From the NCBI GenBank assembly GCA_019634615.1, contig JAHCAZ010000002.1:62001-126000 (forward strand): a stretch of 64,000 nt of DNA, read 5' to 3'. This DNA is from Opitutaceae bacterium. GTDB lineage: Bacteria > Verrucomicrobiota > Verrucomicrobiia > Opitutales > Opitutaceae. Within the stretch, counting starts at the first letter, position 1. Each line of letters begins with the position of its first letter. This document shows positions 1 through 64,000 of the stretch, in pieces. The notes beneath the pieces were generated by a model. It searched no databases. It saw nothing but the letters and a program-made list of their open reading frames with translations, and had not been told where the DNA came from. The position numbers were made by a program, and so were the translations under genes.

Positions 1-232
1 ATGGCGGTGGGCCTTCGGCCCGGTGATAACAGAGCGCCAGCGGCGCGCCGCGATTACAGCCTAGGGCAACGCCCTAGGTCTTGGGTCAACCCCGATTGGG
101 GAGCGCCAACGGCGCGCCGCCATATCAGCCTAGGGCGAAGCCCTAGGTTGTGGGTCACGCTGTTTGGCGAGCGCTGAAGGCGCGACCCATTGGCGGCAAC
201 TCGCCGAAAATGCGTTACGGGCGCCCTCGCGC
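1..232. repeat. Palindromic repeat cluster
   Basis: Non-coding stretch made of short perfect or near-perfect hairpins. Two copies of a CCTAGGGC(AA or GA)GCCCTAGG palindrome lie at about 60-78 and 129-147. They are interleaved with GCGCC-rich units ('gagcgccaacggcgcgccg' type). The same vocabulary recurs at 18213-18415 and 54120-54410, so this is an interspersed REP-like family. No credible gene was found here. Confidence 0.8.
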
Positions 233-1327
233 TCAATCGAACCGGATCGATTTCACCTCATCCACCAACGCCAAAATATTCTCGAACGGCACATCGGGCT
301 CCAACACGTGCGTCGGCGCGATCATCACCCGGGCGCCGTGGTCGCGGTGCAACGCGGCGATCTCGCGCACGCGTCTCCGCACATCGTCCGGCGTGCCGAA
401 GGGCATCGTCGTCTGCGTGCCGACCATGCCGCTCAGGCCAAGTGTCTTGCCGAAGCGCTTGGTGAGGGCAGCCGCGTCCATGCACTCGGGTTGCACCGGG
501 TTGAGAATATCCACACCGACCTCGATCAGCTCCGGGACGATGGGCATGATGTCGCCGTCGGAATGGTAATGCACCCACACCTTGCGTCCGCCCGAGGCCT
601 CGCGGATCGCGGCGATGACCTTGGCCAGGCGCGGCTTGAGGTGCTTCCGCCACATGGGCACCGACAGCAACATGCCGGTCTGCATGCCGACGTCGTCGCC
701 CAACCCGATGATGTCGATGCCGGCCTTCGCGAAAGCGCGGCCCACGTTGCAGGAGCGCTCCGTGAACCAGTCCAGCAGCCAGTCGGCGATGCCGTTCTCC
801 TCAGCGAGGTCCTGGAATAGGTTGTCCATGCCGCGGGCGTACCACGACAGCTCGAAGGTCGTGCACTCCATGCCGGCGAAGGCCACCTTCCCGCGCGTGT
901 GCACCTGCTGCATCTTTTTCTGCAGCGCGGCGTAGTGCTTCGGGTCGGACGTGTCGGGCCAGGGGAGTTTCTCCAGCTGCGCAACGCTGGTGATCTTGTC
1001 CAGCGGGTGCAGCATCACCCGGAAATGGTACGCCTTGCCCACGGTGCCGGCGGGCGGCTCGACGTGCGCGATGCAGAACGGGCCCACCTCCGCGTTGGCC
1101 GGCAGCACGGTGCCGATCTCCGCGAGGGCGTCGCGCCACTGCTCCGGGTTCTCGTCGTAGCCGACCCAGTCGAAGCCGAAATCCGTCTCGAACGACAATT
1201 CCGGGCTGCGCACGCCGGTCTTCTCCTCGATGAGGTCGGCGACCGGCGGGGTGACGGGCACGTTGAGGGGCAGCCAGGCGGGCTTGCCGCCGGACATCAT
1301 GGCGTGGAAGTTTTCGCGGGCGTTCAT
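233..1327 (-). CDS. URO-D superfamily methyltransferase, HSDG type
   Basis: Protein of 364 residues with the URO-D/MtaA-like TIM-barrel layout: N-terminal 'MNARENFHAMMSGG', a central HSDG at 255-258, then 'GVDILNPVQP' and a C-terminal 'DVPFENI' segment. Family members move methyl groups to or from a corrinoid protein. It lacks the HemE 'RQAGR' signature and therefore is unlikely to make haem. The zinc-type HxCG motif is replaced by HSDG. The start overlaps the stop of the upstream homocysteine methyltransferase by four bases (ATGA), so the two are translationally coupled. It is the last gene of a leftward operon. The methyl donor is unknown. Confidence 0.88.
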   Translation of the reverse strand: MNARENFHAMMSGGKPAWLPLNVPVTPPVADLIEEKTGVRSPELSFETDFGFDWVGYDENPEQWRDALAEIGTVLPANAEVGPFCIAHVEPPAGTVGKAYHFRVMLHPLDKITSVAQLEKLPWPDTSDPKHYAALQKKMQQVHTRGKVAFAGMECTTFELSWYARGMDNLFQDLAEENGIADWLLDWFTERSCNVGRAFAKAGIDIIGLGDDVGMQTGMLLSVPMWRKHLKPRLAKVIAAIREASGGRKVWVHYHSDGDIMPIVPELIEVGVDILNPVQPECMDAAALTKRFGKTLGLSGMVGTQTTMPFGTPDDVRRRVREIAALHRDHGARVMIAPTHVLEPDVPFENILALVDEVKSIRFD

Positions 1328-2220
1328 TTTGAAAAGTGCTTCGCCATCGCGGCGATGTGCTCGGGCGTGCTGCCGCAGCAACCGCCGACGATCCGGGCAC
1401 CGGCGGCGAGGAGACGCGGCACAACCGCCGCAAACTGCGCGGCGGATTCGTCGTAGCAAATCTTGCTGTCGACGAGCCGCGGCGAGCCGGCGTTAGGCTG
1501 GACGATGACCGGTCGGCCGGCCGCGTGGGCCACCAGTTCCGCGGTCAGGGCCACATAGTCATCGAGCGACAGCTCGGTGCCGCAGTTGGCGCCCACGATG
1601 TCGGCCCCGGCGGCGAGCACGGCCGGAAACGCGTCGGCGACCGTCGTACCCATCATGGTGCGGTAGCCAGCCGCGGATTTCTGGAACGTGTACGTGGCGA
1701 TCACGCACTCCGCGCCGGCGGCCTTGGCGGCGGTCACGGCGAGCGCGGCCTCGGCGGGATCGGACATGGTCTCGACCAAGATGAGATCGGCCCCGCCCTC
1801 GAGGAGCGCGGCGGCCTGCTCGCGGAAGGCGAGGGCAACTTCGTCCGCGACCGCGTCACCCAGCGGCTCGAGCATGCCGCCGAAGGGGCCGATGTCACCG
1901 AGCACCCAGGCGCGCTCACCGGCCACGGCCCGGGCGAGGCAGGCACCGGCCACGTTGAGGTCGCGCACCCGCGCGCCGGCGCCGTGGTTGCCGAGGACAT
2001 ACGAGGTGCCGCCAAAGGTGTTGGTCGTGAGCAGGTCGGCGCCGGCCGCAAGGTAGGCGCGGTGCACGTCGGTCACCCGGTCGGCGTGATCGATATTCCA
2101 CAGCTCACCGCCGGCCCCGGGCGCGAGGCCGCGTTGCTGCAGCTGGGTGCCGGTGGCACCGTCGCCGAGGATGGGCCGGCGGGCGAGGGTGGCGCGGAAG
2201 CTGGCGACCCGCGACGTCAT
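1324..2220 (-). CDS. Homocysteine S-methyltransferase (stand-alone)
   Basis: Protein of 298 residues matching the homocysteine-binding barrel found in BHMT and in the N-terminus of MetH. It starts with 'LGDGATGTQL' near residue 18 and has the zinc thiolates C213 ('GANCG') and C281-C282 ('GGCCG'). Known family chemistry is methylation of homocysteine to methionine. The folate, cobalamin and activation modules of MetH are absent here, but a corrinoid protein and an activator lie a few kilobases away, so it may take its methyl group from that protein (inference). Four-base ATGA overlaps on both sides place it inside a tightly coupled operon. The start was chosen at the ATG overlapping the upstream stop, not a longer frame to 2298. 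Confidence 0.9.
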   Translation of the reverse strand: MTSRVASFRATLARRPILGDGATGTQLQQRGLAPGAGGELWNIDHADRVTDVHRAYLAAGADLLTTNTFGGTSYVLGNHGAGARVRDLNVAGACLARAVAGERAWVLGDIGPFGGMLEPLGDAVADEVALAFREQAAALLEGGADLILVETMSDPAEAALAVTAAKAAGAECVIATYTFQKSAAGYRTMMGTTVADAFPAVLAAGADIVGANCGTELSLDDYVALTAELVAHAAGRPVIVQPNAGSPRLVDSKICYDESAAQFAAVVPRLLAAGARIVGGCCGSTPEHIAAMAKHFSK

Positions 2221-3302
2221 GCCGAGAGCCGGTGGACCTCGTCGAGAAACTCCGCGGCGCGGTCGGCGTTGCGGAAGGGCTTGCCGACGCAGATCCACAG
2301 GCCGTCCGGCCCGAGCTCGCGCAGGCAGTGGAGCGCGTCGGCGGCGTCCTCGGCGAGGATCTGCACGGCCTTGTGGGCCTCACGGCAGCGGCGATACACG
2401 TGCAACCACTGCGAGGCGTTGCCCTGGCCGGCGCCGTAGACCCACTGGACGGCATTCAGGCCCGGCAGGGCGAGCATCGTCTCTAGGTGCTGCAGGGCGT
2501 TCGGGCCGTCGAGGTGGAAGATGGTGCGCTCGAGCGGAGCCATCTCGAACTCGATCGAGGGCCGGATGAGCTCCTGGCCGACGTCCTTCGAGACCAGGCA
2601 CCAGAAATCGCAGCTCGGCACGTAGACCGGGCCGTTGTGCAGGTAGTTGGTCCACGTCGTACCCGGCATGCCGAGCGCCGTGAGGCGCTGGTGCAGACGA
2701 CGGAAGCCCTCCACGTAGGCGCGGGCGCAGTGCAGGCTGGCGCGGAAGACGAGGTCGCGCTCATCCACGAGATCGAGGCAGAGATCCTCGGGCCCGCGCA
2801 GGCCCGAGAGCATGTCGAAGCTCCCGTGCAGGTCGGGCATGGCGACGTAGTAGCGGCCGGCGAAGCGCTCGGCGGCGAGCGTGATCATCGCGTCGATCGT
2901 GCGCCAGTACTCGTTGTCGAAGTTCGGCGCCGTCTCGAGGAAACGCTCCCAGTCCGCGCGGTCGTGGATCGTGTGCTGGCACCAGCTCGTGGTCTCGCCG
3001 AAGACGAGCTCGGCGTTGAACAGCGTCGAGGTGAGATCGGGGCCCACGTTCGGTGTCCACGACGGCACCGTGTCGCCGAGGAAGACCGAGGTCTCGAGGC
3101 GGGCGAGGGCGGACTCGACCTGGAACTCCACGTCCATCCACCGGTCGCGCAGGGTCGCGTGGTTCGAGCGCGGCGCGCGCAGCGAGTGCTTTTGCTCGAT
3201 CCACAGGCTGACGGGCGGCCGGTCGAGCCGGCCGCCCTGCCAGAAGGCGTCGAAGCGGGCGCTGGCGGCGGCGAGCGAGAAGTAGTGGTTGCGCGGGTTC
3301 AT
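2217..3302 (-). CDS. Divergent URO-D-like protein, HLDG type
   Basis: Protein of 361 residues, a divergent relative of the URO-D methyltransferases. The C-terminal half shows 'FHLDGPNALQHL' with HLDG at 263-266, followed by a 'QWVYGAGQG' strand. The usual NPVQ and FG(T/D)PE segments are absent. It begins 'MNPRNHYFSLAAASARFDAFW' instead of the common M-T-x-x-E-R-F start, so it forms a subgroup of its own in this island. Homologues are sometimes annotated as trimethylamine corrinoid protein 2, but no substrate can be read from the sequence. It heads a leftward run and its stop overlaps the start of the homocysteine methyltransferase (ATGA). Confidence 0.82.
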   Translation of the reverse strand: MNPRNHYFSLAAASARFDAFWQGGRLDRPPVSLWIEQKHSLRAPRSNHATLRDRWMDVEFQVESALARLETSVFLGDTVPSWTPNVGPDLTSTLFNAELVFGETTSWCQHTIHDRADWERFLETAPNFDNEYWRTIDAMITLAAERFAGRYYVAMPDLHGSFDMLSGLRGPEDLCLDLVDERDLVFRASLHCARAYVEGFRRLHQRLTALGMPGTTWTNYLHNGPVYVPSCDFWCLVSKDVGQELIRPSIEFEMAPLERTIFHLDGPNALQHLETMLALPGLNAVQWVYGAGQGNASQWLHVYRRCREAHKAVQILAEDAADALHCLRELGPDGLWICVGKPFRNADRAAEFLDEVHRLSA

Positions 3303-3314
3303 GCGGAGATCGGG

Positions 3315-3384
3315 TGGCTACGAGCGTGAGCGAGTGGGGGGAAGGCGGGCGTTGCCGGGGGTCACTCGCTCACGCTCGTAGCCA
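3315..3384. repeat. Long inverted repeat, 22-bp arms (copy 1)
   Basis: Perfect 22-bp arms at 3315-3336 (TGGCTACGAGCGTGAGCGAG then TG) and 3363-3384 surround a 26-bp loop. A second copy with 21-bp perfect arms sits at 62680-62745. There is no T-tract, so it is better read as an interspersed palindromic element than as a classical terminator, although it could end transcription between the two leftward genes. Confidence 0.85.
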
Positions 3385-3399
3385 CGGTTGGGACAAGGT

Positions 3400-4656
3400 T
3401 TACTTGCCGGCGTTGAAGTCGCGGATGGCGTCGACCATCGCGACGATGTTGGCGACCGGCGTGCGGGCCTGGATGTTGTGGATGGTGTTGAAGACGAAGC
3501 CGCCGTTGACCGAGAACGTGCGGAGGCGCTCGGTGACCTGGGCGCGCACTTCCTCAGGTGTGCCGAACGGGAGGACGCGCTGTGTGTCCACGCCGCCGCC
3601 CCAGAAGGTCACGCGGTCGCCGAAGTCGGCCTTGAGCCGCGGCGCCTCCATGTCCTTGGCGGAGCACTGCACGGGGTTGAGGATGTCGAAGCCGCACTCG
3701 ATGAACTGATTCATGAACGGCCGGATGGCGCCGCAGGAGTGCTTGAAGGTCTTCCACTTCGTGTGTGCATGGATCCAGTCGTTGACGCGCTTGTAGTACG
3801 GCGCGTACAGGTCGGCGAAGGTCGCGGGCGAGCAGAACTGCGAGCTCTGCGTGCCGAAGTCGGTGCCGCAGATCACGATCACGTCGATCAGGTCGCCGAA
3901 CGTGTTCGCGTAAGTCTCGAGGTTCTTCAGTGCGACCTCGCACTGGAAGTCGAAGATCTGGTGCACGTAGTCGCGGCGCTCGACGAGGGAGACGTACCAC
4001 TCGCTCACGTCGCGGATGCCCTTGGGGTGCTTGAGGAAGGCGGCGGGCACGAGGGCGATGTCGCCGAAGCCGGTGCCGCCGACGCCGCCGACGATGGCGC
4101 GCTCCTCGCCCTGGAGACGGGTGAGCTCGGCTTTCCAGTGGGCGATCTCGGCGGCGTCCACCGGCTTGAATTCCTCGCAGTTGTCGGCGGGGTTGAGCTT
4201 GTCCTCGTCGATCGGCTCCTGGCGGATGATCGCGTCGAAGAAATACCCGCCGGCCGGCATGTGTCCGCTGGGCGGCACGGAGGTGTCACCCTCGGGGAAG
4301 ACGTAGACGTCACCGGACGGATCCTCGCGCGGGCCGAAGCCCTTGGGCACGAGCATGACCTGGCCCCACGGCGCGCGCCACTCGCGCCAGTCCTCGTTCT
4401 TGAAGCCGAACATCGTGCCGCGGGCCTTCATGCCCACGCAGTCGGAGCCGAGCACGCGCGCGAGGTCGTCCTCCACCTCGCCCAGCATCTGGTAGGGCTC
4501 GACCACCTTCACCGGGTGATTGGGCAGGCCGTAGTGCTGGCGCAGGGCGGCCACGCAGCTGACGTGCATGCTGGTCAGGCCGGTGCTGCCGATGTCGACG
4601 GGGACGGGGCCGGACTGGTGGTTGAGGGCGCGGCGGACTTTTTCGCGGGAGGTCAT
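3400..4656 (-). CDS. URO-D superfamily methyltransferase, zinc HSCG type
   Basis: Protein of 418 residues, longer than the usual 340-370. The metal-site motif HSCG at 306-309 follows 'KTFK', and C331 ('NPVQCS') comes soon after. An 'FWGGGVDTQ' strand and 'FGTPEEVRAQV' follow, as in MtaA/CmuA-type methyltransferases. Histidine and cysteine here match the zinc ligands of thiol-methylating family members, which sets it apart from the HxDG paralogues. About 60 extra residues lie between roughly 95 and 185, with a proline- and glycine-rich stretch. Leftward, between the 22-bp inverted repeat and the 78-bp repeat. Confidence 0.88.
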   Translation of the reverse strand: MTSREKVRRALNHQSGPVPVDIGSTGLTSMHVSCVAALRQHYGLPNHPVKVVEPYQMLGEVEDDLARVLGSDCVGMKARGTMFGFKNEDWREWRAPWGQVMLVPKGFGPREDPSGDVYVFPEGDTSVPPSGHMPAGGYFFDAIIRQEPIDEDKLNPADNCEEFKPVDAAEIAHWKAELTRLQGEERAIVGGVGGTGFGDIALVPAAFLKHPKGIRDVSEWYVSLVERRDYVHQIFDFQCEVALKNLETYANTFGDLIDVIVICGTDFGTQSSQFCSPATFADLYAPYYKRVNDWIHAHTKWKTFKHSCGAIRPFMNQFIECGFDILNPVQCSAKDMEAPRLKADFGDRVTFWGGGVDTQRVLPFGTPEEVRAQVTERLRTFSVNGGFVFNTIHNIQARTPVANIVAMVDAIRDFNAGK

Positions 4657-4673
4657 GGGGGGCGGGGGTTGGG

Positions 4674-4751
4674 GTAGGGGCGCACTTCGTGTGCGCCCTT
4701 GGGCCGCATCCGCGGATGAAGCCGAAGGGCGCAGGCGAGCTGCGCCCCTAC
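4674..4751. repeat. 78-bp GTAGGGGCGCAC palindromic element (copy 1)
   Basis: Starts GTAGGGGCGCAC and ends GTGCGCC-like/GCGCCCCTAC, so the ends are inverted copies. A smaller hairpin (CGCAC...GTGCG) lies at the left. Copies occur at 15776-15854, 41048-41129 and 48096-48173, with a shorter inverted copy at 51640-51691. This copy lies between two leftward genes. Confidence 0.85.
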
Positions 4752-4797
4752 CGGTGAGGTCCGATCGGAATGGCGAAGCGGGTTTGCATGGCCCCGC

Positions 4798-5880
4798 TCA
4801 GCCTTTCAGGCCGAACAGCTTTTCCTTGAGGTCGAGGTAGTAGAGGTAGTCGTCGGGATTGACGTTCGGCGGGCAGCGGTGGTCGCAGAACGGGATGAAC
4901 CCGCCCTTGGCGACGTAGGGCGCGAGCGACTCGAGCCATTGCCGGATCTCCTGGCGGTTGCGGCCGAGGACCATCTTGTCGACGCCGCCCATGATGCGGA
5001 GCTCGGGGCCCCACTTGTCGAGGGACTCGCCCGGGTGACCCGAACCGTTGACCTCCCAGGGGAACATCGTGTTCACGCCGCCGGCGAGGAAGTGCGGGAT
5101 GAGCGGGCGCACGTCGCCGTCGCAGTCGATCCACCAGATGTCCACGCCGTGGGCGCGCAGCTTGTTGCGGATGCGCTGGTAGCGGGGCACGACGATGTCG
5201 CGGAAGAAATTAACGGAGACGAGCGGGCCGCTCTTGTAGCAGATGTCCTCCCAGCCGGCGGCATAATCGAACTTCACGTGCGGCAGCACCTGGTCGAGGA
5301 AGTCCTCCACGAGGACGCACGAGGTCTCGACGATGTCCTCGACCATCTCGGGATAGTCGAACACCGAGTACGCGAGGCCCTCGACGGTGAGCATGTCGCG
5401 CACCTTGCCGATCATCGAGCCGGACCAGACGCCGAGCGGGTAGTCGCGGTCATTCGGGTGCTCGGCGAGGATGGCGGCGACGTCGACCTTGCGGTCGGGA
5501 TGTTTCCGGTCGAAGCGCTCGGCCTTCACCTTCGCCCAGTCGTCGGGCGTCTTCACCGTGGCCTCGAGGTAGTGCGGGATCGTGTCGTGGCCGTCGAGCG
5601 GGACCTCGGCGATCAGGCCGTCGCCGTTGCGCAGGATGCGCGTGGTGGCGGTGCGGCGGATCTCCTCCGGCGGGAACACCGGGTGCATCCAGCGCCCGTA
5701 GACGGTGCCGGTGCGGTCGAAGTTCAGGAAGACGTCGGCGTCGTTGTTGTTCGTGATGCCGTGGTCGCGGAACATCGGCCACAGCTTGAAGTTGTCGTCC
5801 CAGTAGCCGAATTCCATGTTGAAGCACCGGTCCACGGGCTGGTGGTGCATCTGGCGGCGGAAGCGCTCGCGCTCGGTCAT
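4798..5880 (-). CDS. URO-D superfamily methyltransferase, DCDG type
   Basis: Protein of 360 residues from 'MTERERFRRQMHHQPVDR', the usual family start. A GTG at 5928 would add 16 residues, but they are proline- and lysine-rich and have no ribosome site. The central motif is D252-C-D-G255-D, with no histidine at the metal-site position. It shares 'GGVDK' and a C-terminal 'CDHRCPPNVNPDDY' with the proteins at 14597 and 17061, so these three form one subfamily within the island. Likely corrinoid-linked methyl transfer with an aspartate-based active site; substrate unknown. Leftward, 60 bases after the next paralogue upstream. Confidence 0.87.
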   Translation of the reverse strand: MTERERFRRQMHHQPVDRCFNMEFGYWDDNFKLWPMFRDHGITNNNDADVFLNFDRTGTVYGRWMHPVFPPEEIRRTATTRILRNGDGLIAEVPLDGHDTIPHYLEATVKTPDDWAKVKAERFDRKHPDRKVDVAAILAEHPNDRDYPLGVWSGSMIGKVRDMLTVEGLAYSVFDYPEMVEDIVETSCVLVEDFLDQVLPHVKFDYAAGWEDICYKSGPLVSVNFFRDIVVPRYQRIRNKLRAHGVDIWWIDCDGDVRPLIPHFLAGGVNTMFPWEVNGSGHPGESLDKWGPELRIMGGVDKMVLGRNRQEIRQWLESLAPYVAKGGFIPFCDHRCPPNVNPDDYLYYLDLKEKLFGLKG

Positions 5881-5940
5881 CGTGCCGCGCCACTTGGGGC
5901 GGAAGGGTTTGATGGGGGACGGTTTCACGGAAGGGGAGGC

Positions 5941-7026
5941 TCAGTAATTGCCGTATTTTTCGACGAACCCGATGATCGCCTTGTAGGTCGACCAGCTCAC
6001 CTGGGGCGGCACGGAGTGGTCGGAGTGGTAGGCGTAGCCGCGTGTCGCCATGCCGGCGGCGAACTTGGTGCGGATTTCCTCCTCGAGCAGGTCGAGGTCG
6101 TTGGTGGCCATCTTCATCACGTCGATGTTGCCGAACATCGCGAGGCGGTCGCCGTGCGTGGGCGCAAACTTGCGGATATCCATGCCGGCCTTGGCCTCGA
6201 TGGGCTGCAGGCAGTCGAACCCGGCCTGGATGTACAAATCCAGCACCCCGCTCACGCGTCCGTCGGTGTGGTAGATCACCTTCATGCCGCGGGCGTGGGC
6301 CCAGTCGGCCATCTGCTTGTGGAAGGGCCAGACGAGCTCCTTGTACATGGCCGGCGAGCACATGGTGGCGTGGTTGAACGCCATGTCGCCGTAGATCCAG
6401 AGGCCGTCGGGCTCGACGCCCTCGTCGATGACGGCCTGCCACGAGCGGAGCACGACCTCGGTGTGCACGGCGACGACGTCGCGAATCCACTCGGGATCCT
6501 CGATCATGGCCATGAGGCAGACTTCGTCGCCGAGGATCTTGCGCAGGGCCTCGAAGCCCTCGACGCCGGAGAGGTGGGTCCACTGGCCGAGCTTGCGCGC
6601 GGCGCGGTAGCGGGCGGCGGCCAGCTTGGTGTCCACCTGGTTTGGCGCCGCGAGCATGGCGGGCCGGTAGGTCTTTTCCCAGACCTCGCGGCTGGTGCAG
6701 CCGAAGCCGACGTGCTCGGGCGTGCCCGAGCGGCCCTTCCAGTAGCGGGCGATGCCGCCCCAGGCGTCGCGGACCGTCTCGGTCTCGGCGTCCTGCCTCA
6801 GCACCTCGCGCTGGCCGGGGAAGATCGGCGGCCAGGACCAGCACAGCACGGCGAAGTCGGCGTCCAGCAGGCGCAGCACATCATGATGATCCCACTGGAG
6901 CCCCTCTTTCTGCCAGCGGGTGATGGTCTCGGGCCAGAACGTGTCCTGCCGCGGGATTCGATCCTGGTCGCGGCGCGCGAACATGCGGTTCACGCGCTCA
7001 CGACCGGTCAGGGCGGTGGCGCTCAT
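5941..7026 (-). CDS. URO-D superfamily methyltransferase, HTDG type
   Basis: Protein of 361 residues. It begins 'MSATALTGRERVNRMFARRD', carries HTDG at 253-256 after 'GMKVIY', and has 'CLQPIEAKAGMDIRKF' followed by 'FGNIDV'. The C-terminus contains 'YHSDHSVPPQVSW', again the histidine-aspartate pattern seen in the HxDG group. It lies 39 bases downstream of the corrinoid protein gene on the same strand, so it is the methyltransferase most closely linked to its likely partner. Substrate not identifiable. Confidence 0.88.
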   Translation of the reverse strand: MSATALTGRERVNRMFARRDQDRIPRQDTFWPETITRWQKEGLQWDHHDVLRLLDADFAVLCWSWPPIFPGQREVLRQDAETETVRDAWGGIARYWKGRSGTPEHVGFGCTSREVWEKTYRPAMLAAPNQVDTKLAAARYRAARKLGQWTHLSGVEGFEALRKILGDEVCLMAMIEDPEWIRDVVAVHTEVVLRSWQAVIDEGVEPDGLWIYGDMAFNHATMCSPAMYKELVWPFHKQMADWAHARGMKVIYHTDGRVSGVLDLYIQAGFDCLQPIEAKAGMDIRKFAPTHGDRLAMFGNIDVMKMATNDLDLLEEEIRTKFAAGMATRGYAYHSDHSVPPQVSWSTYKAIIGFVEKYGNY

Positions 7027-7065
7027 GAGGGCACCCCGTCTTTCAGCCGGGGGCGGCGGAGCGGC

Positions 7066-7704
7066 TCAGGCCGCCTCGCCCACCAGTTTCTTGGCGACGT
7101 CGACGGCCGTGCCGGCGTCGGCGGCGTAGCCGTCGGCCCCGATGTCGTCCGCGAAAGCCTGCGTGATCGGCGCGCCGCCCACCATGATCTTGGTGTTGGG
7201 CAGGCCGGCCGCCTTGAGGATCTTCACGGTCTCCTTCATGGCGGGCATCGTGGTGGTGAGCAGTGCGGAGAGGCCGACGAGGTGGGCCTTGTGCTCCTGG
7301 GCGGCCGAGAAGTACTTCTCCGGCGGCACGTTGGTGCCGAGGTCGACGACCGCGAAGCCGGCGCCGCGCCACATCATCGAGATGAGATTCTTGCCGATGT
7401 CGTGCAGGTCGCCCTGGACCGTGCCGACGACGACGGTGTACTTCGGCATGATGCCGGCGGCGGCGAGCAGGGGCTCGAGCAGCTTGAGCGCCTCCTTCAT
7501 CGCGCGGGCGGCGACGAGCATCTCCGGGACGAAGATCTCGTTCTTCTTGAACTGCTCACCAACGATCGCCATGCCGGGCACGAGGCCCTGCTCGACGATG
7601 GTGCCCGGGCCGGTGCCGGCCGCGAGGAGCTCTTGGGTGAGCCGCACAGTGTCAGTCCGCTTGCCAGCGGCCACGGCGGCAGTCAGGTCATTGAGGAGGG
7701 GCAT
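7066..7704 (-). CDS. Corrinoid (B12-binding) methyl-carrier protein
   Basis: Protein of 212 residues of the MtaC/MtbC/MttC type. Residues 1-85 form the helical cap ('GEQFKKNEIFVPEMLVAARA' at about 49-68). Residues 90-212 form the Rossmann-like B12 domain with D99-L-H101-D-I-G104 supplying the cobalt-ligating histidine, 'GLSALLTTT' at 144-152 and 'VGGAPI' at 175-180. It carries a methyl group on cobalt between methyltransferases. It is the only corrinoid protein in the window, so the twelve URO-D paralogues probably share it. The start was placed at ATG 7704, with AAGGAA upstream, because the longer frame lacks family similarity. Confidence 0.95.
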   Translation of the reverse strand: MPLLNDLTAAVAAGKRTDTVRLTQELLAAGTGPGTIVEQGLVPGMAIVGEQFKKNEIFVPEMLVAARAMKEALKLLEPLLAAAGIMPKYTVVVGTVQGDLHDIGKNLISMMWRGAGFAVVDLGTNVPPEKYFSAAQEHKAHLVGLSALLTTTMPAMKETVKILKAAGLPNTKIMVGGAPITQAFADDIGADGYAADAGTAVDVAKKLVGEAA

Positions 7705-7750
7705 ACGATTCCTTATTGGAGGTCTGCGGGGTCGATGTAAACCCGAAGCC

Positions 7751-7791
7751 CACTCGTGCGACCCTTGCGGGAGCAAGTATTCGGGCGAGTG
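7751..7791 (-). ncRNA. Structured 5' leader hairpin of the corrinoid gene
   Basis: CACTCG (7751-7756) pairs with CGAGTG (7786-7791). Inside, CTTGC (7764-7768) pairs with GCAAG (7773-7777) around a four-base loop, with an internal bulge between the stems. It lies 47-87 bases upstream of the corrinoid start codon. It could be a leader switch or only an operator. No known riboswitch class was recognised. Confidence 0.35.
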
Positions 7792-7862
7792 CGCCGGGGC
7801 GTACCCAAAGCTTATAGGGCCACCCGGAAGGCGTTGTAAATGCGAAGACCGCGGTTTGTCCC

Positions 7863-7876
7863 GTTGTGCACACAAC
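7863..7876. promoter_or_regulatory. Candidate operator palindrome
   Basis: Perfect inverted repeat GTTGTG-CA-CACAAC in the middle of the divergent control region. It is the expected size for a dimeric regulator that could control both the corrinoid operon and the activator. No regulator gene is adjacent. Confidence 0.4.
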
Positions 7877-8092
7877 TATTCCCAATTATTGCATGCGGTG
7901 TGCGTTGTCAGTGCCGGAAGCTGCTGGTTTACAGACGGAGAGCGGTTCTCCCAACCCGCGCGGACTTTTAATCCCCATGTCCAATTCGTCTAATATCGCT
8001 GCGATCGCCTGCGGGGTGATTGAGCCCGGGTTACGACACTTCGCTAATGGTGGCCGCATCCGCGGCCGCGGATCGCGCTGCCGGTTTTGCTG

Positions 8093-9724
8093 ATGAACAC
8101 CACCCTCCACCTCGAGACGCCCGACGGGCGCACCACGGTCACGCTGACCCCCGCCGACACGAAGCTGCCGCTTTCGGAGGTGCTGGCCCACCGCGGCCAT
8201 CCGCTCAACACGCGCTGCGGCGGCCGCGGCCTCTGCGGCGGCTGCGAGATCGGCCTGCGGTCCGGTGCGCTCGTGCGCACGACCGACGGCGCCCGGGTCG
8301 GGCCCTCGGCCGACGATCGCCTGCGCTCCTGCCAGCTCCGGCTGCCGGAGGGCGGCGAAGCGACGGTCAAGATTCCCGCACGGTCGCTCCTGAAGCACGA
8401 GCCGGCGGTCGTGGCCGAGTTCAAGATCAACGTGCCCTGGGCCAACGACCCGCTCGAGCCCGCCGCCCGCGTCGGCGCCTGCGTCGACATCGGCACGACC
8501 ACCGTCGCCCTCATGCTCGCCGATCTCCGGACCGGCAAGGTCCTCGGCGAGGCCTCCGCCTTCAACGCCCAGATCCGCTACGGCGAGGATGTGCTCACGC
8601 GCATCCAGATGTGCTACCAGAATCCCGACGCCGTTAAACAGCTCCAGCGCGCCGTGACCGTCGAGACGATGCAGCCGCTCCTCGCGGAAGCCTGCAAGGA
8701 GGCGGGGCTCACGCCGGCGGACGTCGGCGTCCTGACCGTCGCCGCCAACACCACGATGCAGCACCTGCTCGCCGGCGTGGACCCGAGCCCGCTCGGCGTG
8801 CATCCGTTCACGGCAGTCTTCCTCGAGCATCGTGAATACACCCCGGCCGACCTCGGCCTGGCCTTCGGCGGCGCCGGCGCGAAAGTGCACCTGCTGCCCG
8901 GCCCCGCGGCGTACGTCGGCGCCGATCTCTCCGCCGGACTCGTCGCCACGGGCATGCTCTATGACGAGGGCCCGGTGCTGCTCGTCGACGTCGGCACCAA
9001 CGGCGAGATCATCGCCAAGGTCGGCGACCGCCTCATCGGCTGCGCCACCGCCGCCGGCCCGGCCTTCGAGGGTGCGGGGCTCACGAGCGGCACGCGCGGC
9101 GTGAAGGGCGCGATCGAGCGCGTGACGATGCGCAACCACCCCTACACCGTGGACCTCGGCGTCATCGGCGACGTCGCTAAGCCCATCGGCATCTGCGGCT
9201 CGGCCTACGTTGACTTCCTCTGGGAGGCGCGCCGCACCGGCATCGTGCAGGGGAACGGGCGGTTCGCGGACGATTTCGTCGCCCAGGCAGGTTCGCTCGT
9301 GCAGGCCGACGAGTACGGCCGCAAGCTCCAGCTCCACGCGCGCGGCGCCTCGGGCCCCATCTGGGTCTCCGAGGTCGACATCGCCCGCCTGCTTCAGGCG
9401 AAGGCCGCCATCGCCGCGGGCATCAACACGCTGCTCGGCCTCCTTGGCGTCGCCGCGCCCGACGTGAAGAAGCTCTACCTCGCCGGCGGATTCGGCATGC
9501 ACCTCTCCCTCGGCCACGCCATCGGCTGCGGCCTGCTGCCGGGCTTCACCCCCGAGCAGATCCACGTCGTCGGCAACACCTCGCTCGGCGGCGCGTTCCT
9601 CGCGCTGCAGGACCGCAGTCTCCTCGAGGAGATGAAGTCCGCCTGTGCGCGCATGGAATCCATCGAGCTCAACCTCCAGCCCGGCTTCGAGGACGCCTAC
9701 ATCGACCAGCTCATGCTGCCATGA
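8093..9724 (+). CDS. Reductive activator of corrinoid proteins (RACE)
   Basis: Protein of 543 residues. An N-terminal [2Fe-2S] ferredoxin domain has ligands C42, C48, C51 and C80 ('CGGRGLCGGC'). The rest is the ASKHA-type ATPase domain of RamA/RACE proteins, with 'DIGTTT' at 133-138, a second 'DVGTNGEI' motif and 'LAGGFG' near the C-terminus. Family role: ATP-driven reduction of inactive Co(II) corrinoid back to Co(I). The plant-type [2Fe-2S] domain marks the bacterial O-demethylase/CoFeSP activators, not the archaeal RamA with [4Fe-4S] centres. The start is the ATG at 8093; a TTG two codons earlier is less likely. Divergent from the corrinoid gene it probably serves. Confidence 0.95.
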   Translation: MNTTLHLETPDGRTTVTLTPADTKLPLSEVLAHRGHPLNTRCGGRGLCGGCEIGLRSGALVRTTDGARVGPSADDRLRSCQLRLPEGGEATVKIPARSLLKHEPAVVAEFKINVPWANDPLEPAARVGACVDIGTTTVALMLADLRTGKVLGEASAFNAQIRYGEDVLTRIQMCYQNPDAVKQLQRAVTVETMQPLLAEACKEAGLTPADVGVLTVAANTTMQHLLAGVDPSPLGVHPFTAVFLEHREYTPADLGLAFGGAGAKVHLLPGPAAYVGADLSAGLVATGMLYDEGPVLLVDVGTNGEIIAKVGDRLIGCATAAGPAFEGAGLTSGTRGVKGAIERVTMRNHPYTVDLGVIGDVAKPIGICGSAYVDFLWEARRTGIVQGNGRFADDFVAQAGSLVQADEYGRKLQLHARGASGPIWVSEVDIARLLQAKAAIAAGINTLLGLLGVAAPDVKKLYLAGGFGMHLSLGHAIGCGLLPGFTPEQIHVVGNTSLGGAFLALQDRSLLEEMKSACARMESIELNLQPGFEDAYIDQLMLP

Positions 9725-9734
9725 AGAAGCCGAG

Positions 9735-9835
9735 ATGAAGGAGGAAGCCGGGAAACCAGGAAAAAACCAAAAACTTAAAACTTAAGACCGAGACCACTGC
9801 TTCCTCTTCGCGGCTTCCTGGTTTCCTCCTTTTGC
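9735..9835. repeat. Imperfect palindrome between genes
   Basis: AGGAGGAAGCC...AAACCAGGAA on the left is mirrored by CGGCTTCCTGG...TTTCCTCCTT on the right. It could form a long hairpin in the transcript between the activator and the next methyltransferase gene. Related to the GGAGGAAAC repeats near 14501 and 23837. Confidence 0.6.
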
Positions 9836-9850
9836 CCTCCCCCTTTCCCC

Positions 9851-10879
9851 ATGAACGCAACGCCCCGAGAAATCGTCCACCAGACTCTCGATTTCGCCGG
9901 GCCGCCCCGCGCGGCCCGCGACCTGTGGGTGCTCCCGATCGCCGCGGAGCAGTATCCCGACGAATTGGCGGCGCTGGAGCGGGACTTTCCGTCGGACTTC
10001 ACCGCGATCGCCGGCCACGAGCGCGAGATCGCTCGGACCCGGGGCAACCCCCACGTCGTCGGCGAGTACACCGACGAATGGGGCTGCACGTTCATCAACA
10101 TCCAGCGCGGCGTCATCGGCGAGGTGAAGCACCCGCTCGTGCGCGACTGGGCGGCCGACCGCGGCCGCATCCATTTTCCCCGCGAATGGCTCACCCTCGA
10201 CCGCGACGCGGTGAACCGTGACTGCGCCGCGACCGACCGCTTCGCCTTCGCCATGGCCTGCCCGCGGCCCTTCGAGCAGTCGCAGTTCCTGCGCGGCTCG
10301 GAGGAGCTGTACTGCGACCTGGCCGACCCCTCGCCCGAGTTCCTCGCCTTCCTGCGCGAGCTGCACGCCTTCTACTGCGAGCTGCTCACGGCCTGGGCGC
10401 GCACCGACGTGGATGCCCTGCGCTTCATGGATGACTGGGGCTCGCAGCGCGCCCTCCTCATCGGCCCGCCGCTCTGGCGCGAGCTCTTCAAGCCGATGTA
10501 CCGCGACTACGCCCACATCGCGCACAGCCACGGCAAGAAGCTCTTCATGCACTCCGACGGCTTCATCACCGCCATCTACCCCGACCTCGTCGAGATCGGC
10601 ATCGATGCCGTCAATTCGCAGCTCTTCTGCATGGACGCCGCGACCCTCGCGCCGCACGCGGGCCGGATCACCTTCTGGGGCGAGATCGACCGCCAGCACC
10701 TCCTGCCCGAGGGCACGCCGGCCGACATCGACCGCGCCGTGCGCCACGTGCATCATCACCTGTGGCGCGACGGCGGCTGCATCGCCCAGTGCGAGTTCGG
10801 CCCCGCCGCCCGGCCGGAGAACGTCCGCGAGGTCTTCGCCGCGTGGAACGAGCTCACCACCCTGAAACTCCCCGCCTGA
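9851..10879 (+). CDS. URO-D superfamily methyltransferase, HSDG type
   Basis: Protein of 342 residues, one of the shortest in the island. HSDG lies at 234-237 after 'GKKLFM', followed by 'EIGIDAVNSQLFCMD' and 'FWGEIDRQHLLPEGT'. The C-terminus, 'ARPENVREVF', is the family's substrate-side helix. The HxDG pattern groups it with the proteins at 233 and 5941. First gene after the activator on the same strand; the next gene starts four bases after its stop, so the two are probably one transcript. Substrate unknown. Confidence 0.87.
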   Translation: MNATPREIVHQTLDFAGPPRAARDLWVLPIAAEQYPDELAALERDFPSDFTAIAGHEREIARTRGNPHVVGEYTDEWGCTFINIQRGVIGEVKHPLVRDWAADRGRIHFPREWLTLDRDAVNRDCAATDRFAFAMACPRPFEQSQFLRGSEELYCDLADPSPEFLAFLRELHAFYCELLTAWARTDVDALRFMDDWGSQRALLIGPPLWRELFKPMYRDYAHIAHSHGKKLFMHSDGFITAIYPDLVEIGIDAVNSQLFCMDAATLAPHAGRITFWGEIDRQHLLPEGTPADIDRAVRHVHHHLWRDGGCIAQCEFGPAARPENVREVFAAWNELTTLKLPA

Positions 10880-10883
10880 CCCC

Positions 10884-12158
10884 ATGAACCCCACCCCCGC
10901 CCCCGCTTACACCACCCATCCCGACGACCGCGACATCCTGCGCGGCCTGGCCGAGCAGCTCGCCGTCATCGCGGCGCTGCCCGTGCAGAAGGAGAAGGCG
11001 GAGCTGTGGGGCCGGCTCAACGACCTCCGCAGCGAGCGGCCGATGGTGTGGATCACGGAGATTCCCTGGCACGAGTTCAGCGCCGACACGCCGGAGCTCG
11101 TGCTGCGCTGCCGCGCCGACTGGACGCGCAAGCTCGAGGTCGAGCTGCGGCGGACGCTCTACTCGTGGAAGCACTTCCCGGTGGATATGATCGTGAACGA
11201 CTACCTGCCGTGCTACACGACCTGGCGCAGCACCGGTTTCGGCATCACGCGGCAGGGCGACCTGCTCAACATCACCAACGGCGGCATCGTCTCCCAGCAC
11301 TTCGAGCCGCAGATCACCCGCCTCGAGGACGTCGCCAAGATCAAGGATCCCGTCGTGACGGTGGACCGTGCCGACACCGCCGCGCGCCTGGCGGCGATGC
11401 AGGACATCTTCGCCGGCGTCATGCCGGTGCGCGAGGAAGGCGTGAAGCTCTACTGGTACTCGGCATGGGACCAGCTCGTGACCTTCTACGGCGTGCAGGA
11501 GGCGCTCACCGACCTCATCGAGCAACCGGAGCTCGTCCACGCGACCGTCAAGCGGCTCGTCGCCGCCTACATGAAGGAGCTCGACCAGCTGGAAGCGGAG
11601 GGACTGCTGATGCTCAACAGCACCAACGTCCGCACCGGCTCGGGCGCCTACGGTTACTGTTCGACGCTGCCGGCGCCCGGGCAGGAGAACGGCAAGGTCA
11701 GGACGCAGCAGATGTGGGGCTGTTCCAACGCCCAGATCTTCACGGAGGTCTCGCCCGGCATGCATTGGGAATTCGCGCTGCAGCACGACCTGCCCTTCCT
11801 CGCGCGCTGGGGCCTCGTCTATTACGGGTGCTGCGAGGCGCTCGATCAGAAGATGGAGATTCTCCGCCGCGTGCCGAACCTGCGGAAGGTCTCGATGAAC
11901 TATCGCATCAACCCCGAGCGCGCCGCGGCCGCGGTCGGCGGGGATTACGCCTTCAGCTACAAGCCGAACCCCGCCTGCTTTGCGATCGACGCCTGGTGTC
12001 CCGACAAGGCGCGGACCGAGCTGCGCCGCATCCGCGAGTGCATGCGCGGGGGCCACGTCGAGTTCGTGATGAAGGACATCTCCACCGTCGCCGGCCGTCC
12101 CGACCGCCTGGCCGAGTGGGGCAAGATCGCCATGGAGGAGGCGGAGCGCGCCGGATGA
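10884..12158 (+). CDS. Highly divergent URO-D-like protein, YGCCE motif
   Basis: Protein of 424 residues, the longest and most divergent member. An N-terminal helical extension of about 55 residues ('HPDDRDILRGLAEQL') precedes the barrel. Where paralogues carry HxDG or HxCG it has Y314-G-C-C-E318, a vicinal cysteine pair. It is also rich in cysteine elsewhere (C96-region, C259, C280). A different metal site or a lost methyltransferase activity are both possible. It starts four bases after the preceding paralogue and so is co-transcribed. Function not assignable beyond the superfamily. Confidence 0.75.
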   Translation: MNPTPAPAYTTHPDDRDILRGLAEQLAVIAALPVQKEKAELWGRLNDLRSERPMVWITEIPWHEFSADTPELVLRCRADWTRKLEVELRRTLYSWKHFPVDMIVNDYLPCYTTWRSTGFGITRQGDLLNITNGGIVSQHFEPQITRLEDVAKIKDPVVTVDRADTAARLAAMQDIFAGVMPVREEGVKLYWYSAWDQLVTFYGVQEALTDLIEQPELVHATVKRLVAAYMKELDQLEAEGLLMLNSTNVRTGSGAYGYCSTLPAPGQENGKVRTQQMWGCSNAQIFTEVSPGMHWEFALQHDLPFLARWGLVYYGCCEALDQKMEILRRVPNLRKVSMNYRINPERAAAAVGGDYAFSYKPNPACFAIDAWCPDKARTELRRIRECMRGGHVEFVMKDISTVAGRPDRLAEWGKIAMEEAERAG

Positions 12159-12184
12159 GAAATCCCGGCAAAGACGCCAGCGAC

Positions 12185-13228
12185 TCAGGCCTTCCGGAAA
12201 TCGGTCGGCTTGTGGTCCTTGGCGTAGGCCAGCATCGCCCGCAGGTTTTCCGGGGGCGTGTTGGGCGAGATCTCGCAGCCCGCGCCCACGATGAAGTACT
12301 GGCCGCTGGTCTCGTGGCAGCGCCGGCAGGCCTCGTAGACCTTCTCGGGCGTGCCCTCGAGCAGGTCGGTGATGGTCGAGACATTGCCGGCCAGCGTGCG
12401 CGTCGGCCCGAGCTGCTCGCGCGCGAGCGCGAGGTTGGCGGGGAAATCGATCTCGTAGATGTCGACCGGCAGCTCCGCGGCCTTGGGGTAGAGCTTGTCG
12501 ATGCGCCCGCACATGTGCTGGCGCAGCAGGACGCCGGGGTGGTTGCGCTTGATGGTGTCGAACACGCGCTTCTGCTCCGCCCACAGGAATTCCTCGTAGC
12601 GCACCGGCCCGATCAGGCCGGCCGCGGCGTCGCTCATGCCGATCGTGTCGGCGCCGGCCGCGATCTGCGCCGGGGCGTAGGCGATGGCGACATCGGCACA
12701 GAAGCGCAGCAGGTCGTGCGCGAAGCCCGGGTCGTCCTCGAAATCCAGCATGATCGTGTTGAGCCCGCGCAGCTCGGCGGCGAGGGCGAGCGGACCCTCG
12801 ATCCAGCCCACGATCGACATGCCCGGGCCGGCCTCGCGGCGCATGATCTCGATGCTCTTCACGCGGTCGTGCATGCGCCCGCCATTCAGCGGGTCGGGCA
12901 CCTTGAAGGTGCGCAGGCGCAACTTGTCGGACAGCGCTGCGCGGTCCTCGTTGATCGCCGGGCCCTGGTCCGTGAACCAGTCCACGCTGCCCTCGCCGGC
13001 GATGTCGATCACCTCGCGCGCGGGATCGGAGCAGGTCAGCAGGCAGTCGAGGCCGAAGTCGGCCACGAGCTTCAACTGGGCCTCCGCCATCTTGCGGCCG
13101 TCCTTGGTGTAGTCGATGAAGGGGATGCCCGCGTGCTTGGCGGAAAACATCATCGCCATCGGCTGGAACGGCAGGCGGTCCACGGCTTCGCCGCGAATAG
13201 TGCGGCGGACGCGTTCGATCGAGGTCAT
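12185..13228 (-). CDS. MtaA/CmuA-type corrinoid methyltransferase (HMCG, zinc)
   Basis: Protein of 347 residues, the member closest to methylcobamide:thiol methyltransferases. It has H238-M-C240-G and a third ligand C318 in 'VGAGCEISPNTPPENL', the zinc set of MtaA/MtbA. 'VDIYEIDFPANL' and 'RTLAGNVST' strands complete the family core. In known members zinc activates a thiol that takes the methyl from methyl-cobalamin, so this is the best candidate for the second (acceptor-side) step of the island. The acceptor here is unlikely to be coenzyme M in such a bacterium. The start at ATG 13228 gives the canonical 'MTSIERVRRTIRG'. Convergent with the gene to the left and divergent from 13311. Confidence 0.9.
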   Translation of the reverse strand: MTSIERVRRTIRGEAVDRLPFQPMAMMFSAKHAGIPFIDYTKDGRKMAEAQLKLVADFGLDCLLTCSDPAREVIDIAGEGSVDWFTDQGPAINEDRAALSDKLRLRTFKVPDPLNGGRMHDRVKSIEIMRREAGPGMSIVGWIEGPLALAAELRGLNTIMLDFEDDPGFAHDLLRFCADVAIAYAPAQIAAGADTIGMSDAAAGLIGPVRYEEFLWAEQKRVFDTIKRNHPGVLLRQHMCGRIDKLYPKAAELPVDIYEIDFPANLALAREQLGPTRTLAGNVSTITDLLEGTPEKVYEACRRCHETSGQYFIVGAGCEISPNTPPENLRAMLAYAKDHKPTDFRKA

Positions 13229-13310
13229 GCCAGCGTGATGCGGGGCCGCCGCGCCGAAATCAATCCCGCGCTCCCTGAAATTTCCTGAACCACCCTCCGC
13301 ATATTTTGCC

Positions 13311-14480
13311 ATGAAACCCATGACGCCCAAACAACGGCTCTGCGCCGCCCTCGACCGCAAGCCCACCGATCACCTGCCCGCCACGACGCATCACATCATG
13401 CGTTATTACATGGACAAATACCTCCCGGGCAAAACCGACGACGAGTTCTTCGAGATCTTCGGCCTCGACCCGATCACGTGGTTCGTGGCGCACAAGCCTA
13501 TCCCTGGTTCGGGCTGCCGGTTCGAGGAGCAGCACGTGCCGGCCGGTTTCATGGAGGCGCGCCGGCTCGAATCCGACACCTGGCGCTTCGAGCACCAGGA
13601 CGTGCCCGGCCGCCAGTACGCCACCACGCGCCACTCCATCGTCACGCCGCGCAAGACCCTCACCCTCGAGCTCCAGAGCAACGAGTACACCGGCTGGCTC
13701 TCCGAGCGGCTCGTCAAGGAGAAGTCCGACATCGACCTCATCGCCGAGTTCGCCCCGCAGCCGATCTGCGACGTCGAGGCCGTCAACCGCCATGCCGCGA
13801 AGTACGGCGACCGCGCCCTCATGCGCGGCCACATCAACTGCTTCGACCTCTACGGCCAGCCCGGCTGCTGGCAGGACGCGTGCGTGCTCTACGGCGTCGA
13901 GGAGATGATCCTCGCGACCTACGACGACCCCGAGTGGGTGCATGCCTTCCTTCGCATCATCTGCGACCGCAAGGTGAAGTACGCCGACTCGCTCAAGGGC
14001 GCCAACTACGACCTGCTCGAGCACGGCGGCGGCGACGCCTCCTCGACCGTGATCTCGCCCAAGGTGTTCGAGGAGTTCGTGGCGCCCTACGACCGCGAGG
14101 TCATCGCCCACGCCCGCGCCGCCGGCCAGCGCATCGTGTACCACACCTGCGGCGGCATGATGCCGATCCTCGAGCGCCTCGTCACCCTCGGCTCCAACGC
14201 CCTCGAGACCTTCACCCCGCCCGCCATGGGCGGAGACATGAACCTCGCCGAGGCCAAGCGCCGCATCGGCGACAAGGTCTGCTTCATCGGCGGCTTCGAC
14301 CAGAACCGCTTCTTCACCACCGCCACGCCCGAGGAGACGCGCGCCGAGGTGCGCCGCTGCTTCCAGGAGGCGGGGCAGGGCGGCGGCCTCATCCTCAGCC
14401 CGTCCGACCACTTCTTCGAGGCCAAGCCCGAGCTTCTGCACGCCTTCGCCGACGAGGCCCGGAAGTGCACGTACAACTGA
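13311..14480 (+). CDS. URO-D superfamily methyltransferase, zinc HTCG type
   Basis: Protein of 389 residues beginning 'MKPMTPKQRLCAALDRKPTD'. H278-T-C280-G-G gives the histidine-cysteine pair of the zinc subgroup, but no C-terminal 'GCxxxPxTPxEN' site is present. Instead it ends 'LSPSDHFFEAKPELL'. It is therefore a third HxCG protein but not a close copy of the one at 12185. Likely corrinoid-linked methyl transfer. Rightward, separated by about 80 bases from the divergent gene at 12185-13228, where both promoters must lie. Confidence 0.88.
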   Translation: MKPMTPKQRLCAALDRKPTDHLPATTHHIMRYYMDKYLPGKTDDEFFEIFGLDPITWFVAHKPIPGSGCRFEEQHVPAGFMEARRLESDTWRFEHQDVPGRQYATTRHSIVTPRKTLTLELQSNEYTGWLSERLVKEKSDIDLIAEFAPQPICDVEAVNRHAAKYGDRALMRGHINCFDLYGQPGCWQDACVLYGVEEMILATYDDPEWVHAFLRIICDRKVKYADSLKGANYDLLEHGGGDASSTVISPKVFEEFVAPYDREVIAHARAAGQRIVYHTCGGMMPILERLVTLGSNALETFTPPAMGGDMNLAEAKRRIGDKVCFIGGFDQNRFFTTATPEETRAEVRRCFQEAGQGGGLILSPSDHFFEAKPELLHAFADEARKCTYN

Positions 14481-14500
14481 AACCAAACTGACCAAACCAT

Positions 14501-14570
14501 TTTACAGGAGGAAACGGAGTTAACGGAGAGACCTGAATTCCTGCCTCCGTTCCCTCTGTTTCCTCCTTTA
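14501..14570. repeat. Palindromic GGAGGAAACGGAG repeat
   Basis: TTTACAGGAGGAAACGGAG at the left is mirrored by CTCCGTT...GTTTCCTCCTTTA at the right with about 15 bases between. Pieces of the same text appear at 23837-23880. It lies between two same-strand methyltransferase genes. Confidence 0.65.
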
Positions 14571-14596
14571 AATATCCGAACTTCCACCGTTTCCAA

Positions 14597-15724
14597 ATGA
14601 CACCGCTTGAACGCTTCCACGCCTGCATGAAATACCAGCCCGCCGACCGGGTGCCCAACCACGAGGTCGGCGTCTGGGTCCAGACCAAGCAGCGTTGGCG
14701 CGAGGAAGGCCTCGCGACCGACGACATGCACTGGGACTGGTTCACGGGCGAACCCCGCTGGGACCTCGATCCCCGCGAATACATCGACGTCAACTTCGGC
14801 ATGGTCCCGCCCTACGAGGAGAAGGTCCTCAGCAAGGAGGGCGACACCGAGATCATCCAGCGCGCCAACGGCGTCATCTCCAAGGCGCTCATCACCGGCG
14901 CGGCCGAGGGCATGCGCATGAGCATGGATGAGTACATCAGCTTCCCGGTCACCACGCCGGCCGACTTCCAGGAGCTGAAAAAGCGATTCCGCGCGGATTG
15001 TCCCGTGCGCTACCCGGCCTACTGGCAGGAATTCCTGCGCAAGGGCTGGGACCTGCGCCAGCACCCGCTCGTCCTCGGCCGCAACTGCAGCACGCTCGGC
15101 TACTACTGGCGCGCCCGCGAGTGGATGGGCACCGAGAATCTCAGCTACGCCTGGTACGACGAGCCCGCTATGATGCACGAGATGATGGAGTTCGTCACCG
15201 ACTTCACCATCGAGACCGCGCGGCCGATCCTCGAGGCCGGTGTTAAGCCGGACTACGTCTTCATCAACGAGGACCTGAGCATGAAGAACGGCCCGCTGCT
15301 CAGCCCCGAGACCTACCGCACCTTCATCTTTCCCGAGCTCAAGCGCCTCGTCGCCTGGCTCAAGGCCAACGGCGTGAAGTGGATCATCATCGACAGCGAC
15401 GGCAACTGCGAGCTCGTCATCCCGTACTTCATGGAGGCCGGCGTCGACGCGATCTGGCCGCTCGAGCGCGCGTCGGACATGGATCCGCTCGCCCTGCGCA
15501 AGAAGTTCGGCCGCAGCCTCCACCTCTGGGGCGGCGTGGACAAGCGCGAGCTCGCCAAGGACAACGCCGCGATCGACGCCCACCTGCGCACCCTGCAGCC
15601 GCTCATCGCCGACGGCGGTTTCATCCCGACGGTGGACCACCTCGTCCCCCCCGACGTCCCGCTCGCCAACTTCGAGCACTACATGCGCCGCAAGCACCAA
15701 CTCCTCCGCGGCGAAGCCTTCTAG
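14597..15724 (+). CDS. URO-D superfamily methyltransferase, DSDG type
   Basis: Protein of 375 residues. The central motif is D266-S-D-G269-N. 'LWGGVDKRELAKD' and 'TVDHLVPPDVPLANFEHYM' follow, closely matching the proteins at 4798 and 17061. No histidine is present at the metal position, so if it binds a metal it does so differently from the HxCG group. 'FINEDLSMKNGPLLSPETY' (about 222-240) is the family's mid-barrel active-site strand. Rightward; preceded by one palindrome and followed by the second copy of the 78-bp element. Confidence 0.87.
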   Translation: MTPLERFHACMKYQPADRVPNHEVGVWVQTKQRWREEGLATDDMHWDWFTGEPRWDLDPREYIDVNFGMVPPYEEKVLSKEGDTEIIQRANGVISKALITGAAEGMRMSMDEYISFPVTTPADFQELKKRFRADCPVRYPAYWQEFLRKGWDLRQHPLVLGRNCSTLGYYWRAREWMGTENLSYAWYDEPAMMHEMMEFVTDFTIETARPILEAGVKPDYVFINEDLSMKNGPLLSPETYRTFIFPELKRLVAWLKANGVKWIIIDSDGNCELVIPYFMEAGVDAIWPLERASDMDPLALRKKFGRSLHLWGGVDKRELAKDNAAIDAHLRTLQPLIADGGFIPTVDHLVPPDVPLANFEHYMRRKHQLLRGEAF

Positions 15725-15775
15725 AACCGGATTGAGGTAATCGACCACGCATGGACCCCAAGAATACGTCCCTAG

Positions 15776-15854
15776 GTAGGGGCGCACCTCGTGTGCGCCC
15801 TTCGGCTTCATCCGCGAATGAAATCGGCAGGGCGCAGTCAAGCTGCGCCCCTAC
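15776..15854. repeat. 78-bp-type palindromic element (copy 2)
   Basis: 79 bases beginning GTAGGGGCGCACCTCGTGTG and ending GCTGCGCCCCTAC. Differs from the copy at 4674 by a few substitutions in the middle. Lies in the gap between two rightward methyltransferase genes. Confidence 0.85.
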
Positions 15855-15916
15855 GGGTCCAGGCCAGGCTCCGTGCCATCTGTGAAACCCGTGGTTAAGC
15901 ACAACCCCATTATCCC

Positions 15917-16963
15917 ATGAGCCGACAACTCGCCCTCGACACGCTCGCGTTGAAGTCCGTCCCGCGGTTCGCCCGCACGGAATACAGCCTGGAATACCAG
16001 CAGGCGGGCCTGAAGCGCACCGCCGGGCCCGAGCCGGACACCAACGCCGTGCTGCGCGACCTCTACGCGCGGTGGGACCTCGACTTCCTGTGGACCGTGC
16101 AGGACGGCCTGCGCACCGACTGGCTGCAATGGGGCCGCGCGACCGACATGGGCCACGCCGAGTACGCGTCCGACGGCAGCGACCTGCGGAAGCCGAACCA
16201 CTGTCCTTTCGAGACCGTCGAGGAGGTCTGGGCCTTCGACGCCGTGACGGAGTACGGCCTGCCCACCATGGCCGAGCAGGTGACGGCCTACCAGCAGTGG
16301 ATCGACCAGAAGCGCCGCGACTTCCCGGACCAACTCTGCACCGGCGGCTACTACAAGACCATCGTCTCCGGCGCGATCCAGGCCTTCGGCTGGGACATGC
16401 TCCTCGAGGCCGCGGCCGATCGCGACAAGATGGAAAAGGTCTTCGACTCGTTCTACCGCCGCACGAAATTCCACATGGATGCGTGGGCGCAGACCGACGT
16501 CGAGGCCATCATCCAGCACGATGACTTCGTGTGGACCGCGGGCGCCTTCATGCGGCCCGAGATCTACCGCAGCGTGATCATCCCGCGCTACGCCGAGCTG
16601 TGGAAGCCGCTCAAGCGCGCGGGCAAGAAGGTCCTGTTCTGCTCCGACGGCGATTTCCGCGAGTTTGCGGCCGACATTGTGGCCGCCGGCGCCGACGGGC
16701 TCATCTTCGAGCCGGTGATGGAATTCGGCGAGATGGTGGAGAAGTTCGGCCAGTCCACCGTCCTCGTCGGCAGCGCCGTGGACTGCCGCGACCTGACCTT
16801 CGGCGACTGGGCCACGGTCAAGGCCGCGGTGGACCGCTCGCTCGCCCTCGCCCGCACCTGCCGCGGCGTGATCCTCGCCACCGGCAACCACCTCCCCGCC
16901 AACATCCCGGCCCCGATGCTCGAACAATACCGCGCCTACGTGCAGGCCAACCGGAACCGCTAA
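15917..16963 (+). CDS. URO-D superfamily methyltransferase, CSDG type
   Basis: Protein of 348 residues. The N-terminus 'MSRQLALDTLALKSVPRFAR' and the early 'WDLDFLWTVQDG' differ from the other members. The central motif is F241-C242-S-D-G245-D; a cysteine stands where others have histidine. It ends with 'LATGNHLPANIPAPML', the substrate-side loop. Two unrelated palindromic repeats flank it. Superfamily membership is clear from the overall strand order; substrate and even reaction direction are unknown. Confidence 0.84.
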   Translation: MSRQLALDTLALKSVPRFARTEYSLEYQQAGLKRTAGPEPDTNAVLRDLYARWDLDFLWTVQDGLRTDWLQWGRATDMGHAEYASDGSDLRKPNHCPFETVEEVWAFDAVTEYGLPTMAEQVTAYQQWIDQKRRDFPDQLCTGGYYKTIVSGAIQAFGWDMLLEAAADRDKMEKVFDSFYRRTKFHMDAWAQTDVEAIIQHDDFVWTAGAFMRPEIYRSVIIPRYAELWKPLKRAGKKVLFCSDGDFREFAADIVAAGADGLIFEPVMEFGEMVEKFGQSTVLVGSAVDCRDLTFGDWATVKAAVDRSLALARTCRGVILATGNHLPANIPAPMLEQYRAYVQANRNR

Positions 16964-16975
16964 GTCCCCCAATTA

Positions 16976-17050
16976 TATGTGGAAATCAGGAAGGCAGGAA
17001 AAGGCCCGCTAATCCGGTTTCTGCTTTCCTAATTTCCACATTCCAAAACT
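16976..17050. repeat. Palindrome ATGTGGAAATCAGGAA
   Basis: ATGTGGAAATCAGGAAGGCAGG is mirrored by CTTTCCTAATTTCCACAT with small mismatches. Intergenic, between two rightward methyltransferase genes. Confidence 0.6.
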
Positions 17051-17060
17051 CCTCAATCCC

Positions 17061-18179
17061 ATGCGCTGGAATCGCGAACAATACCTCGACCTCATGACCT
17101 TCGGCCACGCCGAACGGCCCATGTTCACCGAACTCTTCGGACCGCTTGTCGGCCTCGATGCCGAATGGCGCGCGCAGGGTGCGACCGAGGCCGAGATCAA
17201 CATGAGCGCGTTCGACTGGGACTATGTGCCCTACGTCTTCTGCGGCGGCTACACGGGGATGCGCGGCCCGGCCCCGGTCTTGCTCGAGGACACGCCGGAG
17301 ATCCGCCGCGAGCGCGACTGCCTCGGCCGCGAGATGCTGCTGCTCAAAAAGACGGCCACGATCCCGCTGCCGCAGAACTTCCCGGTGCAGACCGTGGACG
17401 ACTGGCTGAAGGTGAAGCCGTTCTTCACCTTCACGCCCGACCGCATCAAGTGGGACGAGGTCGAGAAGGCCCGCAAGGCCCAGGCCGAGGGCAGCCTCGT
17501 CGTGGCGCACATTCCCGGCGCGTTCGACATCCCGCGCGAGCTGATGGGCGAGGAGATCGCGTGCCTCGCCTATTACGAGCAGCCTGAACTCATGGCCGAC
17601 ATTTTGGCCACGATCACCGACACGTGCATGCGCGTGCTCGAGCCAATCAGTGCCAAGCTCAAGATCGACCAGCTCATGGTGCACGAGGATTTCGCGGGCA
17701 AGTCCGGCCCGATGGTCGGCCCGGTCCAGGTGCGCGAGTGCTTCCAGCCGCTGTACCGCAGTGTCTGGGACATGCTGCAGTCGCGCGGCGCACGGCTCTT
17801 TGAGCAGGACACCGACGGCAACATCAACCCCGTCATCCCCGCGCTCCTCGATGCCGGATTGAACAGCATCTACCCGATGGAGCCGGCGGCTGGCATGGAC
17901 ATCGTCGAGTTGCGCCGCATCTACGGCAATCGCCTCGCGATGCGCGGCGGCATCGACAAGCACGTCATCCGGCGGAGCCGCGAGGAGATCCGCAAGGAGC
18001 TCGAGTACAAGCTGCACCCGTCGCTTCGGGCCGGCGGCTGCGTCTTCAGCCTCGACCACCGCATTCCCAACGGCACGCCGATCGAAAACTACCGCTACTA
18101 CGTCGCGCTGGGCCGCGAAATGCTCGGCCTCCCCCCGCTCGACCCCAAACGCACCGGCTGGGCGCGGATGGCGATGTGA
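17061..18179 (+). CDS. URO-D superfamily methyltransferase, DTDG type
   Basis: Protein of 372 residues. The central motif is D250-T-D-G253-N, with 'MRGGIDKHVIRRSREEIRKE' and 'SLDHRIPNGTPIENYRYYV' downstream, which puts it with 4798 and 14597. 'MVHEDFAGKSGPMVG' (about 206-220) resembles the active-site strand of those two. A cysteine-rich N-terminal loop ('YVFCGGYTG') is specific to this copy. Last methyltransferase gene of the island; a terminal-inverted-repeat element follows it. Confidence 0.87.
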   Translation: MRWNREQYLDLMTFGHAERPMFTELFGPLVGLDAEWRAQGATEAEINMSAFDWDYVPYVFCGGYTGMRGPAPVLLEDTPEIRRERDCLGREMLLLKKTATIPLPQNFPVQTVDDWLKVKPFFTFTPDRIKWDEVEKARKAQAEGSLVVAHIPGAFDIPRELMGEEIACLAYYEQPELMADILATITDTCMRVLEPISAKLKIDQLMVHEDFAGKSGPMVGPVQVRECFQPLYRSVWDMLQSRGARLFEQDTDGNINPVIPALLDAGLNSIYPMEPAAGMDIVELRRIYGNRLAMRGGIDKHVIRRSREEIRKELEYKLHPSLRAGGCVFSLDHRIPNGTPIENYRYYVALGREMLGLPPLDPKRTGWARMAM

Positions 18180-18212
18180 GCGGCGGCGGAGCCGCCGCGG
18201 TTATAGGTCATA

Positions 18213-18415
18213 GGTGATGGGTCCGTGAGCGCCGAAGGCGCGTTCGATCACAGCCTGGGGCAACGCCCCAGGTATTTGGCCGAATCGATGCCGAGGGCTG
18301 AAAGCCCGATCCATGGGGCGGGCCTTCAGCCCTCGAATGAACGACGGACATTTTTCCTGGGGCGTTGCCCCAGGCTATTATGGCGCGCGCCTTCGGCGCT
18401 CACGGACCCATCACC
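18213..18415. repeat. 203-bp element with perfect 30-bp terminal inverted repeats
   Basis: The left end 18213-18242 (GGTGATGGGTCCGTGAGCGC...) and right end 18386-18415 are exact inverted copies over 30 bases. Inside lie CCTGGGGCAACGCCCCAGG (18254-18272), GGGCTGAAAGCCC (18295-18307) and CCTGGGGCGTTGCCCCAGG (18356-18374). No coding potential. It resembles a non-autonomous mobile element or a compound REP unit. No target-site duplication was identified. Confidence 0.8.
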
Positions 18416-18450
18416 CATGACCCCTCACCCGCCGCACGCGGAGCGTGCGG

Positions 18451-18927
18451 CTAGAACCGCTGCCCCGCCTTGCGGTACACCTTGCTCAGCAGCCACGCCG
18501 GGCCGATCAGCAAAAACTGCACGTCCTTGAAGAACGACGGCTTCTTGCCCTCGATTTTGTGGCCGATGAATTGCCCGATCCAGGCGAGGACGAAGAGGAT
18601 CAGGCAAATGTACCACACCGGCCATGGCGCGTACACCGCGAGCGCCAGCACGCCGCTGTAGCACAGGGTCATGAATGCAAAGAGTCCAATACTGAGGGGC
18701 ACCGACAGCCGCAGGTAGAACATCATCGCCAGCGTCGCCACCGGGATGGCCCAATCGAACCACGGGGCCTTTTCCACCCACGCCGCCGGTACGGGGATGG
18801 ACCACACGAGCCCCATCACGCAGAAAAAGATGATCGGCACGCAGATCCAGTGGATCAGCTCATTGGTGTGGTCCTGGTGACTCTCGCCATACTCGGCGAA
18901 CCATTGCTCGGCGGTTTTTTGGGACAT
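18451..18927 (-). CDS. Mpo1-like (DUF962) membrane protein
   Basis: Protein of 158 residues. The N-terminal 'HQDHTNELIHWICVP' is the DUF962/Mpo1 signature with its conserved histidines. Four hydrophobic segments follow (roughly 27-45, 57-75, 80-100, 105-122), and the C-terminal 'IGHKIEGKKPSFFKDVQFLLIGP' region contains the second conserved histidine. In yeast, Mpo1 is an Fe(II)-dependent dioxygenase acting on 2-hydroxy fatty acids; bacterial roles are mostly untested. It is unrelated in function to its neighbours as far as can be seen and probably has its own promoter. Located in the inner membrane. Confidence 0.88.
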   Translation of the reverse strand: MSQKTAEQWFAEYGESHQDHTNELIHWICVPIIFFCVMGLVWSIPVPAAWVEKAPWFDWAIPVATLAMMFYLRLSVPLSIGLFAFMTLCYSGVLALAVYAPWPVWYICLILFVLAWIGQFIGHKIEGKKPSFFKDVQFLLIGPAWLLSKVYRKAGQRF

Positions 18928-18938
18928 GGGGTAAATGG

Positions 18939-20012
18939 CTACATCTTCGCGACCGCGGCCTTCTGCATCGCCTTCAGGTTGATGTCGTAGCCGACGCCCG
19001 GGCCGGACGGTGCCTTCACCCTACCGTCCTTGCCGATGCACTTCTCGACGACCACCGGGTTGGCCATCACGAGGCTCTCGTAGTAGTGGTTGTTGCGGAT
19101 CGCGAGACACAGGTGGGTGTTCTCCACGCCCATGCCGTGGACCTCGGCGCTCAGTTGGAATGAGTCGGCGAGGTGCGCCACGCGCAGGGCGCCGGTGATG
19201 CCGCCCTTGTAGAAATAACTCGTGCGCACCATGTCGGCCGCGCCCTGCGCGATGAAGTCGGCGACGTTGTAGTGGCAGCCGTCGGAGGTTTCCGCCGCCA
19301 GCACCGGGATGTCGAGCTGCTCGCACAGGCGCTGGTAGGCGTTGATGCTGAACTCGCGCATCGGCTCCTCGTACCAAAGGTAGCCGGCCTCCTCGAGCGC
19401 GCGGCCCAGGTAAAGCGACTCGTAGGGATCGAAGCCCGCGGAGCCGTCGTACATCAGCGCGACGTCCGGCCCGACGTGCTTGCGCAGCGCGAGGCACAGG
19501 GCGGCATCCTTGCGCGCGTCGCCCCAGGCGTGGAGCTTGATCGCGCGGAAGCCGCGCGCGAGACACTGGTCGGCCACGTCGAGAAATTCCTCGGTCGTCG
19601 CGTACGTCACCGTGCTCGCGTAGGCCTCGATCTCGTGGCGGTAGCCGCCGAGCAATTGGTAGAGCGGAAGCTTGGCGACCTTGGCCGTGATGTCCCACAG
19701 CGCGGTGTCGACCCAGCCCATGATGTACATCGGGAACTCCTCGATGCGGTCGATCTCCCACAGCTCGTGCCAGAGGCGCTCCTTCATCAGCGGGTCCTTG
19801 CCCAGCAGCCACGGCTTCAGCCGCCGCACCGCAAGGTCCATGGCGATTCCGCCCCGCGGCGTGCGGCTCCAGCCCTCGACGCCCTCGTCGGTCACGAGGC
19901 GCAGCCAGGTCTCTTCTGACTCGGGATCACTCCCGATCAGGCCTTGGCGCCAGACGAACATGTGCTTCGTCTGGTGGCGGATGGTGTACGCGTGGACAGC
20001 GACGATTTTCAT
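18939..20012 (-). CDS. Enolase-superfamily sugar-acid dehydratase, mandelate racemase subgroup
   Basis: Protein of 357 residues. The N-terminal capping domain (1-120) is followed by a barrel with K159-L-H161 on the second strand, metal ligands D189, E215 ('YEEP') and E241 ('AAETSDG') and a catalytic H292. These are the residues of mandelate-racemase-type acid-sugar dehydratases. The likely reaction is syn or anti dehydration of an aldonate. Given the dehydrogenase and aldo/keto reductase next door, L-fuconate or a related deoxy-aldonate is plausible but unproven. Start at ATG 20012; upstream open sequence shows no family similarity. Confidence 0.87.
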   Translation of the reverse strand: MKIVAVHAYTIRHQTKHMFVWRQGLIGSDPESEETWLRLVTDEGVEGWSRTPRGGIAMDLAVRRLKPWLLGKDPLMKERLWHELWEIDRIEEFPMYIMGWVDTALWDITAKVAKLPLYQLLGGYRHEIEAYASTVTYATTEEFLDVADQCLARGFRAIKLHAWGDARKDAALCLALRKHVGPDVALMYDGSAGFDPYESLYLGRALEEAGYLWYEEPMREFSINAYQRLCEQLDIPVLAAETSDGCHYNVADFIAQGAADMVRTSYFYKGGITGALRVAHLADSFQLSAEVHGMGVENTHLCLAIRNNHYYESLVMANPVVVEKCIGKDGRVKAPSGPGVGYDINLKAMQKAAVAKM

Positions 20013-20088
20013 GGGGGAGGGGAGGGCGGCTTTCTCTCCGCACGCCGGCAAATTGGCAACCACGGAGCGGAATCCGTATAACCTGTGC

Positions 20089-20120
20089 CTGCCCTCCGTA
20101 GGCTTGGCGAAGGAGGGGTT
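20089..20120. repeat. CTGCCCTCCGTAGGCTTGGC repeat (copy 1)
   Basis: A 32-base unit with inner hairpin potential (CCTCC...GGAGG) in the divergent gap upstream of the SDR gene. Further copies are at 23680-23711 (inverted) and 61547-61578. Confidence 0.75.
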
Positions 20121-20168
20121 AAAATACACGCGACAGCGCCCGCTCCTGTGCCTTAATCCGGGGTTCCT

Positions 20169-20924
20169 ATGTTCGATCTCACAAACAAGGTGGCTTTGGT
20201 CACGGGCGCGGGGTCCGGCATCGGCCGGGCGATTGCGCAGCGGTTTGCCGCGGCGGGGGCGACGGTGCACGTCGCCGACATCGACGCCAAGGGCGGGGCC
20301 GGCACTGTCGAGCTCATTGCCAAGGCCGGCGGACGCGCGGAGTTCGTGCCGCTCGACGTCGCCGACGACCATGCGCCGGGCGCGCTCGCGTTCCGCCTCA
20401 GCCCGCTCGACATTTTGGTCAACAACGCCGGCATCGGCCACGTCGGCACCATCCTGCAGACGACGGCGGCCGACCTCGACCGGCTCTACCGCGTGAACGT
20501 CCGCGGGGTGTTCAACGTCACCAAGGCTTTCCTGCCCGCCATGCTCGCCCGCAAGCGCGGCGTCGTGATCAACATCGCCTCGATCGGCGGCATCGTCGGC
20601 GTGCGCGACCGCTTCGCCTATGTGACGACGAAATTCGCCGTGGTGGGCATCACCAAGCAGCTGGCGCTCGACCACTCGGCCGATGGCGTGCGCTTCAACT
20701 GCATCTGCCCAGGCCGCGTCGAGACGCCCTTCGTGCAGGCGCGGCTCAAGGAATATCCCGATCCCGCCCAGGCCTACCGCGAGATGAGCGCCACGCAATT
20801 GATCGGCCGCATGGGTCGCCCTGAGGAGATCGCCGCCGCCGCGCACTACCTCGCGAGCGACGAGGCCGAACTCGTCACCGGCGCCGCCCTGATGGCCGAC
20901 GGCGGCTGGAGCGTCGGCAAGTGA
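20169..20924 (+). CDS. Short-chain dehydrogenase/reductase
   Basis: Protein of 251 residues of the classical SDR family. It has cofactor motif 'TGAGSGIG' (13-20), 'NNAG' near 88 and the catalytic Ser-Tyr-Lys set in 'NIASIGG' and 'YVTTK'. The D37-type acidic residue in 'VADIDAKG' suggests NAD. It resembles 2-keto-3-deoxy-L-fuconate dehydrogenases and other sugar-acid dehydrogenases. It is transcribed away from the enolase-superfamily gene and is followed by an aldo/keto reductase, consistent with an oxidative deoxy-sugar pathway. Exact substrate not determinable. Confidence 0.88.
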   Translation: MFDLTNKVALVTGAGSGIGRAIAQRFAAAGATVHVADIDAKGGAGTVELIAKAGGRAEFVPLDVADDHAPGALAFRLSPLDILVNNAGIGHVGTILQTTAADLDRLYRVNVRGVFNVTKAFLPAMLARKRGVVINIASIGGIVGVRDRFAYVTTKFAVVGITKQLALDHSADGVRFNCICPGRVETPFVQARLKEYPDPAQAYREMSATQLIGRMGRPEEIAAAAHYLASDEAELVTGAALMADGGWSVGK

Positions 20925-20942
20925 AGCCGAACCACGAAACGG

Positions 20943-21032
20943 GTAACCACTGATGCACACTGATGAACACTGAAATATCCGGGATGAAGAGTTCCGTTTA
21001 TTTCAGTGCTCATGAGTGCCCATCAGTGATTT
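20943..21032. repeat. Palindromic ACCACTGATGCACACTGATG repeat
   Basis: Left part ACCACTGATGCACACTGATG...CACTGAAATA is mirrored by TATTTCAGTG...CATCAGTG. The same text recurs inside the compound elements at 56779-56925 and 59601-59755 and near 22095-22160. Confidence 0.7.
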
Positions 21033-21099
21033 CTCGTTTTGGTCCATTCCTTGAGCGTTCAGCGCAAAACGTTCAGCGTTGAGCGCTTCTTCCCAATCC

Positions 21100-22041
21100 A
21101 TGTCGCGTCCCACTTATCGCCCTGATCTCACAGTTCCGCCCGAACTCGCCGCGCGCGGCCTGGGTCGCGGGCGCCTCGTGCTCGGCCTGGCCGGACTCGG
21201 TGGGGCGTGGAAGCCGGTGGACATGGGGGAATCCGTCGCGACCGTCCTCCATGCCCTTGAGCACGGCATCGATGCCTTCGACCCCGCGCCTGCTTACGGC
21301 ACGGCGGAGCAGGTGCTGGCGCGTGCGCTGGCCCAGTGGCGCGGGCCGCGCCCGATCGTGAGCACCAAGGTTGGGCGCCTGCCGGCGAAGGATGCGCATG
21401 AGGCTGGGTTCGACCACACGGCCGAAGGTATCCGCGACAGCCTGAAACGAAGCCTCGATATCCTCGGCCTCGATTGCGTGGACCTCGTTTACCTGCACGA
21501 GCCTGAGTACGTGGACCTCGCTGAGCGTCCACGGGTCGTTGGCATCCTGCGCCAACTTCAAGCTGACGGTCTCACGCGCCATCTGGGCATGGCCGGTGGC
21601 TACGGCGACGGGTGGGACGGCTTTTTGGAGACCGGGGCCTTCGATGTCGTCATGCTTTTTCGCCGTCTCGACCCCGTCACCTTCGACGGCCTCGCTGCCG
21701 ATGTCCCGCGGCTGCGCCGCGCGGGGGCCCTGGTCTACGGCGCGAGCCCGTTGCACATGGGTTTGCTCGGTTCGCGGCACGACGAGTTCGTCCGCGACCG
21801 CCCCAACTGGGTCTGGACCCCGCAGATCGAGCGCGCCCTCCGCCTCAAGGCCGTCGCCGCGCGACACGGCCTGCCCCTGCGCGAGCTCGCGCACCGTTTC
21901 ATGTTCGCCCTGGGCGAGATCGACCGCACGGTCATCGGCGCGAGCAACCTCGCGGAACTGAAGACCGCCCTGGCCGATTTCGCCGCGGGTCCGCTGCCGC
22001 GTGATGTCTTCGAGGCCGTGTGCGACGCCTACGAAGGGTGA
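21100..22041 (+). CDS. Aldo/keto reductase (L-fucose dehydrogenase-like)
   Basis: Protein of 313 residues with the AKR barrel and tetrad. D and Y lie in 'AFDPAPAYGTAE' (about 53-64), K in 'VSTKVG' and H in 'DLVYLHEPEY'. 'VIGASNLAEL' near the C-terminus is the NAD(P) phosphate-binding segment. It resembles D-threo-aldose 1-dehydrogenases, which oxidise L-fucose and related aldoses to lactones. That would be the first step of the pathway suggested by its neighbours. Start taken at ATG 21100; a TTG seven codons earlier is less likely. Confidence 0.86.
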   Translation: MSRPTYRPDLTVPPELAARGLGRGRLVLGLAGLGGAWKPVDMGESVATVLHALEHGIDAFDPAPAYGTAEQVLARALAQWRGPRPIVSTKVGRLPAKDAHEAGFDHTAEGIRDSLKRSLDILGLDCVDLVYLHEPEYVDLAERPRVVGILRQLQADGLTRHLGMAGGYGDGWDGFLETGAFDVVMLFRRLDPVTFDGLAADVPRLRRAGALVYGASPLHMGLLGSRHDEFVRDRPNWVWTPQIERALRLKAVAARHGLPLRELAHRFMFALGEIDRTVIGASNLAELKTALADFAAGPLPRDVFEAVCDAYEG

Positions 22042-22047
22042 GCGGGC

Positions 22048-22201
22048 TTTTTAACCACGGATTTCACGGATGGCACGGATTCAATCCAAGGGAACCACTG
22101 ATGAACACTTATGAACACTGATTGGGATCAGTGAGGATTAGTGGAGATAGGTGGTTTATCCGGTTTGGATCCGTGTCATCCGTGAAATCCGTGGTTAAAA
22201 A
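22048..22201. repeat. ACCACGGATTTCACGGAT palindrome, 33-bp arms
   Basis: Arms at 22048-22080 and 22169-22201 are inverted copies over 33 bases with one mismatch. Between them lies a partial copy of the ACCACTGATG repeat. A transcript would fold into a long hairpin. Related copies occur at 50597-50769 and in part at 23697-23945. Confidence 0.85.
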
Positions 22202-22265
22202 GGATCGGTTCCGGGTAGGAATTCGTGTGCCTTCGCGTTCATTCGTGGTTTAGCATTCCCTTTTC

Positions 22266-23681
22266 ATGATCGCCCTTCGCTCTGCCGCGCTGTCCTCCAT
22301 TCCGCTCAAGGCCCGCATGCCGTTCCGCTACGGCATCGCGACGATGACGGAGGTCGCGCACGTCTTCCTGCGCCTCACCTTCGACTTCGCCGGGCAGGCG
22401 CAATCGGGGCTCGCGGCCGACCACCTGCCGCCGAAGTGGTTCACGAAGGATCCCAACCGTCCGCTCGACGAGGAAGTGACCGAGATGCTCGCCGTCATCC
22501 GCGCGGCGGTCGGCCACGCCCGCGCGATCCGCGCCGCGACGCCGTTCCTGTTCTGGCGCGAGCTCTACGCGGCGCAGTCCGCTTGGGCCAAGGGGAACAA
22601 GATCCCGCCGCTGCTGGCCCACTTCGGCACCTCGCTGGTCGAGCGTGCGCTGCTGGATGCGTTCTGTCGTGTCAACCGCGTCACCCTCGCGGCCGCGTTG
22701 CGCGGCAACCTGCCGGGCATGGACCTCGGTGCGCTGCACACGGTGCTCGCCGGCACGACCCCGCGCGACTGGCTGCCGGCGTCGCCGCCGGCGGAGGTCT
22801 TTGCGCGCCACACGGTCGGGCTCTCGGATCCGATCACCGACGATGAGATTCCCGTCGACGAACGCGTCACCGATGGGCTCCCGCAGTCGCTCGTCGCCTG
22901 CATCCGTTTTTACGGCCTCACCCATTTCAAACTGAAGATCAACGGCGACGCCCCGCGCGACCGCGCGCGGCTGGCGCGCATGGCGGAGGTCTTTGCCCGC
23001 GAGTGTCCTGCCGGCTACGCCTACTCGCTCGACGGCAACGAGAGCTTCCGCGAGGTCGGGGCGTTTGCCGACTACGTGCGCGGCCTGCGCGCCGGCGTCG
23101 GTGATGCCGCGTTCTGGTCGCACCTGCTCTTCATCGAGCAGCCCTGGCACCGCGACGTCGCGCTCACCCCGGCCATCGGCGAGCTGGCCCGCGCCTGGCC
23201 CGACCGGCCGCCGATCATCATCGACGAGTCCGACGCCGAGCTCGCGAGCCTGCCGACCGCCCTCGGCCTCGGCTACGCCGGCACGAGCCACAAGAACTGC
23301 AAGGGCATCTTCAAGAGCGTGGCCAACGCCTGCCTCCTCGCCCAGCGCCGCGCCGCCGGCCTGCCGGCCATGCTGAGCGGCGAGGACCTCTCCAATGTCG
23401 GCCCCGTCGCCCTCCTCCAGGACCTCGCCGCGGCTGCGACCCTCGGGGTAACGAGCATCGAGCGCAACGGCCACCACTACTTCGCCGGCCTGAGCCAGTT
23501 TCCGGCATCCGTGCAGGCCCACATTCTCCAGCACCACGGCGATCTCTACACCCGCAGCGAGGCCGGCTGGCCCCGTCTCGACGTGAAAAACGGCCGCCTC
23601 CACCTCGCTTCTGTCCTCGATGCCCCCTTCGGCATCGCCGGCGACTTGGATCTTTCCGCTCTCGAGACGGAACATCTTTAA
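22266..23681 (+). CDS. Divergent enolase-superfamily protein
   Basis: Protein of 471 residues, about 100 longer than typical muconate/mandelate enzymes. The barrel shows K222-L-K224, D256 ('YSLDGNE'), E291 ('FIEQPW'), D320-E321 ('IIDESDAE') and K343/K346 ('SHKNCKG'). These match the second-strand KxK, the three metal ligands and the opposite-face lysine. Extra length lies in the N-terminal half (about 50-160). The active site therefore looks intact although the subgroup is not one I can name. It is the fourth sugar-acid-type gene in a row. A racemase, epimerase or dehydratase are all possible. Confidence 0.8.
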   Translation: MIALRSAALSSIPLKARMPFRYGIATMTEVAHVFLRLTFDFAGQAQSGLAADHLPPKWFTKDPNRPLDEEVTEMLAVIRAAVGHARAIRAATPFLFWRELYAAQSAWAKGNKIPPLLAHFGTSLVERALLDAFCRVNRVTLAAALRGNLPGMDLGALHTVLAGTTPRDWLPASPPAEVFARHTVGLSDPITDDEIPVDERVTDGLPQSLVACIRFYGLTHFKLKINGDAPRDRARLARMAEVFARECPAGYAYSLDGNESFREVGAFADYVRGLRAGVGDAAFWSHLLFIEQPWHRDVALTPAIGELARAWPDRPPIIIDESDAELASLPTALGLGYAGTSHKNCKGIFKSVANACLLAQRRAAGLPAMLSGEDLSNVGPVALLQDLAAAATLGVTSIERNGHHYFAGLSQFPASVQAHILQHHGDLYTRSEAGWPRLDVKNGRLHLASVLDAPFGIAGDLDLSALETEHL

Positions 23682-24023
23682 CCCCTCCTTCGCCAGGCCT
23701 ACGGAGGGCAGGCACGGATTCCACGGATACTGAGGAGGCGGATGAGGCCCGAGGGGATGGCCACAAGAGGCACAAAAGGCACATAAGGAATCGAACCATT
23801 CTTTCGGGAAGATCAGAGAGAATAGTGAACCCGATCCAATTCCTCCGTTTCCTCTGTTACCTCCTGTAAAATCGCCTGAGTCCATTTGTGCCTTCTGCGC
23901 CTTTTGTGGCCATCGCTCGATGCTTCATCCGCCTGATCCGTGGTTCACGCCCGGTTGAATTGGTCTCGACAGCGGGCTGAGGCGGGACGAAAGCATGGCG
24001 CGCCGCCTGCTTTGCCCCCGCCC
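23680..24023. repeat. Non-coding repeat block upstream of sigma factor
   Basis: A stretch of 344 bases holding three repeat families. An inverted CCCTCCTTCGCC...GGAGGGCAG unit at 23680-23711 supplies the last two bases of the preceding gene's stop codon. A GGCCACAAGAGGCACAAAAG / CTTTTGTGGCCATC palindrome spans about 23757-23915. A TTCCTCCGTTTCCTCTG stretch sits near 23839. An ACGGATTCCACGGAT-like fragment and GATCCGTGGTT lie at the edges. No gene seen. Confidence 0.7.
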
Positions 24024-24551
24024 GTGTCACACGATGATCCAGATTCCGCCCGTTGGTTTGCCGAGGAGCTGAAGCCGCATGCCGGCGAGCTGCGGGCCTG
24101 GCTGCGGAACCGGTATCCGGCGCTGACCGACCCGGACAACATCGTGGAGGAGGCCCTGGTGCGCGCCTGGCAGACCCGCGACCGCGAGGCCGTCGAATCC
24201 CCGAAGGCCCTGCTTTACACCCTGGCGCGCAACCTCGCCCTGGACGAGCTGCGGCGTCGCCAGATTGTCACGATCGATGCCGTAGCGGAAATGGCGGAGC
24301 TGTCCGTCTACGCCGATGGAGCCACGGCCGCCGAAGCGGCCGCGACCAACCAGGAACTCGAAATCTTGACCAAGGCCATCCAATCCCTGCCCGAACGCTG
24401 CCGCCAGGTGCTCACCTTGCGGAAGATCTACGGCTTGTCCCAGAAGGAGATCGCCGCGCAGCTCGGCATCGCGGAGCACACGGTCGAGGCCCAGGTGGGT
24501 CTCGGCATGCGCCGCTGCACCCAGTTCCTCGCCAAGCACGGCCTGCCCTGA
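24024..24551 (+). CDS. ECF sigma factor (FecI-like)
   Basis: Protein of 175 residues with region 2 ('NIVEEALVRAWQTRDREAVE', then 'ALLYTLARNLALDELRRR') and region 4 ('LPERCRQVLTLRKIYGLSQK' then 'EIAAQLGIAEHTVEAQ'). This is the two-domain architecture of ECF sigma factors. It directs RNA polymerase to a small regulon, usually the linked FecR and TonB receptor. GTG at 24024 was chosen because it gives normal ECF length; a GTG at 23940 would add 28 residues of low similarity derived from a repeat-rich region. It is the first gene of a sigma-FecR-receptor unit. Confidence 0.9.
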   Translation: MSHDDPDSARWFAEELKPHAGELRAWLRNRYPALTDPDNIVEEALVRAWQTRDREAVESPKALLYTLARNLALDELRRRQIVTIDAVAEMAELSVYADGATAAEAAATNQELEILTKAIQSLPERCRQVLTLRKIYGLSQKEIAAQLGIAEHTVEAQVGLGMRRCTQFLAKHGLP

Positions 24552-24599
24552 ACGCGACTTCCCAACCCCGCACTTGAGCCGACCACGGCAGAGTCCCGC

Positions 24600-25658
24600 A
24601 TGAACCCCCTCCCGTCCCATCCTTCCGACCGCGCCGATGCCGAGGCCTCCGCTTGGCTGGCGCGCCGCGACCGCGGGCTGACCGCGGCCGAGCAGGATGC
24701 CTACCTCGAATGGCTGCGCGCCGATCCGGCCCACGGCCAGGCCTTGAAACGCCAGGAGCGCGTCTGGTCCGTCCTCGATCATCTCGAACAATGGCGCCCG
24801 GCCCACAGCACCGCGCCGAATCCCGACCTGCTCGCGCCGCCGCGCTCGCGCCGGCCGTACTGGCTGGCCGCGGCCGGATTCGCGCTGGCGGCCGCCTTGG
24901 CCGTGCTCATCACCGTGCCGCGTTCGGCCGCCCCGACCGCGGTCGCAGATCGCACCCCGCGCCGCGAGGCCATCGTGCACCCCGGGCCGGAACGCCGCAT
25001 CCTCGAGGATGGTTCGCTCGTCGAGCTCAACCATGGGGCCAAGATCGAGATCGCCTTCACCGCCGGCGAGCGCCGCGTGAAGCTCGTATCCGGCGAGGCC
25101 TACTTCACCGTCGCGAAGAACCCCGCCCGCCCCTTCATCGTCGAGGCCTCCGGCGTCGCCGTCCGCGCGATCGGCACCGCCTTCAGCGTGGCCCTCGGCC
25201 GCACCGACGTCGCCGTGCTGGTCACCCAGGGCAGCGTGCAGGTCATGGACCAGTCCCGCACCACGGATCTCGCGGCCGGCGATGGCGCCGTCGTCCTGGG
25301 GGCCGGCCAGCGCACCGTCGTGCGGCTCGTCAAGCTGCGCCCCGCCAACAAGGCCGTCACCGTGCCGCCCGCGCCGCCGCAGGTGCAGGAGGTCACCCCG
25401 GCCGAGGTCGAGCGCGCGCTGTCGTGGCAGGGCATGCGGCTCGAGTTCGTCGAGATGCCGCTGGCTGACGTCGTGGCTTCGTTCAACCGCTACAATCACC
25501 GCAAGCTGCGCGTGGACGAGCCCGAGATCGCCGACCTCCTCATCGGCGGCAATTTCCGCGCCGACAACGTCGACGCCTTCGTCCGCCTGCTGGACTCCGG
25601 TTTCGGCATCACGGCCGAGCCCAACGGCGACGAGCTGCGGCTGCGCCGGGCGAAGTAG
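24600..25658 (+). CDS. FecR-family anti-sigma factor
   Basis: Protein of 352 residues. The cytoplasmic N-terminus ('ASAWLARRDRGLTAAEQDAY') is the sigma-binding DUF4880-like domain, and one membrane helix lies at about 87-106. The periplasmic FecR domain ('VKLVSGEAYFTVAKN') and a C-terminal DUF4974/STN-like segment ('LPLADVVASFNRYN'-type) follow. In known systems it senses the TonB receptor's signalling domain in the periplasm and frees the sigma factor. It lies 48 bases after the sigma gene and 194 before the receptor. Confidence 0.92.
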   Translation: MNPLPSHPSDRADAEASAWLARRDRGLTAAEQDAYLEWLRADPAHGQALKRQERVWSVLDHLEQWRPAHSTAPNPDLLAPPRSRRPYWLAAAGFALAAALAVLITVPRSAAPTAVADRTPRREAIVHPGPERRILEDGSLVELNHGAKIEIAFTAGERRVKLVSGEAYFTVAKNPARPFIVEASGVAVRAIGTAFSVALGRTDVAVLVTQGSVQVMDQSRTTDLAAGDGAVVLGAGQRTVVRLVKLRPANKAVTVPPAPPQVQEVTPAEVERALSWQGMRLEFVEMPLADVVASFNRYNHRKLRVDEPEIADLLIGGNFRADNVDAFVRLLDSGFGITAEPNGDELRLRRAK

Positions 25659-25852
25659 GGGCGCCAGCCGGCGCGAGCTACGCCGGATGGGTGAGGGTGA
25701 TGGGGTGGAATCCTCTGTTGTTGAACATATTGCAGATTCGCCGGTCCTTTTCCGCCCGCGGGTTCGGTTGGATGTCGCACAAGATTTATGACAGTTGCGC
25801 CTAGCGGAAATCCTCGCGCCGTTCGTCTGCACCCCGACCTGCTTACACACCC

Positions 25853-28800
25853 ATGACCTATCCATCCCTGCCTGGCCGGACCGTGGTCCGGAAGTTGCGC
25901 GGCCTGTTGCTGGCCGCTGTTGGTATCGCGGCGATCACCTTGTCGGCCTCGGCCGCCGAGGCGCCCAAGAAGTCCTTCGACCTGCCGGCCGCCGATGCGG
26001 CCGAGACGCTGAAGGCGTTCACCGCGCAATCGGGTGAGCAGATCATCTACCCGGTCGAGAACGTCCGCGGCGTGAAGACCAACGCCGTCAAGGGCGAGCA
26101 TGCCGCCCGCGAGGCGCTCGACCTCATGCTGGCCGGCACCGGCCTCACCATCGTGCAGGACGCCGGCACCGGCGCCCTGGCGGTCCGGAGGGAAACCGAC
26201 CCAAACGACCAGAGGGCGACGCCGGACGCGACCGCCCGTCGTCAGGATCCGTCGGAAACCGACGGTGAGATCAAGCTCGTCAAGCTCGAGGCGATCCAGG
26301 TGCTCGGCACCCGCATCCGCCAGACCGAGGCGATGGGCCCCTCGCCGGTCAGCACCTACGACAACGACTACATCCGTTCGACCGGCGCGCTAACGCTGGC
26401 GGACTTCCTCAATTACCTGCCGCAAAACTACACCGGCATCGGTGCCGGCCGCGGCAGCGCGCCCAATGAACTCAATCCCGAGTTCGGCCAGCGCACCGAG
26501 TCGACCACGCCGTTGTTCGACTTTGTTATGGGTTCCTCCGCCGCGCCTCCGGGGCAGACCGGCGTGTCCGGCGTGAGCCTCCGCGGCCTCGGCTCGGGTT
26601 CCACCCTCGTCCTCGTCGACGGTCGCCGCGTCGCGCAGTCTGGCGGCGGCAACCGCTCGACCACGTCGCAGCAGGGTTTCGTCGACCTCAACACCATCCC
26701 GTTCGGTATGATCGAGCGCATCGAGATCATCACCGACGGCGCCTCCGCCATCTACGGTGCCGACGCGGTCGCCGGTGTGGTCAACATCGTCCTCAAAAAG
26801 AACTGGGTCGGTAACGAGCTCAGCGGCGCCTTCAAGGGTGCCGAGCACGGTGGCGGTCGCGAGCGCCAGGTCTCGCTGACCAGCGGCTTCGCCGCGGGCA
26901 AGCTGCGCGGCACGGTCAACGTCTCGTACTATGACCGCGCTTCCCTCAAGGCCTCGCAGCGCGCGTTCTCCAAGAACCAGAACCACTCCGGCATCATCGC
27001 CGGCTACTCGGCCACCGGCACGCCCATCTACGGTCGCGACCTGACCCTCCTCTGGGGTTATCCCGCGGTCGTCCAGGCCCGCACCGGCAACCTCAACGGC
27101 GTGACCTACAACGGCGCCCCGACGCGCTGGGCCACGGTCAATCCGGGTACGACCGACGGTTCGAGCCTCGCCTCCTATACCGGAGCGGGCGCGGGCCAGA
27201 CGGGCGGCGCCAGCTATATCCGCCGCGCCAACACCGCCGAGTTCCTCGACATCATCCCGACCTCCGAGCGCTACAGCTTCTCGGGTAACTTCACGTACGC
27301 GTTCAGCAACCGCCTCGAGGCCTACGGCGATTACAGCTACACCGACACCCGCGGCTTGTACAACACGCAGCCGGCGGTCTCGAGCGCGTCGACCTCGACG
27401 GGCTTCGGCAACTTCGCGACCGTCGTGCCCGCGGCCTACAATCCGTTCGGTCAGGACGTCATCGTCGGCCTCGTGCATTACGAGTTCGGTTCGATCCGGC
27501 AGTGGACCAAGACGCAGGCCCACCGGGCGACCGCGGGCATCCGCGGCGAATTCGGCCAGACCTGGCAGTGGGACACCGGCGTCAGCCGCCAGTGGCAGGA
27601 CTTCGCCCAGATCACCCGCACCTTCAACGGCGCGCGCATCACGGCGGCCCTCAACAATACCGATGCGGCCCAGCGCCTGAACCCGTTCGTCGACGCCCGG
27701 GTCGCTTCCACGCAGAACGCCGCGATCTACGAGACGATGGCCCTATATCCGACGCTCAACACGGAGTCGCAGCTCGTGACCTGGGACTTCGACGCCAACG
27801 GCGAGCTCTTCGACATCTGGGGCGGCCCGGTGCGCATGGCCTTCGGCGGCTCCGCGAGCCGCTCGAAGAACGAGAGCCTGGCGGTCAACTACAGCACTGC
27901 GGTGACGCCCGTCGTCTCGACGTCGGCCGTGGCCGGCGAAAGCGACAGCCGCGCGGCCTTCGCGGAAGTGTCGGTGCCCCTCTTCGGCCGGCCCAACGCC
28001 TTGCCCGGACTCCAGCGCCTGGAGCTGCAACTCGCCTCCCGCTACGAGGATTACGACCGCGCGGGCGACACCACCGTGCCGAAGATCGGCGTCTCCTGGG
28101 TGCCCTGGCAGCCCGTCCTGTTCCGCGCCAGCTTCTCGGAAGGCTTCCGCGCGCCGGCACTCACCGAGTATCAGGTGGCTAACACGGTCTCGAACAACAA
28201 CACGCTGACCGACCCGCGGCGCACGCCCGCCAGCACCACCGGCATCACGATCTCCCGCGGCGCTAGCACTTTCATCGAACCCTAGACCTCCGAGAGCGAG
28301 TTCTACGGCGTCGTGATCGAGCCGCCCGGCGCCAAGGGGCTCACGCTGCACGTCGACTACTACCGCACGACGCAGGAGAACGTGATCCAGCAGCTCAGCG
28401 GCCAGACCGTCGTCAACAACGAGGCGCTGTTCCCCGACCGCGTCACGCGCGCGCCGGCCGACGCCACCGACATCGCGCTCGGCCAGCCGGGTCGCATCAC
28501 CGCCGTGAACCTGACGTTCATCAACTTCGGCGAGGTCCGCAACGAGAGCATCGACTACGGTGTAGATTACATCCTGCCGTGGGAGCAGCTCGGCCGCTGG
28601 CGGTTGAACGTCTCCTCGTCGAACACCCTGACGTCCACCCGGCAGCTCGCCCCCGGCCAGCCGCCGATCGTGGATGACGACGACACCTTCGCGCCGCCGA
28701 AGTGGAAGCACAACGCCTCCGTCTTCTGGAACAACGGCTCGTGGAATGCCTCGGTGTTCTTCACCTATATCAGCAGCTTCAAGAGCAACGCCGCCGGCAA

Positions 28801-29041
28801 CACGCTCACGGCCACGTACCCGGTCCCGTCGGTCTACAAGATCGACCTGCGTGGCGGCTACGAGTTCAAGCAGGGCGTCTGGCGCGGTTACGGCAAGAAT
28901 CTCCGTGTCCAAGTCGGTGTCGGCAACGTCTTGGACAAGGAGCCGCCGTTCTCCGACACGGTCTTCGGCTACAACGGTGGCCTCCACGGCTCCTACGCCA
29001 TGGGCCGAACCTACGAATTCTCGTTCGTCCAGCCGTTCTAA
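25853..29041 (+). pseudogene. TonB-dependent receptor with STN domain, interrupted by in-frame TAG
   Basis: Outer-membrane receptor of 1062 codons if read through. Signal peptide at about 1-37, then an STN signalling domain at 40-115 ('FDLPAADAAETLKAFTAQSG'), then plug ('LEAIQVLGTRIRQ', 'LVDGRRVAQSGGG') and barrel. A TAG at 28283-28285 falls after 'STFIEP', and the frame continues without shift through 'TSESEFYGVV' to a normal C-terminal 'YEFSFVQPF'. Such receptors usually read L-x-P-E-T-S here, so a GAG-to-TAG change is the simplest explanation. A truncated product of 810 residues would lack the last barrel strands and should not insert. The STN domain links it to the adjacent sigma/FecR pair. 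Confidence 0.88.
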
Positions 29042-29077
29042 ATCGTCCGTTTCGTCAGTTTGTAGTGTGTGTACCCG

Positions 29078-29101
29078 CCGCCGGGCCGCCCGGCCCGGCG
29101 G
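29078..29101 (+). terminator. GC-rich terminator hairpin
   Basis: Perfect 11-bp arms CCGCCGGGCCG and CGGCCCGGCGG around a CC loop, 37 bases after the receptor stop. It is followed by TGGGTCTCTTTCCC, a weak T-tract. It probably separates the receptor unit from the thioredoxin gene. Confidence 0.65.
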
Positions 29102-29261
29102 TGGGTCTCTTTCCCGACCATGTCTCCCGTTCCCCATCACCTCCTCGCCCAGACCGTCCGGCCCGCCGCGGCGGAAACCCCGGTGCGACCGTAACCTCCC
29201 CACCTTCGTTCGCGTCCTGATCCGCAACCTGTCGCCCTCCGCGCGGTCCCCATCTATCCTC

Positions 29262-32261
29262 ATGAAATCGTTATCCCTCCTTGCGCTGGCCGGTGCCGCC
29301 CTGCTGGCCTCCGCCCTCTGCGCGCAGACTCCCGCCACCGTGCCCGCGTCGCCCGACGCGCCGGTTCAAGCCCTGCCCGGTCCCAAGGACGGCGACATGG
29401 CGCCCGACTTCACCGTGATCGGACCCGACGGCAAGGAAGTGAAGCTCTCCGACTTCCGCGGTAAGCTCGTCCTCCTCGACATCTGGGCCACCTGGTGCGG
29501 CCCGTGCGTCGCCTCGATGCCGCACAACAGCGAGCTCGCGGAAAAGTTCGCCAAGGACGGCTTCGTCATCCTCGCCGTCTGCGCCTCCGACACCCGCGCC
29601 AACTACGACGGCTGGGTGGCGCGCAACGCCACCAAGTACAAGTTCCTCACCGCCCATGATCCCGCGGGCAAGGACTGGAAGGAATCGGTCTTCAACACGA
29701 AGTACGGCGTCACCGGCTTCCCCACGCTGTATCTCATCGGTCGCGATGGTCGCATCGTCGGCCGCACCGCCGGCGGCGGCGCCGGCGAGAATCCCTATGT
29801 CACGCGCCTCCTCGCCAAGGGCGGCCTGCCCATCGACACCTCGCATCTCCCGCCGGAGCGGAAGGATGCGCCCAAGTCCATTCCCGCCGTCGGCAAGACC
29901 ATGGCCATGTCCGCCGGGACCAAGAGCGCGGCGATGATCGTGCCCACGATGAAGCTCGGTCCGGTCAGCTTCGGCGACGCGGTGGCAGACTTCGCCGCGG
30001 TCGGCATCGACGGCGCCGACGTGAAACTCTCCGCCTTCAAGGGCAAGCCCGTGCTCATCACCTTCTGGACGGGCGCGCGCGCCCCGGCCGATGACGTCGC
30101 CAAGCTCGCCGCCGCCTACAAGGACCAGGGGCTCGCCGTGTGGGCGATCAACGTCGCCACCGAGCGCGCTGATTTCGACACGTGGGCCAAGGCCAACGCC
30201 GCCGCCCTCGGCTACACCGTCTCGTGGGATCCCGCCGGCAAGGCGTTCATGGAATCCATCGCCCACATGCGCTTCGGCGCGGGCATGTTCCCGGCCTATG
30301 TCGCGCTCGACGCCGAGGGCCGCTTCCGCGGTGGCATCATCGGCATGGGCCCGAAGGTCGCCGCGTGGGTGCGTCTCAGCATCGACCGCGCCGGCATCAA
30401 GCTCGGCGCCGAGGACCGCGCCGCGGTCGAGGCGACGCTCCGTGAACATTTCGCCGCCAATCCGCCGGCCGGCATGGCCGCCGCGACGATTCAGCCGAAG
30501 GGCAACGCCGGCGGCATGGTTGCGGCCCAGCGCGTGACCACGCTCGGCCCCGGCGCCGTCGCGCCCGATTTCGTGGCGCACGACGTCACCGGCAAGGAAG
30601 TGAAGCTCTCCGACTTCAAGGGCCAGGTCGTCATCCTCGACTTCTGGGCCACCTGGTGCGGTCCGTGCATCGCCTCGATGCCGCACACGCAGAAGCTCGC
30701 CGCCGCCTACAAGGACCAGGGCGTCATCGTCCTCGCCTCCGGCACGAGCGACACCATCGCGAAGTTCAAGGAATGGATCCCGAAGAACCAACCCAAGTAT
30801 CCCGACCTGCGCTTCACCTTTGATCCCAATGAGCGCGGCTCCGCCACGTTCAACGACCGCGCCTCGTCCAAGCACTACGGCGTGACCGGCATTCCGACGC
30901 AGTTCGTCATCGGCCGCGACGGCAAGATCGTCGCCACCATCGTCGGCAACGGCGGCGAGTCCGACCACCGCACCGAGGCCGCGCTGGCCAAGGCCGGCAT
31001 CAAGGTCGACGCCGCGCGCGCCGCCGAGGGCGAGAAGCAGCTCCAGGCCGCCGCCGAGGAGGCCGCCGAGCGCGCCGCCGCTGCCGCGGAGGAACTCAAG
31101 AATCCCAAGCCGCAGTTTCGCGAGAGCTACGGCAAGCTGAAGGCCGGCGAACTCGTGCCGGATTTCACCGCCGAGGACAGTGCCGGCCAGCCAGTCAAGT
31201 TCTCCGAGGTGTCCAAGGGCAAGACCGTCGTGCTGAGCTTCTGGGGTGCCGGCAACGGCATCGCCGACGAGGGGCTCGCCCTCCACGAGGCCTGGGCGAA
31301 GAAGTACGCCGACCAAGGCGTGCTCTTCCTCGGCGTCGGTGCCTACGGCAGCCGCGAGGACTTCAAGGCCTGGCATGCGGCCAATGCGCCGAAGTTTTCC
31401 TTCCCGGTCCTGTTCGACCCGGCCGGCCCCGCGCCGCGCCCGGCGAAGGCGTTCGACGAGATGACCGACGACGAGAAGAAGGCCTTCCAGACCCTCTCCC
31501 GCGAGCACTACGGGAAGGTCATCCCGATGGTGTTCGCCGGTGGCGCCATGGCGCCGATCCCGAACAACGTGGTCGTCGATGCCCAGGGCAAATTCCTCGG
31601 CTTCTACGTCGGCGCAGGCCCCGGCATCGTCGACTCGCTCGGCAACCTGCTCCTCCGCGCCGGCATCAAGCTCGCGCCCGAGGACATGCCGAAGAAGGTC
31701 TTCACCGCCGAGGAGTCCAAGGAAGCCCCGCCCGAACCCCGCGTGGAGATGCTGAAGATCGGCACCGTCGCGCCCGACTTCGTCTCGCAGACCCTCGACG
31801 GCAAGGACGTGAAGCTCTCCGACTTCCGCGGCAAGGTCGTCATCCTCGACTTCTGGGCCACGTGGTGCGGGCCGTGCCTGGCCTCGATGCCGCACACCCA
31901 GGAAGTTTCCGCCCACTACAAGGACCAGGGCGTGGTCGTCCTCGCCAACTGCACGAGCGACACCCGCAAGAAGTTCGAGTCGTGGGTGAAGGCCAACCAG
32001 GAGAAATATCCCGACATCATCTGGACCCACGACAAGGCCGAGCGCAGCCCCGACCGAATCTCGCGCAAGGTCTTCGGCGTCGGCGGCATTCCCACGCAGT
32101 TCATCATCGATCGCGAGGGCAAGATCGTCGACATCGTCATCGGCTACATGAAGGGCGAGGCCATCCTCGACGCCGCGCTGGCCAAGGCCGGCGTGAAGGT
32201 GGACCCGGCGCTCATCGAGAAGGGCGCGGCCGACCTGAAGAAGCGCGAGATGATGCGCTGA
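29262..32261 (+). CDS. Secreted protein with five tandem thioredoxin-like (TlpA-type) domains
   Basis: Protein of 999 residues. Signal peptide at 1-20 ('LLASALCAQ'). Five redoxin/TlpA-like domains repeat about every 190-205 residues. Domains 1, 3 and 5 keep WCGPC at 78-82, 465-469 and 868-872. Domains 2 and 4 have lost it and read WTGARAPAD from W269 and WGAGNGIAD from W661. Each domain keeps the leading 'VAPDF' and 'VKLSDF' strands, and the cis-proline 'GIPTQF' or 'GFPTLY' is visible in the active ones. An alanine/glutamate helix joins domains 3 and 4 (about 585-625). Likely a periplasmic thiol oxidoreductase or disulfide exchange scaffold. Its target is unknown; the nearby receptor and the URO-D island are only positional hints. 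Confidence 0.92.
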   Translation: MKSLSLLALAGAALLASALCAQTPATVPASPDAPVQALPGPKDGDMAPDFTVIGPDGKEVKLSDFRGKLVLLDIWATWCGPCVASMPHNSELAEKFAKDGFVILAVCASDTRANYDGWVARNATKYKFLTAHDPAGKDWKESVFNTKYGVTGFPTLYLIGRDGRIVGRTAGGGAGENPYVTRLLAKGGLPIDTSHLPPERKDAPKSIPAVGKTMAMSAGTKSAAMIVPTMKLGPVSFGDAVADFAAVGIDGADVKLSAFKGKPVLITFWTGARAPADDVAKLAAAYKDQGLAVWAINVATERADFDTWAKANAAALGYTVSWDPAGKAFMESIAHMRFGAGMFPAYVALDAEGRFRGGIIGMGPKVAAWVRLSIDRAGIKLGAEDRAAVEATLREHFAANPPAGMAAATIQPKGNAGGMVAAQRVTTLGPGAVAPDFVAHDVTGKEVKLSDFKGQVVILDFWATWCGPCIASMPHTQKLAAAYKDQGVIVLASGTSDTIAKFKEWIPKNQPKYPDLRFTFDPNERGSATFNDRASSKHYGVTGIPTQFVIGRDGKIVATIVGNGGESDHRTEAALAKAGIKVDAARAAEGEKQLQAAAEEAAERAAAAAEELKNPKPQFRESYGKLKAGELVPDFTAEDSAGQPVKFSEVSKGKTVVLSFWGAGNGIADEGLALHEAWAKKYADQGVLFLGVGAYGSREDFKAWHAANAPKFSFPVLFDPAGPAPRPAKAFDEMTDDEKKAFQTLSREHYGKVIPMVFAGGAMAPIPNNVVVDAQGKFLGFYVGAGPGIVDSLGNLLLRAGIKLAPEDMPKKVFTAEESKEAPPEPRVEMLKIGTVAPDFVSQTLDGKDVKLSDFRGKVVILDFWATWCGPCLASMPHTQEVSAHYKDQGVVVLANCTSDTRKKFESWVKANQEKYPDIIWTHDKAERSPDRISRKVFGVGGIPTQFIIDREGKIVDIVIGYMKGEAILDAALAKAGVKVDPALIEKGAADLKKREMMR

Positions 32262-32272
32262 GGACAGGGACC

Positions 32273-32548
32273 ATGAGACCGCCGTCCGCCGGAGCCGGAT
32301 TTGCCGCCCTGCCCGCCACTGCCACGTGGCGGGAGTTGGCGGTGGAATTCGCCCCGGCCCCGTGCGAGTCCGCCCAGCTTTCGCCGGCCGAGGAGGTCGT
32401 CTGCGCCTATGTCCGCCAGGGCCTGAGCAACCGCGAAATCGCCACCGCGCTCGGCAAGTCCGAGCGCACGGTGAAGAACCAGGTCAGCGCCGTCCTCGCC
32501 AAATGCGGCGTCCCGACGCGGGCGCGGTTGATTGCACTGTTGCGCTAA
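32273..32548 (+). CDS. Small LuxR-type HTH protein
   Basis: Protein of 91 residues that is almost only a GerE/LuxR helix-turn-helix ('LSPAEEVVCAYVRQGLSNRE' then 'IATALGKSERTVKNQVSAVL'). There is no receiver, PAS or ligand-binding domain. It starts 11 bases after the thioredoxin-repeat gene and is very probably co-transcribed with it. It may be a stand-alone DNA-binding regulator or the remnant of a longer response regulator. The first 35 residues ('AGFAALPATATWRELAVEF') show no recognisable fold. Confidence 0.82.
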   Translation: MRPPSAGAGFAALPATATWRELAVEFAPAPCESAQLSPAEEVVCAYVRQGLSNREIATALGKSERTVKNQVSAVLAKCGVPTRARLIALLR

Positions 32549-32557
32549 GGCCTTGGG

Positions 32558-32659
32558 GGGAACGCTGATCTGCGCTGATTGACGCTGATCCGAGCGACCA
32601 ATCCGATCCAACCTTCCTTGGCTCGGGATCAGCGAAGATAAGCGCAGATCAGCGTTCCC
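32558..32659. repeat. GGGAACGCTGATCTGCGCT palindrome, 19-bp arms
   Basis: Perfect 19-bp arms at 32558-32576 and 32641-32659 around 64 bases that hold further inverted GATC-rich pieces (GCTGATCCGAGC / GCTCGGGATCAGC). It lies between convergent genes and could serve as a bidirectional transcript end. Confidence 0.85.
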
Positions 32660-32665
32660 TTTGCT

Positions 32666-33955
32666 TCAGCCACCGGCCCAGACGGGCTTGTGTTTCAAGT
32701 GATACAGCCGCTCGCCGGCCTTGGGCTCGAGGAAGACGCCCTCGTGTTCACGATTGGCGTAGTCTTCCTTCCGAATCGTGCGCCAGTCGCGGTAGCCGAG
32801 GTTGACCGCCCGGCACTCGGCCTCGGTGAGGCCGGTGGCGAGGGTCACGCGCACGCGCGGGGTCTCGATGCCGGTCTTTTCGTCGTAGGTGCCGAGGCCG
32901 TGCACGTGCGCCGAGTGGGCGAGGATGCCCCAAGGCTCGTCCTTGAACTTGTCCCACTGCTTGAGGATGTAGTCGCGGCAGTGATAGCCGATGCGGCGGA
33001 TGTGTGCGCCGTGCGTCACCGAGATCTCCTTCATGTGCGGCGCGTAGATGATGAGCTCGCCGCCGTCGGCCACGATGGGCTCGAGCTTGTACATGCATTT
33101 GCCCGCGACCCAGAGCTCGTCGTACATCTCAGGCGCGCAGGAAAGCACGGTGTGGAACGGGCGGTCCTTGTAGATGATGTGGAGGTCGCGCGAGAGATCG
33201 CTCGCGCCGTCCCAGGCGTCCTCCGGCGTGCCGATGAACAGGCCGGCGAGGTCGCCGTGGCCCTGCACGACCATGGCCAGGCAGGATTTCCGGATCTTCA
33301 CCATGCCGCCGGCGCGGTCCACGACCTTGCGCACCGGGGTCCACTTGTTGCCGATGATCATCGGGTTGGTCACGACCGCCCCGAGCCAGTGGAAGAAGTT
33401 CAGGATGCCCGGGCCGCCCACGCCGGGGAAGAGGTATTTGTTGCCGCCGGAGAAGCCGACGACCTCGTGGGGGAAGACCGGGCCGACGATGATGAGGTGG
33501 TCGTACTCGTAGAGCCGGCGGTTGATGTGCACCGGCACGTCCATCGCGAACAGCCCGCCGGAGAGCGCCTTGATCTCGTCGGCTGGAATCATGCCGAGGT
33601 CGCGCAGGGCGGCGGGGTTGTCCCACTCGTGGTTGATGAACTCCACGTCGCGGTAGATGGTGGCCCGCTCGGCCGCGGTGATCTCGACGCGGGTGTTGAT
33701 CGCCTCGGCCGACATCGCCGGGTGCGTGCCGAGGGCGATCATCACGTCGAATTTCCTTGCGACGGGCGCGAGCTGGGCGTGCAGCGTCTTGAACATCAGG
33801 CCCACGGGCGCGGTGCGCGTGCCGTCGGGGATGATGAGGAGCACGCGCTGGCCGCGCAGGTCGGCGGCGGGGAGGGCCCGGGCGACGAGGTTGCGCACCT
33901 GGTCGGCGCTCAGGGCGGAGCCGGCGGGAGCGGTGAGGTGGAACGGCGTGGGCAT
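32666..33955 (-). CDS. LarA-family (nickel-pincer cofactor) racemase/epimerase-like protein
   Basis: Protein of 429 residues. Family motifs are 'LLIIPDGTRTAP' (39-50, the DDxTRPTP equivalent), 'ALGTHPAMS' (74-82) with the catalytic histidine, and 'PHEVVGFSGGNKYLFPGVGG' (about 162-181), in which the lysine of SGGxK anchors the nickel-pincer cofactor and the histidine is the second catalytic base. LarA racemises lactate, and relatives act on other 2-hydroxy acids. Position beside an IclR regulator and a uronate locus suggests a sugar-acid substrate (inference). The cofactor genes larB, larC and larE are not in this window. Confidence 0.88.
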   Translation of the reverse strand: MPTPFHLTAPAGSALSADQVRNLVARALPAADLRGQRVLLIIPDGTRTAPVGLMFKTLHAQLAPVARKFDVMIALGTHPAMSAEAINTRVEITAAERATIYRDVEFINHEWDNPAALRDLGMIPADEIKALSGGLFAMDVPVHINRRLYEYDHLIIVGPVFPHEVVGFSGGNKYLFPGVGGPGILNFFHWLGAVVTNPMIIGNKWTPVRKVVDRAGGMVKIRKSCLAMVVQGHGDLAGLFIGTPEDAWDGASDLSRDLHIIYKDRPFHTVLSCAPEMYDELWVAGKCMYKLEPIVADGGELIIYAPHMKEISVTHGAHIRRIGYHCRDYILKQWDKFKDEPWGILAHSAHVHGLGTYDEKTGIETPRVRVTLATGLTEAECRAVNLGYRDWRTIRKEDYANREHEGVFLEPKAGERLYHLKHKPVWAGG

Positions 33956-33968
33956 GGGGTGGGGTGGT

Positions 33969-34781
33969 TCAGGTGCGGTGCTCGGCGTGGCCCATCAGGC
34001 GGGAGAGTTCGGCGGCCACGCCGCGGACCTTGGCGGCGATCTCGGGGACGCGCGCCTCGGTGAAACGCACCGTGGCGGCCGTGATGCCGATGGCGGCGAT
34101 GACCTGGCCGGTGGAGCCGTAGACGGGGGCGGCGAGGCAGCGGACGCCGGGGTTGAACTCCTCGTTGTCGAGGCTGAAGCCGCGTTTGCGGGTGAGCTCG
34201 GCCTCTTTCTTGATCGCGGCGACGGCCGTCTGGGTGAGGGGCGTGCGTTTCGTCGGTGCGCTCTCCGCGATCAGTTCCGCGATACGCTCACGGTGCACAA
34301 AGGCGAGGAAGACCTTGCCGGTCGAGGAGCAGTGCAGCTCGGCGAGAAAGCCGGGGCGGGAGGCCGCGCGGAGCGGGTGGGGGCTGTCCTGCACGGCGAC
34401 GATCAGCGCGCGGTCGTCGCAGGGGATCGCGAGGTGGGCGGTCTCGTCGGTCAGGCTGGTCAGCTTCTGCAGCAGGGGCAGCGCGAGGTCGCGGATCTCG
34501 GTGCCGGCCAGCGCGGCGTTGCCGAGCTGGATCAGCACCGGCCCGAGCTCGAAGCGGCCCTCCACCTTCCGTGCGAGGCCCTCGAGGCAGAGCGTCGTCA
34601 TGATGCGCAACGTCGTGGTGACCGGGATCTTGAGGTCGCGGGCGAGGTCGGCCGCCTTCAGGCCGTCGGGATGGCGGCCCAGCACCTTGAGGATGCGGCA
34701 GGCGTTGCGCAGATTGGGAATGACGTAGCGCTCGTCGCCGGCGGCGGCGGGAGCGGGGCGGGGGGAGGGGGCGGCAGGCAC
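33969..34781 (-). CDS. IclR-family transcriptional regulator
   Basis: Protein of about 270 residues. It has a winged HTH near the N-terminus ('NACRILKVLGRHPDGLKAAD' then 'LARDLKIPVTTTLRIM') and a ligand-binding domain ('LHCSSTGKVFLAFV', 'SLDNEEFNPGVRCLAAPVYG', 'AIGITAATVRF'). IclR proteins such as KdgR respond to sugar-acid intermediates. The GTG at 34781 was preferred over ATG 34901: the extra 40 codons are AT-rich with rare ATA and TTA codons, and the 34901 start would abut the operator candidate. Its stop lies 13 bases upstream of the LarA-family gene's start. Probable controller of the divergent TonB receptor and pectin locus. Confidence 0.88.
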   Translation of the reverse strand: MPAAPSPRPAPAAAGDERYVIPNLRNACRILKVLGRHPDGLKAADLARDLKIPVTTTLRIMTTLCLEGLARKVEGRFELGPVLIQLGNAALAGTEIRDLALPLLQKLTSLTDETAHLAIPCDDRALIVAVQDSPHPLRAASRPGFLAELHCSSTGKVFLAFVHRERIAELIAESAPTKRTPLTQTAVAAIKKEAELTRKRGFSLDNEEFNPGVRCLAAPVYGSTGQVIAAIGITAATVRFTEARVPEIAAKVRGVAAELSRLMGHAEHRT

Positions 34782-34858
34782 GGGAAGATTCCGGGGAAGG
34801 GAGACGGGGATCAGATTTTCGGCGCGGCGGGCGTCAGCGCACTCCGAAAATTTTGGGA

Positions 34859-34886
34859 TTGCCAAGAGTCCTAAACTTTCAAATAT
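34859..34886 (+). promoter_or_regulatory. Candidate promoter of the pectin-locus TonB receptor
   Basis: TTGCCA (34859-34864) and AAATAT (34881-34886), 16 bases apart, in a markedly AT-rich island within GC-rich sequence. The receptor start codon is 110 bases downstream. The boxes are only a partial match to the sigma-70 consensus. Confidence 0.3.
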
Positions 34887-34902
34887 GGAATACAAGTTCA
34901 TT

Positions 34903-34918
34903 AGTGAAATATTTCACT
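34903..34918. promoter_or_regulatory. Candidate IclR/KdgR-type operator
   Basis: Perfect 16-bp palindrome AGTGAAATATTTCACT between the divergent IclR and TonB-receptor genes. Its TGAAA...TTTCA core is like KdgR-family operators. It lies downstream of the candidate receptor promoter and upstream of the receptor start, where binding would block transcription, and could also give autoregulation. Confidence 0.6.
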
Positions 34919-34995
34919 GAGCGTCTGGCCGACCGTCCCTTACCCGGTGGCCGCCCGGACTTCCCCAACCTCCAACCCTAACCCCACCCCCAAGC

Positions 34996-37900
34996 ATGAA
35001 GGCCATCCGCTCCGCGTGGCACGACGCGTCCCGTTCGTCCACCTTGTTGCTCCGCCGCGGCGTTTTCCGCCGCTTTGTCCCCATCGTCGCCGCCCTGTGC
35101 GGACTCGCCCTGATCGCAGCCCAGACACCCGCGTACGCTCAGGCCTCCGCCGAGACGGTCGCCGCCACCGGCACGATCACGGGTCGCGTGCTGGATGCCA
35201 GCAGCGGCAATTACCTTGAGGGTGCCGAGGTCGCCATCAGCGGCACCGCCATCCGCACCAGCACCGCGCGCGGCGGCGAGTTCACGCTGACCGGCGTGCC
35301 CGCCGGCGAGCAGGTCGTCGTGGCGTCCTACCCGGGCCTGGAGGTCAAGACCCAGTCCGTCACCGTCGCCGCCGGCGAGTCCGTGAGCGTGCCGCTCGCG
35401 CTCAAGTCCGACATCGTCCAGCTCGAGGGCCTCACCGTCAGCGGCGCCCGCGAGGGCATGGCCCAGGCGGTCGCGCTCCAGAAGATCTCGATCCAGGCCA
35501 AGATGGTGGCCGCCGCCGACCAGTTCGGCGAGATCAGCGAGGGCAACGTCGGCGAGTACCTCAAGTTCATGCCCGGCGTCAGCATCGACTACAACGTCAA
35601 CGACGCCCGCGGCGTCTCCCTGCGCGGCCTCAGCACGGCCTTCACCATCGTGGCCGTCGACGGCACGCCCATGGCCGGCGCCTCCTCCAACGACGACACG
35701 CGCCGCTTCGAGTTCGAGCAGATCGCGATGAACAACGTCGAGACGACCGAGCTCTTCAAGACGGTCACGCCCGACATCCCGGCGAGCGCCACCGGCGGCT
35801 ACGTGAACTTCGTCACGAAGAGCGCGTTCGATCACCAGGACGTGCAGCGCATCACGTACAATCTCTCCTTCACCGGCCCGAGCAGCAATATGTCCTTCGG
35901 CAAGGAAGGCGGCGTCTGGGGCCACAACGAGGAATACGTCATCCGGCCCAGCCTCGACGTCCACTTCTCGCGCAAGCTCACCGACAAGGTCGGCCTCAGC
36001 CTCACCTACCGGTTCTCCGAGAAGTACGACGACTCCCCGCGCACCGAGTACACCTGGGTCACCGCCACCACGGCGCCGACGGTCATGAGCGCCCCCCGCC
36101 TCCAGCAGTACAACGTCCGCGACGAGCAGAAGCTCACCCACCGCGAGGCCTTCGCCGGCAAGCTCGACTTCAAGCTCACCGACCGCACCTCGCTCATGGT
36201 CAGCGGCCAGTGGAACTGGTACGACCTCAACTTCACGCAGCGCGGCCCGCAGTTCGTGCTCGGCACCGGCTCGACCGGCAGCAACGGCACCTTCACCTCC
36301 GGCTCCAGCGGCGTGAACATCAACAATGGCGTCCTCTACCGCAACAAGTACGGCACCTCGCTGCACTTCAACGCCCGCCTCGCGCACGAGTTCCCCAATG
36401 GCGGCAAGTTCGAGATCACCCCGTACTGGTCCGAGGCCGACGGCCAGTACCGCGACACCAGCAAGGGCTTCATCTCCTCCGTCGCGCAGATGGCGCCGAG
36501 CGCGACCACCTACACGAACTTCACGCTGACCGACGTCGGCCGCCTCGGCACGATGCCGTCCCTCACGCTGAACCTCGCCGGCAACCCGGTGCCGGTCAGC
36601 TTCATCCGCGACCTCGGCAACTACCGCCTCACCAACTCCGCCACCGGCGGCAACTTCCAGTCCCGGCCGTGGACCTCGGAGGATGAGAAGAACGGCGTGC
36701 GCGTCGACTACACGCAGGAGTTCGACTTCGCCCGCCCGGTCACGCTCTCGACCGGCTTCGCGATCGACAGCGTCACCCGCAGCATCGACCGCCCCGACCT
36801 CCGCGGCGCCATCACGGCCATCACCGGCGACGCCCTCCGCGCCCTCGCCGATCCCGGCTACACGGACGACGTCGGCTACGGCTTCGGCTCCATGCAGGTG
36901 GTCGATCCCTATAAGGTCTGGGAGGCCTTCCGCAGCAACCTGACCACCCTCCAGGTCTACGATGTCCGCTGGTTCGACGAGACGAACGACGCGGTCTACC
37001 TCCGCGCCGACGTCGAGATGAACCCCGACCTGCTCCTCATCGGCGGCGTCCGCTGGGAAAAGCGTGAGATCGAGGCCCGCGCCCAGAGCCGCGTTTCCGC
37101 CCGTTCCAAGCTCGCCAAGATCAACCTCGACTACGACGAGCTCTACCCGTCCGCCAGCTTCCGCTACACCCCGCGCTCGCACATCGTCGTGCGCGGCGGC
37201 GTCAGCCGCACCGTCGGTCACCCCGACTACGCCGACCTCCTGCCCGTCGTCACCTCCGAGAGCCTGCCCGGCGCGGGCGACGGTTCCTTCACGCTGCCCG
37301 ATCCCAACCTGCAGCCGTACTTCTCGGTCAACTATGACGCCTCGGTCGATTATTACCTGAAGAACTCCGGCGTCATCGGCGTCTACCTGTTCCGCAAGGA
37401 CGTGAAGAACTACTTCATCTCCCGCGGCATGACCGCCACCGAGCGCGCCGCCGTCGCCGCCGACTACGGCTACAACCCGGCCGAGTTCAACACCGGCACC
37501 GTCCGCGAGAACGGCGGCAAGTCCACGCTGCAGGGCATCGAGCTCAGCTACGCGCAGAACCTCACGTTCCTGCCGAAGCCCTTCGACGGCTTCAACGTCC
37601 AGGCCAACTTCACCTACGTCGACGTGAAGGCCAAGGACAGCGATCCGCTGCGCGAGCTCGACACCTACTACTCGCAGATGCGCGCGGTCTCGCCCAAGAC
37701 GGCCAACCTCGTCCTCGGCTACCGCTACGGGAAGTTCACCGTCACCTCGACGACGAACTGGGTCGACGAGAGCCTCTACGGCGGCTTCGTGTCCACGAGC
37801 TACTTCACCGGCACGGCCAACACGACCAACCAGGCCCTCGATACGCGGCTCACCCTGAACAAGGACGAGAAGTTCACGACCGACCTGAAGGTGGAATACG

Positions 37901-38070
37901 CCATCAACAAGTACGTCTCGGCCTACTTCCTCGTGCGCAACATCACCAACAGCGCCCGCGAGGAATTCCTCCGCGGCTACCTCCCGCAGTACCAGAACGT
38001 CGTGCTGCCCTACCGCTACTTCGAGTTCGGCGAGCCGCACTACACCCTCGGGTTCCGCGGCAAGTTCTGA
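34996..38070 (+). CDS. TonB-dependent receptor with carboxypeptidase-like N-terminal domain
   Basis: Protein of 1024 residues. Signal peptide with cleavage near 'PAYAQA' (about 45-50), then a carboxypeptidase-regulatory-like beta domain at about 58-140 ('GTITGRVLDASSGNYLEGAE'). The plug ('GEYLKFMPGVSIDYN', 'GVSLRGLSTAF') and a 22-strand type barrel ending 'PHYTLGFRGKF' follow. This outer-membrane architecture imports oligosaccharides with TonB energy. As the first gene of the pectin locus it probably brings in pectic oligosaccharides. Likely controlled by the divergent IclR protein. The frame is intact, unlike the receptor at 25853. Confidence 0.92.
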   Translation: MKAIRSAWHDASRSSTLLLRRGVFRRFVPIVAALCGLALIAAQTPAYAQASAETVAATGTITGRVLDASSGNYLEGAEVAISGTAIRTSTARGGEFTLTGVPAGEQVVVASYPGLEVKTQSVTVAAGESVSVPLALKSDIVQLEGLTVSGAREGMAQAVALQKISIQAKMVAAADQFGEISEGNVGEYLKFMPGVSIDYNVNDARGVSLRGLSTAFTIVAVDGTPMAGASSNDDTRRFEFEQIAMNNVETTELFKTVTPDIPASATGGYVNFVTKSAFDHQDVQRITYNLSFTGPSSNMSFGKEGGVWGHNEEYVIRPSLDVHFSRKLTDKVGLSLTYRFSEKYDDSPRTEYTWVTATTAPTVMSAPRLQQYNVRDEQKLTHREAFAGKLDFKLTDRTSLMVSGQWNWYDLNFTQRGPQFVLGTGSTGSNGTFTSGSSGVNINNGVLYRNKYGTSLHFNARLAHEFPNGGKFEITPYWSEADGQYRDTSKGFISSVAQMAPSATTYTNFTLTDVGRLGTMPSLTLNLAGNPVPVSFIRDLGNYRLTNSATGGNFQSRPWTSEDEKNGVRVDYTQEFDFARPVTLSTGFAIDSVTRSIDRPDLRGAITAITGDALRALADPGYTDDVGYGFGSMQVVDPYKVWEAFRSNLTTLQVYDVRWFDETNDAVYLRADVEMNPDLLLIGGVRWEKREIEARAQSRVSARSKLAKINLDYDELYPSASFRYTPRSHIVVRGGVSRTVGHPDYADLLPVVTSESLPGAGDGSFTLPDPNLQPYFSVNYDASVDYYLKNSGVIGVYLFRKDVKNYFISRGMTATERAAVAADYGYNPAEFNTGTVRENGGKSTLQGIELSYAQNLTFLPKPFDGFNVQANFTYVDVKAKDSDPLRELDTYYSQMRAVSPKTANLVLGYRYGKFTVTSTTNWVDESLYGGFVSTSYFTGTANTTNQALDTRLTLNKDEKFTTDLKVEYAINKYVSAYFLVRNITNSAREEFLRGYLPQYQNVVLPYRYFEFGEPHYTLGFRGKF

Positions 38071-38081
38071 TCATCCCGAAT

Positions 38082-38110
38082 CCCGCGCCGCCCGGACTGT
38101 CCGGTGCGGG
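38082..38110 (+). terminator. GC-rich intercistronic hairpin
   Basis: CCCGC...GCGGG outer arms and a CCGGA-CTG-TCCGG inner stem, 11 bases after the receptor stop. It has no T-tract, so it may attenuate or protect mRNA more than terminate, setting receptor expression apart from the enzymes downstream. Confidence 0.5.
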
Positions 38111-38176
38111 TGGCGCGCCCCCGCTGTCGCCCGCGGCTGGCTAGCGCCCGCCGCGGGTCCAAACTTCCTCTCCGGC

Positions 38177-39007
38177 ATGCAAACGCACGAAAGCGCCTTC
38201 TCCCGTCTCGCCGGCAGCCTCCCGCCCGCGGACCTGCGCGACGAGTTCCTCCTCACCGGCCTCTTCCGGCCCGGCGCGGTCACCCTCCACTGGTGGGAGA
38301 CCGACCGCACGGTCGTCGGCGGCATCTGCCCCGGCGCCGTGCCGCTGGCCCTCGGCCGCCCCGAGGCGCTGCGCGCGGCGTACTTTCTCGAGCGCCGCGA
38401 GGCCGGCATCATCAACCTCGGCGGCCCCGGCATCGTGCGCGCCGACGGCACCGAGCACCGGCTCGAGCACCTCGACGCCCTTTACCTGGGTCGCGGAATC
38501 CAGGAGGTCACGTTCGCCTCCGTCTCGCCGGCGACGCCCGCGCGTTACTACCTGTTGAGCTATCCCGCGCACACCGCCTACCCGGTGCGGCACGTGCCCT
38601 TCGCCTCCGTCGAGGGCACGCGCCTCGGCCAGCGCGAGAGCGCCAACGAGCGCACGCTCCGCAAGCTCATCCACCCCGGCGCGTTCCCGACCTGCCAGCT
38701 CGTCATGGGCGTCACCCGCCTCGAGCCCGGCAGCGTCTGGAACACGATGCCGCCGCACACGCACCTGCGCCGCTCGGAGGTCTACCTCTACTTCGACATC
38801 CCGCCGGGTCAGGCCGTGTTCCACTTCATGGGCAAACCCGCCGAGACGCGCCACCTCGTCGTGCGCGACAGCGAGGCCGTGCTCTCCCCGCCGTGGTCCA
38901 TCCACTCCGGCGTCGGCACCGCCAGCTACGCCTTCGTCTGGGGCATGGGCGGCGAAAACCAGGAGTTCGCCGACATGGACCCCGCCCCCGTCGACGCCAT
39001 CCGCTGA
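38177..39007 (+). CDS. kduI: 5-keto-4-deoxyuronate isomerase KduI
   Basis: Protein of 276 residues, full length for KduI. Cupin-type zinc ligands are H194, H196 and E201 ('PPHTHLRRSEVYLYF') and H243 ('WSIHSGVG'). It converts 4-deoxy-L-threo-5-hexosulose uronate, from unsaturated galacturonate, to 3-deoxy-D-glycero-2,5-hexodiulosonate in the cytoplasm. The substrate comes from GH105-type hydrolysis of pectin lyase products, and such an enzyme is encoded 3 kb downstream. KduD follows ten bases later, a standard pairing. Confidence 0.96.
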   Translation: MQTHESAFSRLAGSLPPADLRDEFLLTGLFRPGAVTLHWWETDRTVVGGICPGAVPLALGRPEALRAAYFLERREAGIINLGGPGIVRADGTEHRLEHLDALYLGRGIQEVTFASVSPATPARYYLLSYPAHTAYPVRHVPFASVEGTRLGQRESANERTLRKLIHPGAFPTCQLVMGVTRLEPGSVWNTMPPHTHLRRSEVYLYFDIPPGQAVFHFMGKPAETRHLVVRDSEAVLSPPWSIHSGVGTASYAFVWGMGGENQEFADMDPAPVDAIR

Positions 39008-39017
39008 TTTTGCCGCC

Positions 39018-39785
39018 ATGGCCGCCGTCCTCGACACCTTCCGACTCGACGGCCGCGTGGCCATCGTCACCGGCGCCTCGCGCGGGCTCGGTGCAGGCAT
39101 GGCCGCCGCCCTGGCCGAGGCCGGCGCCGACCTCGTGCTCGTCGCGCGCGGCGACACCGCCGCCGCCCAGCGCGCCGTGGCCGCCGCCGGACGCCGCAGC
39201 GTGACGGTCACCGCCGATGTCGGCGATCCCGCCGCCGCCGACCGGATCATCGCCGCCGCCGTGGCCGCTTTCGGCCACGCCGACATCCTCTTCAACAACG
39301 CCGGCATCATCCGCCGCGCGCCGTTGCTCGAGTTCTCCGAGGCCGACTGGTCCGACGTCCTGCGCGTCAATCTCGATGGCGCCTTTCGTCTCAGCCAGGC
39401 CTTCGCCCGCGCCGCGGTCGCCGCCCAGCGCCCCGGCAAGATCATCAACGTCGCCTCCATGCTCTCCTTCCAGGGCGGCGTGCGTGTCGTCTCCTACACC
39501 GCCGCCAAGAGCGCCCTCGCCGGCCTCACGCGCGCGATGGCCAACGAGCTCGCTGCGGCGCACATCAACGTCAACGCCCTAGCCCCCGGCTACATGGCGA
39601 CCGACAACACTGCGGCCCTCCGCGCCGACGCCGCCCGCAACCAGTCGATCCTCGACCGCATCCCCGCCGCCCGCTGGGGCGAGCCGCGCGACCTCGCCGG
39701 CGCAGTTGTCTTCCTGGCCTCCCCGGCTTCAGACTACGTCCACGGCATCACGCTGCCGGTCGATGGCGGCTGGCTCGCCCGTTAA
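39018..39785 (+). CDS. kduD: 2-deoxy-D-gluconate 3-dehydrogenase KduD
   Basis: Protein of 255 residues, SDR family. Cofactor motif 'TGASRGLG' (18-25), 'NNAG' near 93, and the catalytic 'NVASM' serine with 'YTAAK'. The C-terminal 'YVHGITLPVDGGW' is typical of KduD. It reduces 3-deoxy-D-glycero-2,5-hexodiulosonate to 2-keto-3-deoxygluconate with NADH. Placed directly after kduI and 12 bases before a DUF4861 gene, so it is mid-operon. Confidence 0.95.
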   Translation: MAAVLDTFRLDGRVAIVTGASRGLGAGMAAALAEAGADLVLVARGDTAAAQRAVAAAGRRSVTVTADVGDPAAADRIIAAAVAAFGHADILFNNAGIIRRAPLLEFSEADWSDVLRVNLDGAFRLSQAFARAAVAAQRPGKIINVASMLSFQGGVRVVSYTAAKSALAGLTRAMANELAAAHINVNALAPGYMATDNTAALRADAARNQSILDRIPAARWGEPRDLAGAVVFLASPASDYVHGITLPVDGGWLAR

Positions 39786-39797
39786 CCCCACCTCCCC

Positions 39798-41024
39798 ATG
39801 CCCGTGCTCCGCCCGGTCCTCGCCTTCCTCCTCGCCGGCGTGCTCACCGCGTCCGCCGCCGGCCGCCTCGTCGTCACCGTCACCCACGACCTGACCATCG
39901 CCCGGCCTGCCGAGACCATCACCGTCCCGTGGTCCGAGGTGAACCGCGCCCTGCCCGGCGCCCTCCTGCAGCGCATCGCCGTGAAGGACGCCAAGGGCAA
40001 CGTGCTGCCCTATCAGGTCACCAACATCGCGCCGCAGGCCAAGGACCCGAAACGCGAGGGCGTCGCCTACGGTGAACTCATTTTCCAATACGACTTCGCC
40101 GCCGGCGAAATCTCGGCGAGGTTCACCGTCGAAACCACCGACACCGTCGCCCCGGTGTTTCCCGCCAAGGCGTTCGCCCGCCACGTGCCCGAGCGTCTCG
40201 ATGACTTCGCCTGGGAAAACGACCGCATCGCCCACCGCACGTACGGCCCCGCGCTCGCCGCGGCCGCCGCGCCCGGCTCGGGTAAGGAGGTGCTCGTCAC
40301 CAGCGGCCTCGATGTCTGGTGCAAGCGTGTGCGCTACCCGATCGTGGATCGCTGGTACAACAAGGGCCACAACCACTATCATCAGGACGAGGGCGAGGGC
40401 ATGGACCTCTACCAAGTCGGTCCCAGCCGCGGCTGTGGCGGCACCGGCGTTTGGGACGGCACCCGGCTCCACGTCGGCCGCAACTTCGCCAGCTGGCGCA
40501 TCCTCGCCAACGGACCCGTGCGCGCGCAGTTCGAACTCACCTACGACACGTGGATGGCCAACGGCACCATCGTCTCCGAGGTGAAACGCATCACCCTCGA
40601 CGCCGGCCACCAGCTCAATCAGGTCGAGAGCACGTTCACCGTCCACGCCGGTCCCGTGAAGGAAATCACCGTGGGCCTCGGCCTGAACAAGAACCCGGCC
40701 GACAAGGGCCAGGAGCCCGTCGTCGCGGCCGACACCGATTCCGCCTTGGGCATTCGCACCCAGTGGATCGCGCAGAAGACCAACGGTGAACTCGGCACCG
40801 CCGTCATCGTGGCCGGTCCCGCGTTCCAGGGGTTCACCGAGGACGACCGCAACCTCCTCGTCCTCGCCCGCGCCGCCTCCGGCCAGCCGTTGCGCTACGC
40901 CGTGGGCGCAGCCTGGTCGCGCGCCGGCGACATCACGTCGAGCAAAGACTGGACCGCCTACGTCACCGCGTGGGCGCAGCGCCTGCGCGCTCCCGTCAAG
41001 GTCACCCTCTCCACCACGCCGTGA
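39798..41024 (+). CDS. Secreted DUF4861 protein
   Basis: Protein of 408 residues. Signal peptide at 1-20 ('LAFLLAGVLTASAAG'), then a beta-rich DUF4861 body with 'ENDRIAHRTYGPAL', 'DVWCKRVRYPIVDRWY', 'YHQDEGEGMDLYQVG' and 'GCGGTGVWDG'. DUF4861 proteins often sit in loci for uronate-containing polysaccharides beside KduI/KduD and GH105 enzymes. Some are suspected of acting on the polysaccharide or on unsaturated oligomers, but I know of no settled activity. Conserved histidines and acidic residues in the 'NHYHQDEGEG' stretch look catalytic. Its stop overlaps an in-frame GTG of the pectinesterase frame. Confidence 0.9.
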   Translation: MPVLRPVLAFLLAGVLTASAAGRLVVTVTHDLTIARPAETITVPWSEVNRALPGALLQRIAVKDAKGNVLPYQVTNIAPQAKDPKREGVAYGELIFQYDFAAGEISARFTVETTDTVAPVFPAKAFARHVPERLDDFAWENDRIAHRTYGPALAAAAAPGSGKEVLVTSGLDVWCKRVRYPIVDRWYNKGHNHYHQDEGEGMDLYQVGPSRGCGGTGVWDGTRLHVGRNFASWRILANGPVRAQFELTYDTWMANGTIVSEVKRITLDAGHQLNQVESTFTVHAGPVKEITVGLGLNKNPADKGQEPVVAADTDSALGIRTQWIAQKTNGELGTAVIVAGPAFQGFTEDDRNLLVLARAASGQPLRYAVGAAWSRAGDITSSKDWTAYVTAWAQRLRAPVKVTLSTTP

Positions 41025-41047
41025 CCCCAGTTGGGCCAGTCCATCCT

Positions 41048-41129
41048 GTAGGGGCGCACCTAGTGTGCGCCCGCGAACGTCTCGAAGGCGATTGGACTCC
41101 AAACGGGCGCAGGCGAGCTGCGCCCCTAC
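41048..41129. repeat. 78-bp-type palindromic element (copy 3)
   Basis: 82 bases beginning GTAGGGGCGCACCTAGTGTG and ending GCTGCGCCCCTAC, with a divergent middle. It lies immediately before the hydrophobic core of the pectinesterase signal peptide and is open in that reading frame. Confidence 0.85.
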
Positions 41130-42067
41130 GCCAGGGTCCGGGCGTATGGCTGTTGGCTGCGTTTCTTGGGATCGGCGCCAGCTTGAGTAGCCTCGCAGCG
41201 GATCGCCTGACCATCGTGGTCGGGCCGATCGGAGCGGATTTTCCCACCGTGCAGGCGGCGATCGACGCCGTCCCGGCCGACAATGCCGAGCGCCTCGTAA
41301 TCGTCCTCCAGCCCGGCGCGCACTTCGGCCACACCGTCCTCGACAAGCCCAACGTCACCCTGCGCGGCTCCGGTCCCGCCACGCTCCTGACCTACAACCT
41401 CGGCCAGGCCATCCCAGGCACCGACGGCCAGCCCATCGGCTGGCAGGGTGCCTCCGCCCTGCTCATCACCGCCGAGGCCACCGGCGCGGTGATCGAGGAT
41501 CTCACCCTCGAGAACACCTATGGCAAGGGCATGCAGGCGCAGGCCTGCTCGGTCCTCGCCGACCGCGTGATCTTCCGCCGCTGCCGCATCCTCGGCTGGC
41601 AGGACACGATCCGGCTCGAGACCGGTCGGCAGTTTTTCGAGCGCTGCTACATCTCCGGCCACGTCGATTTTATCTACGGCGGCGCGACCGCGTGGTTCCA
41701 GGACTGTGAGATCCATTGCCGCGACCAGGGTTACGTCGTCGCCCCGGCGACGCCCGCGGGCCGCGCGGGTTTCGTCTTCGCCGACTGCCGCATCACCTTC
41801 CCCTACGGCAACCCGCCGACCTATCTCGGCCGCCCGTGGCGCGAGTCACCCAGCGCGACCTTCATCCGCTGCGAACTCGGCGCCGGCATCCGGCCCGAGG
41901 GCTGGAAGGAATGGAATGTGAAGCCGCCGCTCGTGCGCTTCGCCGAATACCAATGCACCGGCCCCGGTGCGGCCACCGTCGGCCGCGTGTCCTGGGCCAC
42001 CGCCTCGGCCGACCCGGCCCCGGCGGAATTCACCCGCGAGCGGGTGCTGGGAGACTGGCAGCCATGA
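41063..42067 (+). CDS. Pectin methylesterase (CE8)
   Basis: About 334 residues. The CE8 core is intact: 'GWQDTIRL' (QDT oxyanion/catalytic region), 'GHVDFIYGGATAWF' (nucleophilic Asp) and 'YLGRPWRE' (active-site Arg). It demethylates pectin, giving pectate and methanol, outside the cytoplasm. The start is uncertain: the 78-bp repeat sits where the N-terminus should be. GTG 41063 inside the repeat gives an RRR-containing signal peptide ('WLLAAFLGIGASLSSLAA'). GTG 41021 (overlapping the previous stop as GTGA) and TTG 41153 are alternatives. The stop overlaps an ATG at 42064, but the next gene's true start is probably 42163. Confidence 0.85.
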   Translation: MCARERLEGDWTPNGRRRAAPLRQGPGVWLLAAFLGIGASLSSLAADRLTIVVGPIGADFPTVQAAIDAVPADNAERLVIVLQPGAHFGHTVLDKPNVTLRGSGPATLLTYNLGQAIPGTDGQPIGWQGASALLITAEATGAVIEDLTLENTYGKGMQAQACSVLADRVIFRRCRILGWQDTIRLETGRQFFERCYISGHVDFIYGGATAWFQDCEIHCRDQGYVVAPATPAGRAGFVFADCRITFPYGNPPTYLGRPWRESPSATFIRCELGAGIRPEGWKEWNVKPPLVRFAEYQCTGPGAATVGRVSWATASADPAPAEFTRERVLGDWQP

Positions 42068-42162
42068 GACGATCCACGCCACAGATCGCAAACGGCCCAT
42101 ATTCCGCGCCTTCCGCCCTTCCGCGTTTCCGCGATAAAGCTCCGAAGGGCGGCTCACGCTTC

Positions 42163-44727
42163 ATGCGCGCACTCCTCCCTCTCTGTGCCCTCAGTTTCCT
42201 CCTGTTAAACCCTCCGGCTTTCGCCGCGCCGACGCTGCCGCCCACGTTCAACGGCGCGTCGCCGCTCGAATGGTCCACGCGCCTCGCCCAGTCCGAGATG
42301 GCCCGTCGCGGCGGCACGCTCTTCAAAGACGGCGCCCCGCGCGCCCGCTGGGATTACACCACGGGCCTGTTTGCGCACGCCCTCCAGCAGACGAGTGCCC
42401 GCACGGGCGAAGGGGCCATGGCTGATTACGCCGCGCGTCTCGTCACTTCCTTCATCGACGCCGAGGGCCGCATCGCGACCTACCGACAGGAGGAGTTCAA
42501 CATCGACATGGTCACGCCCGGCCGCGCGCTCCTGCACGTCTACGAGCGCGACCCGCGACCCGAGTGGAAGGCGGCGCTAGCCCTCCTGCGCCAGCAACTC
42601 GCCCAGCAGCCGCGCACGAGCGAGGGCGGCTTCTGGCACAAGCTGCGCTACCCGCACCAGATGTGGCTCGATGGCCTCTACATGGGCTCGCCGTTCCTCG
42701 CGCACTACGCCCGCGTGTTCAACGAGCCCGCCGCCTTCGACGAGGTCGCGCGCCAGCTCCTGCTCATGGATCGGCACGGGTACGATCCGAAGACCGGACT
42801 CCACTTCCACGCCTGGGACGAAAAGCGCGTCCAGCCCTGGGCCGACCCCGCGACCGGGCGCTCGCCGAACTTCTGGGGCCGCGCGGTCGGCTGGTACGCA
42901 ATGGCGCTCGTGGACTGCCTCGACGACCTGCCGCCGACGCATCCCGACGTTGAGGCCATCAACGCCGTCCTGCACCGCGTCGCCGACGGCATCGTGCGCT
43001 GGCAGGATCCCGCAACCGGACTCTGGTGGCAGGTGCTCGACCAGGGCGACCGCGAGGGCAACTACCTCGAATCCTCCGCCTCCAGCATGTTCGTCTACGC
43101 CCTCGCGAAGGGCATCAACCGCGGTTATCTCGCGCGCAGCCAGTACCTCGCTGCGGTGTCGCGCGGCTACGCCGGTCTCGTGCGCGATTGCCTGGAGACC
43201 GATGCGAACGGTGCCGTCAGCCTCACCCGCGTGTGTGAAGTCGCTGGCCTCGGCTACACCAATTCCGCGGGTCGCGCCCGCGACGGCTCGTTTGCGTACT
43301 ACGTCAGCGAGCCCGTGGTTGCCAACGACCTCAAGGGTGTCGGCCCCTGCATCCTCGCCGGCCTCGAGGTGCAGCAGCTCCTCCTCGTCGCCGAGCCGCC
43401 CATCGCGGTCCGCGGCTGGGGTGATTACGAACGCCTGCTCGCGCGCATCGTCGCGCCGACCTTCCCCGATCGCGATTTTCCCATCACCGCCCACGGTGCG
43501 CAGCCCGGCGCCGAGAGCACCGCTGCTATTCAGGCCGCGATCGACGCCTGCCACGCCGTGGGCGGCGGCCGCGTCGTCGTGCCCGCCGGTGAGTGGCTCA
43601 CGGGTGCCCTCCGGCTGCGCAGCGGCGTCAATCTGCACGTCGCCGCCGGCGCCACGCTCCGCTGGATCTTCGACCCCGCGAAATACCCCGTCGTCTTCAC
43701 CCGTTGGGAGGGCGTCGAGTGCATGAATTTCTCGCCCTTCCTCTACGCCTTCGAGGCGGAGAACGTCGCGGTCACCGGCGCCGGCACGCTCGACGGCGGG
43801 GCCGACTGGGATACGTGGTGGTCCTGGAACGACAAGAAGCGCCCGCCTGTGAAGCAGAAAACCGCCCGCGACGCCCTGTTCGCGCAGGCCGAAGCCGGCG
43901 TGCCGGTCGAGCAGCGGGTTTACGGCCCCGGACATTTTCTGCGGCCGAACTTCATCCAGTTCTACCGCTCCCGAAACGTTCTCGTTGAGGGTGTCACGAT
44001 CGTGCGCTCGCCGATGTGGGAGATCCACCCGGTCCTTTCCCGCAACATCACCGTGCGCGGCGTGACGATCATCTCGAAGGGCACCAACAACGACGGTTGC
44101 AATCCCGAGTCGTGCACCGACGTGCTCATCGAGGACACGCTCTTCGACACCGGTGACGACTGCATCGCCATCAAGTCCGGCCGCAACGCCGATGGTCGCC
44201 GCCTCGCGACGCCCACGGAGAACGTCATCATCCGCCGTTGTACGATGAAAGACGGCCACGGCGGCGTCGTGCTCGGCAGCGAGTGCTCGGGCGGCATCCG
44301 CAATGTCTTCGTCGAGGATTGCACGATGGACAGCCCCAACCTCGACCGCGCGCTGCGCTTCAAATCCAACGCCGTCCGCGGCGGCGTGCTCGAGAATGTC
44401 TTCATGCGCAATGTCCGCATCGGTCGCGTGGCCGAGGCCGTCGTCACGATCGACCTGCTCTACGAGGAGGGCGCGACGGGGGCCTTCCCGCCGACCGTCC
44501 GCAATGTACAACTCGAGCGGGTGACCAGCACCGCCAGCCCGCGCGTGCTCTTCATCCGCGGCTTCCCCGGCGCGACGATCGACGGCATCCGCGTCAGCGA
44601 CAGCGCGTTCAGCGATGTCAGCGCCGCCGACGTCGTGATCGGCGCCGGTCGCATCAGTTTCGACAACGTCCGCGTCGGCCCCGCCGGCGAGGCCCGTCCC
44701 CTCAACACCGTCGCCCCGCCCAAGTAG
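42163..44727 (+). CDS. GH105-GH28 fusion: unsaturated galacturonyl hydrolase plus polygalacturonase
   Basis: Protein of 854 residues. Signal peptide at 1-22 ('LLPLCALSFLLLNPPAFAA'). The GH105 alpha/alpha barrel spans about 25-425 ('YPHQMWLDGLYMGSPFLAHY', 'FWGRAVGWYAMALVD'). The GH28 beta-helix runs from about 430, with N642-N643-D644, D665-D666 ('GDDCIA'), G-H699-G and R732-F-K734. These are the GH28 catalytic and substrate residues, with NND replacing the usual NTD. One polypeptide could thus cut homogalacturonan or rhamnogalacturonan and remove unsaturated end sugars. The ATG at 42163 gives a proper signal peptide; the 33 codons before it are a copy of a TTCCGCGTTTCCGCGAT-type repeat. Confidence 0.92.
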   Translation: MRALLPLCALSFLLLNPPAFAAPTLPPTFNGASPLEWSTRLAQSEMARRGGTLFKDGAPRARWDYTTGLFAHALQQTSARTGEGAMADYAARLVTSFIDAEGRIATYRQEEFNIDMVTPGRALLHVYERDPRPEWKAALALLRQQLAQQPRTSEGGFWHKLRYPHQMWLDGLYMGSPFLAHYARVFNEPAAFDEVARQLLLMDRHGYDPKTGLHFHAWDEKRVQPWADPATGRSPNFWGRAVGWYAMALVDCLDDLPPTHPDVEAINAVLHRVADGIVRWQDPATGLWWQVLDQGDREGNYLESSASSMFVYALAKGINRGYLARSQYLAAVSRGYAGLVRDCLETDANGAVSLTRVCEVAGLGYTNSAGRARDGSFAYYVSEPVVANDLKGVGPCILAGLEVQQLLLVAEPPIAVRGWGDYERLLARIVAPTFPDRDFPITAHGAQPGAESTAAIQAAIDACHAVGGGRVVVPAGEWLTGALRLRSGVNLHVAAGATLRWIFDPAKYPVVFTRWEGVECMNFSPFLYAFEAENVAVTGAGTLDGGADWDTWWSWNDKKRPPVKQKTARDALFAQAEAGVPVEQRVYGPGHFLRPNFIQFYRSRNVLVEGVTIVRSPMWEIHPVLSRNITVRGVTIISKGTNNDGCNPESCTDVLIEDTLFDTGDDCIAIKSGRNADGRRLATPTENVIIRRCTMKDGHGGVVLGSECSGGIRNVFVEDCTMDSPNLDRALRFKSNAVRGGVLENVFMRNVRIGRVAEAVVTIDLLYEEGATGAFPPTVRNVQLERVTSTASPRVLFIRGFPGATIDGIRVSDSAFSDVSAADVVIGAGRISFDNVRVGPAGEARPLNTVAPPK

Positions 44728-44745
44728 CGCACGCCCCACTCCCCC

Positions 44746-46161
44746 ATGAGCTCCTTCACCCAAATCAACGAACGCATCGGCCGCTACCGGTGGACGATCT
44801 GCGCCTTGGTGTTCTTCGCCACGACGATCAATTACCTCGACCGCAACGTCCTCGGCCTGCTCAAGCAGACGCTCTCCGACGACGGCGTGTTCGGCCTCGA
44901 TAAGGCGAACCAGGAGCTCAACTACTCCACCGTCGTCATCTGCTTCCAGGTGGCCTACGCCGTCGGCATGCTCGCCGCCGGGCGGCTGATCGACTGGGTG
45001 GGCACGAAGGCCGGCTACGCGTACTCGCTCATCGGCTGGAGCCTCGCCGCCATCGGCCACGCCTTCGGCCACCACACCTGGAGCTTCGGCTTCTGGCGCG
45101 CGGCGCTGGGCCTGACCGAGGCCGGCAACTTCCCCGCGGCCAACAAGACCATCGCCGAGTGGTTCCCGAAGCGGGAGCGCGCCTTCGCCACCGGTCTCTA
45201 CAACTCCGGCGCCAACGTCGGTGCCATCGTCGCCCCGCTGTGCGTGCCCTACATCGCCTCTTCGTGGGGCTGGGAATGGGCCTTCATCCTCACCGGCGCG
45301 GTGGGCCTCCTCTGGCTCGTGTTCTGGTACCGCATGTACGACTCGCCCAAGGCCAAGCTCGCGAGCGGCCACCTCCAGCAGGCGGAGTACGACCACATTC
45401 ACAGCGACCGCGACGAGCAGGCCGCCGAGCAGACCAGCTCCGCCACCGCCAAGGTCTCCTGGCGCGTGCTGCTCCGCTTCCGCCAGACCTGGGCCTTCGC
45501 CATCGGCAAGTTCCTCACTGATCCCATCTGGTGGTTCTACCTTTTCTGGCTGCCGGCCTTCCTCGCCGGTGAAAACTCCCGCAAGGTCGCCGCGTATATG
45601 ACGACGCATCCGGATTACACGGGCGCCCAGAGCGATATCCCCGGCATCATCAGCTGGCCCTTCGCCGTCGCCGTCGTCTACACCGTTTCCACCGCTGGCT
45701 CGATCTTCGGCGGCTGGCTGCCGAAGCGCTTCATCCATGGCGGCATGGACGCCAACAAGGCGCGCAAGCTGGCGATGTTCCTCTTCGCCCTCGCGCCGCT
45801 GACCGTGCTCCTCGCCTCGCGGCTGGGCCAGATCAACACGTGGTTCGCCGTCGCCACCATTGCGATCGCGTGTGCGGCGCACCAGGCGTGGTCGGCCAAC
45901 ATCTTCACCACTGTCTCCGACATGTTCCCGAAGCGCGCCGTCGCCTCCGTCACCGGCATTGGCGGCATGGCCGGGGCCGTCGGCGGCATCCTCATCGCGC
46001 GCCTCGCGGGTCTCCTCCTGAAGCACTTCACGGCCGCCGGGCACGTCGAGCTCGGCTACGCGATCCTGTTCGCCATCTGCGGTTCGGCCTACCTCGCGGC
46101 GTGGATCATCATGCACCTGCTCGCCCCGCGGTTCAAACTGGTCGAGCTCAAGGCCGACTGA
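44746..46161 (+). CDS. exuT: MFS hexuronate transporter (ExuT-like)
   Basis: Protein of 471 residues with 12 predicted membrane helices. The N-terminal 'INYLDRNVLGLL' is the signature of the anion:cation symporter (ExuT/GudP) group, 'GRLIDWVGTKAGY' is the MFS loop 2-3 motif, and 'RAALGLTEAGNFPAANKTIA' is helix 4. It imports galacturonate or glucuronate across the inner membrane. It lies 18 bases after the GH105-GH28 gene and two bases before the next one, so it belongs to the same operon. Symbol by similarity; the exact uronate is not proven. Confidence 0.9.
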   Translation: MSSFTQINERIGRYRWTICALVFFATTINYLDRNVLGLLKQTLSDDGVFGLDKANQELNYSTVVICFQVAYAVGMLAAGRLIDWVGTKAGYAYSLIGWSLAAIGHAFGHHTWSFGFWRAALGLTEAGNFPAANKTIAEWFPKRERAFATGLYNSGANVGAIVAPLCVPYIASSWGWEWAFILTGAVGLLWLVFWYRMYDSPKAKLASGHLQQAEYDHIHSDRDEQAAEQTSSATAKVSWRVLLRFRQTWAFAIGKFLTDPIWWFYLFWLPAFLAGENSRKVAAYMTTHPDYTGAQSDIPGIISWPFAVAVVYTVSTAGSIFGGWLPKRFIHGGMDANKARKLAMFLFALAPLTVLLASRLGQINTWFAVATIAIACAAHQAWSANIFTTVSDMFPKRAVASVTGIGGMAGAVGGILIARLAGLLLKHFTAAGHVELGYAILFAICGSAYLAAWIIMHLLAPRFKLVELKAD

Positions 46162-46163
46162 CC

Positions 46164-49100
46164 ATGAGCCGGTGCGCGCTGCTCGCCACGGTGATATTCC
46201 TGGGCGCGATGCAGCCGCTCGCGGCCGCCCTGCGCTGGGCGGATGTGCCGAAGCAGCCCGACGCGTGGCACGCGACGGCCGAGGCGCGCGCGATCGCCGA
46301 TAACGTCCTGCTCTATCAGGACGCCACCGGCGGCTGGCCGAAGAACCGCAACATGGTGCTCGCGCCCGCCGCCGAAGCCGCGGCGCGGAAGAACGGCGTC
46401 CCTGACGACGAGACGATGCCGACCATCGACAACGGCGCGACCCACACCCAGCTGCGATTCCTCGCGCGGGTCATCGCGGCCGGGGCAGGCACGCCGGCGC
46501 ACCGCGGCGCCTTCGACCGCGGCCTCGCCTACCTCTTCGCCGCGCAGTACCCGAACGGTGGTTGGCCGCGGTTTTTTCCGCTGCGGGCGGGCTATTACTC
46601 GCATATCACGTTCAACGACGACGCCATGGCCGGCGTCCTCGGCGTGCTGCACGACGTGGCGCGGGGGCGCGAGCCCTTCGCCTTCACCACGCCGGCCCAG
46701 CGCGCGCAGGCCACCGCCGCCGTGGCGCGCGGGGTGGAATGCATCCTGCGGTGCCAGGTTGTCGTCGAGGGCAAGAAGACCGTGTGGTGCGCCCAGCACG
46801 ACGAGCGCACGTACGCCCCGGTGGCGGCCCGCAAGTTCGAACCCGCGACCCTCTCGGGCCTCGAGAGCGTCGGGCTGGTGCGCTTCCTCATGGCGGTGGA
46901 GCCCACGGCCGACGTGGTGGCCGCGATCGAGGACGCCGTGGCGTGGTTCGAGGCGGTAAAGATAACCGGCCTGCGCTACGAGCAGGTGCCCGATTCCACG
47001 TTGCCCAAAGGCTTCGACACCCGCGTCGTGCCCGACCCGACCGCGCTGCCGCTGTGGGCGCGCTTCTACGAGATCGGCACCAATCGCCCCGTGTTCACCG
47101 GCCGCGATGGCATCGTCCACTACCGGCTCGACGAGATCGAGGCCGAGCGCCGTGGCGGTTATGCCTGGTATGTCACCGCCCCGGCGAAACTGCTCACCAA
47201 GGACTACCCGGCGTGGCGGAAGTCCCTCGACGCCTTCACCGTGGCCAACGCCGAGCGCAAGCTGCGGCCGCAGTACCCGCAAATCCGCCGGCCCGACGCC
47301 GCGGTGCCGGCCGGCGTCACCGCCCGTGAAGACCTGACCTATGCCCCGGGTCGCCAGCTCGACCTGCATTTGCCCGCGGGCCCGGGCCCGCATCCGGTCG
47401 TGCTTATCGTGCACGGCGGCGGCTGGGACTCCGGTTCGCGCGAGATGGAGCGGCCTTTCGCGCAGCAGCTCGCGGCGCGTGGTTTCGCCGCGGTGCCGGT
47501 CAGCTACCGTCTGGGCAAGGCCGGACGATTTCCCGCGGCCCTGCACGACCTGAAGGCAGCCGTGCGCTGGCTGCGGACCCACGCGGCGGAACAGGGCCTC
47601 GACCCGGCGCGTATCGGCGTCGTCGGCATGTCGGCCGGCGGCCAGCTCGCCGCGCTGCTCGGTGCGACCAATGGCCTGCCGGAATTCGAGGGCGCGGAGG
47701 GCGAAACCGACATCTCCAGCGCCGTGCAGGCGGTCGTGGACATCGACGGGCTGGCGGATTTCACCGCGCCGGAGCTCGTCGCCCAGCAGGACGCGAAGCC
47801 CAGCGCGCCGGTGCGGTTCCTGGGCGGAAAGTACAGCGAGCGCGCCGAGGTCTGGCGCGCGGCCTCGGCGCTGACGCATGCCGGCCCGCGCAGCGCCCCG
47901 ACGCTTTTCATCAACAGCACGGTGACCGATCCGATTCTCCCGGGCCGTGAGGCCATGCGCGACCGCTTGCGCGCCGCCGGAGTGAAGAGCGAGATCGTCG
48001 TTTTGCCGAACACGCCGCACCCGTTCTGGCTGTTCCACCCGTGGTTCGAGCCGACGCTGGACGCGGCGGACCGTTTCCTCCAAACCCAGCTCCATGTAGG
48101 GGCGCACCTCGCGTGCGCCCTTGGGCCGCATCCGCGGATGATGCCGAAGGTCGCAGGCGAGCTGCGCCCCTACATCCAACCCTCGGCCCCGCCCCGCCTT
48201 ACTTCGTCCATGCCTTCAGCTTATTCCTCTCCCTGGGTCGCCGATCTCGGCGACGGCCGTTACCGCAATCCGGTCCTCCATGCCGATTACTCCGACCCCG
48301 ACGTCGTGCGCGTGGGCGACGATTTCTGGATGACGGCCTCCAGTTTCGGCCACGTGCCCGGGCTGCCGCTCCTGCATTCGCGCGACCTGGTGAATTGGAC
48401 GCTCACGGGCCACGCCCTGCCGCGCCTTGTGCCCGAGGAGGTTTTTCGCATGCCGCAGCACGGCAAGGGCGTGTGGGCACCGTCGATTCGGCACCACGCG
48501 GGCAAGTACTGGATCTATTATCCCGATCCCGACTTCGGTCTCTACGTCATCACCGCCGCCGACCCGCGTGGACCATGGAGCGCGCCGGTGATGGTGCGGG
48601 CCGGCAAGGGTCTGATCGACCCGTGTCCGCTCTGGGATGACGACGGCCGGGTCTGGCTCATCCATGCGTGGGCCAAGAGCCGCGCCGGCATCAACAACCG
48701 CCTCACGCTCCTGCGCCTGAGTGCCGACGGCACGCGCGTCGAGGAGGACTGCGGATTCGTCATCGACGGCGACCAGGTCCCCGGGTGCTCGACCCTCGAG
48801 GGGCCTAAGTTCTACCGGCGCAACGGCTGGTATTACGTGTTCGCGCCGGCCGGCGGCGTGGGGGACGGCTGGCAATCGGTCTTCCGCGCCCGCGACATCC
48901 GCGGACCCTACGAGCACCGTATCGTCCTCGCGCGCGGCCAGTCACCCGTCAACGGCCCGCACCAGGGCGCGCTCGTGGACACGTCGGCGGGCGAGTGGTG
49001 GTTCTTCCATTTTCAGGACAAGGGCCCCTCGGGCCGCATCGTCCACCTGCAACCCGTGGCGTGGCGTGACGACTGGCCGCTCATGGGCACGGGCGTGACG

Positions 49101-49778
49101 ACGGGCGACGCCACGGGTGAGCCCGTCCTCGTGCACGCCAAGCCCGTCCTGCCGACTCAGCCCATCGCGGTGCCGGCGACCTCGGATGACTTCACCGCGC
49201 AGGCGCTTGCACCGCAGTGGCAATGGCAGGCGAATCCCGCCGCCGGCTGGTTCGCGCTCGGCGCGCGCCCCGGCGTGTTGCGGCTGTTCGCGCACGCGGC
49301 GCCGAAGCCGGACAATCTCTACGATGCACCGCACCTGCTGATGCAGAAATTCCCGGCATTGGATTTCACGGTCACGACGCAGCTCGAATTTTCTCCCAAG
49401 GCGGCGGGCGAGAGCGCTGGGTTGATCGTTTTCGGTTACGATTACGCCTGGCTCGGCCTGCGGGCGACGGCCGACGGCGTGCAGTTGATTCAAGACGTGC
49501 GTCTGGATGCCGCGGAGAAAGCCGTCGTGCAGACGACCATCGTTCAGCCCAAGGTTGCCGGCCCCGTTTGGCTGCGGGTCACGATCACCGACGGCCGGCA
49601 ATGCCAGTTCGCCAGCAGCACGGACGGAAAGCAGTTCGCGCCCGCCGGTGTAGCCTTCACCGCCAAACCCGGTCGCTGGGTCGGCGCCAAGGTCGGACTC
49701 TTTGCGCTCGGCCAGCCGGACGCTCCGACTCCCGGTTGGGCTGATTTTCATCGGTTCACGGTCACGTCCGCATTATGA
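46164..49778 (+). CDS. PL10 pectate lyase - esterase - GH43 three-enzyme fusion
   Basis: Single frame of 1204 residues. Residues 1-20 are a signal peptide. PL10 spans about 25-375 ('PNGGWPRFFPLRAGYYSHIT', 'FTGRDGIVHYRLDEIE'). An alpha/beta-hydrolase esterase spans about 390-640, with H417-GGGW, nucleophile S490 in 'GMSAGG', D592 and H619. Residues 645-670 are encoded by a 78-bp palindromic repeat. GH43 runs from about 683 with D711, D819 and E879, and a lectin-like C-terminal sandwich spans about 1010-1204. PL10-esterase fusions are known; the added GH43 appears joined through the repeat. An internal ATG at 48210 could still serve as a separate GH43 start, but without a clear signal peptide. 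Confidence 0.9.
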   Translation: MSRCALLATVIFLGAMQPLAAALRWADVPKQPDAWHATAEARAIADNVLLYQDATGGWPKNRNMVLAPAAEAAARKNGVPDDETMPTIDNGATHTQLRFLARVIAAGAGTPAHRGAFDRGLAYLFAAQYPNGGWPRFFPLRAGYYSHITFNDDAMAGVLGVLHDVARGREPFAFTTPAQRAQATAAVARGVECILRCQVVVEGKKTVWCAQHDERTYAPVAARKFEPATLSGLESVGLVRFLMAVEPTADVVAAIEDAVAWFEAVKITGLRYEQVPDSTLPKGFDTRVVPDPTALPLWARFYEIGTNRPVFTGRDGIVHYRLDEIEAERRGGYAWYVTAPAKLLTKDYPAWRKSLDAFTVANAERKLRPQYPQIRRPDAAVPAGVTAREDLTYAPGRQLDLHLPAGPGPHPVVLIVHGGGWDSGSREMERPFAQQLAARGFAAVPVSYRLGKAGRFPAALHDLKAAVRWLRTHAAEQGLDPARIGVVGMSAGGQLAALLGATNGLPEFEGAEGETDISSAVQAVVDIDGLADFTAPELVAQQDAKPSAPVRFLGGKYSERAEVWRAASALTHAGPRSAPTLFINSTVTDPILPGREAMRDRLRAAGVKSEIVVLPNTPHPFWLFHPWFEPTLDAADRFLQTQLHVGAHLACALGPHPRMMPKVAGELRPYIQPSAPPRLTSSMPSAYSSPWVADLGDGRYRNPVLHADYSDPDVVRVGDDFWMTASSFGHVPGLPLLHSRDLVNWTLTGHALPRLVPEEVFRMPQHGKGVWAPSIRHHAGKYWIYYPDPDFGLYVITAADPRGPWSAPVMVRAGKGLIDPCPLWDDDGRVWLIHAWAKSRAGINNRLTLLRLSADGTRVEEDCGFVIDGDQVPGCSTLEGPKFYRRNGWYYVFAPAGGVGDGWQSVFRARDIRGPYEHRIVLARGQSPVNGPHQGALVDTSAGEWWFFHFQDKGPSGRIVHLQPVAWRDDWPLMGTGVTTGDATGEPVLVHAKPVLPTQPIAVPATSDDFTAQALAPQWQWQANPAAGWFALGARPGVLRLFAHAAPKPDNLYDAPHLLMQKFPALDFTVTTQLEFSPKAAGESAGLIVFGYDYAWLGLRATADGVQLIQDVRLDAAEKAVVQTTIVQPKVAGPVWLRVTITDGRQCQFASSTDGKQFAPAGVAFTAKPGRWVGAKVGLFALGQPDAPTPGWADFHRFTVTSAL
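48096..48173. repeat. 78-bp palindromic element inside coding sequence (copy 4)
   Basis: Same length as the copy at 4674-4751 and nearly identical (GTAGGGGCGCACCTCGCGTG ... GCTGCGCCCCTAC). It is exactly 26 codons long and open in the frame of the lyase-esterase-GH43 gene, where it forms the linker between esterase and GH43. Confidence 0.9.
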
Positions 49779-49796
49779 TTTGAGTCCCCCGCATTC

Positions 49797-50585
49797 ATGA
49801 ATCCCTCCAACTACCTCACCTCCCTCTTCGGTCTCACCGGCAAGGTTGCCGTCGTCATCGGCGGCACGGGCGAACTCTGCGGCGCGATGGCCGAGGGCCT
49901 CGCCGGCGCGGGCGCCGAGGTCGTGCTCGTCGGCCGCAACGCCGACAAGGCCGCCGCCCGCCTTGCCAAGATCACCGCCGCCGGCGGCAAGGGCTGGTTC
50001 CACGCCGCCGAGGCCAGCAGCAAGGCCGAGCTCGAGGCCCTGCGCGACGCGGTCCTGCAGAAATCCGGCCGCATCGACATCGTCGTCAACGGCGCCGGCA
50101 TCAACTCCGCCACGCCCTACTTCGACATCAGCGAGGAGGAGTTCGACCGCATCGTGCGCGTCAACCTCAAGAGCGTCTTCCTCGGTTGCCAGGTCTTCGG
50201 GAAGCACCTCGTCGCGGCGGGACAGGGCGGGTCGATCATCAACCTCGGCTCCATGTCGGGTGTCGTGCCGCTCTCGCGCGTCTTCACCTACTCGGCGACC
50301 AAGGGCGCGGTGCACAACCTCACCCTCAACCTCGCCCGCGAGTGGGCTCCGCACAAGGTGCGCGTCAACGTGCTCGTCCCCGGCTTCTTCCCCGCCGAGC
50401 AGAACCGCAAGGTCCTCACCCCGGACCGCGTCGCGAGCATCATGGGCCACACGCCGATGAAGCGCTTCGGCGAGGCCCGCGAGCTCATCGGCGCCACCCT
50501 CCTCCTCGCCTCCGACGCCGCCGGCTCCTTCATCACCGGCGAGGAACTCATCGTCGACGGCGGCTACCACGCGATGACCATCTGA
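49797..50585 (+). CDS. SDR dehydrogenase, probable D-mannonate oxidoreductase (fructuronate reductase)
   Basis: Protein of 262 residues. The glycine motif is '[12 protein letters not shown]' (19-30), a variant of TGxxxGxG. '[20 protein letters not shown]' follows near 97-116, with catalytic 'NLGSMSG' serine and 'YSATK'. The long 'INSATPYFD' loop resembles SDR-type mannonate oxidoreductases such as the one in Thermotoga. With UxaE and UxaC downstream it would reduce fructuronate to mannonate. No mannonate dehydratase (UxuA) is in the window. Assigned by context and loop pattern; another sugar-acid dehydrogenase is possible. Confidence 0.8.
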
Positions 50586-50596
50586 AACCAAAACCT

Positions 50597-50769
50597 TTAA
50601 CCACGGATTACACGGATTGAATCACGCGGATGCAGCGTGGAGGGATGGCCACAAAAAGCACAAGAGGCGCAGAACAAGACATTTCGATTCTGTGCCTTTT
50701 GCGCCTTTTGTGGCCATCCAACCATGCACCATCCGCCATATCCGTGAAATCCGTGTAATCCGTGGTTAA
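50597..50769. repeat. Nested palindrome ACCACGGATTACACGGATT
   Basis: Outer arms TTAACCACGGATTACACGGA and TCCGTGTAATCCGTGGTTAA. An inner GGATGGCCACAAAAAGCACA is mirrored by CCTTTTGTGGCCATCC. It is the same two-layer design as the block at 23680-23945 and lies between the SDR gene and uxaE. Confidence 0.85.
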
Positions 50770-50784
50770 AAAATCTCGCTCCCC

Positions 50785-52671
50785 ATGCCCTCGATCAACG
50801 CTTTCCTTCTGCAGCACAACCTGCGCATCGCGCAGAATCCCTGCATCTCGCCTGACTTCTGCCTCGACTGGCCGGCGCTCAGTGCGCGGCTGATTTCCGG
50901 GGCCCCGCTCCAGGAATGGTCGAAGAGCCGCTTCGACACCGCGGCCGGCGCCTGGACCCTCATCGAGGATCCCGCCTCGGGCGACTGCGCTTGGCGGCTC
51001 GAGGCGCGCCAGCCCGGCCATGCCGTCAGCATCCTGGATGGCGGGATCGCGCTCAGCGGCGAACTCGCCGTCTTCCCCGCGACGTGGGCCAACCTGCTCA
51101 AGCTGAAGAACCTCATCCAGGAGCACGACCCGGAGTCGACCATCTTCCCGACCGCGACGCCCCTGCTGGGCCGCAGCACGCTCGGGGTCGGCGCGCGCTT
51201 CACCACGCTGCACTGGCCCGCGGTCGAATGGGCCATGAGCGCCCTCGAGCTCGGCGTCACCGCCAACCAGAACTCGATCCCGCGCGAGCTCGTCTACGAC
51301 GTCGACGCCATGCTCGCCGGCCGCCTTGACACCGTGCCGTTCCCCTTCATCGGCACCAGCGTGCCCGAGGGTCACCAGGGCCAAAGCGTCGAGGGCATGA
51401 GCCACGGCTGCGTCCTCTCCAAGCTCAAGACCGGTTTCCACCGCCGCCGCATCGCCTGGTCGTTCAATGCCGACCACCAGCCCATCGGCGGCAAGTTCGA
51501 CGACCGCGAGGACGCGCTCGTGCGCGGTTGCCTGCTCGCCAGCTACATCACCTTCGACCTCTCGCCGGAGCTCGCCCTCAACCGGCCCGCGACCCTGTCC
51601 GACCTGCCGCCCGACGTTGTCGGCGCGGTGCGAAAGCGGGTAGGGGTGTCGCTGGCCGACGCCCAAGGGCGCACGCAAGGTGCGCCCCTACAGGAGACGG
51701 AGTTCGCCAAGCTGCTTTGTGCCGTCTGGCCCGCGTTGCTCAAGATGAAGCGCCGCGACGAGAAGTACGCCGCCGCCCGCGCTGCGGCCTTCACGACCTC
51801 CGCCGGCCGTGCGTACCTGCGCGAACTCTCGATCGACGAGCTGCCCGGCCTCACCACGCCGGCGACCACCGCTGTCATGCTCGCGCTCTGCGAGATCCTC
51901 GGCATGCCGGTCAACTTCATCGCCCCGGCTTTCGGTTTCCAGAAAAACGCGCCCTATCCGGACAACGCCGCGCTGCGGAAACTCATCGAGGCCCAATGGA
52001 ACGTCTGCCGCCAATTCGGCGTGAGCATTGGGTTCCACTCCGGCTCGGGCAAATCCGCCGAGAACTACCGCGTCATGGGCGAGGTCACCGGCGGCGCCCT
52101 CGAGATCAAGACCAGCGGCCGTTACACCTACGAGATGGGCGTCGCGCTCGCGCAGTCCAAGGACCCGGCCGACGCCGCGCTCTGGCGCGACTGGTACCGC
52201 TTCACCGTCGACATGGCGGTCGCCGGGGCCTTCAGCGCCGACGCCACCGAGCAGAAGATGGCCCGCACCTTCGTAACGACGTCGCTGTCCGACGGTAGGA
52301 GCCTGCTTGCAGGCGATCCGAACGCTGTCTTCGCCACCCCTGCCGCCTGCCGCGCCGCCCTCGAGGCGCTAACGCCGTCGCCGGATCACATGATCTTCTT
52401 CGAGTACAACTTCCTCTACGTCCTCGCCGCCGGCGGCCGGGCCGAGAAGTCCGCCCTCGGCGATCATTCGCCGGCCGGCTACACCCAGCGCGCCCGCTTC
52501 TACGGCATCAGCCCCGAGGCCCGCCTGCGCTTCGCCCGCGGCATCGCGTCGTACCTGATCTTCCTCGCCGAGACCACCGGCCTCGTCCCCCCGGAGCGCT
52601 GCGCCGCCACCCGCAAGCTCCTCGCCAGCTACACGACCCTGGCGGCGATGCTCAACGACATCAGCCGGTGA
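50785..52671 (+). CDS. uxaE: Tagaturonate epimerase UxaE
   Basis: Protein of 628 residues, longer than the roughly 480-residue Thermotoga enzyme but recognisable by 'SFNADHQPIGGKFDDREDAL' (about 231-250), 'HSGSGKSAENYRVMGEVTGG' (about 418-437) and 'KTSGRYTYEMGVALAQSK'. UxaE interconverts D-tagaturonate and D-fructuronate. With UxaC beside it, galacturonate could be processed by way of fructuronate and mannonate. Two palindromic repeats lie within the frame: residues about 286-302 (inverted 78-bp-type piece) and 504-511 (GTAGGAGCCTGCTTGCAGGC). Neither breaks the frame. Whether they disturb folding is not known. Confidence 0.88.
   Translation: MPSINAFLLQHNLRIAQNPCISPDFCLDWPALSARLISGAPLQEWSKSRFDTAAGAWTLIEDPASGDCAWRLEARQPGHAVSILDGGIALSGELAVFPATWANLLKLKNLIQEHDPESTIFPTATPLLGRSTLGVGARFTTLHWPAVEWAMSALELGVTANQNSIPRELVYDVDAMLAGRLDTVPFPFIGTSVPEGHQGQSVEGMSHGCVLSKLKTGFHRRRIAWSFNADHQPIGGKFDDREDALVRGCLLASYITFDLSPELALNRPATLSDLPPDVVGAVRKRVGVSLADAQGRTQGAPLQETEFAKLLCAVWPALLKMKRRDEKYAAARAAAFTTSAGRAYLRELSIDELPGLTTPATTAVMLALCEILGMPVNFIAPAFGFQKNAPYPDNAALRKLIEAQWNVCRQFGVSIGFHSGSGKSAENYRVMGEVTGGALEIKTSGRYTYEMGVALAQSKDPADAALWRDWYRFTVDMAVAGAFSADATEQKMARTFVTTSLSDGRSLLAGDPNAVFATPAACRAALEALTPSPDHMIFFEYNFLYVLAAGGRAEKSALGDHSPAGYTQRARFYGISPEARLRFARGIASYLIFLAETTGLVPPERCAATRKLLASYTTLAAMLNDISR
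51640..51691. repeat. Shortened, inverted 78-bp-type element inside uxaE
   Basis: Reads as the reverse complement of the other copies: it ends GGTGCGCCCCTAC and begins GTAGGGGTG, with an inner GGGCGCAC-GCAAG-GTGCGCCC hairpin. The 52 bases are open in frame and encode about 17 residues, 'VGVSLADAQGRTQGAPL'. Confidence 0.8.
52295..52317. repeat. GTAGGAGCCTGCTTGCAGGC repeat inside uxaE
   Basis: A perfect hairpin GCCTGC-TT-GCAGGC preceded by GTAGGA, encoding 'GRSLLAGD'. It resembles the GTAGGAGCGG palindrome at 62827-62886, which suggests a GTAGGAGC-headed repeat family. Confidence 0.65.
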
Positions 52672-52694
52672 ACCACGGAATGCTTCTGCGCCCC

Positions 52695-54113
52695 ATGAAA
52701 CCTTTTATCCACGAAGACTTTCTCCTCCAGTCCGACGCCGCGCGCACGTTGTACCATCGTTTCGCCCAGGCGGAGCCGATCTACGATTACCATTGCCACC
52801 TGCCGCAGAAGCTCATCGCGGAGAACCACCGCTTCGCCGACCTCGCCGAGATCTGGCTTGGGGGCGACCACTACAAATGGCGCGCCATGCGTTCCAACGG
52901 CACTGCCGAGCGCGTCTGCACCGGCGACGCGTCGCCGCGTGAGAAATTCGACGCTTGGTGCGCGGCCGTGCCGCACACGCTGGGCAATCCGCTCTACCAC
53001 TGGTCGCACCTCGAGCTGAAGCGGTACTTCGGGCTCGACGTCATCATCAGCCCGGCCACGGCCGACACGATCTGGCGCGAGGCGAATGCCAAGCTCGCGA
53101 CCATGCGCGTGCACGACATCCTTGCGGCCAACAAGGTCGCCGTCATCTGCACGACCGACGATCCGGCCGACCCGCTCGCCGACCACGCGCGCATCGCCCA
53201 GCTTGGGATCAAGACCCGGGTCTATCCGACCTTCCGCCCCGACAAGGCCCTCGGCGTCAATGCGCCCGCCGCCTACAACCCCTGGCTCGAGCGGCTCGGC
53301 GGCGAGGCGGGAATGAAGGTCGCGACCTTCGACGACCTGCTCGCCGCGCTGAAAAAACGCCACGACGACTTCCACGCCGTCGGTTGCCGCCTCTCCGATC
53401 ATGGCCTCGAGACCGCGTTGTCCGAGCCGTGCACGCACGCCGAGGCGAAGGCGATCTTCGACGCCGCGCGCGCCGGCCGGGCGGCGGCGCCGGCAGAGTG
53501 GGCCAAGTTCGGCTCGTATCTCATGCTCGAGTTCGGCCGCTGGGATGCCGCCAAGGGCTGGACCAAGCAGTTGCACCTCGGCGCCATGCGCAACAACAAC
53601 GCCCGGCTGCTCAAGGCGCTCGGGCCCGACACGGGCTTCGACAGCATCGGCGACTTTCCGCAGGCGCGGGCATTGGGGCGCTACCTCGACGCGCTCGACA
53701 GCACGGGGGAGCTCCCGCGCACCGTGCTCTACAACCTCAATCCCGCCGACAACTATGTCTTCGCGACCATGATCGGTAATTTCCAGGACGGCTCCGTCCC
53801 CGGGAAAATCCAGTTCGGCAGCGGCTGGTGGTTCCTCGATCAGAAGGAGGCGATGGAGTGGCAGCTCAACGCCCTGGCGAATCTCGGCCTGCTCAGCCGT
53901 TTCGTCGGCATGCTCACCGACTCGCGCAGTTTCCTCAGCTACACGCGTCACGAGTATTTCCGCCGCGTGTTGTGCAACCAGCTCGGCGCCCGGATCGAGA
54001 GCGGCGAGTTGCCCGACGACCTCGTCCACGTCGGCGGCATGGTGAAGAACATCTGTTTCGCCAACGCCCGGGCGTATTTCCGGTTGGGCTTGGATGCGGC
54101 CTACGCAGGCTGA
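52695..54113 (+). CDS. uxaC: Glucuronate/galacturonate isomerase UxaC
   Basis: Protein of 472 residues, the family length. 'YDYHCHLPQKLIAENHRFAD' (about 30-49) carries the metal-binding histidines, and 'AVICTTDDPADPLADH' and 'GSGWWFLDQKEAMEWQ' are the later UxaC motifs, ending 'NICFANARAYFRLG'. It isomerises D-galacturonate to D-tagaturonate and D-glucuronate to D-fructuronate. The ATG at 52695 gives the canonical 'MKPFIHEDFLL' start. A GTG at 52668 overlapping the uxaE stop would add nine residues. Last gene of the locus. Confidence 0.96.
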   Translation: MKPFIHEDFLLQSDAARTLYHRFAQAEPIYDYHCHLPQKLIAENHRFADLAEIWLGGDHYKWRAMRSNGTAERVCTGDASPREKFDAWCAAVPHTLGNPLYHWSHLELKRYFGLDVIISPATADTIWREANAKLATMRVHDILAANKVAVICTTDDPADPLADHARIAQLGIKTRVYPTFRPDKALGVNAPAAYNPWLERLGGEAGMKVATFDDLLAALKKRHDDFHAVGCRLSDHGLETALSEPCTHAEAKAIFDAARAGRAAAPAEWAKFGSYLMLEFGRWDAAKGWTKQLHLGAMRNNNARLLKALGPDTGFDSIGDFPQARALGRYLDALDSTGELPRTVLYNLNPADNYVFATMIGNFQDGSVPGKIQFGSGWWFLDQKEAMEWQLNALANLGLLSRFVGMLTDSRSFLSYTRHEYFRRVLCNQLGARIESGELPDDLVHVGGMVKNICFANARAYFRLGLDAAYAG

Positions 54114-54119
54114 GCGTGG

Positions 54120-54410
54120 GCGGGATGGGGCGGGCTTACAGCCCTTGGCGATCAAACGGTGCAATTCCTAGGGCTTCGCCCTAGGCTATTATGGCGACGC
54201 GCCTTCGGCGCTCTTTTACCACCGGGCCGAAAGCCCACCGCTAGGACAGGCATGTCCTCGGGGCTGTGGTACTGCACCGGGCCGCTTTGGCGCCGCATTG
54301 CTGGCGCGCTCCCATCACCGGGCTGAAAGCCCGCCGCCATCACAGCCTGGGGCAACGCCCCAGGAAAACGGTTTTTCCCTTCATCAAGGGCTGAAGGCCC
54401 GCCCCATGCC
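54120..54410. repeat. Compound REP-like cluster
   Basis: The 352-base gap between uxaC and the next gene is filled by hairpins. Outer arms ATGGGGCGGGCTTACAGCCC and GGGCTGAAGGCCCGCCCCAT lie at about 54125-54146 and 54386-54407. Within are CCTAGGGCTTCGCCCTAGG, GCGCCTTCGGCGC, GGGCTGAAAGCCC and CCTGGGGCAACGCCCCAGG. Same parts list as 1-232 and 18213-18415. No gene. Confidence 0.8.
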
Positions 54411-54465
54411 TGCGCCGGCGGTCTTGTCATTGCTCGCCGTTCCGCGCGATGCTCGCGGGCGCCCC

Positions 54466-55491
54466 ATGAGCTCCGCGATTTTGGTTCACCCGCGATTCGA
54501 TCTGGTCTGGCCGTTTGCGGCTGACCACGCCCATCGGTTGTGGGCCGCGCAGGGACCGGTGGAATTCATCCGCCTCGATCCCGCGGACAAACGGCCGGCC
54601 GGAGAGATCGTGTCGCGGCCGGGCGACGTGACCCGGCTTTTGCTGCTCGACGTGCCGCTGTCGCCCGCGTGCGCGGAACGGTTTACGGCACTGCGGGAGA
54701 TCGCGTGGAATGAAGGTGGCTACACCCACGAGAGCACCGAGCGCGCCGTCATTCTCTCCGCCCTGCAAGCCCGCGGGGTGCGGGTGATCCAGCATGCTTC
54801 TGAAGGATTCTGGGGTCAGTCGGTGGCCGAGTTCGGCCTCGCGCTGACCCTCGCGGCGCTCCGGCGCATCCCGCAGCTGCATCACGAGATGCTGACCAGC
54901 CTCGAGCCTTGGGACTATGCGCCGCCCGGCGGGGTGGGGCGGCCCGGGGCGCGCGGACACCAATTCGGCGACGACCCGCGGTTCACGAATGGCACCCTCG
55001 AGGGCAAGCGCGTGCGCATCGTCGGCGCGGGCAACATTGCCAGCCGCTACGCGAGCTTCTGCACGGCGCTGGGCGCAGATGTCGTCGCCTGGGACCCTTA
55101 CGCTGCCGAGCCGGCGTTTCACCGCAGCGGGGCGCGGCGCGAGCACTTCCTCGAACGGTTGGGACGTGATGCTGAGATTTTCGTGCCCATGGTGCCATTG
55201 ACGGAAGGCACCCGCGGACTCGTGACCGCCGCCCACATCGACGCCCTCCCGCGGGGCACCTTGGTCGTGCTCGTGACGCGGGCCGGCATCTGCGACATGT
55301 CCGCCCTGCGCCGCCGGGTGCTGACCGACGAGCTGGCCCTCGCTGCCGATGTCTTCGACATCGAGCCCCTCCCGCTCAGCGACCCCCTGCTGGGCCGCGC
55401 CAACGTCGTCCACACCCCGCACAACGCCGGCCGCACCCGCCAGGCCAACGAGCGCTGGGCGGAGATGCTGCTGGAGCGGTTCCTGCCATAA
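54466..55491 (+). CDS. D-isomer-specific 2-hydroxyacid dehydrogenase
   Basis: Protein of 341 residues. The NAD-binding half has 'VRIVGAGNIASRYASF' (about 180-195, GxGxxA variant of GxGxxG), 'VAWDPYA' with the acidic residue that binds the NAD ribose, 'VPMVPLTEGTRGL' and the C-terminal histidine of 'NVVHTPHNAGRTRQAN'. The catalytic arginine lies in 'VLVTRAGICD'. It oxidises or reduces a 2-hydroxy/2-keto acid in the cytoplasm. Start at ATG 54466; the frame upstream runs through REP repeats. Possibly serves sugar-acid metabolism, but no operon partner is adjacent. Confidence 0.9.
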   Translation: MSSAILVHPRFDLVWPFAADHAHRLWAAQGPVEFIRLDPADKRPAGEIVSRPGDVTRLLLLDVPLSPACAERFTALREIAWNEGGYTHESTERAVILSALQARGVRVIQHASEGFWGQSVAEFGLALTLAALRRIPQLHHEMLTSLEPWDYAPPGGVGRPGARGHQFGDDPRFTNGTLEGKRVRIVGAGNIASRYASFCTALGADVVAWDPYAAEPAFHRSGARREHFLERLGRDAEIFVPMVPLTEGTRGLVTAAHIDALPRGTLVVLVTRAGICDMSALRRRVLTDELALAADVFDIEPLPLSDPLLGRANVVHTPHNAGRTRQANERWAEMLLERFLP

Positions 55492-55533
55492 TTAAGATAT
55501 TGCTTAAATAAGTAAGAAACGAAATAAGGGTGC
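55492..55533 (+). promoter_or_regulatory. AT-rich control region of the ArsR gene
   Basis: TTAAGATATTGCTTAAATAAGTAAG with an inverted CTTA-AA-TAAG centre in otherwise GC-rich DNA. It sits 10-40 bases before the ArsR start and fits the ATTTAAGT-type operators of SdpR-like ArsR proteins, suggesting autorepression. Confidence 0.4.
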
Positions 55534-55929
55534 ATGCTCAGCCTGGCGGCCCTGTCCGATCCCACTCGTCGGCGCATCATTGAGCTCCTCGCCAAGGAGG
55601 AGTACGCCGCGGGCGAGATCGTCGCCGAGTTTGATCTGTCGGCCCCGGCTATCTCACAGCACCTAAAGCTCTTGCGCGATGCCGGATTGGTCGTGGTGCG
55701 GATCGAAGGGCAGCGCCGGGTCTATGCGGTCAATCCGCAAGGGTTCGCGGAACTCGACGCCTGGCTGCATCGCATGCATGGGCTTTGGGCCGCCCTTCCG
55801 GCGTCGCCGGCGCCGCTCAAGCCAGTTCGGGCCAGATCCGTCCGGGGCAAGCGGGTTCGTCCGCCAGCTCCGGTGCAGGCACCTGAACCCGAGCCGCAGC
55901 ACGAGATCATCATGATGGAGACACCGTAA
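55534..55929 (+). CDS. ArsR-family transcriptional regulator
   Basis: Protein of 131 residues. The winged HTH spans 1-85: 'LAALSDPTRRRIIELLAKEE', then 'AGEIVAEFDLSAPAISQHLK' and the wing 'LVVVRIEGQRRVYAVN'. No CxC metal site is visible on helix alpha-3, so it is probably not a metal sensor; it resembles SdpR-like autorepressors. A basic, proline-rich tail (about 95-125) has no known domain. The GNAT gene follows after 24 bases and is likely its partner. Confidence 0.88.
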   Translation: MLSLAALSDPTRRRIIELLAKEEYAAGEIVAEFDLSAPAISQHLKLLRDAGLVVVRIEGQRRVYAVNPQGFAELDAWLHRMHGLWAALPASPAPLKPVRARSVRGKRVRPPAPVQAPEPEPQHEIIMMETP

Positions 55930-55953
55930 CCTCTGACCCTCTCCAATTTCCTC

Positions 55954-56778
55954 ATGGCTTTCACTTTCACCCCCGCCGGTACCTTCGGTCTCGCCGCCAC
56001 GGCCGACCTGATCAACCGCGGCTTCGCGGACTACGTGGTGCAGTTCAAGATGACCGAGGCCACGCTCTGGCATGCGGCCCGGCTGGACAGCATCGATTTC
56101 AACGCGAGCTGCGTGGCACAGGTCGACGGCGCGCCGGCGGGTGTCGTGCTCATCGCCCGCCGCGGTTGGACCAGTCGCGTGGCCGCGATGGCGGTGGCGC
56201 CGGAATTCCGCCGCCAGCGGGTCGGCCGGGTGCTGATGGAGCACGTGCTCGGCGAGGCGAAGCAGCGCGGCGAGCGCGCCATGGTCCTCGAGGTGCTCAC
56301 GAGCAACGCGCCCGCCGTGCGGCTGTATGAGTCGGTGGGTTTCACCAAGGTCCGTCGCCTGACCAGTTACGCCGGCCCCGCTCCGGCTGGCCTCGCGCTC
56401 GAGTCCGGCCTCACTGAAGTCGACCTGCGCGCCGTCGCGGCGGCGCTGATCCGCGAGCAAGCGGTCAATTGGCCCTGGCAGTTGTCGGGTGAGACCATCG
56501 CGATGCTGACCCCGCCGACGGTCGCCTACGAACTCGACGGGGCGTGGGTGGCCCTGGTCAACCCAGCCGGTCCGGCCATCACGATCCGCGCTCTCGCCGT
56601 CGACGGCCCCGACCGCCGCACCGAGCGCGCCGTGCGCCTGCTGCACGCCGTCATGGCCCGCCACCCGGCCACGAAATGGTGCGTCAGCGCAATCTGGCCC
56701 GAGGATCTCGAACCGTGGCTCACCGGCGCGGGATTGGCGCGCGATGCGTTGAGCCAGTGGCAGATGGTACGAGCCTGA
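55954..56778 (+). CDS. GNAT-family N-acetyltransferase
   Basis: Protein of 274 residues. The GNAT core is in the first half: 'RVAAMAVAPEFRRQRVGRVL' (about 74-93) is motif A with the acetyl-CoA-binding R/QxxGxG/A turn, and 'LEVLTSNAPAVRLYESVGF' is motif B. The second half (about 150-274) is a weaker GNAT-like repeat ('ALAVDGPDRRTERAVRLLHA'), so it may be a two-domain acetyltransferase. Substrate unknown. Co-transcribed with the ArsR gene. Its stop codon touches a large palindromic element. Confidence 0.87.
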   Translation: MAFTFTPAGTFGLAATADLINRGFADYVVQFKMTEATLWHAARLDSIDFNASCVAQVDGAPAGVVLIARRGWTSRVAAMAVAPEFRRQRVGRVLMEHVLGEAKQRGERAMVLEVLTSNAPAVRLYESVGFTKVRRLTSYAGPAPAGLALESGLTEVDLRAVAAALIREQAVNWPWQLSGETIAMLTPPTVAYELDGAWVALVNPAGPAITIRALAVDGPDRRTERAVRLLHAVMARHPATKWCVSAIWPEDLEPWLTGAGLARDALSQWQMVRA

Positions 56779-56925
56779 TCGCGGAGACACGGAAGGGCGG
56801 AAACGCGGAGAGATAACCACTGATTGACACTCATGGTCACTGAAATGCTCGGAATCCGATCCCATCGGTGCGCATCAGTGTAGATCAGTGGTTCCAATTC
56901 CGCGCTTCCGCCCTTCCGCGCTTCA
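56779..56925. repeat. Compound palindrome, left of DUF3857 gene
   Basis: About 147 bases in two nested layers: CGCGGAGACACGGAAGGGCG mirrored by CGCCCTTCCGCG-type text, and inside it ATAACCACTGATTGACACTC mirrored by GATCAGTGGTT. A near-identical element lies at 59601-59755 on the far side of the neighbouring gene. Confidence 0.85.
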
Positions 56926-56929
56926 AACT

Positions 56930-59536
56930 TCACGTGACGAAGGTCCGCTTCACCCGACGTGAGAACTGGAAATACGGGATCCAGATGGCGGCGGCCCCGA
57001 TGCTTTGGCCGAGGGCGCGAGCGGTGGCGGTCGCCTGCTCCGGTTCGACCGTGGTGATCAGGGAACTGGTCCAGACCAGAATCGCCGCGGCCACCAGCTG
57101 AAAGCCCAGGTAAACCTGGATCGTGCGCGGAAACAGGTGCGAGCGGCGGAAAAACAGGATCAGCAGAATCAGATCCCAATAAAGCAGGGCGAGGCTGAGC
57201 GTGAGTTCGACTGGGGCAACCAGCGCATAATGGGTTTGGTAGGCGGTGCTCCCCGGTGAGGTGAGCACGTCCCAGACGGCTTGGTTGAAGTAGCCCCGCA
57301 GGCCTTGGCCGATGCCGACAATCTGGAGGATGGGCCGGAGGAACAGGCCGAACCCCACCAGGACCAGCCAGCCGCCGAGGCCTTCCGCCTCGGCCCGCGA
57401 CCGCTGGCTCCACCGGTAGGGATCGTCGGCCTTGGCTGCGTCCTGCAGCAACGGCGGCGCGGGGGGAACGGGATTGCGGCGCCGGATCAGCCACCATCCG
57501 GCGCCACCGCCGAGGACTGTGATCAGGCCGCCAAGGCCCAGCATCGGCCAGTTGAGGGGAAAGACGCCACTTTCGGCCACCGCGGTATTATAGGTGAGCT
57601 GATACCCCAGCTGATCGAGGGCGGCCTTGGCATTCGCGCCGAACTCGGCGAGCCGGGCGACGGGAATCTCGGGCTCCCTCGACTGCCAGTCATACCGCAG
57701 GTTGATGGCTCGCGGATGCGGGTGCATCACCTCCACGGAGAATGTGAACGCGCGGTCCTCGATTTTCTTGAAGGCCGGCTCGACCGCCCAATCGGATGGC
57801 AGGTCGATCCGGATATCCGAGGTGATTTCCACCGGGTGGTTCAGCGACAGGGGATGGCGCCGCGCCCGGAGGTTGGGGGTGCGGACGTAATCGCTCAGGA
57901 CCGCCGGGTAGAACTCGGCCGTGTGCACCGTGCCCGTGGTCGGCGGGACGAAGAGGTGCGGAATGGTGTACGCCTCCGTGACGTGGAAGAGGTTGAGCCG
58001 GGGATCGTCGCGATAACTCAATTCGGTGCTCTTGGCGTCGAGCTCTGGGTAATAGCGGGTGTAGAACTCGACGTACCGCCGTTTGACCTGCTCCTCGGTG
58101 TTCGTGGCGAACCACGCGCGGATTTGGTTGGCCGCGGCCCCGCGGTACGTGGTGTCGACCCGGAGCGAAGCCGGGGCCTCGACCGCGGTCACGTTGTAGA
58201 ATTCGCCGATCTGGACCTGATAGATGTCGCCCTCGCCGAGTGACGCCGAAAGCAGCGAGCCATTGCCCGGCAGGATCCACAGGTAGGGCCCATAGCCGCC
58301 CAAGTGACGCACCTCGGTCGTCGCGCCGCGTTGGTACGTCAGCGTCGGATCCAGGATCAGGGTGCGTCCCCGATGCGCGACGGCCACGACCGCGTGGTCG
58401 AAGGCGAACGGCGACGGGAGCCAGTCGGCGACCGAGTGCCGACGATGGCTGTGCACGAGGGCGGGCGCGGCCTCGACGCCGAGCTCGCGCAGGATCGCGA
58501 CCAGCAGCCGGGACTTGTCCTTGCAGTCGCCGAAGCGGCGCGTGAGCACCGTGGCCGGATCCGACGGACGGTGGGAACCCGACCCGAGCTCGATGCCCAG
58601 GTAGCGGATCTCCATCTGCACATACTGCAGTGCCGCCACGATCCGCGCGTCGTCATCCCCCGCGGAGCGCCGGATCTTGTCCGCAACCTCCCGCACCTCC
58701 GGATCGGGCCGGTCGGGGGTGGCGTACAGCGGGACCGCCCAATCCACCACCTCGCGCCACGTGGCGAACTCGGTGAGTTCCAGGAACGGGTAGACCGGAT
58801 GGGTGCTCGGCGTGCGGTCGTCGGCATCGAGCGCGGGCAGCCCGCGGCAGATCCAGGTCAGCTCTTGGCTCCCAGGCGTCAGGTGCTCGGCAAACTCCGG
58901 CCGCGAATCCCCGCGGACCTGGTGATGGACGGTCCGCCCAGCCGGCACGACCACCCGGCAACGCAGTTCCTGCACCGGCACACCCCAGCCGAGGGGCACC
59001 ACATCGATGAATCGGCCGCCGAAGACGGGGTTGGCCCCGTGCGTAGTGAAGGCGAGATCGATCACATCGCCCACGCGCAGGTCCTGCAGGATGACCAGCG
59101 CGGATCGTTCGCCATTATAAAGCTGCCGGTCGAGGTCGCGCTCCTGCTGCAGCAGTTCGATGCCATTTGGGTCGAGCCGGTCGAAGGACTGATCGCCGCG
59201 CACGATGCGCAGGTGATGCAGTGTCAGGGATTGAAAGCTCGGGTCGAAGCCCACCTGCACCTGGCCGCCATTGCGGCGCCCCTCGTCGGACACGATCTGG
59301 AAGACGCGGCGAACATAGGTTTCGGCGACGCCCACATGCATCTGGCGGTCGAGGAGCAGGAAATCCTGACCCGATGGATTGGTCTTTAGGGCAGGAGCCG
59401 TGGCCGGCTCGACCGGGATCACCCAGCTGGGCGGCGGGGCGATCGCGACACCGTCCGGCAGTTTCGCGAACGCCGGCGGGAGCGAAAGATACGCGGCGCC
59501 GAGGGTGAAAAAGAGGCACCGAAGTTGTGGCCACAT
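56930..59536 (-). CDS. DUF3857/transglutaminase-like protein with C-terminal membrane domain
   Basis: Protein of 868 residues. Signal peptide at 1-24 ('LFFTLGAAYLSLPPAFA'). DUF3857 beta domain at about 50-240 and transglutaminase-like fold at about 260-400, with the cysteine in 'RRFGDCKDKSRLL', histidine in 'FAFDHAVVAV' and aspartate in 'LILDPTLTYQ', an intact triad. A second beta region follows, then at least five membrane helices from about 640 on, including a DUF2569-like segment. Periplasmic peptide or protein modification anchored in the inner membrane is likely; the substrate is unknown. Start at ATG 59536, with the signal peptide as support. The gene is bracketed by two similar palindromic elements. 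Confidence 0.87.
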   Translation of the reverse strand: MWPQLRCLFFTLGAAYLSLPPAFAKLPDGVAIAPPPSWVIPVEPATAPALKTNPSGQDFLLLDRQMHVGVAETYVRRVFQIVSDEGRRNGGQVQVGFDPSFQSLTLHHLRIVRGDQSFDRLDPNGIELLQQERDLDRQLYNGERSALVILQDLRVGDVIDLAFTTHGANPVFGGRFIDVVPLGWGVPVQELRCRVVVPAGRTVHHQVRGDSRPEFAEHLTPGSQELTWICRGLPALDADDRTPSTHPVYPFLELTEFATWREVVDWAVPLYATPDRPDPEVREVADKIRRSAGDDDARIVAALQYVQMEIRYLGIELGSGSHRPSDPATVLTRRFGDCKDKSRLLVAILRELGVEAAPALVHSHRRHSVADWLPSPFAFDHAVVAVAHRGRTLILDPTLTYQRGATTEVRHLGGYGPYLWILPGNGSLLSASLGEGDIYQVQIGEFYNVTAVEAPASLRVDTTYRGAAANQIRAWFATNTEEQVKRRYVEFYTRYYPELDAKSTELSYRDDPRLNLFHVTEAYTIPHLFVPPTTGTVHTAEFYPAVLSDYVRTPNLRARRHPLSLNHPVEITSDIRIDLPSDWAVEPAFKKIEDRAFTFSVEVMHPHPRAINLRYDWQSREPEIPVARLAEFGANAKAALDQLGYQLTYNTAVAESGVFPLNWPMLGLGGLITVLGGGAGWWLIRRRNPVPPAPPLLQDAAKADDPYRWSQRSRAEAEGLGGWLVLVGFGLFLRPILQIVGIGQGLRGYFNQAVWDVLTSPGSTAYQTHYALVAPVELTLSLALLYWDLILLILFFRRSHLFPRTIQVYLGFQLVAAAILVWTSSLITTVEPEQATATARALGQSIGAAAIWIPYFQFSRRVKRTFVT

Positions 59537-59600
59537 GCGGCCTCCAAACTGAGGCAAATGCACCGCAGGCGTCGAGCCTTGGATCACCAGCGCCGGGCCT

Positions 59601-59755
59601 AATCGCGGAAACGCGGAAGGGCGGAAGCACGGAAAGGTAACCACTGATGCACACTCATGTCACTGAAATGGTCGGAATCCGATCCCATCAGTGCCCATCA
59701 GTGCAGATCAGTGGTTATTTTCGTGTTTCCGCTCTTCCGCGTTTCCGCGATTCAA
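59601..59755. repeat. Compound palindrome, right of DUF3857 gene
   Basis: About 155 bases. AATCGCGGAAACGCGGAAGG is mirrored by CGCGTTTCCGCGATT, enclosing GTAACCACTGATGCACACTC and GATCAGTGGTTA. Middle text CGGAATCCGATCCCATC is shared exactly with the copy at 56779-56925. Confidence 0.85.
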
Positions 59756-59758
59756 TCT

Positions 59759-60364
59759 TCACGCCGCAAATGCCGGGCAGTGCACCGCCAGGTCGCGATC
59801 CGTGATCGCCGGCATGCGCTGGAGGGCGAAGATCGTGCGCGGCTCCCAGAGCTGCGTGCGCAGCGGCTCGAGGAAGCGGCGGGGCAGGTCGGGCGACTCG
59901 AGGTGGCGCAGGATGTTCAGCGTCTGGCGCGAGGCGGGGAGGCCCAGCCATTCGAGCACACCGAAGACGCCGCTGCGCTCGTGCACGGCCTCGATCTCGG
60001 ACCAGCACGGGTTGGCCGTGCCGCGCAGGCTCACGTGGGCGGCGACGAAGGCGGTCAGCGCCGGGGTCTCGATCAGGGCCGACGCCAGGCCGGGGCAGCG
60101 CGCAACGACCTGCAGGGCCTCCATGCGGGCGAAGCCGAAGCTCTCGAGGAAGGCGCGGATCTCGGCCGGCACGAAGTCGAGGTAAGGCCGCCAGTCGCGG
60201 GTGCGGCAGGCGATGGACGCGGCGGCGAGGAGCTCGCTGTCGGGGTTGATCGGCAGCCAGTCCTGGCCGTAGAGCCGCTCGAAGCGGACCTCCGGCCAGG
60301 GGGTGACGCGGTGGAGTTCACCGTAGTGGGACCAGGTCAGGGCGATGGGCAGGTGGGTTTTCAT
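59759..60364 (-). CDS. Hypothetical protein beside WYL regulator
   Basis: Protein of 201 residues, predicted soluble, leucine- and arginine-rich, mainly helical from about 45 on. Recognisable features are few: 'EVRFERLYGQDWLPINPDSE' (about 25-44) and a C-terminal 'RTIFALQRMPAITDRDLAVH'. It contains three cysteines (about 53, 90 and 119). No known family recognised. It diverges from the WYL regulator across an 80-base gap holding an A/T palindrome, so the regulator may control it. An ATG at 60385 would add seven residues. Confidence 0.75.
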   Translation of the reverse strand: MKTHLPIALTWSHYGELHRVTPWPEVRFERLYGQDWLPINPDSELLAAASIACRTRDWRPYLDFVPAEIRAFLESFGFARMEALQVVARCPGLASALIETPALTAFVAAHVSLRGTANPCWSEIEAVHERSGVFGVLEWLGLPASRQTLNILRHLESPDLPRRFLEPLRTQLWEPRTIFALQRMPAITDRDLAVHCPAFAA

Positions 60365-60430
60365 GGGGCGATGGATCAAAATCATGCCCCGAGGATACCG
60401 GAGGGGGTGGGACATTGCTTGGCCCAGGCT

Positions 60431-60451
60431 AAAAAATGTGCAGGATTTTTT
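60431..60451. promoter_or_regulatory. Candidate WYL operator
   Basis: Perfect inverted repeat AAAAAAT-gtgcagg-ATTTTTT, 17 bases before the WYL regulator start and inside the divergent gap. Unusually AT-rich for this genome, so promoter function is likely. Confidence 0.45.
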
Positions 60452-60467
60452 GCGCAGCCTTTCTTTC

Positions 60468-61460
60468 ATGACCCCAAAAACCCAGCTATCGCGTCCGCCG
60501 CTCGAGCGCATGCTCCGCATCCACGAGGAGCTGCGCCGCGGCGCGCTCGTCAACTGCACCCAGCTGGTCGAGGCCCTCGAGGTCTCCCGCAAGACCGTGG
60601 TGCGCGACATCGCCTTCATGCGCGACCGGCTCGACCTGCCGATCGAGTTCGACGCCCGGCTCAACGCCTACCGCTACACGGCACCGGTGAACGCGTTCCC
60701 GACGGTCAACGTCACCGAGGGCGAGCTGCTCGCCCTGCTCGTGGCCCAGCGCGCGCTCGAGCAGTACCGCGGCACGCCGTTCCACCGGCAGCTCGAGGTC
60801 GCCTTCGGCAAGCTGGCCCGCGGGCTGCGCGACCGCATCTCGTTCTCGCCGGCCGACGAGCTGCGCGCGGTGTCGTTCAAGAACATCGGCCTCGGCCGGA
60901 CCGACCTCGCGGTGTTCAACGCCCTGAGCGCCGCCGTGCTGCGGCAGACGGAGGTGACCTTCGCCTACCGCAAGCCGGGTGAGACCAAGGCGACGCCCCG
61001 GCGCGTGCAGCCCTACCACCTCGCGAACCGCGAGAACCTCTGGTACCTCGTGGGCTTCGACACGGCCCGCGCCGCGCTGCGCACGTTCGCGCTGACGCGC
61101 ATCACCGACGTCAAGGCGCTGGCGGCGACGTTCAAGCGCCCGGCGGATTTCTCGCCGGAGAAGTTCTTCGCCAACGCCCTCGGCGTCCTCGGCGGCGCCG
61201 GCGACTGGCGCGTCGCGATCCGCTTCACCGCGGCCGCGGCCGAGCGCGTGCGCGAGCGCGAGTGGCACGAGTCGCAGGAGATCCGCGAACTCCCCGGTGG
61301 CGCCTTGGAGCTACGCCTACGCCTCGGCGCGCTGGAGGAAGTCGAGCAATGGATCCTCAGCTGGGGCGCCGCCGCCGAGGTTATGGGCCCGCCGGAACTG
61401 CGCGAGCGACTCGGTCAGACGGTGAACTCGCTCGCGAAGGTATACGCAGGGCGGCGCTAG
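60468..61460 (+). CDS. WYL-domain transcriptional regulator
   Basis: Protein of 330 residues. The N-terminal winged HTH ('LVNCTQLVEALEVSRKTVVR', about 24-43) is followed by 'DIAFMRDRLDLPIEFDARLN'. The WYL domain spans about 145-240 and contains the literal Trp-Tyr-Leu in 'YHLANRENLWYLVGFD'. The C-terminal WCX-like extension ends 'RLGQTVNSLAKVYAGRR'. WYL regulators sense nucleic-acid or nucleotide-like ligands, and many control defence or DNA-damage genes. No defence gene is adjacent here. ATG 60468 was chosen; the upstream extension runs through the promoter gap. Confidence 0.93.
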   Translation: MTPKTQLSRPPLERMLRIHEELRRGALVNCTQLVEALEVSRKTVVRDIAFMRDRLDLPIEFDARLNAYRYTAPVNAFPTVNVTEGELLALLVAQRALEQYRGTPFHRQLEVAFGKLARGLRDRISFSPADELRAVSFKNIGLGRTDLAVFNALSAAVLRQTEVTFAYRKPGETKATPRRVQPYHLANRENLWYLVGFDTARAALRTFALTRITDVKALAATFKRPADFSPEKFFANALGVLGGAGDWRVAIRFTAAAAERVREREWHESQEIRELPGGALELRLRLGALEEVEQWILSWGAAAEVMGPPELRERLGQTVNSLAKVYAGRR

Positions 61461-61546
61461 GGATTACCACTCCGGAGGTATTTGGGTAGGGCCCGGCCTC
61501 CGGACGGGCCGCGTTGGGCATGCGCACGCCGAACCGGCCGTCCGGC

Positions 61547-61578
61547 CTGCCCTCCGTAGGCTCGGCGAAGGAGGGGTT
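61547..61578. repeat. CTGCCCTCCGTAGGCTCGGC repeat (copy 3)
   Basis: One base different from the 32-base unit at 20089-20120 and in the same orientation. Lies between the convergent WYL and fucosidase-like genes. Confidence 0.75.
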
Positions 61579-61586
61579 CAAAAAAC

Positions 61587-62564
61587 TCACGTGTTCATCG
61601 CTTTGCTCAGCGCCGCCAACTGCGGGCGGAACTCCTCTGCGATGTGGCCTTCGAGCGTGAGGGGCAGGTCCCAGGTCACGACGCCGCCGCGGCTGTTGAT
61701 GAACTTGGTGTAGCCGATGGTGAGCTCGTCGGGGAAGCGCACCGGGCCCTTGCCCCACCATTCGCCCATGATCGTGAGGACGTGGAGCTGGGCGCCCTTG
61801 AGGGTGCGCTCGTACGGCGCGAGCCGCGAGAAATCAGGTGTGTTCCCGGGCGCGACGGTCATGTCGCGCTCGATCTCGCCCGGCGTGTAATCCTCGTACT
61901 CGGTCATCGAGTAGAGCGGCGTGCGCAGGCCGTTGTTGAAGGCGACGAGGCTGTCGGGATTGCCGGCCTTCAGGGCCGTGGCGAAGCTGCGGTAGTTGGG
62001 CTCGTCGGGGTGCTGGTAGGCCGGGGCGTCGTAGGGTCCGTCGATCCACCAACCGTGCACGTTGCGGCCCCAGCGGAGCGACCACTCGCGCACGACCGCC
62101 TCCCAGTGGCGCTGCAGGGTGGTGTGGCGGGCGTCGTCCACGCCCTCGAGTTTCGCCTTGGCCACGGCGTCGCTCGCCGGTGCCATGCCGGGCAGATAGA
62201 CCATGAGCCGGATGCCGTGCGGGGCGAACGCCTTGGCGAGGTCGGCGATCAGGTCGCGCCGCGAGAGCTTGCTCGGCTTGATGCCGGTGATCTCGTCGTA
62301 GGTGCGGTTGGGCGAGAGGTAGAACCCGGAGTTCTGCCCGATCGTGATGAAGAAATACGGCACGCGGTGCTCCGCCAGCTGCCGCGCCAGGCCGTCGACG
62401 TCGAAGGCGTCGATGCGCCGGTTCCAGTCGTCGGGCGTGAGGTCGATCGGCTTCAGGTTGCTGGCCGAGTCGGCGAGATAGTGGGTGAGCAGCCCCCAGC
62501 GGGCTTGCATGAACCAGTCGGTATTGGCGCGACGCCAGGGAGCCGGGGCAGGGGAGGTGCTCAT
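61587..62564 (-). CDS. GH29-like alpha-L-fucosidase (catalytic domain only)
   Basis: Protein of 325 residues. 'DWFMQARWGLLTHYL' (about 16-30) is the characteristic first strand of GH29. 'YFFITIGQNSGFYLSPN' corresponds to the substrate-contact strand and 'GWWIDGPYDAP' (about 171-181) holds the nucleophile aspartate. There is no signal peptide and no C-terminal beta domain, so it is shorter than secreted fucosidases (about 450) and should act in the cytoplasm. It may work on imported fucosides; with the fucose-type enzymes at 18939-22041 this would make a fuller pathway, though 40 kb apart. Confidence 0.83.
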   Translation of the reverse strand: MSTSPAPAPWRRANTDWFMQARWGLLTHYLADSASNLKPIDLTPDDWNRRIDAFDVDGLARQLAEHRVPYFFITIGQNSGFYLSPNRTYDEITGIKPSKLSRRDLIADLAKAFAPHGIRLMVYLPGMAPASDAVAKAKLEGVDDARHTTLQRHWEAVVREWSLRWGRNVHGWWIDGPYDAPAYQHPDEPNYRSFATALKAGNPDSLVAFNNGLRTPLYSMTEYEDYTPGEIERDMTVAPGNTPDFSRLAPYERTLKGAQLHVLTIMGEWWGKGPVRFPDELTIGYTKFINSRGGVVTWDLPLTLEGHIAEEFRPQLAALSKAMNT

Positions 62565-62944
62565 GGGATGAAGAAAACGCTCAACGCTTAACTTTTAACG
62601 TTCAACGCTCAAGTGGGGCCCGGGAGGGAAACGCCGAACGCTGAACGTTGAACGCCGAAGTCCGGACTCCGGATTGGTAGCTACGAGCGTGAGCGAGTGG
62701 TGTTTCGGCTCCGTTGCGTGATCGCCACTCGCTCACGCTCGTAGCCACTCAAGGGGCAAGGATTCCAGCTTCGACGTTCGGAGTTCAGCGTTCGACGTTC
62801 AGCGTTTTCGGTGGCTCGGGCCATGCGTAGGAGCGGCTTAACGCCGCGACGTGGCGCGCTCGATCGCGGCATAAATCCGCTCCTACACCGGATGAACGTT
62901 AAACGTTGAGCGTCCCCCCGCTCCGCGGGCAGAATGCCCGCCGC
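62565..62944. repeat. Non-coding block of three palindrome families
   Basis: A 380-base gap between divergent genes. ACGTTCAACGCTCAA-type and TTGAACGTT / AACGTTCAG-type repeats fill 62575-62675 and 62772-62812. The 21-bp-arm inverted repeat (copy 2) is at 62680-62745. A GTAGGAGCGG...CCGCTCCTAC palindrome is at 62827-62886. The TTCAGCGTT text is shared with 21053-21082. No gene seen; the two promoters must lie at the edges. Confidence 0.75.
62680..62745. repeat. Long inverted repeat, 21-bp arms (copy 2)
   Basis: GCTACGAGCGTGAGCGAGTG then G (62680-62700) pairs perfectly with 62725-62745 around a 24-base loop. The arms match those at 3315-3384 while the loop sequence is unrelated. Confidence 0.85.
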
Positions 62945-64000
62945 ATGAGCGCCGATCCGGTCCGACCGCGCACTGAACCTGAGCCCGTCCGCAGTTCGTG
63001 GGACGATCTCCTCGCCGGGGTGAAGACCCCGGCTGACTGGCTGGCGCACAAGGAGGTCCTGCGGCGGCGGTTCCTCGAGCTGATCCGCGACGACCGCAAG
63101 CCCGCGCGCCCGCCGCTCGACCTGCGCGTGCACGAGACGGTCGACGTCGACGGCATCTACGAGCGCCGCCTCATCAGCTACGCGGTCGAGGCCGACGAAC
63201 GCGCGCATGCGTTCCTCGCGATCCCCTACGGCCTGGGCGGTCCCGCCCCGGCGATGGTCACGCTCCACGGCACCTACGCGCACGGCAAGGAGCGCGAGGC
63301 CGGACTCAAGGAGAATCCCGAGAAGGCGTTTCTCGATCACCTCGCGCGGCGCGGTTACGTCGTGATCGCGCCCGATCATTTCGTGGCGGGCGAGCGCATC
63401 CCGCCGGAGGGCGCCTACGAGACGGCCCGGTTCTACCAAAAGCATCCCGAGTGGACCGCCGTCGGGAAATTCACCTACGAGCACTCGATCGCAATCGACG
63501 TGCTGCACACGCTGCCCGAGGTGGACCCGACGCGCATCGGCACGCTCGGCCACTCGCTCGGCGGTCACGGCGCGTACTTCCTCGCCGCGTACGACCCGCG
63601 CGTGCGCGCGGCCGTGTCCAACTCCGGTTGCGCCCCCTTTCGCTTCAACAGCAAGGTCGAGGCCTGGGCGCGCGATCATTTCTACATCTACCTGAAGCCG
63701 ATGCGCGCCGGCCTGTTGCGCGGCGAGCTGCCGCCGATCGACCAGCACGAGATCATGGCGCTGATCGCGCCGCGGCCGTTCCTCGACCTCTCCGCCCTCA
63801 ATGACCTCATCGCCGGCGATCCGCCGCAGCTCGCCGGGTGGACCTACCGGCAGCGCGTGCTGATGTTGATGAAGGTGATGGACGCCTACGAACTGGAGTC
63901 GGCGGCGCCCAACTTCGCGTTCTACGCCCACGGCTCGGGCCATGCGGCGCCGCACGAGACGCGCATGCTCATGTACGGGTGGCTCGACAAGCACCTGAAA
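62945..64000 (+). CDS. Alpha/beta hydrolase (dienelactone-hydrolase/acetyl-xylan-esterase-like), 3' end beyond window
   Basis: 352 codons are present with no stop before the window end. The fold signs are 'AMVTLHGTYAHGKEREAG' (oxyanion region), 'RRGYVVIAPDHFVAGER', the nucleophile elbow 'GTLGHSLGGHGAYFLAA' with its serine, 'NSGCAPFRF' and the likely catalytic histidine in 'FYAHGSGHAAPHETR'. There is no signal peptide, so it is cytoplasmic. Such proteins are common in polysaccharide loci as deacetylating esterases, but the acyl substrate is not known. Only a few residues are likely to be missing, since the catalytic histidine is already passed. Divergent from the fucosidase-like gene. Confidence 0.87.
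   Translation, partial: MSADPVRPRTEPEPVRSSWDDLLAGVKTPADWLAHKEVLRRRFLELIRDDRKPARPPLDLRVHETVDVDGIYERRLISYAVEADERAHAFLAIPYGLGGPAPAMVTLHGTYAHGKEREAGLKENPEKAFLDHLARRGYVVIAPDHFVAGERIPPEGAYETARFYQKHPEWTAVGKFTYEHSIAIDVLHTLPEVDPTRIGTLGHSLGGHGAYFLAAYDPRVRAAVSNSGCAPFRFNSKVEAWARDHFYIYLKPMRAGLLRGELPPIDQHEIMALIAPRPFLDLSALNDLIAGDPPQLAGWTYRQRVLMLMKVMDAYELESAAPNFAFYAHGSGHAAPHETRMLMYGWLDKHLK

What the first reader, a model, noticed from the sequence alone, without database searches (positions are those of the whole stretch)
233..18179. Many-to-one corrinoid methyl-transfer island: twelve URO-D paralogues, one corrinoid protein, one activator
Seen: twelve superfamily genes, one MtaC-like corrinoid protein and one RACE within 18 kb. 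Established: methylotrophic and acetogenic systems normally use one or two methyltransferases per corrinoid protein. Inference: a broad-substrate demethylase system in which each paralogue serves one methylated compound and all share a carrier. This is the best candidate here for an undescribed system.
Basis: partly seen in the sequence, partly recalled or inferred. Interest (0 to 1): 0.85.

Follow-up and report, generated by a model that had tools for sequence, protein, structure and literature searches.

The report
Twelve demethylases sharing one B12 carrier
An Opitutaceae-type bacterium carries, in one 18-kb block whose gene order recurs in eleven other genomes, twelve very different UroD-like genes around a single predicted vitamin-B12 carrier gene and its predicted activator gene, which likely act as a funnel that would strip methyl groups from many compounds into one folate pathway.

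Summary
In detail: twelve UroD-like ORFs (U2 and U7 remote), one corrinoid protein (CP) and one RACE lie in window 233-18179. Missed: a homocysteine methyltransferase (HMT) inside, and, just left of the window, AraC, MTHFR, a methyl-THF:corrinoid methyltransferase (MeTr)-like gene, formate-THF ligase and HMT-MTHFR. In the genome (92% complete) only MetH and this CP match B12-binding_2, one RACE was found, and at least 34 UroD relatives besides HemE. The order recurs in 11 of 34 RACE loci. The paralogues share 13-31% identity, with pN/pS 0.11-0.62. Ten carry orthologue-invariant putative metal triads of six types; one is His-Cys-Cys. Of 54 family genomes with three or more UroD matches, 49 have RACE. 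Best reading: a many-to-one methyl funnel to THF in a genome with COX1-family oxidases and no acetyl-CoA synthase match. A carrier shared by three enzymes (MtqC) and clusters of about three UroD enzymes are known. Docking and substrates are untested. New variant of a known kind.

The parts
233..1327 (-). U1, UroD superfamily; putative metal triad H255-D257-H340
   Evidence: PF01208 78 bits; triad invariant in 12 sequences
1324..2220 (-).
   Evidence: PF02574 215 bits; best NCBIfam PRK08645, below cut-off
2217..3302 (-). U2, remote UroD relative; HxDG present, no third ligand found
   Evidence: no Pfam hit; leave-out profile 21 bits for best orthologue
3400..4656 (-). U3, UroD superfamily; H306-C308-H393; also kept in reduced islands
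   Evidence: PF01208 60 bits
4798..5928 (-). U4, UroD superfamily (Pfam below cut-off); D268-D270-H350; doubled in L082
   Evidence: 18.1 bits; leave-out profile 131 bits for the window copy
5941..7026 (-). U5, UroD superfamily; H253-D255-H337
   Evidence: PF01208 58 bits
7066..7704 (-). CP, corrinoid protein (B12-binding_2 cap + B12-binding domain; DLHDIG at residue 99)
   Evidence: PF02310 and PF02607; 1y80 E 2e-54; only match besides MetH in the genome
8093..9724 (+). RACE, corrinoid reductive activator
   Evidence: PF14574 and PF17651; AcsV-like, below cut-off; only match found in the genome
9851..10879 (+). U6, UroD superfamily; H234-D236-C314
   Evidence: PF01208 36 bits
10884..12158 (+). 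U7, remote UroD relative without recognisable metal motif; highest pN/pS
   Evidence: no Pfam hit; leave-out profile 23 bits for best orthologue; fold match UroD 1.2e-5, model pLDDT 69
12185..13228 (-). U8, MtaA/CmuA-like; H238-C240-C318
   Evidence: PF01208 200 bits; MtaA 4ay7 E 2.5e-21 with H, C and C aligned
13311..14480 (+). U9, UroD superfamily; H278-C280-H367
   Evidence: PF01208 88 bits
14597..15724 (+). U10, UroD superfamily; D266-D268-H348; kept in reduced islands
   Evidence: PF01208 65 bits; model pLDDT 85.5, UroD/MtaA fold
15917..16963 (+). U11, UroD superfamily; C242-D244-H325
   Evidence: PF01208 39 bits
17061..18179 (+). U12, UroD superfamily; D250-D252-H333
   Evidence: PF01208 41 bits

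Best explanation
The block likely works as a many-to-one methyl funnel: twelve UroD-like genes stand around one corrinoid-protein gene and one RACE gene, and each paralogue would move a methyl group from its own substrate onto that one predicted shared carrier. Shown by sequence: gene content, single carrier and activator among the matches in the genome, conserved order, divergence of the paralogues. Inferred: Co(I)-CP is methylated by each paralogue; RACE re-reduces CP after oxidation to Co(II); the MeTr-like protein encoded about 5 kb left of the window (C26:56284-57150) moves the methyl to tetrahydrofolate; the MTHFRs, FolD and formate-THF ligase turn methyl-THF into methylene- and formyl-THF, formate and ATP; HMT and HMT-MTHFR divert part to methionine. 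Substrates are inferred to be mostly O-methyl compounds of plant matter (methoxy sugars or aromatics), with U8 likely acting on a sulfur compound.
For: Genome-wide: 2 PF02607 matches (MetH and this CP), 1 RACE, 31 PF01208 matches including HemE, plus U2, U4, U7 and L048:6450-7511. Order conserved in 11 of 34 loci. Reduced islands keep CP and RACE with U3 and/or U10 (L090, L094, L097, L099, L102). pN/pS 0.11-0.62 for all 15 genes. Seven of nine paralogues scanned score best with MtaA-type methyltransferase models, below cut-off. Metal triads of six types, each invariant within sets of 12-20 orthologues. Acceptor module AraC, MTHFR-DUF5981, MeTr-like, Fhs, HMT-MTHFR left of the window; a MeTr-like gene is beside the island in 5 of 10 genomes fetched, and PF00809/PRK07535 relatives lie inside the islands of L087 (same genome as G140) and L092 and beside that of L090. 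FolD present. Three or more UroD matches goes with RACE: 49 of 54 against 17 of 96. Precedent for a shared carrier: MtqC.
Against: No biochemistry. U7 has no metal motif and U2 only two of three positions, and both are weak relatives; they may have other roles. U4 and U12 hit no NCBIfam model. The MeTr-like gene scores below the curated NCBIfam cut-off (113 of 259 bits), and none was in the stretches fetched from G021, G135 and G149 (the G115 and G039 contigs end early). The MAG is 92% complete, and a CP without a PF02607 match would be missed. Of 20 family genomes with ten or more UroD matches, 7 have three or more PF02607 matches and 4 have more than one RACE, so one carrier is not universal. 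No formate dehydrogenase match reached its cut-off (3 weaker ones), so the fate of formate is open. Substrate class rests on ligand type and neighbours only.
Confidence: 0.65

Rival explanations
1. [quoted passage not shown]
For: Same gene kinds (several UroD enzymes, one CP, one RACE). HMT and HMT-MTHFR belong to or adjoin the island. U8 has the His-Cys-Cys site and resembles MtaA.
Against: Only 1 of 12 paralogues has His-Cys-Cys, reported as invariable in type 1 clusters except for several Mlps1. The type 1 clusters first described lack a folate methyltransferase, while here a MeTr-like gene is close by. They were reported only in obligate anaerobes; this genome has four COX1-family matches.
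Confidence: 0.15
2. Only a core (U3, U10, perhaps U8) uses the CP; the other paralogues are UroD-fold enzymes for other reactions that merely accumulated at the locus.
For: Reduced islands keep only U3, U8 or U10 of the twelve with CP and RACE. U7 and U2 are remote and lack a full motif. UroD itself is a decarboxylase.
Against: Gene order of all twelve is kept in 11 other genomes. Seven further paralogues (U1, U4, U5, U6, U9, U11, U12) also carry invariant triads at the corresponding positions. UroD number tracks RACE.
Confidence: 0.15
3. The system runs mainly in reverse: CP takes methyl from methyl-THF and the paralogues methylate acceptors.
For: Corrinoid methyl transfer is reversible (Mlp2 was assayed in reverse). 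HMT genes are present.
Against: A MetH (in two genes) is present for methionine. Fhs, MTHFR and an AraC regulator lie together next to the island, which looks like an inducible catabolic module (inference).
Confidence: 0.05

Closest known systems
MtqC-MtqA-RamQ quaternary amine system of Eubacterium limosum (PMC8604678, passages read)
   Same: Several substrate-specific methyltransferases share one CP, one RACE and one THF methyltransferase; the THF methyltransferase and activase genes lie with methyl-THF oxidation genes.
   Different: MttB superfamily and quaternary amines, three enzymes shown, genes dispersed, acetogen. Here UroD superfamily, twelve clustered genes, no acetyl-CoA synthase match.
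Type 1 mlp gene clusters (PMC10418091, results and discussion read)
   Same: Several UroD-superfamily enzymes with one CP and one bacterial-type RACE in one cluster.
   Different: Two to three enzymes, almost always His-Cys-Cys, no THF methyltransferase in the clusters first described, obligate anaerobes, no conserved gene order. Here twelve, mostly other sites, MeTr-like gene adjacent, fixed order.
Three-component O-demethylase and chloromethane systems of acetogens and Methermicoccus (OdmB, VdmB, MtvB, MtoB, CdmB; PMC13222342 and PMC8630106, passages read)
   Same: UroD-superfamily methyltransferase I, CP, THF- or CoM-methyltransferase II, activating enzyme.
   Different: The operons seen have one or two methyltransferase I genes per CP (MtoB1 and MtoB2 with MtoC); Acetobacterium dehalogenans has 26 different methyltransferase systems. 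Sequence kinship of U1-U12 to these was not tested, except a weak U8 match to CdmB.
LigM-MetF-LigH module of Sphingobium SYK-6 (PMC6888825, passages read)
   Same: Methyl groups from methoxy compounds enter THF and are thought to go through MetF, FolD and formyl-THF synthetase.
   Different: LigM transfers the methyl straight to THF; here a corrinoid carrier would feed the same kind of module. A LigM/DesA-like gene exists elsewhere in this genome (L045:4374-5726).

Membership tests
Corrinoid-dependent methyltransferase systems (MT1, CP, MT2, RACE) | Substrate methyltransferase of the UroD (or MttB) superfamily | tested here: met
   9 of 12 over the Pfam cut-off; U4, U2, U7 weaker; 7 of 9 scanned nearest to MtaA-type models
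Corrinoid-dependent methyltransferase systems (MT1, CP, MT2, RACE) | Corrinoid protein with cap and B12-binding domains | tested here: met
   PF02607 and PF02310; DLHDIG at residue 99 (that DxHxxG is the B12 motif is recalled)
Corrinoid-dependent methyltransferase systems (MT1, CP, MT2, RACE) | Methyl-CP to THF methyltransferase nearby | tested here: inconclusive
   MeTr-like gene upstream (PF00809 over cut-off, PRK07535 best but below cut-off); beside the island in 5 of 10 genomes
Corrinoid-dependent methyltransferase systems (MT1, CP, MT2, RACE) | RACE | tested here: met
   PF14574 225 bits; CX5CX2C at residue 42
Corrinoid-dependent methyltransferase systems (MT1, CP, MT2, RACE) | Methyl transfer from substrate to CP | not testable with these tools
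   needs purified proteins
Type 1 mlp gene cluster | His-Cys-Cys metal site in the Mlps | tested here: not met
   1 of 12 (U8); rule
Type 1 mlp gene cluster | No THF methyltransferase in the cluster | tested here: not met
   MeTr-like gene adjacent here and inside relatives' islands
Type 1 mlp gene cluster | Orthologues of Mlp2 and Mlp3 | not tested
   no reference sequences at hand
MtqC-type shared carrier | One CP for several methyltransferases | tested here: inconclusive
   only PF02607 match besides MetH in a 92% complete genome; docking untested
MtqC-type shared carrier | MttB-superfamily methyltransferases | tested here: not met
   no MttB family among the Pfam hits of the twelve
Acetogenic methyl metabolism | Acetyl-CoA synthase | tested here: not met
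   no PF03598 match in the genome

The most novel reading that the evidence does not exclude
A universal methyl-stripping hub: one corrinoid carrier serves the twelve clustered paralogues and the twenty-odd scattered across the genome (at least 34 in all), each tuned by its own metal-site chemistry to a different O-, S- or other methyl compound of decaying plant matter, in an oxygen-respiring, non-acetogenic bacterium that burns the methyl groups through folate to formate.
Probability: 0.3. Interest if true: 0.85.

Novelty: new variant of a known kind. Interest (0 to 1): 0.62.

Why it matters
It would give a route for removing methyl caps from plant-derived compounds in freshwater-type Opitutaceae, place oxygen-sensitive Co(I) chemistry in a genome with COX1-family oxidases, and offer a ready panel of UroD-like enzymes with six kinds of putative metal site for studying how this fold changes substrate.

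Tried and rejected
Rejected: that the twelve are recent tandem copies (13-31% identity). That U2 and U7 are unrelated genes (weak profile evidence, and for U7 fold evidence; both remain weak). That the block is a type 1 mlp cluster (metal sites and acceptor differ). That the paralogues occur commonly without RACE. That methyl groups feed acetogenesis (no PF03598 match). No cobalamin riboswitch: the only Rfam hits over the gathering score in window, L039 and L040 were Acido-Lenti-1 and DUF3800-VIII RNAs.

Led nowhere: a CP-only tree was poorly resolved; the CP+RACE tree puts 11 of 12 full islands with two truncated ones in one supported clade (98/98), but L089 falls outside with L092, so a single origin is not shown. 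U10 has no useful sequence match in the PDB. My profile contained all twelve sequences, so its recovery of U2 and U7 was circular; I redid it without them. The multi-genome PF01208 search scored only about 12 candidates per genome, so its counts are lower bounds. The genomes in the 49-of-54 test are related and include the window's own, so the p value (5e-19) overstates independence. Neighbours of scattered UroD genes were chosen by hand, 35 of 139, with no control set; 14 of 18 neighbourhoods were sampled, 5 of the 14 held sugar or glycan-breakdown genes, the other 9 did not in what was scanned (for example EF-Tu, LpxB, biotin ligase, nucleoside transporter).
Full report
1. Observation. ORF listing and a coding-potential caller written here give twelve UroD-like genes (here U1-U12), an HMT gene, one CP and one RACE in 233-18179. 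Pfam recognises 9 of the 12 as PF01208 over cut-off, U4 below it, U2 and U7 not at all. A profile built from the other ten families scores orthologues of U2 and U7 at 21 and 23 bits at best (E 1e-7 and 3e-8, but for searches of 14 sequences; profile-profile probability 84% and 56%), against 131-135 bits for U4 left out in the same way. The U7 model (mean pLDDT 69) has UroD structures as its best fold matches (E 1e-5 and weaker); the U10 model (85.5) matches UroD and MtaA clearly. U2 was not modelled. Of nine paralogues scanned against NCBIfam, seven score best with MtaA-type methyltransferase models, all below cut-off, and U4 and U12 hit nothing; the genome's HemE passes the hemE model (372 bits). 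Pairwise identity of the twelve is 13-31%.

2. What lies outside the window. The window is C26:62001-126000 of a 4.08-Mb, 113-contig genome, 92% complete. Left of the window, on the strand opposite to U1, lie AraC, MTHFR with DUF5981, a MeTr-like PF00809 protein, formate-THF ligase and an HMT-MTHFR fusion (L040:8288-15938). FolD is present once. There is no PF03598 (CdhC/acetyl-CoA synthase) match, there are four COX1-family matches, and no formate dehydrogenase match over cut-off (3 weaker ones).

3. One carrier genome-wide. PF02607 finds two proteins: MetH (metH model 1157 bits over 904 aa, its N-terminal HMT part in a separate gene) and this CP. PF14574 finds this RACE only. PF00809 finds MetH and the MeTr-like gene. 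PF01208 finds 31; with U2, U4, U7 and L048:6450-7511 there are at least 35, or 34 without HemE.

4. Conservation. The RACE found 34 loci in named genomes. At 50% identity or more to the window genes: eleven loci from eleven records carry all twelve UroD genes, CP and RACE in the window's order and orientation (HMT in 8 of the 11; L082 carries U4 twice). L088, L103 and L104 hold parts of that order up to a contig or fetch end (L103 with one more UroD-like gene after RACE). L092 has ten of the twelve, lacks U1 and U6, and has an extra U12, a MeTr-like gene and a CobW/ZigA-type GTPase. Reduced islands hold CP and RACE with U3, U8 or U10 (L090, L094, L097, L099, L102; L094 has one more UroD gene); L096 has RACE and U10, and L107 has CP, RACE and HMT without any U. 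L095, L098 and L100 have U3, RACE and CP in another arrangement; L091 and L093 have RACE and CP only; L105 and L106 are 3-kb contigs with CP. L108-L112, from other phyla, show none of the named genes at that identity. A CP+RACE tree places 11 of 12 full islands and two truncated ones in one supported clade, with L089 and L092 outside: consistent with growth of the island inside one lineage, not proof.

5. Selection and metal sites. Against two or three partner loci, pN/pS is 0.11-0.62 for all 15 genes, highest for U7 (0.62, 0.29, 0.61) and U2 (0.46, 0.42). U8 aligns with MtaA 4ay7 so that its H238, C240 and C318 face H, C and C (that these are the zinc ligands of MtaA is recalled). At the corresponding positions ten paralogues carry triads identical in all 12-20 sequences of each orthologue set: H-D-H (U1, U5), H-C-H (U3, U9), D-D-H (U4, U10, U12), H-D-C (U6), H-C-C (U8), C-D-H (U11); U2 has H-D without a third, U7 none. 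The third position was placed by eye; that any of these bind metal is inferred. By the rule reported in PMC10418091, His-Cys-Cys goes with S or Se substrates and replacement of cysteine by carboxylate or a non-ligand with O substrates. CdmB works without zinc (PMC13222342), so metal need not be present in every member.

6. In 150 genomes of the family (the window's own included), RACE is in 66. With three or more PF01208 matches: 49 with RACE, 5 without (G036, G056, G103, G106, G145); with fewer: 17 with, 79 without. With two or more: 65 with, 12 without. Of 20 genomes with ten or more, 13 have at most two PF02607 matches (MetH counted) and 7 have three to five; 16 have one RACE and 4 more than one. 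So few-carrier genomes are the majority, not the rule.

7. Acceptor. In 10 genomes fetched around RACE, a MeTr-like gene is beside the island in 5 (G015, G124, G107, G085, and a more distant one in G140), absent from the stretch in 3 (G021, G135, G149; the G149 contig ends 14 kb away), and the contig ends early in 2 (G115, G039). L090 has UroD, MTHFR-DUF5981, MeTr-like, an amidohydrolase and a Rieske protein with a VanA_C domain next to its small island. This ties the island to folate, and weakly to methoxy compounds.

8. Substrate hints. Neighbours: GH2 and GDSL genes left of the window, a GDSL gene after U12 in L101, a mandelate-racemase-type enzyme, SDR and aldo-keto reductase right of U12, and a pectin and uronate locus at about 42-54 kb. 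Scattered UroD genes sit by glycan or sugar genes in 5 of 14 neighbourhoods sampled (L114, L117, L041, L113, and L120 by a xylose-isomerase-like protein), without a control. One scattered UroD gene is followed on its strand by MTHFR-DUF5981 and a LigM/DesA-like O-demethylase (L045). The substrate class is therefore a guess supported by context.

9. Known or new. Closest in logic is MtqC, one carrier for MtpB, MtcB and MtyB with one activase and one THF methyltransferase (PMC8604678, passages). Closest in parts are the type 1 mlp clusters (PMC10418091), which differ in metal sites, acceptor, gene order and host physiology. The C1 module resembles that of SYK-6 (PMC6888825, passages). In strain DCMF's metaproteome 20 MTI, 28 MTII and 24 corrinoid proteins were identified, about one carrier each (PMC9768040, passages). 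Searches of the held library for Opitutaceae with corrinoid and methyltransferase gave one paper (listing only, a Methylacidiphilum genome), and for Verrucomicrobi with corrinoid and demethyl ten (listing only; six on mercury, none on such an island by title or start of abstract). I found no description in print within that library and those searches; several of these list only the top of a longer set.

10. Verdict. A real, conserved and unusual arrangement whose parts are of known kinds. The shared-carrier step is strongly suggested by genome content; methyl transfer, substrates and docking are untested.

Noticed in passing
L045:4374-8516 (G000 contig C27) with AraC at 8623-9459: A UroD gene is followed on its strand by MTHFR-DUF5981 and a 450-aa LigM/DesA-like O-demethylase (566 bits to the syringate model, cut-off 800), with an AraC gene divergent from it: a likely second, B12-free methoxy-to-folate entry.
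   Followed up: partly
window 18228-18272 (-), 18356-18400 (+), 54167-54212 (+); L039 1217-1261, 2994-3038: Five Acido-Lenti-1 RNAs (RF01687) over the gathering score, two of them on opposite strands just after U12.
   Followed up: no
window about 42163-54113: Pectin and uronate locus: GH88/GH28, MFS transporter, pectate lyase-esterase-GH43 fusion (46164-49778), UxaE-like and UxaC, with a TonB receptor upstream at 34996-38070.
   Followed up: no
window 46164-49778: 1204-aa protein with pectic acid lyase, BD-FAE esterase and GH43 with its C2 domain in one chain.
   Followed up: no
window 29262-32261: 999-aa protein with five AhpC/TSA-Redoxin stretches in a row.
   Followed up: no
L043:2118-5896 (G000 contig C1): MetH is encoded as two adjacent genes: a 352-aa HMT part and a 904-aa part with pterin, cap and B12 domains.
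   Followed up: partly
G000 whole genome: No dihydropteroate synthase showed up among PF00809 matches, which were only MetH and the MeTr-like gene.
   Followed up: no
L092:2419-3594: A CobW/ZigA-type GTPase (zinc chaperone-like, below cut-off) sits inside the relative's island next to a MeTr-like gene, which would fit metal-dependent enzymes.
   Followed up: no
L090:4469-5506: Rieske protein with a vanillate O-demethylase C-terminal domain near the MeTr-like and MTHFR genes of a reduced island.
   Followed up: no
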